The notes under the pieces were generated by a model. That model did not search any database. It was not told the origin of the DNA and saw only the letters and a list, made by a program, of their open reading frames with translations. Below are positions 1 through 64,000 of a stretch of 64,000 nt of DNA, piece by piece. The DNA lies in assembly GCA_963924555.1 (NCBI GenBank), contig OZ004585.1, positions 4,539,488 to 4,603,487 of the forward strand, written 5' to 3'. Made by a program: the position numbers and the translations under genes. The DNA comes from Crambe crambe. Its lineage: Eukaryota > Porifera > Demospongiae > Poecilosclerida > Crambeidae. Positions within the stretch are counted from its first letter, which is position 1, and every line of letters begins with the position of its first letter.

Positions 1-163
1 GCTACAACCAATCAATTTTCAAAACAATGGTAGCTTTAGAGCCACTTTTTTGGAACTCTCATTGTATGCTTTAATTCGGTACCAATACCTCAAAACTTGT
101 GTAATTTTTTATGTGAAATTATATTTTTTTCTCAGTCATACATAAATATACTTATCAACCTAC

Positions 164-1561
164 CTAGCACACGGACCTTCATGAGAGGTCCTGTCACTTC
201 CCACTGACAGTTCTCAGGAAGAGAGCATCGTTGCATTCTTAACTTACACTGGAATGCCCTCTGATCAATAGAGTCTGATATAAGTACAGAAAGGGTTCTG
301 TTATCTTGAGAGAGCACATATTCTCTTGACTCTGTATCATTCATTAACTGCATATGATGTGAATCCACAGTTACTTGTTCCCATATTATAGTATAAAGAG
401 TAGGCAGTGGTATGGGACATGTCAGCATTGCATATGTATCAAGGAATACATCAGTCAAGATAGTTTCATTAGACACATTTGGAACAGCTGCATTAAGATA
501 AGAAAACAATAATTAATTATTATGCTTTAGATTTAGCTATGCTGTACCATGCTTCATGTAATGGTTATAGCATGCCTATAATAGATAATTTTAAGTCACA
601 TGAGGATAATGTGATAGCTAGTGCACTCGGTTACATAATGCACTTGCCTTTGGCTAGTGCCTCATGCACTATCACATCATCCGAGTGTGCCTCATTAAAG
701 ACACAAAGTTCACTAGGCTTGTCATAGCTAAGTGTTTTATTGCTGGTCACATGTCTTGGGTCTAATCAAATTTCAGTTAGCTAGTGAAATGCCAAAGTTT
801 ATAAAAGAAGACATTCAGTTTTGTAAGCACTTGGGACTGAGGCTGGAAGGTCATAGTAAGTGGATCTGCCTATGTATCTTCACCACAAGTTCCTCAAGTG
901 TGCAATAAATGTTAAAATGTATTCAGAGGATCTGTTGGTCACAATTATGTTATGTACTATGCTGACTCTTGGTACATGGTTACATAGGTACCTATTGTAA
1001 GTGACATGCTAGCAATTGCTCTTTTAATATTATGTTACGTAGAAACTGAATCCTTTGAGATCATGCAAGATCTCTTTGGGTTCTAATTCACTTTAATCAT
1101 GTTACTCAATCAGCTATGAATTTTCAACAAGTTATTAAAGCTACTGCTAAACTAATAGCTGTAGGCAGGCACAGTTAGTAGCTAAACTGCAACACTCCTT
1201 TACATGGACTCATTAATAGCTACATATTATGTAGATAATATTACTATCACTAACCATAGAACATGACAGATTCAGAGTGTTCTCCTTGTATTTCACAACG
1301 AATATTAACTTCAAAATAAGCTGCAATGTCGTATGTTAGATAGTCTTCATTAACATCTGTAGGTTGCTCCATCAATAACTCATCACTAGTATTATAAAAC
1401 TTGAATCTTGCATTGGTGTCAGCCACACCACTGTCGGCAACACATTCAAGCCTTAGTACATTTGGAGCTTCCCTTGAAGGCAAGTAATAGTCCAGAGTAG
1501 GAATGCCTTGAATGACATGGATGGAGCACCAAACTAGAGTGTAGATGAACAAAGATGCCAT
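164..1561 (-). CDS. Ig-domain receptor, copy A (partial, first two exons)
   Basis: Two exons are visible. Exon 1 (1561-1255) begins at an ATG followed by a hydrophobic signal peptide (MASLFIYTLVWCSIHVIQG) and one small Ig-like module with two cysteines. It ends in phase 1 before a GTTAGT donor. Exon 2 (487-164) starts after a TTAATGCAG acceptor and encodes a second Ig-like module with Cys, Trp (IIWEQ) and Cys (FQCKL). It ends in phase 1 before GTAGGT. Exon 2 is 324 nt, a phase 1-1 symmetric exon typical of Ig genes. Bases 1-163 match the intron that follows in copy B, so the third Ig exon and the rest of the gene lie outside the window. Intron 1 (488-1254) carries an old hairpin insertion shared with copy B. 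The product is presumably a membrane receptor; the kind of cytoplasmic part is unknown. Confidence 0.8.
595..695. repeat. Foldback insertion in intron 1 of copy A
   Basis: This is a degraded hairpin whose arms read ACATAATGCACTTGCC and its partner around a short loop. The same insertion is better preserved in intron 1 of copy B (6048-6149), so it arrived before the A/B duplication. Confidence 0.6.
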
Positions 1562-2038
1562 TATGTGATCTTTCTCATTACAGATAGACTAAGAGAGATG
1601 TGAACATTGGAATATATGATGGAGTGAATAACATCAGTTTTCATGATGCAGTTTAAATGTATGACCATATATGGTATGAATGGTTTATATTTTAATGCAA
1701 GCAGTCACTGTTGACATGAAAGTTCTTGAACATTTTCCAAACTGGAATTCACCAGTAACCATTACAGACAACAGTGGATCATTTTCAATGACAAAGTAAT
1801 TTGAGTGAGTACAAATTTTGGATTGCTATAAAAGGTGGTAGCTAGCTAGTTAAAACTGATCATGGACTTTTGATTTAGCTGTGAACTATGCAAGAGAGCA
1901 ATGAGGGAGAGGCAGGAAATGAGAGGTTCTTGGCATAGTTACTACATGTACAGCATTTATTAATGGCCTTTAGCATGCACCTGAATCTTATTGCTACATG
2001 TGCAATAATGATTATATTCTCCATGATGTAATGATTTG
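1562..2038. other. Upstream flank of copy A, no gene seen
   Basis: This is the presumed 5' flank and promoter side of copy A. Its first ~120 bases are recognisably related to the sequence upstream of copy B (7035-7140), so the duplication extends past the start codon. No coding exon was recognised. Confidence 0.5.
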
Positions 2039-2206
2039 TATATGTGAACACATCAAGTAAAAATCAGGATTAAATCACATTTTAAAGTTTTTGAGTAATT
2101 GATTCTTGAAGTGCAAACTTCAAGAATCAATTACTCAAGAATCAATTACTCAAAACTTTAAAAATGTGATTTAATCCTGATTTCTACTTGATGTGTTCAC
2201 ATATGC
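2039..2206. repeat. Foldback (MITE-like) element, ~168 bp
   Basis: Two arms of about 75-85 bases are reverse complements. The left arm starts ATATGTGAACACATCAAG and the right arm ends in its complement, around a very short loop near 2111. The right arm contains an extra internal duplication (a repeated CAAGAATCAATTACT). There is no coding capacity. Confidence 0.85.
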
Positions 2207-2804
2207 CGTGTATATTTCAATATAGGCACTCCATTAGCAATCAATTTGTGATGAACCATACATCTCTGAAACTCGGTATAACATTGAGCAATCTCTGCTA
2301 GCTACAGCTTATTGATTGCTTGTGAGTGGCAATCAGAATTCCCTTCAGTCCTTAACTAGCATCATTACTACACAGTGGCCAAAAAGTACTTAGAACTCAC
2401 TCAAACACCAATTCTTAATTGTATGATTGCCACTCGATAGCAACATTTATACACTATCCCTTGACATGTAGCACCCAGGCTTGACCCACTTGAATAATAC
2501 TATTGGGTTTGATGCTTACTAGCATGACTGTGACTACACATAAAACATGCTATGAGCTCCAACAACACATTCTAAAAATCTTCTAGCAGAAGCTGCAGGT
2601 ACTCCAGTATAGCACTAGTCTAACTGCTGATTATATACTCTGGTTTAAGACTAGCTTTCATGCCAGTTTTGCAGTGGGACTTTATAAAATTCCCTCAAGG
2701 TATGGTATGCAATTAAGTATACAGAAAGACTGTACTTTCATGCTTTCCAGACTTCATAATTATACATAATAATATTATATAGATAACCTACGTAGCTACC
2801 CTAG

Positions 2805-2921
2805 CACGCACGCACACACACACACACACACACGCACGCACGCACACATGCATGCACGCACGCACGCACGCATGCACGCACGCACACATGCACGCATGCA
2901 CGCACGCACACACGCACACAG
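2805..2921. repeat. CA/ACGC microsatellite
   Basis: Purine-pyrimidine alternating ACAC/ACGC/ATGC repeats run for about 117 bases. They are open in several frames on both strands, giving spurious Cys/Val/Arg and His/Ala/Thr reading frames that are not genes. Confidence 0.95.
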
Positions 2922-3190
2922 GGTTTGAGGTATATCATAACAGAAGCCTCTACCATAAGGAGGGTCATATCAACCTCTGTCACACATACATGTACACATT
3001 ATCCTCTCACAATTCAATAGTGACCTATTCCAACATCAGACATTCTTTGTTTAAGCAGTCTATAGTTAAAACTATCAGGTCATAAATGTTGATGGTAATT
3101 TAATAGGAAAATGGCACCAAATATAGCTAGTTAACTAGAAGTCTACTGCTATTGATTTTTTTTTGTGCTGAGTTAAAGTGTGTTCGGTAG

Positions 3191-6100
3191 CTAGTCCACA
3201 GGATACATCATTGACAAATCAAATGGGGGGATTTCAGGAGCTTCCTCTTCTTGCTCAAAAGCTGTAGAGTCTGGAATATGATCTGTGACTTGACATTTTG
3301 ACTTTGTTTTTTCATCAATGACTGAATAGTTGGGATCACATGTGTCTGATACTGGATTATTCAGTTTTAACTGAGGCTTTTTCTTGACTACATTGCTGTA
3401 CGTTTCATTGCCAGGGTCATTCAATTCAAGTGCATCTAATCCTCCATAATCACTACTTCTGGGTGGCTTCTTCTTATTCATGATGGCATATATTATGCAG
3501 TTATCATGAATGTCCTCCTCATCGGATTTCACAGCAGTTTTTTTCACAGCAGTTTTGGTGGATTTTTTATTTACTGTGGAATAAAAATGGGAAGGATCCC
3601 ATGTTTCAGAACCCTTTTGCATTTGAGTTTCCTTCTGCATGGAAACATCACATGGTGTAAGGTCTATTTCTTCGTAATTGCTTGCAGCATTTACAAATGT
3701 CTTCTTCATCACTGTAGCAGAGTGGGAGCCATCCCTATTATCAGATGCATACGATTTCTTCTTTCTCTCATTATGTACTGGAGGAAATTTATCGCTACAT
3801 CGTGTACCTTTTAATGATGTTACAGTGCTATAATTTAGATCATTCTCAATAATCCCAAATTCTTGGCTAGATAAATCTTCATGAGTTTCTCTGTTCTCCG
3901 ATTCTGTTGCAGGAAGATTTTCAGTTACATTCAGTGTTGATGCTATGCATATTTCTGTCTCTTTCTTGACGCGAGTTTGAATGAGATATAGTCTACATAA
4001 TGTTATTGAACTGATAATTGTCAGTAATAAAGCTCCAATTCCAACTCCAATTCCAACTCCAATTCGTATTACTATAAGTGTTGCAAAATAATAATTGAGA
4101 GTGATAATGATAGCTACAGAATTTTTTGAAAAGGGGTGGGGGCAGCTTACAGAGCCACCTACTTACTAGCTACAGGCATGAATGATTGGTGAGTAAGATG
4201 GAACTTCATTTATAGATAATAATGGCCATGTTCTGGGTATGAATTACGTAGTACTGTTTCCTAACTACGTAGGTATTATATCTTATCAACTAAGCAAGCT
4301 AATCATTGCATTCCTACTACAATAATTAAACAGCAGTCATTACCAATTTGAAACTTTTGATTTATATGCTGCATATGATTTCTACCTGGAATTATTGTAT
4401 ACTGGAACTAAAAATCAATAAGGATGGGCTGGATAAATAATCATGTCAGCTAACAATACAATTGACTAACTATCGACCCTTCAAAATGCAGACAAACTCT
4501 GAATGACATGCTCCCTATTGATTCTCTGAAATAACACACACCCCCATTTAATAAAATGTGCGTCCATGGAGTTAAAAATGTCTTCATTTTCTCTATAGCT
4601 ATGTGTGATTCAGGTCTGTGAAGAATAAGGGATCTTCACTCCATACGTCTTTTTCTCAGCCGCTGAATAGATAGCCACTGTATCATGGCTGGTCTCACTT
4701 CAGTTGGAGTCTGTCCTGTTGTTTTGTCCATCTATCCAATAGCTATAAATTATGCATATACACTGGTGTAGGAACAGGGGTGAAAGTGGCCTGGGCCACC
4801 CTATAATTTTGGTTTAACCACATCCCAACAAACCACAATTCAGCATACACACATGCAACTCCTTACCAATTACAGTACTATCTTGTTGAGGGTCATCAGT
4901 CAATGTCACTGTTGTACCATTTTCTCCTAGTTGAAGATGGATTGAATATAATGGTAACGTTCATCATAGTTATTTGAGGTTTTTTTAAAAAATTCTGCCG
5001 CTCTCCTAAATTTAATCTTTGAAGACACGCAGACAATGTGATGGTAATGTTAATATTATCTCTCCTTAATGATGAAGAGGTCAAATCTTGCTCCACAATG
5101 CACTGAATTGTGTAGTTTTCCATTATAAGCTCACCAGTACTGATCTCCAAGGTGGAGTTAATCATGAAACTATTGTTATTTACTCTCTCAGTTCTATCAA
5201 TAAATGTCCCATTCTGTTCACAGCTATCAGGACCACAAGGTGATCCATTAAATATCCACCTCACACTGATGTTACTTCCTCTAGCATTGCAATGAAAGAT
5301 AGCTGTGTCACCATTTGCTACTGTCTGGGATGAAGGTGAGACTATTATTTCACTTCTCTCTAGAATGATAAGTGTATAAAAAGTTCCACTAAAGTTGTCC
5401 TTACAAACTACATAAAAAATGTAGCTACAACGAATCAATTTTCAAAACAATGGTAGCTTTGGAACCACTTTTTTTAAACTTTCATTGTATGCTTCAATTC
5501 AGTACCAATAATTATCTCAAAACTTGTGTAATTTTTTATGTGAAATCAGTCATACATAAATACCTATTATACTTATCAACTTACCTAGCACACGGACCTT
5601 CATGAAAGGTCCTGTCACTTCCCACTGACAGTTCTCAGAAAGAGAGCATCGTTGCATTCTTAACTTACACTGGAATGTCCTCTGATCAATAGAGTCTGAT
5701 ATAAGTACAGAAAGGGTTCTGTTATCTTGAGAGAGCACATATTCTCTTGACTCTATATCATTCATTAACTGCATTCGATGTGAATCCACAGTTACTTGTT
5801 CCCATTTTATAGTATAAAGAGTAGGCAGTGGTATGGGACATGTCAGCATTGCATATGTATCAAGGAATACATCAGTCATGATAGTTTCATTAGACACACT
5901 TGGAACAGCTGCATTAAGATAAGAAAACAATAATTATTTGCTCAGTCATGTGCATGTGTCTAATTATGCTTTAGATTTAGTTATGTTGTACCATGCTTCA
6001 TGTAATGGTTGTAGCATGCCTATATAGCTAATATTAAGTCAATGTGTGCACACTCAGATGATGTGATAGTGCACTTGGTTACATAATGCACTTGCCTTTG

Positions 6101-7034
6101 GCTTGTGCATTATGTAACCTCATGCACTATTGCATCATCTGAGTGTGCCTCATTAAAAGACGCAAAGTTAGCTAGGCTTATCGTAAGTGTTTTGTTGCTG
6201 GTCACATGTCTTGGGTCTAATCAAATTTCAGTTAGCTAGTGAATGCCAAAGTTTATAAAAGATGACATTCAGCTCTGTAATCACTTGGGACTGAGGCTGG
6301 AAGGTCATAGTCCAAGTGGATCTGCCTATGTATCTTCACCACAAGTTCCTCAAGTGTGCAATAAACGTTAAAATGTATTCAGAGGATCTGTTGGTCACAA
6401 TTAAGTCATGTAACTAGCAATAATGTCATGTACTATGCTGACTCTTGGTACATGGTTACATAGGTACCTATTGTAAGTGACATGCTAGCAATTGCTCTTT
6501 TAATATTATGTTACGTAGAAACTGAATCCTTTGAGATTATGCAAGATCTCTTAGGGTTCTAATTCACTTTAATCATGTTACTCAATCAGCTATGAATTTT
6601 AAACAGGTTATTAAAGCTACTGCTAAACTAATAGCTGTAGGCAGGCACAGTTTGTAACTGAACTGCAACACTCCTTTACATGGACTCATTAATACATTGT
6701 GTAGATGATATTACTATCACTAACCATAGAACATGACAGATTCAGAGTGTTCTCCTTGTATTTCACAACGAATATTAACTTCAAAATAAGCTGCAATGTC
6801 GTATGTCAGATAGTCTTCATTAACATCTGTAGGTTGCTCCATCAATAACACACCACTAGTATTATAAAACTTGAATCTCGCATTGGTATCAGCCACACCA
6901 CTGTCGGCAATACATTCGAGCCTTAGTACATTTGGAGCTTCCCTTGAAGGCAAGTAATAGTCCAGAGTAGGAATGCCTAGAATGACATGGATGGAGCACC
7001 AAACTAGAGTGTAGATGAACAAAGATGCCATCAT
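3191..7034 (-). CDS. Ig-domain receptor with tyrosine-motif tail, copy B
   Basis: Four exons: 7034-6725 (signal peptide plus Ig-like module), 5908-5585 (second module), 5359-4867 (third module, WIFNG and QCIVEQ) and 4071-3191. All junctions are phase 1. The last exon opens with a transmembrane helix (GVGIGVGIGALLLTIISS) followed by a cytoplasmic tail of roughly 250 residues ending MMYPVD. The tail holds seven YxxI/L/V/M motifs: LNYSTV, NYEEI, FYSTV, IYAIM, DYGGL, TYSNV and NYSVI. No kinase domain is present. By family knowledge YEEI suits Src SH2, YxxM suits PI3K p85, YxN suits Grb2, and LxYxxV is ITIM-like. So the protein looks like a docking or inhibitory/activating receptor at the plasma membrane. 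Exon 3 carries a 133-bp insertion that breaks the frame; without it the coding length would be 624 residues. A possible ATTAAA poly(A) signal lies near 3098. Confidence 0.8.
4072..4866. other. Intron 3 of copy B
   Basis: The intron runs from a GTAAGG donor (4866 side) to a TTATAG acceptor (4072 side). No further exon or clear repeat was recognised in it. Confidence 0.5.
4907..5039. other. 133-bp insertion in Ig3 exon of copy B
   Basis: Compared with the same exon of gene C, copy B has an extra 133 bases flanked by a six-base direct repeat (CAATGT at 4901-4906 and 5034-5039). 133 is not a multiple of three. Reading through gives a stop within the exon; removing it restores a 360-nt phase 1-1 exon and the ACATTG-ACT reading shared with gene C. 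It has no obvious inverted ends. It could be a small transposon, or be spliced out by a weak GTCTTC donor. Confidence 0.75.
6048..6149. repeat. Foldback insertion in intron 1 of copy B
   Basis: Near-perfect arms GCACACTCAGATGATG and CATCATCTGAGTGTGC enclose a second inner hairpin around TTGCCTTTGGC. A diverged copy sits at the matching place in copy A. Confidence 0.8.
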
Positions 7035-7926
7035 CAGCTAGAGAGACGTGCATGCAGACTAGTTAATATTCTTTAATGGAGCGAGTATGATCAGTTTTAT
7101 TATGCAATACCATTATATGATATGAATAGCTGGCAACAGCTTATCATTATACACTGTGTTTATACACACAAGTGCTCACTCACAATAACAAGTTTTCTAA
7201 ACTGGAACTTACCATAAATTCTCTGTACAGTAAAGATTGATTAATGACAAAAAAAAAATAAAGAGATATTAGCTGGCTGTATAGCTAAGAGGTGGTACAA
7301 CTGATGGTGGTACAGAGAGTGCAAGAGAGCAATGAGAGAGGGTAGGTTTGGGAAGTATCTTGGAATTTTGGAAATACAGTATAGAGTATGAATGCTCAAC
7401 AATAACTAGCAATATATCCCACCTAATACATTTACTCCCATAGAGAAAAGTGCTCTTACTGTCATAAATTCCCTCCCTTAGGGTAAAGTGCGTTATGACT
7501 CATAACGCACTGTTCCCCAGGCTATGAATAACAGGTTTTCTGAAGCTGACTGTTGGAAGAAGATGATAATGAAGATAATCTATAATGATAATGATAATAA
7601 TATAAGATAATGAAGATAATCTATGCATGAGATAATGATCAGATAACATTGTCATTAATTAGCTAGCTATTACTAAAGAGTTTATTTCTGTCTCTGTATT
7701 GTATTGGTAGTTTATAGCTGACTGTTGGAAGAAGAAGTTAACGATCAGTCTATAACATTGTCATTAATCTATTTCTGTCTCTGGGTAGTTTATAGCTGAT
7801 TGTTGGAAAATGAAGAAGTCATCTGGTGCTGGGTCACAAGGAAACTTCATAGCTTTTTTTTTTTTTTTTGCAATTTTCACACAAGAAGAAATTATTTCTA
7901 AGGCCCATTGGTATTTTTTGTCATAC
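7035..7926. other. Upstream flank of copy B
   Basis: The first ~100 bases resemble the flank of copy A. A perfect 25-base palindrome lies at 7487-7511 (AGTGCGTTATGA with its complement). Between 7540 and 7800 there are short GATAAT-rich and TTTCTGTCTCTG repeats. Apart from the candidate exon that follows, no gene is seen. Confidence 0.5.
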
Positions 7927-8090
7927 CTTCCGCTAGCTTCGCCAAAACGTGGGTGGAGGAACTCGTTAATAGCTGGGTACCGGGTGTGGTGGGCATGGGA
8001 GGAGCCTCGTAGTTCGTAGTCTTGCTTGAGAGCACGAGGCTCTGTACTGTGAGTTCGAGAACGGCACATCCCAGGACAGGGACAAGCCAT
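7927..8090 (-). CDS. Possible first exon, unknown product
   Basis: Starts at an ATG in a GC-richer patch and reads about 54 codons (begins MACPCPGMCRSRTHSTEPRA) to a good GTATGA donor in phase 2. Composition looks coding and CpG-rich, unlike the flanks. No partner exon was found before copy B, whose own signal peptide starts at 7034. I do not recognise the protein. It may be the stranded 5' exon of a gene broken by nearby insertions, or chance. Confidence 0.3.
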
Positions 8091-8179
8091 GGCAGGAGTT
8101 TTCGTTTTGTTTCGTAACTAAGGGGTAGCTACGCTCTAGCTACAGACCGACCAATGAAATCGTGCGCCCTGGGGATATA

Positions 8180-8302
8180 TAACAGTTAGAACACGGTAGT
8201 CCTGGTGATTATGGCCAAATAAACAACCTTATCCTCGGGCTGCGCCCTCGGATTCGGTTGTTTATTGGCCATAATCACCAGACTACCGTGTTCTAACTAT
8301 TA
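8180..8302. repeat. Foldback element with GC-rich loop
   Basis: Arms TAACAGTTAGAACACGGTAG and complement extend about 50 bases each and flank a loop reading CCTCGGGCTGCGCCCTCGG. This resembles the loop of the hairpin nested in the neighbouring inverted arms. Confidence 0.85.
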
Positions 8303-8306
8303 CATA

Positions 8307-9025
8307 GATCCCGTTGCTATGTGGTTGCTATGTGCATTAAATCAGCAAGTGTGCACTAATTCTGTAGGAGTGCACTAATTTTGTAGGAGTGCACTAATTT
8401 TTTGCATCCCCAGGCTATGCTGAATGCTGCAAGACAGCTCGAAGAAGTTGTTGAAGTTCTGCCTTTTATGCTGGCTACTATACTCTCTGAAAAGCTTGTT
8501 GGGTTTGAAACGTTATGTCATTATAAACATGCAACGTGGTCAATGAATAACATTAAAATTCCACGTTTCAAACCCAACAAGCTTTTCTGAGAGTAGCTAG
8601 TATAAAAGAAGGAACATTCTAGCTGGTCTACAGCAAGCTGGTGTTTCACACGCCGCCTTCTTTGATCTTCGGACTGGGCAGGCACAAAATACTTGTATCC
8701 TTCGTGCTCGGGGAGTATCCCCGATTTATAGATAGCTATAACAGGAGCATCAGCAGGTACGTGGACTATTCTTGCCGCCATTTCACAACTCAAGAAAGAA
8801 GTGGAGACACAATAATTAGCTAGCTATAGTAAACCAAACAGTACTGATGTTTGTAACTATGGACTACAGTAGCTACGCGCATGCGCAATGGGATCTAAAA
8901 TAGATAAAGCATGCGCACTCGGTTTCTGGTTGATTTAGTGCACCATCCCTCGGGCCTGCGGCCCTCGGGCTACGGTGCACTAAATCAACCAGAAACCTCG
9001 CGCACATGCTTTATCTATTACATAG
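8307..9025 (+). mobile_element. Left 719-bp inverted arm (non-autonomous element)
   Basis: This segment is repeated almost base for base in reverse at 10179-10897. Inside it are two further hairpins: 8485-8600 (arms around AAGCTTGTTGGGTTTGAAAC) and 8896-9017 (arms around TTTCTGGTTGATTTAGTGCA with a CCTCGGGCCTGCGGCCC loop). A CTATTACATAG 11-mer lies both at its right end and just left of it (about 8296-8307), possibly a target duplication. A minus-strand 90-codon frame beginning MSCEMAARIVHVPADAPV is intact in both arms; its product is unknown. Confidence 0.8.
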
Positions 9026-9304
9026 TCATCAGAATTCTGTTCGGGCCATCTGTTAGAGCGGCACCTAGAGGCTGATCTTTTGCTATTAGTTTTCACTACA
9101 GTTCCATTTCACAATTCAGTGATTATGGAACACTAGCTGATCTTTCTTCGCCTTTTTAAGGGCGGGGCCACATAGGTGCGCGCTAGCTAGAGCTAGAGCT
9201 GTTCAGCTTTGATAGCTATTTCTTGTGTTTCAGTCATTCCTCAGTACAGATTCTCATCCTACACATAATCAGTACTTAGCTCTGTGCAGTTTGCTCACTT
9301 CACC

Positions 9305-10163
9305 ATGCCAGTGCCTCCAGCTGCGCACCCCCTCCCAGAAGGTAAGGAACTATAGATAACGCATTTCCATTCATTACTCTTACAATTACATCATCCAGTG
9401 TCACCTCCAGCTGCGCACCCCCTCCCAGAAGGTAAGCAACTATGGAAATTTCTCCACTCTCACAATTACATCATCCAGTGCCACCTCCAGCTGTGCACCC
9501 CATCCCAGAAGGTGAGCAACTACATGTATGTAGAATTATCACATTCACTGCTCTTACAATTACATCATCCAGTGCCACCTCCACCCACATGCCACCCCCT
9601 CCCAGAAGGTAAGCAACTATGGAAATTTCTCCACTCTCACAATTACATCTTACATCATCCAGTGCCACCTCCAGCTGTGCGCCCCATCCCAGAAGGTAAC
9701 TACATGTATGTATAATTATCACATTCACTGCTCTTACAATTACATCATCCAGTACCACCTCCAGCCGCACGCCCCCTCCCAGAAGGTAAGCACTATAGAT
9801 AGCACATTTCATGATCTTACAATTACATCATCCAGTGCCACCTCCAGCTGCGCGCCCCCTCCCAGAAGGTAAGGAAGATAACACATTTCATGATCTTACA
9901 ATTACATCATCCAGTGCCATCTCCAGCTTCCCACCCTCACCCAGAAGGGTAGGGCCAGGCGGAGGGGGAGGGGACGTCAACGGTTCTGCCTGTTCCCGTG
10001 TGAGTACATACTTAACTATTTTCCACCAACACATAACATGCATCACCATAATCTATAATTCCAGACCAAAACATGTGCAATGGAAATCGTAAGTAATATA
10101 AAACAGTACAAAATCACTTAGCTATAGCTACTTCTCTTTTCCAGTACACTTTCATTACCATGG
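9305..10163 (+). CDS. Proline-rich micro-exon gene, copy 1
   Basis: An ATG exon (9305-9341) is followed by seven micro-exons starting at 9399, 9479, 9573, 9663, 9753, 9836 and 9915. The first six are 33 nt (one is 36), each phase 1-1 with an intact CAG acceptor and GTAAGC-type donor, and introns between them are only 46-61 nt. Each encodes a variant of VPPPAAHPLPEG. Exon 7 should continue into a Gly/Arg-rich segment, but relative to copy 2 it lacks 11 nt and reads into a stop (GAA GGG TAG). Later short exons appear at about 10064-10088 and 10145-10165. The protein is probably a repetitive proline-rich chain, function unknown. Alternatively the array is a non-coding minisatellite, but consistent splice sites and lengths in threes argue for coding. 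Likely damaged in this copy. Confidence 0.55.
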
Positions 10164-10178
10164 GAGGTAAGTTGTGCA

Positions 10179-10897
10179 CTATGTAATAGATAAAGCATGT
10201 GCGCGAGGTTTCTGGTTGATTTAGTGCACCGTAGCCCGACGGCCGCAGGCCCGAGGGATGGTGCACTAAATCAACCAGAAACCGAGTGCGCATGCTTTAT
10301 CTATTTTAGATCCCATTGCGCATGCGCGTAGCTACTGTAGTCCATAGTTACAAACATCAGTACTGTTTGGTTTACTATAGCTAGCTAATTATTGTGTCTC
10401 CACTTCTTTCTTGAGTTGTGAAATGGCGGCAAGAATAGTCCACGTACCTGCTGATGCTCCTGTTATAGCTATCTATAAATCGGGGATACTCCCCGAGCAC
10501 GAAGGATACAAGTATTTTGTGCCTGCCCAGTCCGAAGATCAAAGAAGGCGGCGTGTGAAACACCAGCTTGCTGTAGACCAGCTAGAATGTTCCTTCTTTT
10601 ATACTAGCTACTCTCAGAAAAGCTTGTTGGGTTTGAAACGTGGAATTTTAATGTTATTCATTGACCACGTTGCATGTTTATAATGACATAACGTTTCAAA
10701 CCCAACAAGCTTTTCAGAGAGTATAGTAGCCAGCATAAAAGGCAGAACTTCAACAACTTCTTCGAGCTGTCTTGCAGCATTCAGCATAGCCTGGGGATGC
10801 AAAAAATTAGTGCACTCCTACAAAATTAGTGCACTCCTACAGAATTAGTGCACACTTGCTGATTTAATGCACATAGCAACCACATAGCAACGGGATC
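10179..10897 (-). mobile_element. Right 719-bp inverted arm
   Basis: Reverse complement of 8307-9025 with the same nested hairpins and the same open frames. Copy 2 of the micro-exon gene (57222-57245) has no such insertion at the equivalent place: there GTGCACT runs directly into TAACACTATA. So this arm is a clear insertion inside the duplicated gene region. Confidence 0.85.
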
Positions 10898-11540
10898 TGA
10901 AACACTATAAAACATTTCATTTGCATCTCAATACTTGCAGAAATCCTCAACAAGAACTCAAAGCAAGCATAAAGCTGCTATAGCTAGGCTTCATTTAACC
11001 CTATTGCTTTATACTTGCAGAACTCAAATCATTCATAATAACTTAGATATAATCTCGCGATCATCACGTACTGAAACAGCAGATCTCTATACTAAGCTGC
11101 ACAAAATCCTGCTATCAAAGCTACCAGCATCATAACATGTACACACAGAAGGTAGCACACGTGCCACAAATTACTATGCGTTTCACTCCTTATTGCACAT
11201 GCCCACACACATTAATTGAAAAAAGAAAACACCAATAATTATGAAATTTGGGTATTAGCTAAGTGCAGCCATTCATTTCTTCAGGTTCTTCTTCACCACT
11301 GCACCTTCTCATTCTCTGCCAAGTGAAGATATTGAAGCCTCTTCATCAGTCAATCATCCCTGACGAATATAACATTCAAAATTAATCATTGAGCTTTTCT
11401 TAGCATATATTTGGAAATAACTACTTCTTATGAATATGAATAATACACAAGTATTGCTATATAATCTTCCATATCCAGTGCTATGTACTTACCAAAGAGG
11501 AACATTTCTATTTATATAGCTAATTACAAAGAAAAAGAAT
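10898..11540 (+). other. 3' part of micro-exon gene region, copy 1
   Basis: Matches 57240-58200 with indels; copy 2 holds an extra ~390 bases around 57500-57880. Two TACTTGCAG acceptors (near 10940 and 11020) precede short open stretches that may be terminal exons. No product can be assigned. Confidence 0.45.
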
Positions 11541-11555
11541 GGAAACAAGTGAATG

Positions 11556-12040
11556 GAAAAAATTTCTTCTAAATAAAAAGTGAAGTAGGGATAGCAGTAA
11601 AATTTAGCTGCAATCCTATCACTCCTACCCCTCCTAAAATTTCAATATCCACGCCCATATATACACCCAACTTAAATCCCTACTCTTCACCCCCCCCCCC
11701 CCCCCCCCCCCCCCCTTCAGCAATAAGTGAGTCAAGTAACCCCTTACCCGTACCCATCACCAAACTCAAGAATCACAGCAATAATATTATTACAAAACTA
11801 CTATTCCTACTTCACTCCTAGGCCTCCTTAGGAGTGAAGTAGTTTTGTAATAATATTATTGCTGTGATTCTTGAGTTTGGTGATGGGTACGGGTAAGGGG
11901 TTACTTGACTCACTAGGGATTTAAGTTGGGTGTATATATGGGCGTGGATATTGAAATTTTAGGAGGGGTAGGAGTGATAGGATTGCAGCTAAATTTTACT
12001 GCTATCCCTACTTCACTTTTTATTTAGAAGAAATTTTTTG
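11556..12040. mobile_element. Foldback MITE family 1, full copy
   Basis: Arms of about 230-260 bases start AAATTTCTTCTAAATAAAAA and meet near 11818 around CTAGGCCTCCTTAGG. The left arm contains a run of about 26 C. Other members are at 24617-24936, 38811-39009 (half) and 58233-58590, with a related form at 27169-27475. There are no coding frames. Confidence 0.9.
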
Positions 12041-12467
12041 CATTCACTTGTTATTATACAACTATTGACCAATCAGGTGACAGCATGTAAAGTAGTCATA
12101 GTAAAGTGAAATAAGAGAACATTATTATACATACTAGCTACATGCAGATGCTTGACTGTGTGCATAATACATACTATTTAAACCCCAGTCAAAGGATAGC
12201 CTGGAGCCAGGTAGGATCGACTGTGATTAGATCTGTACCAGACCGATGTCCATCCATTAGTGGCCAACCAAGCTTCCAGCTACCTGGAGCATGCAAATAT
12301 CCTTAAGACTTGTATCCTTATTGCTGAGGTCCTAGTAAGGCAGGAACTACGCAGTTCGCTGTTTATCAGACTACAACACAGAAGTGCATAGAGTAGATTA
12401 TCGACCGCCATATATGAACGGACACTGCAGAGGACAGCTTGGACATTAATCAGAGATACTTACGTAC

Positions 12468-15400
12468 CTGTTGCGGTAACTCAGCAGTCTCTCTTTCTCT
12501 ATCTGGTGGTGGATTGTTGTCTGGTAAGTCAGTCTCTCTTTCCTTATCTGATGGTGATGATGGTGGAGCTGATGCTGTTTGAAGTGGTATTTCTTCAGCA
12601 GTATCTGTGTAAAGATTATAACCACCACAAATTTCTAATGGTGTAGCTATTTAGCTAATAAAAGATGACGATTAAGATCTTGACTTAATTGTATTTTCAT
12701 GCATACATATTATGTAACTTGATCACCTTGAACTCAGAATTACTACTGCATGTATACTCTGACTTTAAGATGAGCTATCACCAGAAGTGAATTTTTTCTT
12801 CCATAACATTTTTGGACAGAGACAGCTCAGACCACTTAAAACTTCACTTGCTGTGACGTAATTGCCTGCGTGTTTCCTATCCCTACTCATTTATGTACAG
12901 GTTCTATGAATAGACCTACATTTATACAGCTAGGTCTTGCTAGTAAGTTTTATTAGCTCTGCTGCTTATACTCTCACATGTCAGAGACAGTGGGAAACAT
13001 AGTAGCTATTCAGCTTCACTATTCAGCTAATTATCCCTACTTTACTATCCCCTATGAGGGTGCAACAGGAGTATAGTTACAGAATTAGTGAAGAGGATTA
13101 GTTGATAGCTAATACCCCTACTCTCTTTAAGTGCTCTAATCTTGTCTTGCATAGGAGAGTTAAGTACTCTAGCTCAAGTAGCAGGGCAATGCGGTGGGGG
13201 AGGATGAGTGCGATTGGTAAGGAGTAACTTACTTGTTCATGAGCCTTTTACCCCATCCCTTGCTACTTAATAGTTTTCTTTTACTTGTGATACTAGGTGC
13301 ATTGCCTTGCTGACTTGTAGCTTGTCAGATTATTACATGATTATCAAAAACATGGAGTTAGCTACTAAGGATATGGCTAGGATATACACAGTGTGTCCAT
13401 AAGATAATTGACCAGACCAAATTGTGAAACCATGATCTAAAGTGCATTCTAGCTTATAGCTAACCTTTCATTTTCTTTCTAATTCTAATGATAATCACAG
13501 TCAGTATTATCACAAGCACGATCACAATTCCAATCACAGTTGGTACCACAATCCGAGCCAGAGTTCCAGTCGTAGTATTTCCTATAATTATCAATGAGGG
13601 AAGGAAATCCAGGTAGTAAAAGAATTCTATATACCTGGTACTAATTCCTCTACACCATAAATGATAAACTGTGATAATCTCCAGATAAACAAAATATGCT
13701 GTAGAGTACATAGATTTAACTATCTTTGTGGCTACTGTTAATTTTGTTCATGCTATCTGTGCCTATGCAACATGTGTGTGTGTTTGTGTGTGTGTATGTG
13801 TATGAGCAGCTATTATTAAGTGAGTCAGGCATGACATGTAGAATGGCAGTACCTGTGAAGTTAGTCGGTGTTGAGTGAGAGCTTGTTGTGAAACTTGTAG
13901 TAGGTGTTATGTCAAAGCTTGTGGTGAAGCTTGTAGTGAAAGATCCTTAAATAAGTACACAAAAAATCTATTCATGCATGTGATAATGAGTGAAAATCTC
14001 ACATTAGCAATATAAGTGTATACACATTGTTAGAGGTTAATTATGATCACTAGGGTATATGGTTGTTCAGCATAATATTTTGGCAAGTGAGACATTTTGT
14101 ATCCCATGCTAAAGATTAATATTGGTCATCAATATTTCTTTATGCAGTCAACAGTTAATCAAGCCTCATTCCCAGGCCTTCTTTGAGGGGAGGAAAAAAT
14201 GGGGCCTGGCATCCATTGTTTGCGCATGTGCCTGGAAAAGTGGGAATCCAGACTCTAATTCGGAGACTATCACTACAGGGAGTGGAAGTGGCTTTGCAGA
14301 CAATAATTATACCATTATAGCTACACACTACTGCTGGAGATATTAGTCTGTGAGTCTGGCTATGTAAGACTAGCTGGAGATGGCTATTGCAGCTATTTTC
14401 CTTGGTGATTATAGAGAAGCATTTAGCATTCAATGGCATAGCCTGGTTATTTTCATTGCCAGGAGACAGCTATATTTCATGTTAGACTTGAGCATGAAAT
14501 TGTGCTTTACATATCATGTCTAGTAGATTATCAAATGGCTGGGATTCTTCGTGCCCATCATAGCTAGATGGTCTCTTGATATGCTCACTGGCATAGCCAA
14601 GCCAGGGCCTGCCAGGGATTATTATTATCATAAATTCACCAGAATAGCTCAAAATTAGAATCTGCCTTCTGTAAGCTAACCTCCAGCGCCTGCGTGAGGG
14701 TTGCAGTACTCAGCTGTGCACTGTGTGTGTATCTGGGTCATTAATGTCAATTCAACACAAAATATCCTCACCCCCTTCCAATTTTCATGAAAGTTGGTGA
14801 GCATTATGTATCCATAAAGTAGTTAACTAAGCAACACTGAATTTTAGTGCCATAGGTTTATTTCCCCCCAAGATATGGTCATTTGAAATTTATTATTATT
14901 CACTGTACCATTAGTACTCTCATACCTATAGCTAACTTCAGATACATCGGCAACAAAATTCAAAGTAAGATATCATCTTGAAGTTCTTTTGATTTTTTTT
15001 CATAAGATATGCTACATTCCAATCAATAATAAAACTGAATTTTAAATGTTATTGCTGATCCTTGGCCTTCCTTTTTTAAAAAAGGTAATTTCAATTTTTT
15101 TCAAAAAATATTTTAAGTTCTCAAATCAGCCTTTTTCATTCCTCCAAGTTTTAATTTGGGACTCCAAAGGGATCAGAAGAAAATAAGGTGCTATAGTATT
15201 AGCTACAACAGATATAAACCATGACTTCATTTTTTAGTAGATACAGATTCGCTTTCTTGTCGCGCAAGAGTGTAAACCCTGCCTGTCGTAGTACATGGAT
15301 CTACTTTAGTGAGAATATATTGAATATTAGTTTCGACAATTTTCAGTTGTGCTGGGTATCAAAAAGATGGTGATGGACCATGAGGATGGAGGATGCTGAT

Positions 15401-16416
15401 CATTGCTTCTCCATTATCTTCATCCAGTTGGATAATGCATCCAACCCACCACTGCTTCTCATAATAAGAGTGTGACAAAGCCACAAATTTCTTCAATTGA
15501 AGCCCACTTTCCAGGAAATTAGTGCTTATTTTATTTCTGGTCAGTAGAATGAAGCTTTTGAGTACCTGGAATTGTACAGGACTTCAGGAATCTCTCCATT
15601 AGTAAGATTTCTTCTCTCCTGTAATCATCCATATTCCAGTCAGTAGTGGAAGGAAATAAACAGTACATTCTCTATGGCCCACTCAAACAGCTGTCGAGGT
15701 GTCATTATCTGTTCATCAAATGAAGGTAAATGGTACATTAAACGGAGTTAATGGAGGGAGGTACCATCGGCGCGCAGGTGTCAAAATATGCACGTACAAG
15801 GGGTCGAAGTTATTGCAAGCAGGATTGCCTGAAGCAGAAGCGTGATACAGGCGCTAGGGACTTTTTGTGGCTACAAGTTTCTCCTTTTCTTCTTCTTGTG
15901 TCTCGCCAGATCACAATGTCGGACAGGGAGGACGACACTCCATCATTCACGCCGGCGCAGCAAGAATGGATCGAGCGGCTAGTGGCGACACAGTTAGCGG
16001 CAGCATCCACAGCTACAGTGGCTGAGGCAGCTACTACGACGAGCGGCACCACCACAACGACAGACACGATCGCGGGACTCGATGGTAAGTGACTTAAGGA
16101 GCTAGATAAGAGTCCGAGGGAAGCCAATAGCTATAGATATAACGCTAATAGCCAGTCACAGTAACCGTAGCAGCCAGTGTGTATGGGCTACGAATAATAG
16201 GATAGATGGTACCATGGCAGAATCAGAGCAGACAAATGGAATAGCGTACTATAGGTATAGGCATGCAAGGTCGGTTGTAAGGTCATAAATACAGGGCCTA
16301 TTTAAGCTACACAAGGTACTTATAGCATGATGGCAAAAGGAGTCAGCAGAATGTCAAGCACCTCAATACGGAGCTCATAAAAATAAAAATAAAAATAATA
16401 ATAAATAATAATAATG

Positions 16417-16460
<44 letters not shown>

Positions 16461-18424
16461 GAAGAGAAGACATTCCTACTGTTGGGACATAACACCACAA
16501 CGGCTGAGCAAGCTGCTCACACTCGGCAAATAGCCTAACCCCATTGCACTGATGCAAGGTCAGCAAAAAAAAAAAAAGCCAAAAGGGAGCTCACGAATAG
16601 GACAAGCTGTCCATATGCAAGCTGCTCACTTGATAGGACAAGCTGTCCATATGCAAGCTGCTCACTTGATAGGACAAGCTGTCCATATGCAAGCTGCTCA
16701 CTTGATAGGACAAGCTGTCCATTTGCAAGCTCTGCAAGCCGTGAATGACTGCTCCCTTAATAGGACAAGCTGTCCATATGCAAGCTCTGCAAAAGCCCCA
16801 AGCAGGCTGCTCACTTAGTAAGCTCTACAAAAAAAAAAAAAAAAGAAGTGAGCAAGCTGCTCACTCGTAGCTAACAAGCAAGGGGACAAGCGGTCCACAT
16901 GCAAAGCGGCTCACTTAGCAATCACCGGACAAGAGCCATGCATGATGCATGCAAGCTGTAAAAAAAAAAATTAAAAAAAACTGCCACAAGCCTTGGGCAA
17001 GCATGCTAACCACAGAGGGAGTAGTGCCACGAGAACAGAATTTGTGCTGATTGAGCTAGTTTGAGAGCTCAGAATTCGTGCTGATTGAGCTGTACCCAAA
17101 TAAGGCAAAGCGCAACTCTTTTATCGATAAATAGCTACAGGAAATTATTACGTGAAAAAAAAAACAAAAAAAAACTCACCTAAATAAAACAACACGTTTC
17201 CTGCCATCCCTCAAGCAGCCAGGGGGAACCCCCCCCCCCCCCCCCCCCCCCAAAAAGAAAAAGAAAAAAAAAGTGTTATCTTGAGCCACCCCCCTTCCCT
17301 TGCAGGGCTAGGGATCATGCCACCACCAGCCAACTTACATGGAATCAACATCTTTGATGCAAGCACAACACCAAACACGAGGACCTTAACACTGCCACTG
17401 ACAGCTACATCGAACAGCGGGACACGCATGATCTCCTCCGTGAAAGAGTCCTCAGCACTGCCACCAAAATTAGTCCAGAGGATACAGGATCTCGAATATG
17501 TGGAAATGAGTGAGCTGGTGCCAGATGCCTGGAGATTCCAGGAGGACGAACAGAAGTGCTGCCACCAGATCCGTCGCATACCTCGTCGGGGCCCAGTAAC
17601 AGACATCCTACTATGGGTCGAATGCTATGCGTCACTTGTCTCTGTGTTGGCAACAAAATTTCCAGAAAAGGTACCACAGCTGATGGCCTACCAGCAGACA
17701 ATTGTGAAAGCTCACCGAACCTTCATCGGCGAGGGATGGGTGACCTACGACGCATGCTTCCGGCGTAAAGCCTCTTTCACAAAATCCCTTGAGTGGGGAA
17801 TGGTAGATTTCACCTTATATAATGAAACATTTACTGGTCGGGCAAAATCAATCACACGATGTAGGTACTGCTTGAGCGAACACCACTCCTCTAGCACCTG
17901 CGTGTATGCACCTGACACTCCTGCCAACAGAGACTCCAGCAACAGCAAGGTCACACCAAGGACCATGAGAAAGATCTGCTTACTATACAACTCTCAAGCA
18001 GGAAACAGATGCCGGTATAACCCCTGCAGGTATATACATTCCTGTACGGAGTGCCAGGGAGCTCATCCGAAGAGCACCTGCCCCGTTCCCCTTCCCCATA
18101 TCGTCCAAAGAAGTGACCCGGACAATCTACACAGCATACTTACTGGACCAGAATTACTATCATTGTTGTTGTGTTTCTTATTTGTTATATTTCTCCGCCC
18201 AAAAGGCGTGATCACCCACCCATCAGGGTGTGGTTTAAGAGCTAGTAGGCTTTAAAAAAATAAAATAATAATAATAATAATAAAAAATAAATAAAAAATA
18301 AAAAATTGCATTGTCGTAGAGATATGTTAACTACGGAATGAGGATTGAAATAATATAATTATAATAGTATAAAAATAATAATAATAATAATTTTAAAAAA
18401 ATTAAAAATAAATAAATAAATAAA

Positions 18425-18473
<49 letters not shown>

Positions 18474-21400
18474 AATGAAAGAAAAGATAGTAATAATAAT
18501 TATTGACATCGAATCATCTCTGGCACACACACTAAACACAGCTTCAGATGATGGCTATCAGTATACTCAAGACCTACTGAAACTGGGGACCGGAAGGTCC
18601 AAAAGGCAAACAGTCTGTGACCCTCGCCTTGCCACTATCTCAACGCCACTGAATCTGGCAGCTTGGAGGAACAAGCTGGCCAAGCATCCAGACAAGGAAT
18701 ATGCCAGATACATTTTGGAGGGGATTGAATATGGCTTTGCAATTGGAGGGGATGACACCAGGACATTCAAATCAGCACAGCAGAATATGCTATCAGCGAA
18801 GCAGCACCCACAAGTCATCGAGAGGTATCTGGACGAGGAAGTACACAAAGGCAACATACTAGGTCCATTTTCTGAACAGATGGCAACCAAAATTCACATC
18901 AACAGGTTTGGGGTTATCCCAAAAAAGCACCAACCGGGCAAGTGGAGACTAATCACGGATCTATCTTACCTAGATTAGGCGAGTGTGAATGATTCCATCT
19001 GCCCAGAGTCCTGTTCCCTTACATACACAACAGTGAATGAAGTAGCAGAAGCAGCAGTGGCTCTTGGGAAAGGGGCCCTCATCGCAAAGATTGACATAAA
19101 GTCTGCATATCGGCTAGTACCAGTCTGCCCGCAAGACCGTAGGTACTTAGGGATGAGATGGAATGGAGCAGTATACGTAGATGGCATGCTGCCATTTGGG
19201 CTGAGATCAGCACCAAAAATATTCAATGCTCTAGCTGACGCACTGGAATGGTGTGTCTCTCAGGAAGGGGTTTCTCCTATTTATCACTATTTGGATGATT
19301 TTGCAGTGATTGGCCCACCTGATTCAACGAGATGTCTAGATGCGCTCCATACCCTTTCCAGGGTGTGTTCCGAATTAGGAGTTCCGTTGGCTCAGGAGAA
19401 ACAGGATGGTCCTACAACCAAAATAGTGTTTCTAGGGATCTTGATTGATACTGTCAGACAGGAACTACGTCTCCCAGAGGATAAGCTCAAGAGAATACTG
19501 GAGACAGTCACTCATTGGATTGGGAAGAAAGCTTGCACAAAGAATGAGTTGGAATCACTGATTGGGTCACTACATCATGCTTGCCAAGTAATTCGCCCAG
19601 GTCGATCCTTCATGAGGCGGGCCATATCCCTCCTGAAGGTAGCAAAATGCCGCCACCACCATATCCGGCTAAATGCCGAATTCAGATCAGATATGATGTG
19701 GTGGAAGGTCTTTGCATCTCACTGGAATGGGGCTTCACTGCTGATTCATAAGGACAGCACAGAGGTCGTGTTAACATCGGACGCATCCGGAACATGGGGG
19801 TGCGGAGCATATTCAAGCCACAAATGGTTCCAACTGCGATGGAACGATAAAGTCCGAGGTTGGCACATCGCAGCTAAGGAGCTGATCCCAATTGTAATAG
19901 CCGGAATTGTTTGGGGCAAGGAGTGGAAAGGCTGTAGAGTTCTGGCACAGTGTGATAATGTAGCGGTGGTAGCAGTTGTCAATAAGCGTTATTGCCAGGA
20001 TAAGCACCTAATGCGAATGCTCCGATGTTTATTCTTCGTTGAAGCACACTTCCAGTTTAAAACAGTTGCCACACATATCCCCGGGGTAGACAATGACTTA
20101 GCCGACGATCTGTCACGGGATAAATTATCATCCTTTATGGGAAAATATAAAGAATCCAACCCTAACCCAACATTTATTCCACCTCTTTTACTGCAGTGGC
20201 TACTCCAGCAGGAACTGGATTGGACCTCACCCAACTGGACGGAACAGTTCAGTTCTATTGTTCGAAGGGTATAGCAGAGTCAACGCACAAAACGTACCAG
20301 TCAGCACTGAAAAAATTTGCTAACTTTTGTTCGTTATACAATGTCATATCCCCCTTCCCAGTTTCCGAACCCATTTTGTGCTACTTCGCTTCCTATTTAG
20401 CAACCAATAATTTATCCCAACAAACAATAAAAACCTACCTAGCAGGAATCAGATTCATGCAAATTACTATAGGCCTGCCAGAACCAAAGGAGTTCTCATC
20501 GCTCCCAAGACTACGGTTAGTACAGTCGGGAATTAAGAGAGCACACGCACAACGGTCCCCATTATCAAATAGAATTAGACTCCGCCATTTTGGGGATGGT
20601 TAAGGAGCACTGGACACCAAGGGCGGCAGATAGGGACATAAAAATGTTGTGGGCAGCATCGGTACTCTGCTTTTTTGGCTTTTTCAGAGCAGGGGAGATC
20701 ACACTGCCATCACTGAATGCCTTTGACTCTGGCAAACATCTAAGCTGGGGGGATATTGCCGTGGATAGTTTAGAGGCCCCTACAATGCTGAAAATTAGAC
20801 TGAAGAAGTCCAAGACTGATCAGTTGGGTAATGGGGCTGATGTGTTCGTTGGGAAGACAGGATGTGCATTGTGTCCAGTGGCCGGTGTCTTGGCTTACAT
20901 GGCAGTTCGTGGTGATAAAGAAGGTCCTTTCTTTAAGTTTGACAATGGTCAACCCCTGACTAAGTCGAAGTTCACACAGCGCATCCGACAGGCCCTTCAA
21001 GTGGTAGGACTGCCGTCCAGAGCTTCGCTGGGCACAGCTTTAGGATCGGAGCCGCCACCTCAGCTGCCAGGGCTGGCATTGAAGATTCGACGATTCAGAT
21101 GTTGGGTAGATGGAACAGTGCAGCATTCTTGGCCTACATCAGGATACCCCGAGAACAATTAGCACGACTGTCAATGTCTATAGCTCGCTCATAATGAATA
21201 TTATGTAATCAGTCATCAAGCATCAATTAAGATAATACTTAATATAAGGAAGGAAGAAGTTATCTCCGTTTGGGGGGAGAGGAACAAGTTCCTCTCTGGA
21301 TGGGTAATCTATCCCCCACAAACAGTAGATATTAATTAATTAAGGGGGCCCTTGGCAGGTTGCTAACTAATGTCAATTACTGGTAATTGGTGCTTAATAG

Positions 21401-24400
21401 TACAAAACATCTAGCTATAGCAAGCTCACAAGTTAATTGGTGCTAATCAGTAATTGACGCTAATCGGGGAATATGCCGAGGGCCCCCTCCCCCTACAATC
21501 GCGGGACCTCCCTCCAGACTATAGGATCAGGGATGATAATATAGTCAATATCCACGTACAGACATTAAAAGGACGCTGAAGGCTGGCTCTTGCAGCCACT
21601 CGCTTTATCTTGTCTCCAACTCCATCACAGGCTCCTTTACTATGTGAAGTAGCTGAGAAATACCATTCTGCAGGACCAAAGTCTTCAATGTGGTGGAATA
21701 AATTGATAGTTCTTCCTATTTTTATACTGAGAAGCTGCACCATCAGAGAAGTGGTGAGGATGCAAATTTCTCTTTCAGAAACTCGATGAAGAAATAAATG
21801 AACAGCAACTGTGTCATGATGACTCCATACTCCAAATAGTATACAATAAAAGGATGAATGGTTGCTTGAGAGTTGTTCCAATGGAAAACTTGAGTTGCAT
21901 CTTGTAAAACATTCTGAAAAGTCACCTATCACCTCCCAGTTTTAATTCTAACATGATGGGTTTACTTTGGAAGGAGGACTGTTGCTTTGCAATAAATGAA
22001 TGAGGAAGCAGATCTTCAAACAGAATCATCAGCAGATTTACTCAGTGACTGTTTCAAGCGTGCATCTGTCCACAGATATCCACTGTTTGTAGACTATGTT
22101 GTCTACCTATTTAGATTGTCATCCATTGCTGTTCTTCATAAGTGCTGATGTGCCAGGACAAGAAGAACAAAGATTCAAGTAGCAAGCTGGTGTATAGTGT
22201 GTATGCATGTAGCACTTCTTCATATACCCTTTTGGTTATCCATGACCTGGTCAACCCTCTTTGATCTGTTTAGCTATGAGGGTGAAAGAATGAGGAATTG
22301 GAAACAAGATATGGAAGTACAGTACAGGTCATAATGGTGCATTCATTCAACTCACCCCCACAGACAATACTTCCTTGTTTCTCATCCTGTATCTATTTTA
22401 TGAAATCATGCTATTGTATGCCTAACTGCCATTTCAAACTTTGATCAAGATATTTCCCTTTGGAGTCCCAAATTAAAACTTTGAGGAATAAAAAAGGTTG
22501 ATTTGAGAAAAAAATTGAGATGACCTTTTTTTTCAAAAATAACGTGCAAGTCCTGTGGAGTACACTTTCTCTTGATGTCACAGAAGGGTATGTCTAAGAA
22601 CTTCTTTGAAACGTCATAGATATGTGGGTGACCATTTGTGGATTTTCCATACCTCTTTCTGGATTGAGCAGTACCAGATTTGTATCCATGAGGCAACAAA
22701 GAAGAAAAAGGCTCTTAGAAAATCTCTTAAGAATAATCATTATACTCGAGCTATCAGAGATTGCAGTAGTGCTCTCTATGTAGGGTTAGTATGGAATGGG
22801 CGTGGCTTCTCTCATTAGAACAATACAAACTAGACTCTCTGTATCTCTTCTATCCTTGCTACAGGCTCAACTAAACTTCTTACATCTGAAAAACAATGCA
22901 GAAGATGATATAACCGCTCAAACTCCTCCAGAACAGCATCAACGATCGGCACCAGCTGCCGCCCAAATCTAAAATTTTTATGATTCATTCATCATCAGAT
23001 TCAATAAATATTCTTTGATGGCTGTAACTCCATGATCCTTTCACATATGACAATGAAATTCATATCAACTTGTGCAGTTATAACCACACAATGTGCTTTT
23101 ACCATCGCTATATCCACAGTTTCCCTTCAAAATAATCACTCATATCGAACGACTTTTCATTATAACTATGTCAGCCATTTAAAAATGACATCATTTGTCA
23201 TGCGCGCACGTCTGTCACTATCACATACACATATGCACGTGCCAACAAGCTATTTTTACTTAAAAACAATATTCAACCTTTAGGTCGTACAAAAAGTAAA
23301 CAAACAAGTGAAAGGAAAAAAAAATTATGCTAGGCCATGTAGGGTTAGTCTGTACTTTAACAGTTTCTGTCAACAAAATCAAAATTATGCTGCCTTCAAT
23401 AATAATCCCTACATCACTGCCTCCCACCAAGCAGAACACTTTTATACTGACATGAATAATTAAAGCAGCTTGGTGGGAGGCAGTGATGTAGGGATTATTA
23501 TTGAAGGCAGTTGATTTTTGTTGACAGAAACTGTTAAAGTACAGACTAACCCTACATGGCCCTTTTATTTAGCATAATTTTTTTTCCTTTCATCTCTTTA
23601 TAGCTACATGCATGCATTAATTATTAATGAGGTCTGGTTTAATTTGGAGAGGTTTTCTAGGTTTCTTTTGTAGTGGTTCTGTTTCAATAGTCTCAGGCCC
23701 AGGGAAAACACATCTTTTTCTACTACAATTGCAATTGCTACGCACTGGCTGTAAGGCAAGTGATCCTTGCACACATAGTTACTGTGCAGATTCAAGTGAA
23801 GTTTTCATCTGTGATAAATGAATAATTATTGACATAAACCCTACATCGCTGCAAGGTGTAGCCATAATAATTATCATTATGGCAGCAGCGATGTAGGGTT
23901 TATGTCAATTTTATGACAGTTAGCAGAGCACAGTGACAAATGCAGTCCATGCAGCAATGTAGGGTTTGTCAATTCTGTGACGCAAAATTAATTCTATAAC
24001 AAGTTAGTCTTTTCAAAGACTTGATGCCTCGGCAATGCTGTTAGACTTTGTAGCTTCTGTTCTTGCTATTTAAGGCATTCTTATAGGCTCTCTTGCTGCT
24101 GATAGTAAGTCTTGAACTTTGTATACCCTTTGCTCTAACTGGTTTTCTTGCTCCCAGTATGATCGTCTGCCTCTGCTCTCACTGCTTGGATCTCTTTCTG
24201 TTTTCTTATGACTGTTAACTTGCCTACTTGTGATTCTGTAGCTCTGTTCTTGCTAGTTAAAGCTCTCTTGCTATCTTTTTAGACGACTATATAATCCTGA
24301 GCTTTTGTACCCTAGCTCTTGCTATTTCAGGCTCTCTTGCTGCCTTATCATACAATCATAAATTCTGAGCTTTGTACCTGTACCCACTACCCTTGATGTT

Positions 24401-27400
24401 TATGGCTTTCATGTTGCTTTCTTGCTCCCGGTTTCTTAACTTGTCTGCTGGCTGAACTGCAAGGTCAAGGTCATGTGCATGTGTCTAACTATTTGCATAT
24501 GGTATAAGATGTATATACCATAGATAGAATCCAGCACTGCACCTTGGCTCACTGTAGTGTTTTTTGAGGGTAAATGGAAGAGGGGGCAGTGCCATGTTTA
24601 TGTTTACAAGTGAGCACAAAAAATTTCTTCTAAATAAAAAGTGAAGTAAGGATAGCCATAAAAATTTAGCTGCATTCCTATCAATCCTAGCCTTCCCAAT
24701 TTCAATAACCACACCTATATATATCACCCTACTCTTCACTCCCCCTTCAGCAATAAGTGAGTCAAGTAATCCCTTACCCATACCCATCACCAAACTCAAG
24801 AACCACAGCAATAATATTATTACTATTCCTACTTCACTCCTAGGCCTTTATTGAAATTGAGAGGGCTAGGAGTGATAAGAATGTAGCTAAATTTTATGGC
24901 TATCCCTACTTCTTTTTTTTTAGAAGAAATTTTTGTGCTTACTTGTTTCCATTCTTTTTCTTTGTAATTAACTATAATATAGAAATTGATAACATAACCT
25001 TTAAAAAATTTTTTTTAAATCTTCCTTTTGTAAGTGCGTATGTAGTACTGGATATAGAAGATCATTAATAAAATTTGTGTAGTTCGAGGTGCACACACTG
25101 GCATGGTAAAGTGAGCGGACTAGCTATACATACAGTACAGCCATGTAGGATGATACTGAGGAGTGGCCTGACCAGAATAAGCAATTAACAGTGGTGGATC
25201 CAGGATTTTTAGAAAAGGGGGGGGGGGGGGGGGGTCTGGTAACTCTAGCATAAACAAGTTGTGTCAATGCTGCCAGGACGGCAGCCCAATCAGATTGCTA
25301 GAAATTGGTGCGCGCGCTCTTCTTAATTACCCGCATGCTTCCCGGCATGGCTAGCTGTAGACTGTAGTGTAGTGATGGTACCTAGTGACCACAGTTCCCC
25401 TGTGCATGATGAGCGCTTCAAGAAGCATTTAGATTTGACTGAATAAAGCCTGAATAGTTACAGGCTGTAGCAGGAGTAATTATTCTGAGAACAGCCTCAA
25501 GATCCAGACTCTCTCCCCTCTTCTCTAGCCCTTCTCCTTGGCTGCTATGCTCTTCTACAAGCTTGTTTTCAGTCATTTGTCTCCAAACACACTGAGCACT
25601 AAGCCCCACCTATCAATTGCAAATACATGCGCGAAAATATTTGTGGTGATGTAATCTGTAATATAATGACACAACTCGTTTATGCGCTAAGTCCTACAAA
25701 ATCCCTGTTAGCTATCTCTACTAACTGACCAGTGGCTCCATTTGTTGCAGGAATCATATTTTTTGGGAGTTATTTGGGAGCAGCTTGACTACAGGACAAT
25801 GAGGTAAGGATAACTAGACCTGTTGCTGTTGGGATTGTAACTGGCTAGTAGCTATAGCTAGCAATACCCCTCTTTCCACCTGATAGTTGCCTACCTTTTT
25901 TCCACAGCTGCCCTGCTGTCTTAGGGAGAAGTGTGTCCTCACTGATCTCTGACTGGATGTTAGAAAGATATCAGTTCCTGCCTGAGGAGAAGTCCTTGGA
26001 CTGCCATCTTCTTGCAAAGCAGTAGAAGTGATTCCAATATAGAAAAAAGGTATGAAAGTTTGTTTAGGTCAAGTATACTCGATCTGTTTTATAGGACACA
26101 GGATTGATTTTTGTGCATCGAGGATTCAGTTGGGAGGTTGACTTTACAAGCCTGAGGTTTCCTTTTCTCAAAAAAGATCTCAGAGGGTCTTGTTTTGGTA
26201 CTGGTAATACTGTGAGGGTGTTCTCTTTTGCTTTCAAGGCTGTATTGATCAGGGATTTAATGTCTTTGACTGTGTTGATATTATTAGCATGAGAGCTGTT
26301 GATGAATTCCTTCTCTGTAGGAGGTCAGTTTGAAAGGACTGCGTTCTAGGTTCTCCAGCAGCTCTGCCGCTGGAGAACAATAAAATTCGGGTGGTTTATC
26401 TTCCCTTCTATGTGTTCAATAAAATACTGCAAATACCCTTTGATGTGTGAAACCTTCATTAATATTTTGGGGAGAACACTGCTAGTAGGTCCATGCCACT
26501 TACAAAAAAGAAAGAACAAAGTAAGCTCATTCTCAAAATAAGATTTGACTACATGTTGTCTGGATGAAGAAACTATAATATAGTGTGTCTATACTTTAAT
26601 GTATAGTATGTGGAGGATACCACTACATTTAATCGGCAGAATTTAACAACTTACTTTTTCTCTTCATACCCTAAATCACTTTTATTTCATTGTTAAAATA
26701 TTTTCGTATCATGTTAAATGACAACAAAATGTGTAAGTAGTATTAAAGTCAATTAGTAGATATGAAATTAATTCAACATGAAAAATGTTAAACCAGGAAA
26801 GGTATATACATGTATTTGGTTAAAAAAGTCATTATTAAGAAGTGTTGCTCATTTTTCATACCAGTCTGTATACTATTTGTTTGCATCTGCTTGCTCTCCA
26901 TAAGTTATCAGGGTTTCATACGACGGAGGGGGAAAGGGGGAGATCCCCCTCTGATTGAAATCCCCCTTAACCAATTACTGAATTGAATGTGTCTTTATAT
27001 AGCACATTTTTTCTTACACAAGCACACCCCCTGGTTATACTTGTATTAAAAATGTAATACAGTTCATTATAATTCTGTCTAACCATCCAGGTGTTTCTGA
27101 AGCAGTGGGCTCAAATTCAGAGTTGTTCTTTCGTAACTATGCTTGGTTATGCCTCTGATGTTATAAAGGAAAAAATATTTATTCTAAATAAAAAAGAGAA
27201 GTAGGGATGGCTGTGTGCGGTTCAAAAAAGTTCAGCAACAAAAGAGTGAACTTCAGTCAAGTAACCCCTTACCCATCACCAACTACGAGGTAACTATTCC
27301 TACTTCACTCCCTTAAATTATATCTCATCATGAGAGTGAAGTAGAAATAGTTGGCTCGTAGTTGGTGATGGGTAAGGGGTTACTTGACTAAAGTTCACTC

Positions 27401-28509
27401 TCTTGTTGCTGAACTTTTTGAACCGCACACAGCCATCCCTACTTATTTTTTTATTTAGAATAAATATTTTTCCCTTTACTTGTTCATCATCTTTTTTGAT
27501 GTAATGCTCATTACAGGCAACTGGATGCTATCAAAATTTAAAGTTCACATGTTGTAGCTATGTAGTTCATTGCAGATTTCATCAGAATCTGATCTGGAAG
27601 ATCTATACAGTTTATAATAAGATTGCCATTGACCTAATTTTGTATATAATTTTTAAGGCCTTTACTGATATGTACTTGATATACTGTTGCATCAAGGGTT
27701 GATTCATAACCAGACTAGTGCCTAGGGTTTACGCTCTGAGCATCGAGAGACCGAGAAAGCTAATGACAGATTCACTAGTCAGTTGCGAAGTCAAGGTCCA
27801 AGAATCACGTGAGGTCAAGGTCCAAGAATCATGTGAGGTCAAGGTCCAAGAATCACGTGTATGGGGTGGGGCTGCCTCGTTGTAGGTTGAAAGCTAACAA
27901 GTTGGAAAATGACGTGCTATTTTTGAACATGTCGATTTAAAGGTAAAGGATTATAGCACAGTCATTTCTGAGTAGATTGGTATAAGAATTATAGCATTTG
28001 AATGGACCATTTCTGAAATAAGTTGTTTGATGATGATGATGATGAACAACCAGATGAAAACGGTGATTTTTGAAGTAGCTGTAAAATGATACTGCTTTGT
28101 TCTCTGCTCTTCATATTTGAGTCCTAGCACATTGAAAGTGTTCTGTCTTCAAGTTAGGAGTTGCTGACTGCAGGAGGTAAGTATTCTGGAGTTATAAAAT
28201 AAAATATTAAGTACTACTCCAATGGAGCTTCCGTGCCATCCCTACTTAGAGAGTACTATCGTACTCTCTGATAAAAGACAGCTACATCCTGGAATTGAAT
28301 TTCAACAACTACTCTGTTCTAGCTATAATATGTACATATTGTAACTCATAAACATTTAAATTTGGAGTGTTGATATACCTTCAATACTGCCATATACTTT
28401 TGCATGTGTCATTAGAGCATGCGCAATTAAGAAGCTTACTTGGGGTCAAAGGTCAACTGGCAACGTTCCTCTCCCTAGGCACTAGTTATATAGTACACAG
28501 CTGGAATTG

Positions 28510-28541
<32 letters not shown>

Positions 28542-31500
28542 GTAATAAAGCCTTTTTAGTTGGAACAAATAGCAAAAGGTCAATGTCACAGCTGCAGCCA
28601 GTAAGTCAGTATGTTGATCTTTATCATTATTATGAACAAAAGTCAATTATAGATATCGTTTTTTTTTCTTATGTTAGCGAATATTTTTGAACATTCTTCT
28701 CTCTACTGTGTAGGTGTAATGATTCACTGTAGTCTTCTGAGAACCTGTAGAGTAAGGGTAGAAGAGAAAGAAGAGTTTTTAGTCTATACAGTCCTATGGA
28801 CTTTGACCTGCCATCCCTACTTAGAGAGTGCTAGTGCACTCTCTGATTATGAACAAACTGAACAAAAGTCAATTCTAGAAATCATTTTTTTCTTGTGTTA
28901 GCGAATGAATTTTTTATTTTTGAACATTCTTCTCTCTACTGTGTAGGTGTAACCTACAACTTGTAGAATAAGTTCTTCTGAGAACTTGTAGAGTAAGGGT
29001 AGAAGAGAAAGAAGAGTTTTTAGTCTATACAGTCCTATGGACTTTGACCTGCCATCCCTACTTAGAGAGTGCTAGTGCACTCTCTGATTATGAACAAACT
29101 GAACAAAAGTCAATTCTAGAAATCATTTTTTTCTTGTGTTAGCGAATGAATTTTTTATTTTTGAACATTCTTCTCTCTACTGTGTAGGTGTAACCTACAA
29201 CTTGTAGAATAAGTTCTTCTGAGAACTTGTAGAGTAAGGGTAGAAGAGAAAGAAGAGTTTTTAGTCTATACAGTCCTATGGACTTTGACCTGTCATCCCT
29301 ACTTAGAGAGTGCTAGTGCACTCTCTGATTATGAACAAACTGAACAAAAGTCAATTCTAGAAATCGTTTTTTTCTTGTGTTAGCGAATGAATTTTTGATT
29401 TTTGAACATTCTTCTCTCTACTGTGTAGGTGTAACCTACACAGTAGAGAACTTGTAGAATAAGTTCTTCTGAGAACTTGTAGAGTAAGGGTAGAAGAGAA
29501 AGAAGAGTTTTTAGTTTAGGACTTTGATCTGCCATCTCTACTTAGTGCACTCTCTGATTTGGGTCAAAACGGAGTTATTGGAAGCTGGAGTTTTATAGCT
29601 ATGCTGTTTAACAAATTTCTACTTAGTCTAGGGATGTGGTGAGCGAAACTTTAGCCAATGACTTCACCTTATCCCACCAGACGAAACCGGAAGTCAGAAC
29701 ATATAAAGCAGTGCCCCTCATTTGATTCCGTAGGCGGCTCGCTTCGCTCACCAATTAAAATAATTAATACTTATCGTTAATTTTTACTCATGAAATGCCT
29801 TACCATCTGATGACGATAAATTGAATTGTTGCCTTAACATTTCCCTTCCAAGGTAACGATTTTCAATTGCCACTGTAATGTTATATATGCCCTCATCAAA
29901 TTCATTGAAGTTCCAGAGCACTAATTTCATGTCATATTTACAGAAGGTGATATCAGGTTCAATGCAAGTCCGTTGTTGCTCAACTCTGAACTTTCCACTG
30001 CTATTACAAAGTTGGGATGAGAAATTTCTCAAATTGGAACATAAATACACCTCTTCATTTTCTTCATTTAATTTGGTAATTTCTAAATATCTGATTCTTT
30101 TGGTCATTTTACAAGATCCACCATCAGTGAAACTTATTCTGGTGTCTATCAATACATTACCATTTGGAGTACCAGCAATCTGCATTATTCCGGGGCATTC
30201 TCCAAATTCACCAGGACAAGATATAAAAAATGGTCTTCCTACAATAATAAAGATTGTAGTGTGAAATAAACATCTGATATTATTTGCATTATACAAAATA
30301 AGGTGCAACTACGTATGTGAAAAAAAAAGAGTTCAAGCGCATGCCATATAATTATGGGATCAACTGAATATCCACAGAAAATTCCTACTTCTCTCCATAC
30401 ACTTTCCTATGGAGCTATACCCTCATGCAAGTCTGGAGAAGTCAGAATTCCCATGGATGTTGAACAAACTCTATTACCTCGCACAAATAAGCACAATGAT
30501 GCTGGCTGAATAGTATTGTTGTCAACTCCACAATGGTAGGTGCCTTCTGCAAAACCATTAACTTCACGTATGGTCAGCTCATTTCCATTTTGGTAAAATG
30601 AATCATTCAGAGTTAAAGGTGCACCTAAACCATCCAGTGAGTCATTCCCATTCATGTATCTCCGTATGTACCAGGATGAAGATGATGCATCAGGACCAGA
30701 GCACCGTGCTGATACTTGAATGTCAGAAAAGGGATCTACAGCTAAAGACAGCATAATTTCCAATGTGTCAGTGGGGAATGTGAAGCATCACATAGATACA
30801 TGCAGCTATTGTGAATTGCACTCAAATATTTAAGTTTTGGCCAAGGAGCTTGCTGATTAACACAGTCACAATTATCATCCCATAATAATTAGTATAGTTA
30901 AGATAAGCACTCTGGAAGCCTTCTTTCCCTGAACCACAGTTTAAAATTAGTATAGTAGCTAATTACATGCTTTTGAGTGTAATTTGGGTATAATTGCATG
31001 AGGAACTGGCTAGGTAATTGCACGAGGTGAAGCCGAGTGCAGTCCCGAGTGCAAGTGATTGCCTATTAATCATAATAATTATGGTCTAGCCTACAATCTT
31101 CAGAAATGTCGTTACTAGGTTAGTCTGCACATGCACAGTAGGTAGCTAGAAATGAAATTATGAACTACGAGTGAAATTAAGGATTAATTTCCCTTGAACT
31201 AATGAGGGTAAATATTTAACCATGTATAGCAGGTGGTAAAATCTTTGAGTTTTGGAGATAATGGCAGTATTTGTGGTTAAATTTTTTGGTGCGGTGTGGC
31301 GCGTGCAGCTAGCTGACCTATAGCCAGCCATGCACCAGGTGCTAGTATGGTATAGGCTTAAAATGCTAGAAGTAGAACTCAGTGTAGTTAAGGCAGGCTA
31401 TAATTTGTGATAGTACTTGAGAAAAGGGGTCTTATCACGCAAAAATTCAAAACCGAGATTTACATGGTTTTTAAATCTAATTAATACACCACTTTGTTCC

Positions 31501-32614
31501 TGAGTTATACTTTACATCTCATGTACATTTTATATGTAGCTTGTAAACTTTACAAGCGTTTAACAGCTTTTAATGTTTTGCACGATAAGACCCCTTTTCT
31601 CAAGTACTATTAAGTACATGTACATAACAACAGTACATGAAAAATTGTAGCTGAGTCAGCACATTACATTGATTATAATACAATTCCAGCAAAAACGTTC
31701 ATCAGCAGATCGACAGCGAGATGACCTGCAGACAGTCTCCGAGGAAGGCCTTGAGCTCTACGTAGCTAGATATCGACTCGTGCATGCTAGTGGTGGTACA
31801 ATTTCTTCTGCCTTCATCGTGTCTGTAAAGTTTCATCACACTGCAAATCTGACAATAGAACATCATCATAAACATGGGTGGTGTTATACTATAGCTAGCT
31901 GTAAGTGCAGAACTAGCTAGCTAGCTAGCTCTAGTGCTAACATAAGCTAGTCAGCTTAGAGAGATAGCTAGTCAGCCTAGAGAACGGTGGGCACAGGCAT
32001 GCAATGCTTGATGTGAACGGTGTAGAAAATTAAACGCACAGGTAACTGTGTAGAACCTACAACGGTCAAGTCGTTCAATGCCAGTCTTACATGGACGGAA
32101 CGGGAACTTTTTTTTGCAGTCTACCATACTTAGCATAAAATCTATGCCTTCTTCCTGATGAACAGTGTGTCCCACAGCAATTTTCATCACCAGCAAATTT
32201 GCTGACATATCCTTAAAAGGCCTTGGGGAAGTCTTTTTGCAGTTAAAGTATCAGAATAAAGCCTCTTTTTTGCTACTGCAACAATCCGGGGCAGCACTGG
32301 GATTTCTTACGTTATATGTGCAGTATAATTATTTGTGGGTAAAAACTGTGGTCTTTTCAATCACAAAAACCATGAAAATAACCCGCTATACAGTAGGTCT
32401 TGAAAATACAATATATACAGTAGTGCTAATGGGGGGGGGGGGGGGGGGGGGGGAGCAAAAAACAACAACAAAAAAACAATAAACAAACAAACAAAAATTT
32501 TTCTAGCAATCAAAACTTACTTCTGTTTTCGATGCCGTCAGTTCTACACAAATCTTCCAATCCACATCCCCAAGCAGGAGAAAGAATGGCTACTAGCATC
32601 CACACAATGATCAT
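12468..32614 (-). CDS. Ig-like receptor, gene D (six exons, 3' end not found)
   Basis: Exons: 32614-32521 (ATG, signal peptide MIIVWMLVAILSPAWG, donor GTAAGT), 30741-30478 (Ig-like, Cys...WYIRR...YHCG), 30238-29804 (second Cys-rich module beginning GRPFFISCPGEFG), 13945-13853 (Ser/Thr stalk with SFTTSFTTSF), 13581-13465 (transmembrane IVVPTVIGIVIVLVIILTVI then RIRKKMKG) and 12604-12468 (tail with repeated KERETDLP / RERETAELP). Every junction is phase 1 and lengths fit, so all six can be one gene. That needs a 15.9-kb intron (13946-29803) full of transposons. The tail exon ends in phase 0 before GTACGT, and no following exon was recognised below 12.4 kb. The tail shown has no tyrosine. Alternatively the stalk/TM/tail set belongs to another receptor whose Ig exons were lost. 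Confidence 0.6.
15360..15752 (-). pseudogene. Transposon-like gene remnant, C-terminal part
   Basis: On the minus strand, stretches such as MTPRQLFEWAIENV, RREEILLMERFLKS and QWWVGCIIQLDED followed by HPHGP can be read in shifting frames with stops. They resemble the C-terminal part of a widespread uncharacterised invertebrate protein family, probably transposon-derived, whose core carries a KGACDGVG-like motif (seen at 21.6 kb here). The DIRS-like element separates this piece from the rest. The family call is from memory and modest. Confidence 0.45.
15916..18255 (+). CDS. DIRS-like ORF1 (Gag-like), apparently spliced
   Basis: Exon 1 (15916-16084) begins MSDREDDTPSFTPAQQ and ends in phase 1 at a GTAAGT donor. 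Exon 2 starts at 17306 after CCCTTGCAG and continues in phase as GLGIMPPPANLHG. The second exon encodes a helical central region and two cysteine motifs: CRYC-x4-H-x4-C, a CCHC zinc knuckle near residue 240 of that frame, and a later CRYNPCRYIHSCTEC cluster. It presumably binds the element RNA. The end of the frame (after about 18160) is hydrophobic and low-confidence, so the true stop or a further splice is unclear. The intron (16085-17305) is full of simple repeats. Confidence 0.55.
16379..16456. repeat. TAA trinucleotide microsatellite
   Basis: AATAAT repeats with some interruptions lie within the ORF1 intron. On the minus strand they create a spurious poly-tyrosine frame. Confidence 0.9.
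16588..16800. repeat. 36-bp tandem repeat (GGACAAGCTGTCCATATGC units)
   Basis: About four near-identical units of ATAGGACAAGCTGTCCATAT plus GCAAGCTGCTCACTTG, then two diverged ones. Each unit contains the palindrome GGACAAGCTGTCC and a CAAGCTGCTCACTTG tail. Looser copies continue to about 16920. It lies in the ORF1 intron. Confidence 0.85.
17230..17250. repeat. Poly-C tract
   Basis: A run of about 21 C just upstream of the ORF1 exon-2 acceptor. It adjoins an A-rich stretch. Confidence 0.9.
18258..18475. repeat. AAT/AAAT-rich simple repeat
   Basis: AATA and TAAA repeats separate ORF1 from the reverse transcriptase frame, ending in about 15 AAAT units. Confidence 0.9.
18475..20274 (+). pseudogene. 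DIRS-like reverse transcriptase / RNase H with internal stop
   Basis: One frame runs throughout except for an in-frame TAG at 18976-18978. Before the stop are FGVIPKKHQPGKWRLITDLS-type motifs; after it KIDIKSAYRLVPV, GLRSAPKIFNALAD and the catalytic HYLDDFAV box. The RNase H domain follows, with SDASGTWGCGAY, AAKELIPIV, CDNVAVV and DNDLADDLSR. These are the expected acidic residues of both active sites. Its 3' end overlaps the recombinase frame by 79 bases, a common arrangement in such elements. The stop makes the copy defective unless read through. Confidence 0.85.
20196..21194 (+). pseudogene. DIRS-like tyrosine recombinase, two frameshifts
   Basis: The N-terminal SAM-like part (residues TYQSALKKFANFCSLY) is in one frame to about 20583. 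A second frame then carries the catalytic Arg in FRAGEIT and Lys in KKSKTDQ. Near 21020 the first frame returns with the HSFR box, GRWNS and the nucleophile Tyr in FLAYIR, ending at a TAA (21192). All five catalytic positions are visible but split by two opposite frameshifts. The enzyme would have integrated circular element DNA; this copy is dead. Confidence 0.85.
21343..21495. repeat. Imperfect inverted repeat near 3' end of DIRS-like element
   Basis: GGGGGCCCTTGGCA on the left faces TGCCGAGGGCCCCCT on the right, with related TCAATTACTGGTAATTGGTGC / CAGTAATTGACGCTAAT blocks between. It may correspond to the complex terminal repeats of these elements. Confidence 0.55.
21516..22200 (-). pseudogene. 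Transposon-like gene remnant, core part
   Basis: The minus-strand frame includes DFGPAEWYFSATSHSKGACD followed by GVGDKIKRVAARASLQRP, a motif I associate with uncharacterised multicopy invertebrate proteins. Further upstream, VYKQWISVDRCTLET fits the same family. Stops and frameshifts are frequent. It belongs with 15360-15752; the DIRS-like element has split the two. Confidence 0.5.
22445..22560. repeat. Inverted copy of sequence at 15095-15175
   Basis: The stretch containing TTTGGAGTCCCAAATTAAAA is the reverse of a block at about 15140-15170. The two lie on opposite sides of the DIRS-like insertion, so they may be inverted ends of the older element. Confidence 0.55.
22785..23590 (-). mobile_element. 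Foldback MITE family 2, long copy
   Basis: Contains the hairpin half (23318-23582, arms around CTTCAATAATAATCCCTACA) plus a flank matching 34670-34985 in reverse (AACAATACAAACTAGACTCT). Relatives: 34378-35005 and 44518-44965. No coding function recognised. Confidence 0.75.
23829..23908. repeat. Foldback hairpin
   Basis: Perfect 24-base arms TTGACATAAACCCTACATCG plus four more bases each side, with a 30-base AT-rich loop. Confidence 0.85.
24000..24440. repeat. Degenerate tandem repeat, ~80-bp period
   Basis: Five or so diverged units contain GCTCTTGCTATTTCAGGCTC-like and CTTGCTCCC-like segments followed by TGAGCTTTGTACC. No coding pattern was found. Confidence 0.6.
24617..24936. mobile_element. 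Foldback MITE family 1 copy
   Basis: Same arms as 11556-12040 but with the right half shortened. Confidence 0.85.
25418..26520 (-). pseudogene. Coding-like remnants, unknown product
   Basis: Several minus-strand open blocks follow each other. KVSHIKGYLQYFIEHIEG (about 26470-26370) shifts frame into SPAAELLENLERSPFKLTSY, then into EFINSSHANNINTVKDIKS. A block containing EDGSPRTSPQAGTDIF ends at an AAAAAG/GTAGGC donor (25895), and a 174-nt phase-0 exon (25591-25418) reads CVWRQMTENKLVEEHSS to a stop. Codon-like composition and compatible splice phases suggest a decayed small gene or element. I do not recognise it. It sits inside the large intron of gene D. Confidence 0.3.
27169..27475. mobile_element. 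Foldback MITE, relative of family 1
   Basis: Arms of about 150 bases (TTCTAAATAAAAAAGAGAAG and GTTCAAAAAGTTCAGCAAC) close around CTTAAATTATATCTCATCATG. Only the outer sequence is shared with family 1. Confidence 0.85.
27789..27860. repeat. 24-bp tandem repeat, three units
   Basis: GAGGTCAAGGTCCAAGAATC plus ACGT/ATGT is repeated three times. Confidence 0.9.
28540..29560. repeat. ~240-bp tandem array, about four units
   Basis: Units share TATGGACTTTGACCTGCCAT at about 28795, 29036 and 29277, spaced 240-241 bases, each with the short palindrome AGAGAGTGCTAGTGCACTCT. The first and last units are diverged. Related single units in reverse lie at 55840-56060 and in direct form at 58630-58755. Confidence 0.9.
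29571..29803. other. Intron sequence after gene D exon 3
   Basis: Nothing recognisable apart from the GTAAGG donor at the exon edge. Confidence 0.5.
31410..31610. mobile_element. 201-bp TIR element in gene D intron 1
   Basis: Terminal inverted repeats of about 33 bases start ATAGTACTTGAGAAAAGGGG and end in the complement. The interior is unrelated AT-rich sequence. Confidence 0.85.
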
Positions 32615-34377
32615 TTTATCTGCAAAATCAAAGTTTAGTTAAGTAGCCATTCAATGAACATCTGAATTGGCTACATAGATATAGCCAGTAGCTATACCAA
32701 GTAGTTTTCTTGCTCTTGTACACACTATTTTCTTAGTACACTCTACTATCATAGAAGTGCCATCAATTAAATGCCATGCATCTAGCTACTACTTCTCAGC
32801 AGCTACAACAACTTAGGCAGTGATAACAGTGATAATGCAGTGATTGCATTGATGAGTGAGATTTCTTGAGTGTTGCTTGCTGAAGCCGAGGTTTTTCAGG
32901 AGGAGCATAGCTGGCCAAGGGGTTTCACATTGAAGGCAGTGATAAGCATGTGATCACATGCACATGATGCACAGTGAAGAAAGTGATCACAGTTCTGTAA
33001 TGTATCGAAAGCTCTAGTTACTTACCCTAACTTCTTGAGGCTTGATAATATTGCGTAGCTGGCTCAGGTGTGTAGCCAGGATTTTATCATAGGGGTGCTT
33101 AGCAAGAAAAGAAATATCTGCGCGCTTGTGCGCGGAATTTTTTTAACCTAGTCACACCCACTTTCCCACTGACCACACCCTTTTTGGATAAATCGTGCCC
33201 ACTTGATGTCAATTATCATTAATCGATTTACAAGTTATGGAGAGATGCTAAAATTGCTGAAATTTTGGTTTGTTCTAGTGTCCAATATTAATTTTCATCA
33301 TCAATATCCCTTCACCAAATAGCTATCTGCACTCGCTTTGAATGTCTGATGAAAATTACACAGTGCAAGTTGCAACATAACAATAGTGGTACGATTCTTG
33401 TATTGTAGCCTATGAGAGAAATCTTGTTCTAATTAAGAGAATGACATTTTATGCAAAGTGGGTACTGGGTATGCCCTAACACAAAATTTCGAAGTGCACC
33501 AGTTTTGGCTTTCTTTTGATACCAAACACACCAGGTAGAAGTGAGCTTACAACAGTACATTTTTGAAGAATGGAAGAATGGGTCTACTCTATAATAAAAA
33601 CAAAACAACCCATGAGTTACAATTTGCAACTCAGACAACCTAAAAATGGGTTGGTTTTACACATTTGTGTAGATGAGATCTTATGCTACTAGCAATCTTC
33701 AGAAATCAGCCCAGAAATTTTGAAAGGGGGGTTCTATAATAATCCGCATGCAAGATTTGCCTGGCCACGCCCACTTTTACCTGACCACAACAATTTTAGC
33801 GCATACACTGTTTTTTAGCTAGCTATGTATTAAACTAGCAGCTGGTAGCTAATTGTTAAAATCATGAAGATTACGAGTAGATGATGAAGATGGTACCACT
33901 TCTTCTACCTGTACAATTTTACAATAAGACTTAGATAAGCTAAACTAAGCAGAGCTTAGTTTCGGGCACCATAGATCTGTTACTGTTTATTCAGTAGTTT
34001 ATAGCAAGCAAAAAACTGACCTTTTCTGGACAATAGAATAGGCTTTGCTAGACTCGTTCTTTCACTCTGCTTCGAGCATCAGCTAGCTCATGCACATGAA
34101 CTAAATACAACCAATTTTTAATGACGTGCGTGATGTATGTGCTAGTGCGGTTTCTCAGAGTAATCTGTCCAGCTTCATCTAGGAGCACACAGTCCCACTA
34201 ATGCAGACACATCCTCAATGCAAACTTCTGAACCTTTTCTAATTTTTTGACAAGGTGAAGGTCCCACACTTATACAGGAAGGAATACTAGTATTTGTACA
34301 GGAAGGAATACATGGTAGCTACAAAGCTAAAGTGTCCCATAGACATGCATGCATCTTACTTATATGTAGCAATGAAA
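32615..34377. other. Intergenic, upstream of gene D
   Basis: No gene recognised. Contains degenerate copies of a GTGGGCGTGGC/GCGCGCAAGCGCG repeat near 33110-33190 and 33750-33790. Confidence 0.5.
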
Positions 34378-35005
34378 GGAAAAAAATTTATGCTAAATAA
34401 AAAGGCCATGTAGGGTTAGTCTGTACTTTAACAGTCTCTGTCAACAAAAATCAAAATTATGCTGCCTTCAATAATAATCCATACATCACTGCCTCCCACC
34501 AAGCTGCTTTAATTGTTTATGTCAGTATAAAAGTGTTCTGCTTGGTTTAGGCAGTGATGTAGGGATTATTATTGAAGGCAGCATAATTTTGATTATTGTT
34601 GACAAAAACTGTTAAAGTCTACATGGCCTTTTTATTTAGCATATTTTTTTTCCTTTCACTTGTTTGTTTACTTCTTGTATGACCTAAGGTTGCATATTGT
34701 TTTCAAGTAAAAATAGCTGGTTGGCACGTGCGTACATGCACGTGATAGTGACAGATGCGTGCGCATGACAAATGATGTCATTTTAAAATGGCTGACATAG
34801 AAAAGTCGTTCGATATGAGTGAAGGGAAACTGTGGATATAACGATGGTAAAAGCACAGCATTGTTTTCCAGATGTAAGAAGTTTAGTTGAGCCTGTAGCA
34901 AGAATAGAAGAGATACAGAGAGTCTAGTTTGTATTGTTCTAATGAGAGAAGCCATGCCCATTCCGTACTAACCCTACATAGAGAGTGCTACCGCACTCTC
35001 TGATA
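34378..35005. mobile_element. Foldback MITE family 2 copy with flank
   Basis: Hairpin 34378-34650 followed by the flank shared with 22785-23320. It ends in the short palindrome AGAGAGTGCTACCGCACTCT (34980). Confidence 0.8.
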
Positions 35006-35059
35006 TAACAATAATATTAACATCCTAACTTCTGTGTATCGAAAAAAAAAATGCCATAA

Positions 35060-36785
35060 AATATCATTTAATACATCCTGACTTCTGCTATTATTAGGTA
35101 GAATATTTGAAACATGTAAAAAGACATTTCTAACAAAATGTAGAGTTGTGCATATAAGATGACCATAAAAAATGAAAGAGCAAGGATAGTTGAGATTACA
35201 GAAGGATAAAAATTAAATGTCAGGGCACTGTCACAAGGCAATGTACCCATCATGGGCGTAAGAAGCAGGGGGGGTGGGGGGGGGGGGGCTTCAGCCCCCC
35301 CCCCCCCACACTCAAAATGGATAGTACCTGCACATAGGCATTAGTATATGCAAAACAGATGCTGCATGTCAACTAAGTATTAATAACACCTACTAGCTAA
35401 GTATTAACATCACAGAATGAGATGACATTGGTTAATTAAGTATTAGTAACACCTAACTCAGCAGTTAGCTTGGCTCTACTATGGCACAGAGGAGAATTCA
35501 TCGCTCCAATTCAGTTCTCAAATTGATACAGGTAACTATCGATGTAAGATTGCATATGTACATTATAAATAAAAATTATTGCATTTGCAAGTGATGATGC
35601 TGGTCCATCTTCAGAGACCTCAATCACAAGCACTGACGCCACTGCATAGGCGGTGGAACAGGTAAGGCCAGTCAGGCCCAGGCCTGACCAATATTTTGGG
35701 AAAAACAAGATTAATTATTAAGTGGCTATCAATCAATAATAAAATATTTTGGGATTAATTATGTGGCTATCAGTCAATAACTTAAATACATAATAATGAT
35801 GCTCAAGTATAGAACTTCGGTGTTCTGGGGAATTATGTTTCAATTTTGGGCTTCACCAATCGAATCTTGCTTCCAACACCTCTGCACTGTTGAGCCAGTT
35901 GATGGTACACTGGTATCCAAAAATGGGTGTGATTAAGGAAAGTGGGCGTGGTCAGCTAAAAATTTTCCCGCGCGCAAGCGCACAGATTAGCACACATGCA
36001 TCAGCCCCCCCACCAGAAAATATCTTCTTACGCCCCTGCCCATGTTTGACTTCATTGGCTTTTCATATAATCTCAACTTCATCTTAGTTTGCGTGAGCCA
36101 GCCAATTTATTACCTGGAGATAGCTATAGCTAGTCTGGTGACTATATAGAACCAGGTTTTTGTGTATAGGTACATGCATGGTGTCGGAACGTTGACACCA
36201 GAATCTGATTGGGAATCTGGTTGGTTGTGATCATACTCAAAGTCAAAGCCCACTTTCAGATTTGATAGCTATCATGTAGTGAGCGACCTAACTCTGATCA
36301 GGTCATACTCATTGATGTATCAGAGAGTGCACTAGCTAGCACTCTCTACTAGCTATAGGGATGACACAGCATGCTCCATAGACTTAATATTATAAAGTAC
36401 CAGCCAGGCTATGAATATGATTACAAACCTATAATATTATGTAACTCCTCTGATCATAGTGCTATATTTGAAACATGTAATAAGTAAAAAAAACATTTCT
36501 AACGAAATTTTAGAGTGGTATATAGGATGATTATGGAAGGATAAAATTAAATGTCAGGGCACCCACACAAGTAATGTACCCATGTTTAACTTCATAGGCC
36601 TCTCGACTTCATCTTAGTCTTGCTATGCACGAGCCATCCTATTTATTACCCTGAGATAGCTAATCTGGTGGCTATAATTAGCTATGGAACAAGGTTTTTG
36701 TGTACATTATGTTGGAACGTTGACACCAAAATCTGATTGGGAATCTGATTGGTTGTGACGATATGTGACATATTCAAATCCAAGG
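35060..36785. repeat. Local direct duplication interrupted by an insertion
   Basis: 35100-35250 plus 36044-36245 together match 36468-36775 (shared GAAACATGTAA, AATGTACCCAT, GGAACGTTGACACC). The first copy is split by an inserted element, the second is not. Confidence 0.75.
35251..36043. mobile_element. Inserted TIR-like element, ~793 bp
   Basis: Starts CATGGGCGTAAGAAGCAGGG and ends CTTCTTACGCCCCTGCCCAT, so the ends are inverted. CCCAT is repeated at both edges. It contains G- and C-runs (35270-35305) and the GTGGGCGTGGTC / GCGCGCAAGCGC motif. The neighbouring duplicate supplies the empty site. Confidence 0.7.
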
Positions 36786-37315
36786 CAGTGCTACTCTAGT
36801 GACTAAGCTGTGGAGAAAGTTGTAATTGCAGGCTACAGAATAGGCTACCGCCTGGCTGGAAACCCCACCCAGATAACTCAACAGCTAAGGAATTGAAGTA
36901 CAAAGAGTCATACTTTACTTACTTGACCTAGTTTTATCTACTAGCTAAGCTTATTAGCTGACAATCAAAATAGGATCTGGCTTATAGAGTGAGACTAGAT
37001 AGCTAATTAAATAAGCTTACTCTACTAAATCAGCACAAATTAACTAACTAGCTACATGTAGCTAGCAAAACAAGCATGCAAGATTCTTTTTTTGGATCCC
37101 CTGCTAGCTATTATACCCTGGCTTTATGTTTCTTGTCTCACCTGGCTACGAAAAACACCTAGTGTACAGACGGCGAAAAGCTAGAAGTCGCTGGATTCTT
37201 TTCTTCTTAGACAACTCGAACCATTCAAGCTAATTCTATCAGCTACAATCTTTTGTACTCGTCAATCCTCGAAAGAGTCGATGTAAACACTGCGGAGGAC
37301 AGCACTCGACCTAAC

Positions 37316-38194
37316 CATAGATAGTAGACACGGAACAGGATTGGAAACTTAATACTACCATGCGCGTGCTATCCGTGTTTGCCGGGAAATTTTGGCGCGA
37401 GATATGAATGCATAGTTACCACATAGTTAAGGATGAGTTCTGCAAAAGATATCAGAGTAGATATTAGTCCAGTAGCTTAATATTAGCTGGGCTAGAGTGT
37501 TTCCATGTTGTGTTTCTATAAAAATAATAAAACTTAATATGATACTAGATCTAGCTAGACAGTACAAATCTATGAGAGATTCAGTATCTAAAGGATTTTG
37601 AAAGATGAAGAGTTTAGTCTTCCTCTCCAGCCATCTATAGATGCCCATTCTTGTGCAGAGAGCTTTATGGAGTGGATAATAAAACATGATAATGCAAATA
37701 AATAATAGAAATGTAATAATAATAACTATTTAACCCATAGTTTAACACTGCAATCAAAAAAAACTAACAGCTATGAATCAATATAACATATATCATCCGA
37801 TAGATAAACTATTATACTACTAAAAGATACCAAACACTTGACTTCTAAATTTATGTGAGTCCTGTTTTAGTCCCACAAATTGGTAGGCCTATAAAATCTT
37901 TAGCAACATATCCTACACCAAGAACAACTACTACACTCTTTATTTCAGTCTATTCCAGTAAGAAACTTTACCTTCCAAACTTCTATAGGATAAAATTGCT
38001 AGAAAAGTACTTGCACTCGTAGCTCTAGTCCCACAAAGTCTGTACCTCTCTTCCTCAGAAAATGTATTGCGACAATAGGGCTAAATTTTCTATGGTTACA
38101 ACGCGGATAGCATGCATGAAATGTATTAGCTTAATGGGCGTGACGTCACATGACGTAGGCAGTTTCCAATCCTGTTCCGTGTCTAATATCTATG
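37316..38194. mobile_element. TIR transposon (CATAGATA ends), 879 bp
   Basis: Ends CATAGATAGTAGACACGGAA and, inverted, TTCCGTGTCTAATATCTATG share about 35 bases. The flanks ACCTAAC at 37309 and 38195 are a target duplication of 7 (possibly 8) bases. There is no transposase frame, so it is non-autonomous. Confidence 0.8.
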
Positions 38195-38559
38195 ACCTAA
38201 CTTAATTATTGGAAGCCATTTTTTTCATAATACGCATGCGCATGTATTTGATATCGAAATTAGCGTAATGATTTTGACCACGCCCACACAACTAGATATT
38301 ACTTCATCACTGGAGGAGAATATTTGGAGTGATATCTTCAAACTTGGCTCCTGGTATAAGTGGGCTTATTGATGGATCTACTGTACTCCCCCTGCTAACC
38401 CATTTGAAGAAATCATGGCTACCTGCAACTATTAAACTTTTTTAATACTTCTGACCTCTGAACTCATAACATTCACATCATCATTATAATCATGCCAATA
38501 TTATATATGCTTGTGCCCCTCCTTTCCTGGTCATCTCCATTCCTGTATTCACCAGAATC

Positions 38560-38676
38560 TAGTCTCGCGTGGCCAGACCCTTTACCAACCGCAGCACGGA
38601 TGTATTCTTTACCAACCGCAGCACGGATGAATATATCCATGCTGCAGTTGGTAAAGGGTCTGGCCATGCGAGACTA
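38560..38676. repeat. Foldback hairpin
   Basis: TAGTCTCGCGTGGCCAGACC and complement form long arms; the left arm carries a duplicated TTTACCAACCGCAGCACGGA. Confidence 0.85.
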
Positions 38677-38810
38677 TGGCCAAAATCCAATTGTATGCTA
38701 AAAAACGCCAGATTTGATTTGCATTTTTCTTGAGCTGCTCCTCAAAATAGCCAAAATTAGTACCCTAAATTTTAAAAGTCAGACTCTATGCTAATAATAG
38801 TTACTTTAAG

Positions 38811-39009
38811 GTAAATAAAAAGTAAAGTGGGATAGCCATAAAATTTAGCTATTACTATTCCTATCACTCTTCTCCTAATTTCAATAACCACACCTATATC
38901 CAACTTTAATCCCCTCTTCAGCAACAAATGAGTCAAGTAACCACCCATCACCAAACTCAAGAACCACAGCAATATTACAAAACTACTATCCCTACTTCAC
39001 TCCTAGGCC
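38811..39009. mobile_element. Half copy of foldback MITE family 1
   Basis: Only the left arm is present, ending at the central CTCCTAGGCCT. Confidence 0.75.
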
Positions 39010-40086
39010 TCACTGTGTGGTATCATGTAGGTTAAGTTTAGTGGATTATATATCTAAATTTACTTCATTGCCTCGTTAGCTACTTCTGCATCGATGCTTT
39101 CAATTTGAGTGATTCATTAATTCTGTGCCATTTTCCTTGAATGTATAAACTGTGTCACATTTACTTAGAGGTAGAGGGAAGCTATAGGCCGAGAAAGTGG
39201 TGATACAGTATATCAGTACACGTATAGCTACTGGTCAGGCATAGCTGTAGCATGCATGCAGTTTTACTGCAGTGAACCTATACGTAGCTAATTATAGAAT
39301 ATAGAAAGAGGTGTGATACTGGGAACTGGATTGAGAGCACATTCCATTAATAATTATGATGATCTTGGGTAAACTGAGCATGCATACTCACCTACACTTG
39401 TACCTAAAGTGGTCCCTGGATTATATGACCACACCTTGGGATGGCAGAAAGTGAAAAGTGGTCTAATATTGCATGTGGTCTCTATATTATAAAAGAAAGG
39501 ACCAATGGTCTAGGGTCTTGTAATCCAGGGTGGATTAACCATAAAGAAAGTGTCTTTTTTTTGCAGTGGGCATGGTTTGACATCCAAAAGGGGTGTGGTT
39601 AGGTAAAAGTGGGCATGGCTAAGGCAAAAATTTCCCCGTGCATAAGCGCGCGGATATTCCCCCCCCCCTTAAAAAAATCCTAGATAGAACCCTGGTTTGG
39701 TCTGGCCGATGTTTACTAATGGAAGCAACTGAACATGAATAGTGTAAAGGTCTTACATTAATTTGATAGATGAATTATTCAACTTTCCTAAAATATCAGA
39801 AAGGTCATTGCCTTCACACATTTTATTAATAATTATGCATCACTAGCACTTCACATGCTGACAACTGTGCTGATCAATAATTTATTGAGCACATGGAAGA
39901 AATTCGTAGCTACTATTCTTATGCTATAATTATTTCTGTGTGGTAGTCTGCTGTCGGATATCTGCTCATTAACCTGGAGCTTTATTCTTGCAAACCTCTT
40001 AGGCCTAGAAAATCTTGTCCTTTTAACATAAACAAGAATTTTACTAGGTTTCATCTACTGGGAGGGGGGTGGGGGTGAAGCTTCCC

Positions 40087-40117
<31 letters not shown>

Positions 40118-41941
40118 ATATATATATATATATATTTTTTTTTTATTCATAAGGTTTATATAGCTATACTTATTGAAAGAAATGTAATCCCCTCCCTAAT
40201 AGAGTATTGGCATTTGTGAAAATGGTAGGAGAATTAACCAACAATGAGTCCTCCAAAAATAAGTAAAATTTTCTTTTGCGTTCTGTGCAGGAGGGGGCAC
40301 ATCACCCTCCCGCACTCTCCCCCTCACCAGTGAGCTTCTCCCCCAAAGTGAAATTCCTAGATGAAACCCTGACTATGTATCTATAACCTTCACTGATGAC
40401 CATCCTGTCTCTTCGGGTGCATGCAGCCAGGTAAGTCCTTATTTTAATGTAATTTTAATTAGTTTTCCATGAACGGGCACTGCAATGATTTCCTATGGTA
40501 GAAACAGTAACGTCTAAATAAAAAAAAACTTAATAAGGGTGGGGGCCAACCACCCTAGATACATGGGTAGGTTTAATCTGACGTACATGATAGAACGGAA
40601 CGGTAGTAGTGCTTCGTACTGCACTGTGTTACAGTTCTTTTAATGCTTCATTTACGTACCTGTTCACATTAGCTAACAGAGAAACAATTTCACCAAAAAG
40701 CCGAAAAAATTCACCTAAAATGCTAGTATTATTTCAAATGCTATAACGCATGCCTAATTAAAATGTTGGCATTATCTAGAAAACCCTAACCATGATAATG
40801 TCAAACGTGACAGAATAAATTATTAGTTTCCTGTTGGCAGAGGACACTTTATAATAAGTGAACTGCCTGCAGCAGAAAAAAAATTGTTTTGGTGCAAAAC
40901 TCTGTAGATTAGCTACTGTCAATTCTTTCTGGAATTAGGAATTACCCCACTTTACCCTATTTACAATGGTATCCAGAATTCCAGATGCAAAAAATTAATA
41001 ATGAAAGCAATCAAAATGCAGGTAGCTAACTATGTTAATCTCTTCGTTCCTCACTTGCTCATTCAGGGCACTCTGGTTGGTCCAGTTTTCACCAGATCTT
41101 TATTATCTCCACACCTACAAAGCACCATGACCCAAGCAGACAAATTGGGCATGTGCATCCAAAATTTTTCCTCGCACAAGCACACCTGACCACTCAAAAT
41201 TTCTGTGGACACACCCTGTCATTCATTACAAAAATTAGAAGGAGTCAATGTTGATCAGAAGACCTACCAGGACTTATTGAGTTTGTTGAAGAGCAGAGAG
41301 GTCTCTGGTTATTTTTTTTTTGAAAAGCTTTATTTCAGTGGTTATTCAACTGCAAGCACATGCAGTGGTGCCTGTCATCCAAACACACTGACAGATTACC
41401 TTACAAAAAAAGATAGCTAACAGCAACTATAGGTGCACGAATATACACACATGTAAATGTACTTGCATGTCCATGAAGTACTGTATTTGTATGAAATTGC
41501 TCACTCAGTGAACATTATGTGATTACATAAAAGCGAGGAAGTGAACTCATGTCCTGAGAGGAAGAATCATTGATGAAATGTACATTCACGAAGATCTATA
41601 TGCATGGTGTTTTACTGTCACACTGTGAAGGTAAGAGACTAGCTATAGCTGTACATGTATCTCCCTTGTAATAAGACAGCTATGGGTGTCCAGCATTCAT
41701 TTGACAATATAATATAAGTGTAGGCTACTAGCAATAATAAGAGTAGTTAGCTACTGTACTATATTATAAGAATTTTAAAAAAAGTTTTGCACAATGTACA
41801 CCTAATACATAGTAGATGACCTAGCTACAGTATTATGTTCAATACCTGCATGTCATTAGAGACCTACAATAGCTACTTATTATGTATACATATTATTGGC
41901 TAGTTTAATGACACAAAAATGTTTCTGTTTTAGCTTAAAGC
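39010..41941. other. Intergenic, downstream of gene C
   Basis: No gene recognised. It has a poly-C/poly-A/AT tract at 40085-40140, the GTGGGCATGGC-type repeat at 39560-39690 and 41140-41215, and a short coding-like block on the plus strand at 41220-41310 (QKLEGVNVDQKTYQDLL) too short to call. Confidence 0.5.
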
Positions 41942-44900
41942 CTACAGGCCTAATTTTGTGGAGAAGGCTGAGAACTCAATATATCCAGCCACTTTTTCCA
42001 GTAGTGAGTTGATTTCTTGTACCAAGTCTTCAAAAGAAGGTCTCTTTCCAGGTTCTTCATCCCAACATTGAGTAATTAGGCCATACCTGGAATATAGCAA
42101 GACTTTAGAATGGATGCTTGTGATTGGAGACTATGTTGAGTTTCATGTTCACACTGTTAACAGTTCATACATGGCTCATCTATAGGTTTGATTATTGGAA
42201 AAAAATATATATTCTTAATGAAACAGATTAAGTATAGGGATGGCTGGGTATAAGGTTCCAAAAAAAATTCATGAACAAGAAAACAGTGAGCCAGCAAGCA
42301 ATTAGCTAAGTGTCAAATTAGCTGATAGAATTTGTGCTTGAACCATCTATAGCTATATCCTTAGGATATTGCTGTCAGAGACAGAGTGGTGCATGGTCTC
42401 AACCAGGCAGCTGCATACATGATAAGAAGCTATAATGTTTTCAAGTTCGTACAATAAGTCTAGTGCCTCTGCCTATGTATACTATATCGCAAGACACATA
42501 CGTAGTATGCCTGGGGTGTTTTCGAGTGTAGACCTAGTACGTATACAATTTCAATGAGTAATAACCTGAGAATCACAGATAGATAGGTATTGCTAATTTT
42601 GAAGGTGTGATCTCTTCTGTTTTGCTTTGTCTTAGCTACCTGGGACCAATTAGACAGTAGAACCCATACATATGTAGCTTCTATTGAAAGGTTGGCCTAT
42701 GGCCATCCCTATATTGTTTGGCAATTTGGCCTGTACAATCCTGATTATATATCACTGTAAAAACAAAAGTGTTTACTGCACACCATTTTGTCCCAATACA
42801 CACACTGTTTTTGTTTTTGGTGTGTGTATTGGGACAATTTAGTGTGCAGTACACACTTTCGTTTTTAGACTGCATTACCCACAGTTCTATTCCCCGTGAC
42901 TTCGTGTACCAGGCCTTCCACAATCATAACTTTTAAAAGGGCCTGGGGGGACGAGGCCATTATAGCTGAGCATAATCTCATAATATGCACTGTGCACCAA
43001 ATTTTGTACACCAAGTACAACAATGCTTTTCACACATTACAATGGACTGACTTAACAAAAGAACTCACACTTGAAGGGTACAACCAGCATTACTGGGTTG
43101 CTCGAGTCTTCCTCCACTTTGGAGAAATTTAACCAAAGTGAATGGATCAATGGCAGGGTAAGGGGTGTGGCCAAGGCTGAATATTTCCCAACATGTTACT
43201 CCAAATGACCACTGAAAACAAGCAAAATTAATAATTTTTGATTCCATGAAAGTGTGTCTTCTATTTCTAATAAAAGCTAGCTATGTAGCTACAGTAAAAT
43301 CTCTAAACAAGGGACAGTTTATTAATTAAAGTTGGCACAAGTTATTGTATTGTTATCAACTTTATCGTCCAGGTGGAGAGGTGTCCTCTTCTTATGCAGA
43401 GGTTGTAAATGTGGAAGAATCAATCAGGGGGATGTCATTTGAATCCAACACTAAAACAGATCTCTTATAGCTAGCTACTCACTACATCAGTCTTCTCAGA
43501 GAAGATCCCATCAAGAAGACTTTCCAAGGCCATCCACTTGATTGGGAGTTTCACTGAGGTATTCTCCCCTTGTCTAAAATAATTAGTACTGTATATTTCT
43601 TCACTGAGGCCGAAATCTCCCACCTTTATCAAAAAATGCTCATCAATCCTGCATCAAAGTATATAATGTGTTATACCAATAGCTCTATAGCAAATTTGAT
43701 TGGTTGAAATTCAATTTGTGGGTGCACAGGCCTACGTAGGTATGGATTATAATATCGGAGTACATATTTTTTAGATATAGAGTTATACTTTCCTATTGAT
43801 TACTGTCCATGTAGCTAGCCTTGAACCCAGCCTCATTTTTCCTTTTCAGAGGCAGAAACGCCTGGGGGTGGGGGACTGATGGCATTTACCATGTCTTGCT
43901 ATCCATGTTATCAAGATATCCATCATAAGTTCATGGAATGAGAAAGTTCGATGAAAATCTTCCCCCCCCCTAATATCTGCTTAATTTTGGGCAGGGGAAA
44001 ATGAGAGCCTGGTGTCAACTGTTTGCACATGCACCAATTTTCCCCCGAAGGATATACACTTGCTATACATGATTGTCATAATTAGCTAATAATGGGCACA
44101 GTTCACAATTATTAAGATAACAAAACTAGCAACAGAGAAACTTGGCATTCCCAAAATTTCCTCAGTAATCTACGATGGGAATATATATTTCCACTTCTCC
44201 TGCAGACTAACAAGTGAGTGCAAGAAAAGATCCCTGAAGTTCTGGTCCTCCTGATGTCCCCTCACTATGAGAAGTCCTGAGCCCAGGACTGACTCTTTTC
44301 TGATGGACTTAGCCAACTATGTATGCTCTGGAGTTCTTTGAAAAATCTTCACTAAGCGAAAATCTGGTACTTTTTGCCTTGGCACCGAAGTGCTGAGGCA
44401 CAGTGCTGCAGGCAACTATCTATTATGGTACGTTGGTAGCATGTGCAAATAGTCATAAGCATGGCACATGACCTTGACGTGAGAAAGCAGAAAGAGAGCC
44501 AAGCAGCAAGAGTAAAAGGAAATAAATTTATGCTAAATAAAAAGGCCATATAGGGTTAGTCTGTACTTTAACAGTTTCTGTCAACAAAAATCAAATTATG
44601 CTGCCTTCAATAATAATCCCTACATCACTGCCTCCCACCAAGCTGCTTTAATTGTTCATATCAGTATAAAAGTGTTCTGCTTGGTTTAGGCAGTGATGTA
44701 GGGATTATTATTGAAGGCAGCATAATTTTGATTTTTGTTGTTAAAGTACAGACTAACCCTACATGGCCTCTTTATTTAGCATAATTTTTTTTCCTTTCAC
44801 TTGTTTGTTTACTTTTTGTACGACCTTAGAATATAATATTGTTTTCCAAGTAAAAATTAATAGCTGGTTGACACATGCGTACGTGCACGTGATAGTGACA

Positions 44901-46780
44901 GACGCGCCCGCCCATTCCGTACTAACCCTACATAGAGAGTGCTACCACACTCTCTGATAACTATCGTCTGAGAAAGTACATGGGAGCAAGGAAACCAACA
45001 TGAAAGTCATAAATAATGAGATCAAGTTCAAGATTTTATGATCATCTAAAAAAGCAGCAAGAACAGAATCTACAAAGTCACAGTAGGACAAAATTCCTTC
45101 AGAAAGCAGGAGAGCCAGCAAACAAGCTTGACCACCATAAATACTCTAGTTTGTTAAATCAACATAGAAAGTCATTGATGTGATAGACATACATGCATAA
45201 TATTTTATGTACATGCAAAAAAAATCAGTAACAAATCAACTACGTGCTGAAGCATCATCAGTCTTTTTAAAGACAAATTTTTTGAATTAAGCTACTATTG
45301 CTACTATTTGTCTTTTTGAAGCTACTATTAATATCAGCTTGTTTGCGGTTTGAGGCTATCATTGTGTGTGATCAGCTGTTGACACCAAAACAGTACAAGA
45401 AAGGACTGGATCCGTCTATGGGTCCAGGCTGTGAGCAAGGACTTCATGTTGGAACCAGTTGTGCAGGCTGTTGGAAGCAAGATTTGCTTGGTCTGGCCAA
45501 AGTTAGCTATGAACACAGGAGAAATTTGTACAGCTACGTATATGAAACTTACATGCAGTTGCGAGCAGCTAAGTCTCTGTGCACAAACTTCTGTTCAGCA
45601 AGATAACACATTCCTTTGGCAACTTGAAGGCACATTGACAACAACTTTCTTTGGGCATCTTCAATCTTATAGAAATACACATTATAATGTATACTATAAC
45701 AACAATTATAAATAAATATTATCTTTCTACCATTTCCTCTCCAGCACCTTCTGCTAGTGTAAAGTGGGGTCGTTTTTTCTTCAGGTATGTCAGGAGACTA
45801 CCATTTGCCATGAAGGGCATGACAATATATGGCCTTTCTCCTACATCAATGCAAACTCCAATCAGATTCATCACGTTAGGATGGTTAAACTTCTTCATCC
45901 TTTCACTTTCTGCTATCAGATCTTCAATATTTTTTGCTGAATAGAAACCTGAGTAGTTACAGAATTATGCCTTACTTATGTATGTTCACATAGTACAATA
46001 GCTACTTGGAACAGGTATGGATACTTTTTATGTAGTTCATGCATTGGCTTTCAGTCCTGTTTTACGTACCACATTATTAATCAGCCATTACAAATAAGAA
46101 GACTAAACGATTTAGCTATATCATGTAAGTTGATGAGTGTATTACTGGACTGATGCATATGATAGGAGTCCCATCTCTCTCATGCTAGCTACAATAATCA
46201 AATGCCTTGATTATGAGTGTCCTGACTTGCAACTTAGAAAATCTATACTCTAAGCCATTATTAATTTAGTTACTTTTCAGAGTCTTGACAGCTACAACTT
46301 CTGCTGTAGTTCTTCCTTGCCAGCTTGTGAGAGAACTTTGATATACCAGTCCAAACTCTCCTATCATTTAGGTACAACAGTGAAATAATAAAATATTTAG
46401 TAGTATAATTATTATAACGCAGACCTAAATGTTTCTGCTCTTACAGACCTTCTATTCTTCCCACCTTAAGAAGAGCCAATATCATAATAACTATTCCAAT
46501 CTTCTATTTCTCAACCATTGCTCAGAAAACATACCGTATAGCGGGTATATTTCGAGGGGCGGAAGTTTCACGATTAGACCTTTTTGTCTTATTTCGCGGG
46601 GAAATCTTTCGTATTGTATATTGTAATATTATATATTATTCCCATGCCAGTGTTTTCTATTGACGACCCTTTCCAGTGTCCATTTCTGCTTTCTATTTAC
46701 ATTTCCACTTTCCATTTCCACTGTTTACAGTTGCCCAATATGTTCATACATCATGTAGAAAACAACTTAGTGTCTTGAAA

Positions 46781-46832
<52 letters not shown>

Positions 46833-49625
46833 CACAAATTTATTAATAGTAGCTATTGTATTTATGACCTTTCCAAATCGATAGACTTGCAGTGACATTA
46901 TTTACCCTGTCCTATGGTGTGTTCCAGCTGAATATAACGACCAGGTATCAGCAAGTTGGACTCAGATAAATTTCTGATAAACGATTCAGAAGGACCTATT
47001 TTTCCAGCTCCAAGTACTGTGGATTTCACTAGTATACAACATAGAGAACATCATTCTATTATAATAATTAACTTTGCTACTTTGTAGTACCATAATTGAT
47101 ATTGAGACTTGATGAATTAGAAGCTTGAGGATGCTCATCTTTATCATTTGACCTGCGAGTTTTAAGCTGTTGATAATATATGTACGTATGTATGTACATA
47201 TGATGTACATTGAAAAAGAACCTATGATAGAGACTTCTGTATTTTGAATGGCATACTAACTTCGCCTTCGATATCAGTAGCTAGCTCTATCTCCTGGACC
47301 ACTTTGTGGCTCAATATGTCATTAGGGTGCAATGGAACACCCAATTGATGGACACAGTCTTGGGATCGGCCTAGCCTTGGAGGCTATTAATTTTGTAAAT
47401 AAAGGATTTTAGATTGTTAAGAAGTTTGTCATCTTTTGGAGTATCTTTAATGGGTCATATTATTACAGCTATCATGATTATGATTGAGCTAGAGCTAATC
47501 ATTCTGCAGGGAAAATCAATGGAGAATAATATTACATTTTCTTTTGAAGTTCTGCATCAAGGTTTGAAAGGATTTTTTTGGTTCTCTTCTTCTTAATGCA
47601 AAAGGCTACAACAGCTACAGCTGTTATTATTCCTAGCAGTAGCACAATGCTGATAGGGACTGAAACTGCAATCAAAAGTGAAGAGGTGTCATCTCTGCCT
47701 AAGGTCAAATCATTGATGACTGTTGAGGAGGAAGTGACAGTAGTCATAGTCCCTAAAATTAATATCAACAGAGTTATAGAGGTTAGTAAAGTGATTTGGC
47801 TAGTTGAAAATTTCTGCATTTCCGTAATCCTATACAAGTGGCAGAAAGATACAAGTGTTGTACATGAAACACTCTTGTAGGATATTGTCATTCATTCATC
47901 AACATAAGCTCACAAGTCATAGGCTACTTAGATTAGTTTTAGATAGCTATAGCTCTGATTCACTAAGGGTGGGTGTGAGGTTTCTCCACAGCAGCAGGTT
48001 ATATTAAGCTCTAATATAAGTCCTATGGAGCTATGCACCGCACTGTTTTGCCACTCATACAAATCTGGAGAAGTCAGAATTTCCATGGATACCCAATTGA
48101 TGAGCCCTAGCCCTAGTCCTTCTTATCTATAACCTCCAACCTATGAAATTTGATTTCAGTATAAAATGCTCCCATTTTCAGTTTTTTACCACAAATTTCA
48201 GCCATTTTATAGCTAAATAATGTAATATAAAATGTGTATAGTAAGATTATCTAAATTTTGTGTATTTTTGGTATAGTTGGAGGCTCTGCAAGTTATAATC
48301 TTTTTTTAAGACTTGTGCCTTGATTATAGTGACCATGAATTTACTATAAAAACATAAAAATTTATCTTACATAAGTTACCTCTGACTGAAGTCAAATTAT
48401 TGGTCACTGTTGAGGAGGAAGTGACACTACTAGTCACAGTTCCTATAATCATAAATAATAACGAGTTAACAAGTTAGTCTTATAAAGACTTCTGTCTTGG
48501 CACCATATAAACTAGAAGCTATAAGCTAGTAGTGACTAGGTATACCTACATAGATCAGCCATTTTATAAGTAATCAGAGAGTGCAGTAGCACTCTCTATG
48601 TAGGGATGACTCGGATGGCTGCGCGCGCTGCCTATAGACTAATACAAAAGTGAAATTCTAGTTCCCCCACTTAGACCTAACAAAAGCTACTGTGAATGAT
48701 TATCCAGCCTACTAGAGCCTACTACAATGTGCAGACCAAGTTTCAGGACCAGGGAGCTTACCGTTTCAGAAATACGGCAAGCAGGTAAATCGTTGGATTC
48801 TTCTTCTTCTCTATTATTATTAGCGTAAGGCATCACTATTCGGCCAGACTATTTTCCTCGTGCCATATCGTCTTCACCGATGGTCATCAAAGCCTCAAAC
48901 AGAACCATAAGGAAGATATTTCCTTCCTCTTTAACGTCATATAAATCATTTCCCCCACAATTGGATAGAAATTTTGTAACATTGGATCTACTACATCAAC
49001 TAAAGAACCAATAATCGTCCACCAATATCTATCTTCGACCACCCGTTGAAAATCTAATATCAATAAATTCGTCCACCCCAGTCTTTCTTTTAAAGTTTTG
49101 CTCCACTACATGTCAGGGCCTCAAGGGCCCTTAAAAAGATACTTTTATACTATTTTATGCTATGAAATACATCATTATAACAAATTTTATAAAAAATGAA
49201 CGTATCATAAGCGGCTTCACATTTTTCAGTCGAATTTGCTCTTTGTTATAGCGAGGGCTGTACGGATGGATATGACTAGATTTATGAAACACAGACCAAT
49301 GAAGACTGTTTCTGAGTATTTTTATCTGAATCTAACAAAAAGGAGAGCTTCTGCAGCAGTTACCATTCTACCATAAGTCGATAGTTTGAGCAATCTTCTG
49401 GAGCCATGGGGATGGGTAACGTGAGCTAGCAACTTACTTTCATACTACAGCTGATAAATAGTTCTCTTGAAGTCCTGTTTTCTCTCCATAGCTTGTAAGT
49501 TTTTCCCATCCATTTTCCAATGCAGCCATTTTCTTAGACTCCGTTTACGTTTGTTTACTACCGTAGACTTTCTGTGTCATTAAAACGGTCGATTTAAGAT
49601 GCGGTCGAAATTTGATGCCTTACGC

Positions 49626-49658
<33 letters not shown>

Positions 49659-52600
49659 TACTCTTAGACAACCATATCTCTCGAACCACTCAAGCTACAG
49701 CTATGATTTCTGGATAAATTCACTCCAAATTCTACCAACTACGATCTTTTCTACTCGTTGATCCTCGAAAGAGTCGATGAAAAAGGAGACACTACGGAGC
49801 ACAGCACTCGACTAATTCAATTAGGAAGCCATCTTTTCTATAATACGCATGCGCATGTATTTGATATCCAATTATTCAAAATTACTCAGCTGTCTCTAGC
49901 TAGCTAGCTAGCTAGCTCTAGATAATGATGATAGACTACTGTATCGACTCGGGGATTTAGATTCACGACGGTAGACTCTATTTCAGCATCTTCCTTCGAC
50001 CTCCAAGTATAGCTCAACAATAACACAACACCTTGACTCGTTGATAATGATTGGGCTGGTATGCTGGAGAACTATTGGAGAACTATTCTTCTTTCATCTG
50101 TCCCTGCATACACATAGAAGAATGCTAAAACCATAAAAGAGAGGAAAAAAGACCAGGAACAAGTAAGGGAAAAAGCATTTTGTGAAATGAAAAAAGATGT
50201 AGGGATGACTACTGCTCAAAAAAGTAAGGAAACAAGAAGGATGGAATGGGATTAATCTTTGTTCTGTATATCCAGCCAACAATCCCTAGGGTAGCTTCAG
50301 ATTATAGTGTAGTAATGTACGTAAATATACCCGCTATACGGTATAAACTATGAAAGGTAAATTGAAAAGGGGGCCGGGACCAGTTTTTTATTTTATTTAT
50401 GAATGGTCTCTCCTTTTAGATATATGATGGATTGAATGGGGGACCAGCTTACTAACAAGAAATATCTCCCAAAATGCTCATGAATGCATGTCGGATGGTC
50501 TCCGTCTCCCAAAATTTAATGTTTATTTTGTAAATCTTTATAAGCTATTATAGGAATCAAGGTATCCAAACAAACAATGAGTCAGAATTATGATTATGAC
50601 TGGCAGCAAATCAATAACAGCTGCATGGTATAAGAACTATGATCCAATCCCTACAAGTGGATTTACATCCAATCTTGATGAAATGTTAAGTTGGTAGGAT
50701 CCTGTCTGTTATAAATGAAGTGATCACACAATCACTCCCTTGAGCACAACATGCTTCCCCCTTACTTCTCACTCATAATCAGTGCCTATGCCCAGGCTCT
50801 GAGTCTTCATGAAGACTAGTCATGGGGCTGAAGAATTATTGCTATACACAAACAGCTATAAGCATTTTCTTCAAGCTGCTAAAATCATTGAATTTAATTA
50901 GTATACCTGGAACTAAAATAGTCCTTCATGTAGCAAAGTAGGACTGCTAGCATTTATCATGAAACAGTACCATAGCTAGAGAAGTTATACATCCTCATGT
51001 CTGTCCATGAAGCTATGGGTCCATTATGTATAATATTGCAGAACTCCCCCAACATGATTAGTGTGTGGGCTTCTTTTGACAACCAAATCACTATACCATC
51101 ATGAATAGTTTATTTCCTCTCTAATCAATGCCTTTTGCATGTAGCTACATATTGAGCTCAATGTAATGTAATCATAGGGAGAGTGGTTTCAGTGGTTGAT
51201 ACACCAACTGTATGGCCAGGTAAGAACCATAATCTGACGTGAATAATAGCTACAAGCACTCACCAATATCTGATTGAGTTGATTGTTGAGGATATACAGT
51301 CAATGTGATAGTAATGTTGATATTGTCTCCCCTTAGTGACAAAGAGGCCAGATTTTGCTCCACAATGCATTGAATTGCGTACTGTTTTTCTTCCATTATG
51401 ACTAAATCAAGCTCACCAGTCATGATTTCCAAGGTCGTGTTAATCGTGTTACTTGTTCTATGAGTTATATTTATTGAGATCCCATTCTGTTCACAGCTGT
51501 CAGGACCACTAGATGATCCATTAAACATCCACCTCACACTGATATTACTTCCTTTAGCATTGCAATGAAAGATAGCTGTGTCACCATTTGTTATTGTCTG
51601 GAATGAAGGAGGAAGTTTAGTTATTGCACTTCTCTCTATAAGAATAATATGCAGCCAATAATAACAGCATTCCTCATGGAGTTATATACACTGTACCTAG
51701 TACTTTGATTTCCATGAGGGGTCCGGTAATATCCAATATTTGACAACGTTGAGAATCAGAGCATTGTCTAAATTTTACTTTACATCGGAATGCCCTCTGA
51801 TCAGTAGGACTTGAAATCAGTACAAAAAGGGTTCTGCTATCTTGAGAGAGTATATATTCTCTGTCTGAATCATTCATTAACCGTATTGGAATTGAATTCA
51901 CAAGTTGCTCCCATATTATAGTGTAAAGACTGTGTACAGTAGGCAGTGGAATGGGGCACATCAACATTGCAGATGTATTACAAAATACATCAGTAGAGAC
52001 AGTTTGATTAGATACAGTTGGGATAGCTGCATTAATAATAAAAAATACATTAATCATTGCTGCAATTAGGAAAGCAAAAACAAGTTATTGAGATATGATC
52101 AAAATTCTTCATTTTAGAGTAGAATTGGAATCAAATCCAAAGGAATTTTGGTTCAATTATAATGGTCTGTAACTAGTGAACGTTAATCATGTCAAATTAT
52201 AGCTCATTATTATTATAGATATATACCACAGTCATGTGAGATGTCCACTTTGAAAGTATATACATAAATTGTTATTCAAGAGGCTGTTGGTACGTGTAGC
52301 TTACAGTCTGTAAGTGCATGGTAACTATTATGACCAAAAATGTGACGCTAGCTAGTGCATACATAAAATATAAAAGTGCAGAGTCCTTTCATGGTGCCCT
52401 CACATCTTTATAATTTTTGTACATTTTATTTAATAGCATATGGATGGTAATTTTCAAGGTGTCAATAGGTACTATCCTTTGCATTAACTATCTACATATC
52501 TTCTCATTTCTTCTTCCTCTCATTTAGTTTAAGTTCCTGAAGACATCGGGCAAGCATATACTTCAGCTCATGATCACTGTTTGATCTACATTGTGACCTT

Positions 52601-54129
52601 AATTATTATCAGCTCTGTCAGTCATGCTAAAAAAACTTACTCTATAAAGACTCCTTTTGGAAAACTTGGTAGTTAATGTTATAAAGGACCAGTGATGCAG
52701 CTAAAAGAGGCATGGTAGTAGCTCCCTGTGACATATTGGTGACTGCACATTGGTGACACAATGGCATGAGATGAGGAGGAATCTTCAAAATAAAGGATAA
52801 AGTCAAGGGAGGCAGCTAATAAGATGCCATGTCTCACACAATCGACAGAGCCTTTCCAGTATCATTCTGCTGACTACTTAGGAAGATGCTGTATAATTCT
52901 ATTCATGCAAATGTTGAAGAAGAAAAAAACAAGCAGGGAATAATTTCACTCACTTCTGAAGAAACATACAAGCAAGAAGACCTGATGCTTAAATAAAGGT
53001 CTTCTACACTTTGCTTAGAGCTCATTTTCACAGGTAAACAGAAACAGATGGTATTAATCTTTCAATCTTTGGATAATGCCTGGTTCGTTCGTGATGCCTG
53101 GTTCATTCAGTCCTGATTACAATCCAGCATACACTATAAAGAGGAATGGCACAGATGCCCCATTGGAATGTTATGCTGGGATTCCCACTTGTCTTGCAAT
53201 AGAGTAACTCCATGGCTTTGAAGTGGTATATCATAATTGTAGCATTAGAAGGAAGGAATTAAATGTTTATGAGACACAATCATCCCAACTTGTTGCTATT
53301 TTTACTGGTAGCTCTCTCCAAAATTTGTATATACCCTTTTCCAAGTACTATCATGAGACTATAAGTAGCTATAATACTAGCTACATGGAATAGGAAACCC
53401 ACATCACCCTATGGTGACAAAAAGTGTTGAGTGCTATTTTTGTGTTAAGTTTGAGTTTATATAGGCCCTTCTTCTTTCTCTTCCTTTGTGGGTATAGGGC
53501 ATTGATGCTATATGCGCTGTATCCTAGGCTATGCATGTAGCTACTTCGGGAAATTAAAATTTCTACATGCGTGATCATGCAGACTTAATTCTGCAAATCA
53601 AATTGCAAAGTGCATACTAGATATCCTGTATTTGAGTACATACGTAGCTAGCTAGCTACATTATAGCTCATGTGTATAGCTATAACTCATTGCAGAGCTC
53701 AAGTCATACAGCAAAATATTGTTGCTATACTTAAACCCTATGTAACTAACTTTGAGTAAATACATAGCTAGATAGCTAGCTAGCTAGCTAGCTATATCTA
53801 CCAGATACAACAAACAAATTACCAGCAAACGAGATGTCTCCCGAGTGTTCTTCCCCTATTGTGCAGCGAACAATTGCCTCAGAATCCCTTGCAATATTGT
53901 AGGTCAGGTAGTTTCTATTGGTGTCTGTAGGCTGATCTCGGAGTAACGCACCCGTGCTGTTATAGAACTTGAATCTTGCATTTGAGCTAGCCCGGCCGCC
54001 ACTGTCTATACATTCCAGCTTTAATACGTTCGGAGCTTCTTCTGAAGGTTTATAGAAGTCCAAAATAGGCCTACCAAAAATCACATGGATTTCGCCCCAA
54101 AACAGAAAGTAAGTGAACAGAGATGCCAT
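41942..54129 (-). CDS. Ig-domain receptor tyrosine kinase, gene C (complete)
   Basis: Thirteen exons: 54129-53823, 52026-51697, 51635-51264, 48442-48380, 47752-47536, 47162-47101, 47016-46906, 46360-46274, 45948-45731, 45665-45553, 43648-43483, 43211-43069, 42086-41942. Every junction agrees in phase and the total is 2334 nt (777 residues). Order: signal peptide and Ig1, Ig2, Ig3 (same modules as copies A and B), Ser/Thr stalk, transmembrane helix ([20 protein letters not shown], about residue 383), juxtamembrane, kinase. Kinase motifs: GQGEFG near 488, VAVK (Lys 513), HRDLAARN (618), DFG (638), activation-loop [26 protein letters not shown] and [12 protein letters not shown]. All catalytic residues are present. 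[13 protein letters not shown] and QVAKGM most resemble MET/AXL-type kinases. The C-terminal tail is short. It presumably signals at the plasma membrane in response to an unknown ligand. Upstream in-frame codons before 54129 are ignored because copies A and B start at this Met. Confidence 0.85.
42759..42868. repeat. Foldback hairpin in last intron of gene C
   Basis: Arms near CAAAAGTGTTTACTGCACAC and TTGTCCCAATACACACAC with complements, loop GTTTTTGTTTTTG. Confidence 0.8.
44518..44965. mobile_element. Foldback MITE family 2 copy in gene C intron
   Basis: Sits in the 1.9-kb intron between the HRD and DFG exons. It is close to 34378-35005, with part of the flank deleted, ending in the AGAGAGTGCTACCACACTCT palindrome. 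Confidence 0.85.
46784..46830. repeat. TC dinucleotide microsatellite
   Basis: About 22 CT units lie in the intron between the juxtamembrane exon and the P-loop exon of gene C. Confidence 0.95.
48812..49636. mobile_element. TIR element in the Ig3-stalk intron of gene C
   Basis: TTATTAGCGTAAGGCATCA at 48816 faces TGATGCCTTACGCTATTA at 49613, about 22-base inverted ends, followed by an ATT microsatellite (49625-49665). The interior has no convincing frame. Confidence 0.6.
49637..51263. other. Remainder of gene C intron 3
   Basis: 49665-49880 is a repeat also present, split by a transposon, at 37195-37315 and 38195-38260. A TAGC run lies at 49900-49920. No exon recognised. Confidence 0.5.
52027..53822. 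other. Intron 1 of gene C
   Basis: No coding sequence seen. TAGC simple repeats at 53643-53660 and 53768-53795 lie just inside the donor. Confidence 0.5.
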
Positions 54130-54222
54130 AGCTAAAAAGTAGCTAGCTACAACGGAAATTTTCCAGACGTCTCGCAAGCCACACCCATTAAATGATTTCA
54201 CTTCCACGTACGTGGGTACCAC

Positions 54223-55348
54223 CATAGATATACTAGACTACGTACACAGGATTGGAAACAGGGCATGCGCGCGTATAATTTATGAACCATCCGTGTAGGT
54301 ACCTGGCGAACAGAGAAATCTTACACAAAATAAGAAAGAGGGTGAAAGGCAAGGTATTTAGTGCAGCAATAATTATGATTATAAGTGAAAAGGCTCAATG
54401 ACCTATAGCTGTAGTAGTTTATCATGTCAGTTTAGTCTATTTACTGTTGCTATGGAAGAAAAACATGGAAACAGGTGACTGAAAAGTTTTGTGGCACTCC
54501 TACTACTAAAATAGAAGTCTAGCTGCCTTACTTTTGGTATAAAATGAAAGATACTAGTTGACCATATGTACTCAAGTAGTTTTAATTTTATGCAGGGCTG
54601 GAGATGGCATGCCATTTGCCATTGATGGTGTAAGAAGCCATTTCACTATGTTGTTGTTCTTATGTGAGGAGATGAGATACTTTCTTGTATCAGGGGCAGG
54701 AAAGGATACACTGGGGCAGCTTTATTCTTCATCTTGATCCCCCAAAACAAGTATATCACAACAAATCGCTCGATGAATTGGATGCTCAGCAGTGCACTAT
54801 CAATACTTGTTATTATCATTTTCTTATTATAACATGAAAGGAAATATGTGTAAAGTGACAGTATTAGTTACTACATTATAGTATCCTTCTTTACTATAGC
54901 TTTTCTTGACAGCCAGCCATGGGTAATCTGAAGAAACAATAACATTGACATGATTTTTTTACAGGCACCTTTAAAAAGTACATATGTACATATGAATGAT
55001 CACTACCTAACAGATTGGTGGAAAAAAAGAGACTATACTTTTAATATCCAAGCTCCAGAGGTCCACAAAGTCGAACTACCATTGTTACTCGCAATTATAC
55101 CCTCTATCACTTGAGAAACCAGCCTTTTTAAGAACTATGCTTGTTTAGCACTATACTAGCCCACTCTTTGCATTCTTTAAACTTACCAATTGGCTATAGT
55201 TTAGCAGAAATTTGGCACACTACTTCTCCTCCCCTGTTTGTTTGGGGCAATTTAGCACGAACAGCTGCCTACACGGATTGTCAGTATTGTCGTTATGGGC
55301 GCACGTGACCTGTTTCCAATCCTGTGTACGTAGTCTAGTATATCTATG
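54223..55348. mobile_element. TIR transposon (CATAGATA ends) upstream of gene C
   Basis: Ends CATAGATATACTAGACTACG and, inverted, CGTAGTCTAGTATATCTATG share about 40 bases. GTACCAC is duplicated at 54216 and 55349. It belongs to the family at 37316-38194 and lies only 93 bases upstream of the gene C start codon, so it may affect its promoter. No transposase frame. Confidence 0.8.
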
Positions 55349-55365
55349 GTACCACTCTTATGTCC

Positions 55366-55430
55366 TAGTCTCGTGAACCAGACCCTACGCGCGCGCGAAA
55401 CGCGCGCGTAGGGTCTGGTTCACGAGACTA
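55366..55430. repeat. Perfect 65-base palindrome
   Basis: TAGTCTCGTGAACCAGACCC followed by TACGCGCGCGCG and GAAA-like loop, then the exact complement. CG-rich centre. Confidence 0.95.
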
Positions 55431-56351
55431 TCTTATATCCTTGTTCATATTCCGCCAAATAATTGGGTGATGCACCCTCCTCCCCCCCCCCCCCCCCCTC
55501 CCCTCAACACCATTATAGTATCCCCATGTGATTATTCTCAACTAGCCACCACTTCTACAATATCCATTTAGCTACAATAATTGTTAGCCATATCCATGAT
55601 GATTTTAACTATCACTTGAAAACATTAGCAGCACTCCGTCACACTCTAAAATATTTGTGGTGCAGTAATGCCAGTCAAATTCATATTATATATTCTTTTT
55701 CATGTGTATACTTCTCAAGTAGCTAAGCAAAGCACTGAGATACCCCATGGAAAACAGGTGCTTTATGTAGCTACATATAATTGGGGCGAGCCTGAGCGAA
55801 CCCCACACTAGCGAGTTGGCTCTAGAATTCGCTATATCAGAGAGTGCGGTAGCACTCTCTAAGTAGGGATGGCAGGTCAAAGTCCATAGGACAGTATAAA
55901 CTAAAAACTCTTCTTTCTCTTCTACCCTTACTCTATAGATTCTCACAAGTCATGGCCCTATCCCTACATCTACACAGAAGACAGGACAATGTATAATAAT
56001 CTAAAATTCATTCTATAACATTAACAAAAAACGATTTCAAAAATTGACTTTTGTTCTAGTTTTCAACATAATAATAATCAGATCGGCGTACTGACTAACT
56101 GGCTATAGTCATCAGAATTCTGTTCGGGCCATCTGTTAGAGCGGCACATAGAGGCTGATCTTTTGCTATTAGTTTTCACTACAGTTCCATTTCACAATTC
56201 AGTGATTATGGAACACTAGCTAATCTAGCTAGAGCTAGCTGTTCAGCTTTGATATCTATACTTCAGCTAGCTATTTCTTGTGTTTCAGTCATTCCTCAGT
56301 ACAGATTCTCATCCTACACATAATCAGTCTGTGCAGTTTGCTCACTTCACC

Positions 56352-57222
56352 ATGCCAGTGCCTCCAGCTGCGCACCCCAACTATAGATAACGCATTTTCA
56401 TTCACTGCTCTTACAATTACATCATCCAGTGCCACCTCCAGCCGCGCACCCCCTCCCAGAAGGTAAGCAACTATGGAAATTTCTCCACTCTCACAATTAC
56501 ATCATCCAGTGCCACCTCCAGCTGTGCGCCCCATCCCAGAAGGTGAGCAACTACATGTATGTATAATTATCACATTCACTGCTCTTACAATTACATCATC
56601 CAGTGCCACCTCCACCCGCACGCCGCCCCCTCCCAGAAGGTAAGCAACTATGGAAATTTCTCCACTCTCACAATTACATCATCCAGTGCCACCTCCAGCT
56701 GTGTGCCCCATCCCAGAAGGTGAGCAACTACATGTATGTAGAATTATCACATTCACTGCTCTTACAATTACATCATCCAGTACCACCTCCAGCCGCACGC
56801 CCCCTCCCAGAAGGTAAGCACTATAGATAGCACATTTCATAATCTTACAATTACATCATCCAGTGCCACCTCCAGCTGTGCGCCCCCTCCCAGAAGGTAA
56901 GGAAGATAACACATTTCATGATCTTACAATTACATCATCCAGTGCCATCTCCAGCTTCCCACCCTCACCCAGAAGGTGCATGGAGGGGTAGGGCCAGGGC
57001 CAGGCGGAGGGGGAGGGGACGTCAACGGTTCTGCCCGTTCCCGTGTGAGTACATACTTAACTATTTTCCACCAACACATAACATGCATCACCATAATCTA
57101 TAATTCCAGACCCAAACATGTACAATGGAAATCGTAAGTAATATAAAACAGTACAAAATCACTTAGCTATGGCTACTTCTCTTTTCCAGTAGCTACACTT
57201 TCATTACCATGGGAGGTAAAAA
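56352..57222 (+). CDS. Proline-rich micro-exon gene, copy 2
   Basis: Six 33/36-nt micro-exons start at 56430, 56510, 56604, 56687, 56781 and 56864, all phase 1-1 with CAG acceptors and GTAAG/GTGAG donors. Exon 7 (56943-57044) goes on from VPSPASHPHPEG into an Arg/Gly-rich run (GRARARRRGRGRQRF) and ends at CCCGT/GTGAGT. A 24-nt exon (57110-57133) and a further exon starting near 57190 follow in phase. The ATG exon equivalent (56352) has lost 16 bases, including its donor, so initiation here may differ or the copy may be non-functional. Function unknown: a proline-rich chain with a basic end. Located upstream of gene C, just as copy 1 is upstream of copy B. Confidence 0.55.
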
Positions 57223-58232
57223 GTAAGTCGTGCACTCTAACACTATAAAACATTTCATTTGCATCTCAATACTTGCAGAAATCCTCAACAAGAACTCAAG
57301 GCAAGCATAAAGCTGCTATAGCTAGGCTTCATTTAACCCTATTGCTTCATACTTGCAGAACTCAAATCATTCATAATAATCTCGCGATCATCACGTACTC
57401 AAACAGCAGATCTCTATACTAAGCTGCACAAAATCCTGCTATCAAAGCTACCAGCATCATAACATGTACACACAGGAGGTAGCACACGTGCCACAAATTA
57501 CTACTCTTATTTGCTCATTCCCCACACCCTCCCTCATACAAGACAACCAAACGTCTAGTATTCAACTTAATGTTTCATTCTGCTCTCATTTGCACTGCAC
57601 ATGCTCATCCATCCTCCCTCATGTAAGACAACCAAACCTCAACAACTATTATTAAATTGAATGATTGTGCTCCTCTAGCTACAATAATGCTTTTCACTCC
57701 TCAGTACTGTATCCACAACAGATAGCTACTCATCCTTCATGTCAGTCATACTCTCCTCCCTCAAGATAACAAAACATTCTTCAGTCCTATGCTTGCAAAC
57801 AATACCGATTGCAAATTAACCCTCAGCAGGCATGCACGAGAGGGTACTCTCAATACAAAAACTGCCCAATCACTCCTTATTGCACATGCCCACACACATT
57901 AATTGAAAAAAGAAAACACCGAAATCTGGGTATTAGCTAAGTGCAGCCATTCATTTCTTCAGGTTCTTCTTCACCACTGCACCTTCTCATTCTCTGCCAA
58001 GTGAAGATATTGAAGCCTCTTCATCAGTCAATCATCCCTGACGAATATAACATTCAAAATTAATCATTGAGCTTTTCTTAGCATATATTTGGAAATAACT
58101 ACTTCTTATGAATATGAATAATACACAAGTACGTATTATTATCTTCCATATCCAGTGCTATGTGCTTACCAAAGAGGAACATTTCAATTTATATAGCTAA
58201 TTACAAAGAAAAAGAATGGAAACAAGTGAATG
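57223..58232 (+). other. 3' region of micro-exon gene copy 2
   Basis: Corresponds to 10898-11555 of copy 1, without the inverted arm but with extra sequence at 57500-57880 containing repeated CCTCCCTCAT-like segments. No product assigned. Confidence 0.45.
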
Positions 58233-58590
58233 CAAAAAATTTCTTCTAAATAAAAAGTGAAGTAGGGATAGCAGTAAATTTAGCTGCATTCCTATCACTC
58301 CTACCCCTCCTAAAATTTCAATATCCACGCCCATATATACACCCAACTTAAATCCCTACTCTTCACTCCCCCTTCAGCAATACGTGAGTCAAGTAACCCC
58401 TTACCCGTACCCATCACCAAACTCAAGAATCACAGCAATAATATTATTACAAAACTACTATTCCTATGAATTAAGTTGGGTGTATATATGGGCGTGGATA
58501 TTGAAATTTTAGGAGGGGTAGGAGTGATAGGAATGCAGCTAAATTTTAATGCTATCCCTACTTCACTTTTTATTTAGAAGAAATTTTTTG
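58233..58590. mobile_element. Foldback MITE family 1 copy
   Basis: Follows copy 2 of the micro-exon gene exactly as the full copy at 11556-12040 follows copy 1, so it was in place before that duplication. The centre is deleted. Confidence 0.9.
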
Positions 58591-58759
58591 CATTCATTAT
58601 ACATTGTTTTGTCTTCTGTGTAGATGTAGGGATAGGGCGCCCGGCCATGACTTGTGAGAACCTGTAGAGTAAGGGTAGAAGAGAAAGAAGAGTTTTTAGT
58701 TTATACAGTCTTAATGACCTTTGACCTGCCATCCCTACTTAGAGAGTGCTACCGCACAT

Positions 58760-60506
58760 AAAGGATCTGTCCTGAGAGTGTCTATTGGCACCACAGGTGT
58801 TCTTTTTCCTATATTTTGCCACTTCACCAACTCCTTCTCTGCATCGCTCCAACCACACTTTCCTACGTATCTTGACATAGCTAGCTAACTGGTACCAACT
58901 CTCCTTCAAACCAATTGCCTGTAGGTCTCCTGATATCAGGTCTCTCTCCACCTCTTCTTTGGCCCATGGCATGCCCTCTTCTTCCCCAGCTCCCCAAACA
59001 ACGACTTCTTTGGCATCATCCATGCGACCCAGATGACCCTGTCCATAATGATGTCTGGGATCTGCCAAACTTGTTTGCTAGGGTCTTTGATGTCAATCTC
59101 TGCTCCCACTGCTCATACCTGGTGACACCTAGCTATAGGATGGTCCTCACACAGCGATTGTGAAAGGTGGTCAGTCACCTCACATGTTCAGCTTTTAGAG
59201 TCCATGTTTCTGCTCCATACATCAACACTGCCAATACTGTGGCCCTGTACACTGCTCTCTTGGTTGGTAATGAGAGGATAGGGTTATTGAAGATTGGGCC
59301 TCTCAGAGAGCCAAAAGCTCTAGAGGCTTTCACAATCCTGCACTTCACATCATTCGTAACATCTCCATCCCTTAACATGACTGAGCCCAAATACGCAAAG
59401 TGATCTACCATCTCTATCTCCCCACCTTCAACCTGAACTGGAGCAACATCCTCTTCATTAAGGGACTCTCCCACAGCCATTCCCTTCATCTTCTCAATGC
59501 TCACTGTCAATCCCCACCTTCCTTGCCATAGTCTCCAGACAGCCTCGGGATGTAGTGTACAGTGCAACATCATTGGCAAACTGGGACTCTGTCACTCTCA
59601 CCACACTCAACCTTGACTTCGCAGTCCTGTCTCCATCCAGCTTCCTTCCACGATGAAAGAGAACATCCACTCCAGCCTCAGTGTCACCCCTATGCCAACT
59701 AGCCACCACAGCACTGAAATAGATGTTGAAGAGTGTGGGAGCCAGTGTGCACCCATGCTGAAGGCCATAACTTCAAAACCATCAGAGAGCGAAGTTCCTA
59801 TTCTGACTTCAGCCTCCATGCCTTCATGAAAGGGCTTCACAATCCTCAACATCCTTGGAGGTGCACCACACCTCTCCAACACCCGCCACAGAACTGCTCT
59901 TGGCACAGAGTCGTATGCCTTCCGCAAGTCCACAAAGAGGGTGAATAATGAATCATGATGCCCTTGCCTTCTCCAGCAGCTGTCTTACCACAAAAATCAT
60001 ATCACTCCCTTCCTAAAACCACACTGGGATTCTGGCAGCACCCGCTCTGCAATCATCTGAAGCCACTCTTGGATGATCCTAGCAAAGATTTTCCCCACCA
60101 CATCCAACAAGCTGATCCCACGCCAGTTGTCACAGTGCTGGGGTATAGGCACCACTTCAGCATTCTTCCAATCTGCCACTACCTCCCCCTCCCTCCACAT
60201 GACCTGCATCAACTCCAATAGCCTGTCCCAGAGAATTGCACCACCAAACAACACCAGCTCAGGCAGGATCCCTGTCTTACCTCCAGCCTTACGCCTCTTC
60301 ATCTTGGACAGAGCTGCCTCCAGTTCCTCTTCTGTGGAGGGCTCATCAAGGTCCAGACAAGGGGGCAATAATGGCATCTCCTGGACAACTGCATCGTCAA
60401 ACTCACTTTGCTGGTTCAACAACTTGTGGAAGTGCTGATACCACCTTTGTAGCACTTCCTCTGGACCCTGTGTCATCCCACCATCCTCCTTCCTCACTTC
60501 ACTCTA
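58760..60506 (-). pseudogene. Non-LTR (LINE) reverse transcriptase, 5'-truncated and broken
   Basis: The minus strand shows, in shifting frames, WKNAEVVPIPQ, NWRGISLLDVVGKIFARI, CGFRKG, MDLRKAYDSVPRAVLWRVL, an altered catalytic box FANDVALY (usually F/YADD), FAYLGSVM and a C-terminal HNRCVRTILGVTRYEQW. At least three frameshifts occur, and the endonuclease half is absent. Both ends abut copies of the AGAGAGTGCTA-type palindrome. It is a dead fragment. Confidence 0.85.
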
Positions 60507-60598
60507 GGTGATAAGGATAAAGGTAGCTAGCTTCTACACAAATTTGTCAACCTTTACCCATCAAAGAGTATGATAGTACTCTCTAAGTAGGGATAGCA

Positions 60599-60636
60599 CG
60601 GCTGAATATCTCCCAGCAAGTTACTCCAAATGACCA
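60599..60636 (-). pseudogene. Truncated tyrosine kinase exon
   Basis: After a CCACAG acceptor the sequence reads [12 protein letters not shown], identical in protein to the start of the 43211-43069 exon of gene C. It then runs into a short palindromic element and a stop. No other kinase exon was found nearby, so this is a relic of another gene copy. Confidence 0.8.
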
Positions 60637-61022
60637 CTGTGGCTTAATAATGCCTTAATTCTAATTTCATTAAGTCCACAAAGTATGGATTCCTCCATAA
60701 TAATCCAGGAGTCACAATCAGTATTAATGTCAATATGCAGCTAAAGAGTACAAATTTTCCTAGACATGATAGCTAATAGCTATCTAAAAGCATATTCAAT
60801 AAAACTGTTACAGTTATAAAATGAGTAGAGAATTATTAATGAAGTGGTAGCTAGAGGAAAATCTTAATGCCCAAATAATTTCAAATTGTATTTGGTGCTA
60901 ACTGGAATGGTTAAAAAAATTAAGTGGGATTAAAAAAATAAGTCTATAAATTAATTTAGTTACGGTCAAGTACGAGGATAAGAGCAAAATTAAAATAACA
61001 TAAAGTGGGATAAATGTAGCTG
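60637..61022. other. No gene seen
   Basis: AT-rich spacer between the kinase relic and the NHL exon; no recognisable feature. Confidence 0.5.
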
Positions 61023-61810
61023 CTAACGCTTAAATATTTGCACAAGGTTATTAGCAAAATCAGCTGTATACGTATATCATTCCATTTTTATCAACTGCTA
61101 TGCCATAAATATCTACAAAATTTATTTTCTTTTCTTCATTTTTACCAATTGAATCAGTTAACTCTCCATTGGGTTTGAATACACATACACGACAGTTAGC
61201 ATGATCAGCAACAAATACATTGTCATCATTATCAATGCATATTCCTGCAGGTGAGTAAAGAGTATCATTACCAAAGTTTGTGATGTATTCTCCCTTGGCA
61301 TCAAAGCTCTGTACACGATTATTGTTCATATCTGCTACATAGACAGTACCATCGTTAGCCACTGCCACATCACGTGGGTGGTCGAATTCTTGATGACCCC
61401 TGCTACCAAACTCGAAAAGAAAGTTCAGATCTAAATCCAGTACCTGGATTCTGTTGTTGCATTCATCTGCTATGTAAACCCTCCCCATTGCTATGTTAGT
61501 TGAAATGCCACAACGACCATTAAATTCTAATGGCTTGGTACCTTTTACCCCACCAACAGATTTGATACAAAAACCTTCAAAAGAATACTTTGAGATGGAT
61601 TGATTGCTTCTATCTGATATGAACAGGTAGTTTCTATCTGTTGATACTCCTCTGGGACTCGGTTTTGATTTTTCTTTTTTGAGTTTGAAAGATGTAATGA
61701 TTTCTCCTTCCTTAGAATAGATGTTGACATGTTTATCAGAATCTCCCACTATTACTTATCATCTGTCACTGTTAGCATATCAGGACATTTTACTTTGATT
61801 GTTTGGACAT
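61023..61810 (-). pseudogene. NHL-repeat (TRIM-like) exon with two frame breaks
   Basis: After a TTTTTTTCAG acceptor (61810) the frame reads VQTIKVKCPDMLTVTDD, breaks near 61750, then continues for 229 codons as a beta-propeller of about five NHL repeats: YLFISDRSNQSISKYS, VYIADECNNRIQVLD, VYVADMNNNRVQSFD, VFVADHANCRVCVF. The last repeat breaks near 61070 and resumes as ADFANNLVQIFKR to a stop (61023). Such C-terminal NHL domains occur in TRIM2/3/71-type proteins. No RING or B-box is visible upstream. The breaks mean a pseudogene or sequence errors. Confidence 0.75.
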
Positions 61811-62449
61811 CTGAAAAAAATAAAATAGAAATTCAGTAAAGCATGCTTAACTTTTGTAATGGATTCTGGAAGTGCTTCAGTCAAAACTCTTGTACTATTT
61901 ACAGTAGTAGTTATTGTTTTGTGGCTGTATCATCATGACAAACTAAAATTATGGCAGTAATTTTTTTAAATTTAGTAGATGAGGAAGTTCAGTTACTCAA
62001 CTATGACCATAATGTAAGGTTCAATGCATGTGCATGACCTAAATAGTTTTCATATGATTTCTCCCTATAGAGTAGCTGTGAATTTTAATAAGAAAAAATG
62101 TAGCCAATGGCATCTTTGTGCTCTTAACAGCTGTTATATTGCTTTAATTTTCTCATCAACAATGTTATTTTATTCACCATAGCAATCTGTGACAGTCAAA
62201 ATTAATTTTCAGTCATATCACTCATACTTGAAAATTTTGCAGAACCAAAATTAAGTTGATATCAAAGCAACTAGCTGAAAAGTGTGCATGTGAGGCTGGC
62301 TGTGCCAGACCAGTATTTGCCTTGGGTACATTCTTGAGTAACCACAAGATATTGTATAGCCGGAAATGTTGATGAAGATTTTCATTTGATGCTTTGCGGA
62401 TCAAATCACCAAAAATAAAACCATCGAAAAATCATGCAAGTTCGCAATA
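61811..62449. other. No gene seen
   Basis: Intron or intergenic AT-rich DNA next to the retroelement end; nothing recognised. Confidence 0.5.
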
Positions 62450-62701
62450 TGTTGCATGCCATTTATTGCACACCACTGCTGGAGAGAGGCCTCCCTGGAG
62501 GAGTAGCGCCTATAATGTTCACTAGATCAGTCTTGATTTAAGTTCTTATAAACAATCTTTTGTATAGCTGTATGCTAGCTAGCTACATGAGGTCTAATCA
62601 CGTGACCCAATCAATGATGATACAGAATAATGTGATAGAATAATGTGATACAGAATGATGTGATTGATAGAATAGAATAATGATAGATACTAAACATTAC
62701 A
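62450..62701 (-). repeat. Putative 3' LTR
   Basis: In minus orientation a purine-rich tract (AAAGAAAAGAAGAGATG) is followed by a ~250-base segment beginning TGTAATGTTTAG and ending GCAACA. It contains AATAAA near its end. Position after the integrase fits a 3' LTR. The 5' LTR is outside the window, so the limits are inferred. Confidence 0.5.
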
Positions 62702-62755
62702 TCTCTTCTTTTCTTTAGATTTACAATAACTACTATATAATGACTCACAACAAAT

Positions 62756-64000
62756 TCAATGATCATAAATGTTTTGGCCATATCTGTGAGTTGGCCTTCG
62801 GTTCCTTGTTGGATATCTCAATTGACCAGGCTGACCATCACCTGATTCATTTCGTGGCCTCACAGTATCTCTTCGGGGGCTCACATCATGATGATCATCA
62901 TCATCTTCGTCTTCCTCCTCTTCCTCAGGATGAAAATTTCCAGGATTAACTCTCTTGAATAGTGAAACATTTCTAGTGATATACTTTCCATTTTTTGTTG
63001 CTGTTATCATGGTACCTTTTTTTCGAGTAACACGAAATGGTGCTGGGTCAAATCTGGTGGAAAATTTATTTTGTTTCTTCTGTCTAATGAGAACTATATC
63101 TCCAATATTGATATGTGAGATTGCAGCTCTTCGTTTCTGATAAGCATATTTTTTCATTCGGTCCTTGGCTTTCTCATCTCTCTCTCGGATCACAGTGTCC
63201 TTTTCAGGGTCACCTCTGGATACCATTTGTGGAAGTTTTGTTTTGATCTCTCTATTGAACAGCAATTTTGCAGGGGAGAATCCAGTTGTGGCATGTGGAG
63301 TCGCTCGATAGTTCAACAAAAAGATGTGGAGCTCTTTCTTCCAGTCCCTTCTTTCCATGTTGGTAGCATGAATGGATTTAGTTAGGGGCTTCATGAAATT
63401 TTCTGCTTCTGAATTGGCTTGAGGCCAAAGCGGTGTGATTTGTTGGTGGTTTATTCCCCATTCATCCATGAAAGCTTTGAATTCGTGACTGGTAAAGGGT
63501 GGGCCATTGTCGGTTCTGACAACTCTTGGTATCCCATGGGTTGAGAAAATTCGTTCCAACTTCGATATTGTTCCTTTTGCTGCTGTGGATGAGACAACAT
63601 CTACTTCAGGGAAACGTGAATACGCATCTATCACCACTAATACATATTCCCCAGTCGGAAAGGGACCACAAAAATCCATGTGAACAGTGTGCCACAGCTC
63701 AGGTGGTAGTGGAGACATCTGTAGTGGATCAGGATGACTTGCAGGACTGTTGGCTTGACAAGCCATGCAATTGTTGATCAGCTTCTTTACTTCTTCGTCA
63801 ATTTTTGGAAACCATATCTTTTCTTGTAGCAGCTGTTTTGTCTTTACTAAGCCTTGATGACCTTCATGTGCAATAGACATAGCTTGTTATCGTAGTGATA
63901 GTGGCATCACGATACGATTACCTCGTAGGATAATGTCGGCCTCTTCATTGACGGTTAGCTCATCTCTGATTCTGCTGAATGCCTTTAACTCTGCTATATT
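62756..64000 (-). pseudogene. Ty3/Gypsy-type integrase (polyprotein 3' end)
   Basis: The frame enters at the right edge and runs to a stop at 62756 with one in-frame TAA at 63887-63889. It shows an HHCC zinc domain (HEGHQGL ... CMACQ), catalytic Asp in MDFCGPF, Asp in RTDNGPPF, then Glu in NSEAENFMK about 35 residues on, LLNYRATPHATTG, and a C-terminal GDIVLIRQ / APFRVTRKKG module. It ends in an acidic EEEEEDEDDDD stretch. The enzyme inserts element DNA; this copy has a stop, and the polymerase part lies beyond the window. Confidence 0.85.

Follow-up and report, generated by a model that had tools for sequence, protein, structure and literature searches.

The main finding of this analysis is that the window—the whole 64,000-nucleotide stretch of DNA studied here—sits in a receptor cluster at 3.9-6.6 Mb of contig C8, probably a sponge chromosome, and that this cluster is a family of some sixty or more receptor genes in which one kind of ectodomain is joined to three different intracellular parts. 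The initial annotation had proposed that an ectodomain of one kind continues into a kinase in gene C and into a kinase-less tail in gene B, and modeling of both genes agrees. It had also read B and C as a receptor pair; the common ectodomain stands, but the pair has given way to a large family with 78 copies of the second ectodomain exon (e2), 61 of them with a signaling module. We put at about even odds (roughly 0.5) the reading that this is a clustered, recombining multigene family of recognition receptors, organized like paired receptors, with a kinase as one arm.

The 78 e2 copies on C8 come from a genome search with the C query (78 of 101 rows, the map leaving out 18 on other contigs and five small C8 fragments). 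For 61 of them the next same-strand feature within 10 kb is a signaling module—a kinase in 24, an A-type tail in 23, and a B-type tail in 14, assigned by adjacency except in the genes modeled—while for 17/78 this distance holds no module, and 15/76 modules do not come first after an e2 within it. A-type tails occupy 30 places on C8 (from 67 rows) and B-type tails 19 (from 29 rows, two of them on C20, after merging pieces), and 27 of the 28 C8 kinase-exon rows were used (3.9-6.6 Mb), the one with a stop being excluded. All copy numbers are lower bounds; 150/228 candidates were scored for the module map. Kinase and tail genes share one 2.6-Mb cluster. Six of eight fully read A/B-type genes have full-length open frames and GT-AG introns; the other two are not intact as assembled, a splice donor being lost in B and the frame being lost at the stalk exon in L045. 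Genome matches to SH2 exons number 135, several of them in tandem arrays, and SH2 and kinase hits fall in open frames at C15:2.906-2.913 Mb.

Gene C (54129-41942, minus strand) was modeled as a complete 773-residue receptor tyrosine kinase in 13 exons. All 12 introns are GT-AG, the phases are consistent, and the frame is open throughout, with intact catalytic motifs (glycine loop GQGEFG, [12 protein letters not shown], VAVK, HRD, and DFG), which bears out the earlier claim that C continues into a full tyrosine kinase. It has the parts expected of such a receptor: a signal peptide and one transmembrane (TM) segment, both called by eye from the sequence, an ectodomain, and a complete kinase, the latter matching AXL, ROS, MER, MET, RET, and FGFR3 in the PDB (E 1e-68 to 1e-62). 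L049, a diverged paralogue, has the exon order e2, e3, TM, juxtamembrane, and K1-K7 as well; the piece of it examined, which excludes e1, revealed no stalk exon.

Exon by exon, B and C are 60% (e1), 57% (e2), and 65% (e3) identical, and the joint value of 64% for e2 and e3 means that a common ligand of B and C is not supported. The role of substrate or antagonist of C that the initial annotation offered for B is likewise conjectural. The ectodomain exon borders are in phase 1, as annotated for B and C and as their gene models agree, and the motifs GSNISVRW and SCEQNG are found again in other aligned copies. The description of three Ig exons holds in part. Exon e3 matches Ig_3 in both B (E 5e-6) and C (E 4e-5), each under the curated cut-off, and appears by sequence to be the sole ectodomain exon that is clearly Ig-like; the e2 profile gave basigin at E 0.005, and e1 gave no Ig match in domain and profile searches. 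Profile comparison among e1, e2, and e3 found no similarity. Two cysteines are invariant in the e1 alignment, and C23, W38, and C81 in that of e2. Homologue searches matched 19, 21, and 10 proteins, all of them ENA entries, from contigs of eight different lengths.

Gene B (7034-3191, minus strand) combines C-like ectodomain exons with a tyrosine-rich tail of 267 residues. Seven of its ten tyrosines have I, L, V, or M at +3 (shuffled mean 1.8, P 0.0003, 20000 shuffles), in line with the richness in such motifs reported initially; three ITIM sites of the form [ILVS]xYxx[ILV] are present (P 0.007 vs. shuffles), and the tyrosine columns are above average in conservation (0.89 v 0.78, P 0.047). An arginine lies near the outer TM edge in 7/10 B-type tails, glutamine in two, and neither in one (by eye); no charged residue was found in the TM segments of A and C. 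The annotation of B itself as a tailed receptor is not supported, since its e3 donor reads GA, as against GT in 7/7 other fully read copies; a stalk exon at 4926-4867 had also been missed. These two features rule out a plain gene of three ectodomain exons plus tail. The long open frame that closes B e3 is likewise non-coding, the eight-copy alignment placing a donor, an intron, and the stalk exon there. Read-through from e3 hits a stop at 4896-4898, ahead of the tail. Because the donor is lost, gene B in the window may be a soluble or a broken, non-functional member of the family.

Gene A, suspected earlier to be a third member, indeed has a tail type of its own: a 91-residue tyrosine-motif tail, distinct from that of B, just beyond the window. 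A soluble A without a tail was considered and rejected, the third tail type having been located past the TM exon. This tail holds two ITIM sites of the same form (P 0.03 vs. shuffles); its excess of YxxPhi is marginal (P 0.049, shuffles) and its tyrosine conservation not significant (P 0.14). YEEI sites are present in both A and B tails. The motif order of the A tail is found again on contig C6 under different upstream frames (one C6 piece read).

Table 1. Coordinates of features in genes C, A, and B (window positions unless a locus or contig is named)
Feature	Position	Strand	Evidence
C e1: start codon ATG at 54129, signal peptide (by eye), ectodomain module 1	53823..54129	-	gene model
C e2: second ectodomain module, Cys-Trp-Cys pattern	51697..52026	-	gene model
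C e3: third module, Ig-like, [14 protein letters not shown]	51264..51635	-	gene model; Ig_3 E 4e-5, under curated cut-off
C stalk exon, phase 1-1, resembles start of TM exon	48380..48442	-	gene model
C stalk and TM exon	47536..47752	-	gene model; L049 counterpart 58% identical
C juxtamembrane exon	47091..47152	-	gene model; counterpart in L049
C kinase exons K1-K7	41942..47028	-	gene model; PDB matches; L049 order
C K1	47028-46906	-	
C K2	46360-46274	-	
C K3	45948-45748	-	
C K4	45658-45553	-	
C K5	43648-43483	-	
C K6	43211-43069	-	
C K7	42086-41942	-	
A e1	1255..1561	-	alignment; gene model
A e2	164..487	-	gene model
A e3 (outside window)	L012: 9938-9585		
A stalk exon (outside window)	L012: 9526-9422		
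A TM exon (outside window)	L012: 9122-9029		
A tail (outside window)	L012: 8952 onward		
A-type tail	C8:4538166-4538438		
B e1	6725..7034	-	alignment with C; gene model
B e2	5585..5908	-	alignment with C; gene model
B e3	5006..5359	-	alignment with C; gene model
B e3 splice donor lost (GA instead of GT)	5004..5005	-	copy alignment
B stalk exon, phase 1-1	4867..4926	-	copy alignment; gene model
B TM and tail exon: cytoplasmic tail of 267 residues with seven YxxI/L/V/M sites, YEEI and YSNV among them	3191..4071	-	

A further finding is that ectodomains and tails have been recombined repeatedly. In a tree of e2 and e3 from 51 genes (L088 with its stop kept as X, and one gene without an assigned module), 24/28 A/B-tail genes form one clade (100/100) within which the two tails are intermixed, and the starred branches require at least five changes of the A label and at least four of the B label. 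The other four, all A-tail genes, lie outside this clade beside a long-branch kinase gene (95/72). The B ectodomain is not nearer to unrelated receptors than to C, the C-type clade being the kinase group nearest to the A/B clade, on a weak branch (88/47). Two genes separated by some 10 kb, one with an A tail and the other with a B tail, are 97.7% identical in e2 and e3. The DNA of genes A and B matches at 89% identity across the 2.2 kb between e1 and the stalk exon, introns included; past that exon nothing matches at E 1e-10 before the next gene begins, and the DNA similarity of A to B and to gene D, an intact copy, stops at the stalk exon. It is the intermixing in the tree together with this end of similarity that argues for repeated recombination, and the exon shuffling invoked in the initial annotation is thereby upheld. 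Pooled dN/dS is 0.53 for the B tail (13 sequences chosen for long open frames, a bias toward low values), 0.73 for the A tail (seven tails, one of eight loci giving no frame and the C6 tail being excluded), 0.34-0.78 for e2, and 0.45-0.52 for e3.

How might such a family work? In the genes read, a three-module ectodomain and stalk are joined, at the phase-1 intron before the TM exon, to one of three outputs. In the C type the output is a kinase whose catalytic motifs are intact, in the B type a long tyrosine docking tail, and in the A type a short tail with tyrosine motifs. Related ectodomains would read related ligands, and binding would make the kinase receptors start phosphotyrosine signaling. 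Once these kinases, or members of the Src family, had phosphorylated the A and B tails, the tails would recruit SH2 proteins and so modulate or relay the kinase signal. The overall logic would be like that of paired activating and inhibitory receptors, except that the activating arm would be an intrinsic kinase. The family probably serves to recognize self, non-self, or microbes. More tentatively, the cluster could be a sponge locus for self/non-self or microbe recognition. It would then be a paired-receptor complex at the base of animals, with the kinase activating and ITIM-like tails modulating, and recombination of ectodomain and tail exons would yield new combinations of specificity and output.

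Three other explanations deserve consideration. Receptors lacking a kinase, together with soluble forms produced by read-through as in B, might be decoys that dampen the kinase receptors by competing for their ligands or by forming non-productive dimers, the decoys' own tails mattering little for signaling. An ectodomain kind common to kinase and kinase-less types fits this, as does the prediction that B as assembled would end after e3, but dN/dS below 1 in both tail types, the enrichment and conservation of tyrosine sites in the B tail, and the retention of a related A-type tail in the C6 family under different upstream frames (one piece read) make it improbable. A similarly doubtful proposal is that the A and B types, as ITIM/ITAM-like receptors, are targets of Src-family kinases and never act with C-type kinases, the ectodomain reflecting shared ancestry only. 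YEEI, which suits the Src SH2 domain, occurs in both tails, most A/B ectodomains (24/28) form their own clade apart from the kinase clades, the C15 frames match SH2 and kinase, and the arginine at the outer TM edge in 7/10 B-type tails (by eye) could bind an adaptor. Against this proposal stand the location of kinase and tail genes in one 2.6-Mb cluster and the four A-tail genes that group beside a kinase gene.

Finally, the kinase-less copies might mostly be decaying, functionless duplicates that picked up 3-prime exons through unequal crossing-over. The lost donor of B, the lost frame of L045, the stops and fragments among the genome-search matches, and the stop in 1/51 tree rows (L088) are what such decay would leave. 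We nevertheless regard this as very unlikely in view of the full-length frames with GT-AG introns in 6/8 fully read A/B-type genes, the dN/dS below 1 of the tails, and the persistence on C8 of the A tail at 30 places and of the B tail at 19.

A clustered, recombining family of paired-receptor-like genes with a kinase arm invites comparison with known systems, the cited ones being taken from excerpts of their sources. In the sponge Geodia, there are kinase-less adhesion molecules with Ig-like domains like those of its receptor kinase. This receptor tyrosine kinase of Geodia cydonium (PMC12018476, PMC5793068) resembles C in being a sponge kinase receptor with Ig-like sequence in its ectodomain, but its introns lie outside the kinase domain (PMC5793068), whereas in C introns separate the seven kinase exons, and the excerpts describe no kinase-less partner cluster like that on C8 (PMC12018476, PMC5793068); one adhesion molecule is mentioned (PMC11999971). 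Other sponge expansions, such as SRCR genes (PMC10855680) and sponge-specific kinase families including Src-Aque1 (PMC8662651), are lineage-specific like the C8 family, but are not described in these excerpts as one ectodomain with alternative tails. A locus of the C8 kind is not described among the literature matches listed, which are mostly without subscription papers.

KIR, LILR, and Siglecs are clustered genes with near-identical ectodomains and different signaling ends, and the activating arm of vertebrate paired receptors is a charged TM segment with an ITAM adaptor. The C8 family resembles them in clustering and differing signaling ends, with an intrinsic tyrosine kinase arm instead. 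Genes of the A and B types, linked and near-identical in their ectodomains yet different in their signaling ends, match the paired-receptor pattern, whereas kinase and tail types are linked with ectodomains only ~64% identical (C and B). Both tails also have the sites of ITIM receptors, as sequence motifs alone; LILRB likewise carry ITIMs, according to the excerpt (PMC11999971).

Further parallels come from invertebrate allorecognition. A 2025 review, in the part available, describes the candidate proteins of sponges, cnidarians, and ascidians as not conserved (PMC12065747). The Alr complex of Hydractinia is a 41-member linked Ig-superfamily family with ITIM/ITAM-type motifs on candidate genes (PMC11999971, PMC12065747), alike by description only in being large, linked, and motif-bearing; unlike in the C8 family, no kinase arm is mentioned in these excerpts. 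The fester co-receptors (FcoR) of Botryllus are clustered and Ig-type, their long tails carry an ITIM, a hemITAM, or a core YxxI/L/V motif, and their binding-output link is called plastic (PMC12065747). They too are similar by description only, in clustering and motif-bearing tails, and as excerpted, oligomorphic FcoRs swap motifs via alternative splicing, whereas the C8 modules are in separate genes, one of them a kinase. The review notes ITIM and hemITAM motifs on Botryllus and Hydractinia candidates and takes both systems to point to an early origin of the ITAM/ITIM balance (PMC12065747). If clustered genes of a sponge place alternative tyrosine-based outputs behind one kind of ectodomain, this logic would reach sponges as well, with the C8 cluster as a concrete candidate receptor locus, one that shows recombination of ectodomains and signaling tails and suggests that a kinase can replace the ITAM arm.

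The main finding of this analysis is that receptor genes A, B and C belong to a cluster on their contig (C8) in which related ectodomains are followed by different signalling ends (a kinase, a long tyrosine-rich tail or a short tyrosine-motif tail), most likely a paired-receptor-like recognition family. Gene C does run on into a tyrosine kinase, as the initial annotation had it: the model built from the window sequence has consistently phased GT-AG introns (12/12) and a 773-residue open frame with intact kinase motifs. The link between ectodomain and kinase is further backed because the exon order, from the second and third ectodomain exons (e2, e3) through transmembrane (TM) and juxtamembrane to kinase exons K1-K7, recurs in a diverged paralogue, L049, with identities of about 79% (e2), 63% (e3), 58% (TM) and 85-95% (K2-K7). 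The TM segment of gene C carries no charge. Its kinase matches AXL, ROS, MER, MET, RET and FGFR3 at E 1e-68 to 1e-62, the top match among solved structures being a two-copy EGFR chain, and these matches to solved receptor kinases single out no subfamily. Judging by their identity, the near-identical copies of gene C and of the A and B tails suggest recent segmental duplication.

Coordinates of the features discussed (window positions unless a contig is named)
Feature	Position	Strand	Observation
Gene C	54129 to 41942	minus	13 exons
Second copy of gene C	C8:4384 kb and 4591 kb		about 207 kb apart; e2+e3 99.6%
Paralogue L049	C8:4893001-4903000
Copies of A and B tails	C8:4.173-4.180 Mb		98% and 97%, in neighbouring genes
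Kinase match	60601-60636	minus	exact match to 12 residues of gene C kinase (E 0.009); perhaps a relic exon
Retroelement	17188-21162	plus	frames with reverse transcriptase (RVT_1), inside receptor cluster
Retroelement-like	58739-60503 and 62756-63886	minus	weak reverse-transcriptase matches, integrase (rve) frame
Inverted frames	8521-8823 and 10381-10683	minus and plus	identical 100-residue open frames, about 1.6 kb between
NHL-repeat	61060-61755	minus	open frame
Weak Ig matches	29784-30787	minus	two frames that match no exon of A, B or C at E 1 and show neither TM nor output
Receptor cluster	C8:3.9-6.15 Mb		one further unit at 6.56 Mb
A-related tails	C6:7.74-7.92 Mb		20 places, 38-49% identity
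SH2 arrays	C5:1.417-1.656 Mb; C9:1.487-1.614 Mb; C12:1.75-1.84 Mb

Genes B and C had been credited with the same three Ig exons, ahead of a tyrosine-rich tail in B and a kinase in C. The common exon type (e1-e3, 57-65% identity, phase-1 borders) and the differing ends both stand, and the Ig assignment does so only in part: e3 resembles an Ig domain under the Pfam cut-off, e2 does so weakly (basigin, E 0.005, with unrelated ribosomal S10 chains starting at 0.07), and e1 shows no Ig likeness at the sequence level. Alignment of eight copies with gene C revealed that, in gene B, e3 and the TM/tail exon are separated by a small stalk exon of phase 1; an apparent 3' extension of its e3, considered as coding, proved to be mostly intron. 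The e3 donor is GA in gene B versus GT in all seven other copies (gene A and family members D and L044-L048). As assembled, and barring use of a cryptic donor, gene B would be read through to a stop, and its product would be soluble or dead. Six of the eight fully read A/B-type genes (A, D, L044, L046, L047 and L048) have GT-AG introns and stay open over their full length, with an altered C terminus in L044 and a shortened tail in L048; L045 loses its frame at the stalk exon. Gene A, previously a tentative third member, is one, with e1 and e2 inside the window and the remaining exons just beyond, in adjoining piece L012, where the stalk leads to a TM exon, its segment uncharged, and then to a tail of 91 residues that includes VIYEEI, NYEDV and SAYGVI. 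This tail differs from that of gene B, and adjacent genes whose ectodomains belong to one family thus have different outputs.

YxxI/L/V/M motifs occupy 7 of 10 tyrosines in the B tail (P 0.0003) and 3 of 5 in the A tail (P 0.049), with three (P 0.007) and two (P 0.03) ITIM-like sites, respectively. In the B tail, tyrosine columns exceed average conservation (P 0.047); for the A tail the difference is not significant (P 0.14). YEEI and YxN are sites suited to the SH2 domains of Src and Grb2. Over non-independent pairs, pooled dN/dS comes to 0.53 among B tails (78 pairs from 13 sequences chosen for long frames) and 0.73 among A tails (20 pairs from 7 sequences); e3 gives 0.45-0.52, and e2 gives 0.78 in the A/B clade versus 0.34-0.35 in two kinase clades. 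By eye, the outer edge of the B-type TM has Arg nearby in 7 of 10 tails, Gln in two and neither in one.

The whole genome was searched with e1-e3, the A and B tails and one kinase exon; these searches, whose counts are lower bounds from one genome, placed 78 of 101 e2 matches on the map, leaving aside 18 on other contigs and five small fragments. With modules assigned by adjacency except in modelled genes, the next same-strand feature within 10 kb is a module for 61 of these 78 (24 kinases, 23 A tails and 14 B tails) and not for the other 17; limits of 5 kb and 20 kb give 18, 19 and 12 (29 without module) and 24, 25 and 15 (14 without). Of the 76 mapped modules (30 A tail, 19 B tail, 27 kinase), 15 do not directly follow an e2 at the 10-kb limit, and some of these have another module ahead of them. 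In an e2+e3 tree of 51 genes, modules again by adjacency, one clade (100/100) holds 24 of 28 A/B-tail genes with both tails intermixed, its nearest neighbour, weakly supported (88/47), being the C-type kinase clade; the four A-tail genes left over fall in another part of the tree, next to a kinase gene. The three labels need 8 changes, versus a minimum of 2 and a shuffled mean of 22.8, and are thus clustered, yet not one-to-one with ectodomain; starred branches force at least five changes for A and at least four for B. Family members L090 and L046, about 10 kb apart, have 97.7% identical ectodomains and different tails. Genes A and B share 89% DNA identity across exons and introns as far as the stalk exon, beyond which there is no match at E 1e-10 before the start of the next gene. 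A-related tails recur on contig C6, where the sole piece fetched (L098) has YEEI, CPAY, YEEV and SAYGV in the order of the gene A tail; upstream of its TM and tail are frames, seen as open frames, that differ from e1-e3 and find nothing above cut-off in Pfam.

In such a paired-receptor-like family, the kinase receptors would signal directly, and the tail receptors would be phosphorylated in trans and then recruit SH2 proteins. These receptors may have ligands in common, the kinase may act on the tails, and the family's use may be immune or allorecognition. SH2 exons are numerous in the genome (135 matches); several lie in tandem arrays, which look like an expansion of phosphotyrosine readers.

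Among known systems, the Geodia RTK has an Ig-like ectodomain (PMC12018476, PMC5793068), with introns described, in the portion of the source consulted, outside the kinase domain, unlike gene C (PMC5793068). The consulted portions of the sources on Hydractinia Alr, a complex of 41 Ig genes (PMC11999971), and Botryllus FcoR, with ITIM, hemITAM or core YxxI/L/V motifs (PMC12065747), make no mention of a kinase arm. Set side by side by description rather than by sequence, and as far as these portions go, both systems resemble the C8 family in layout.
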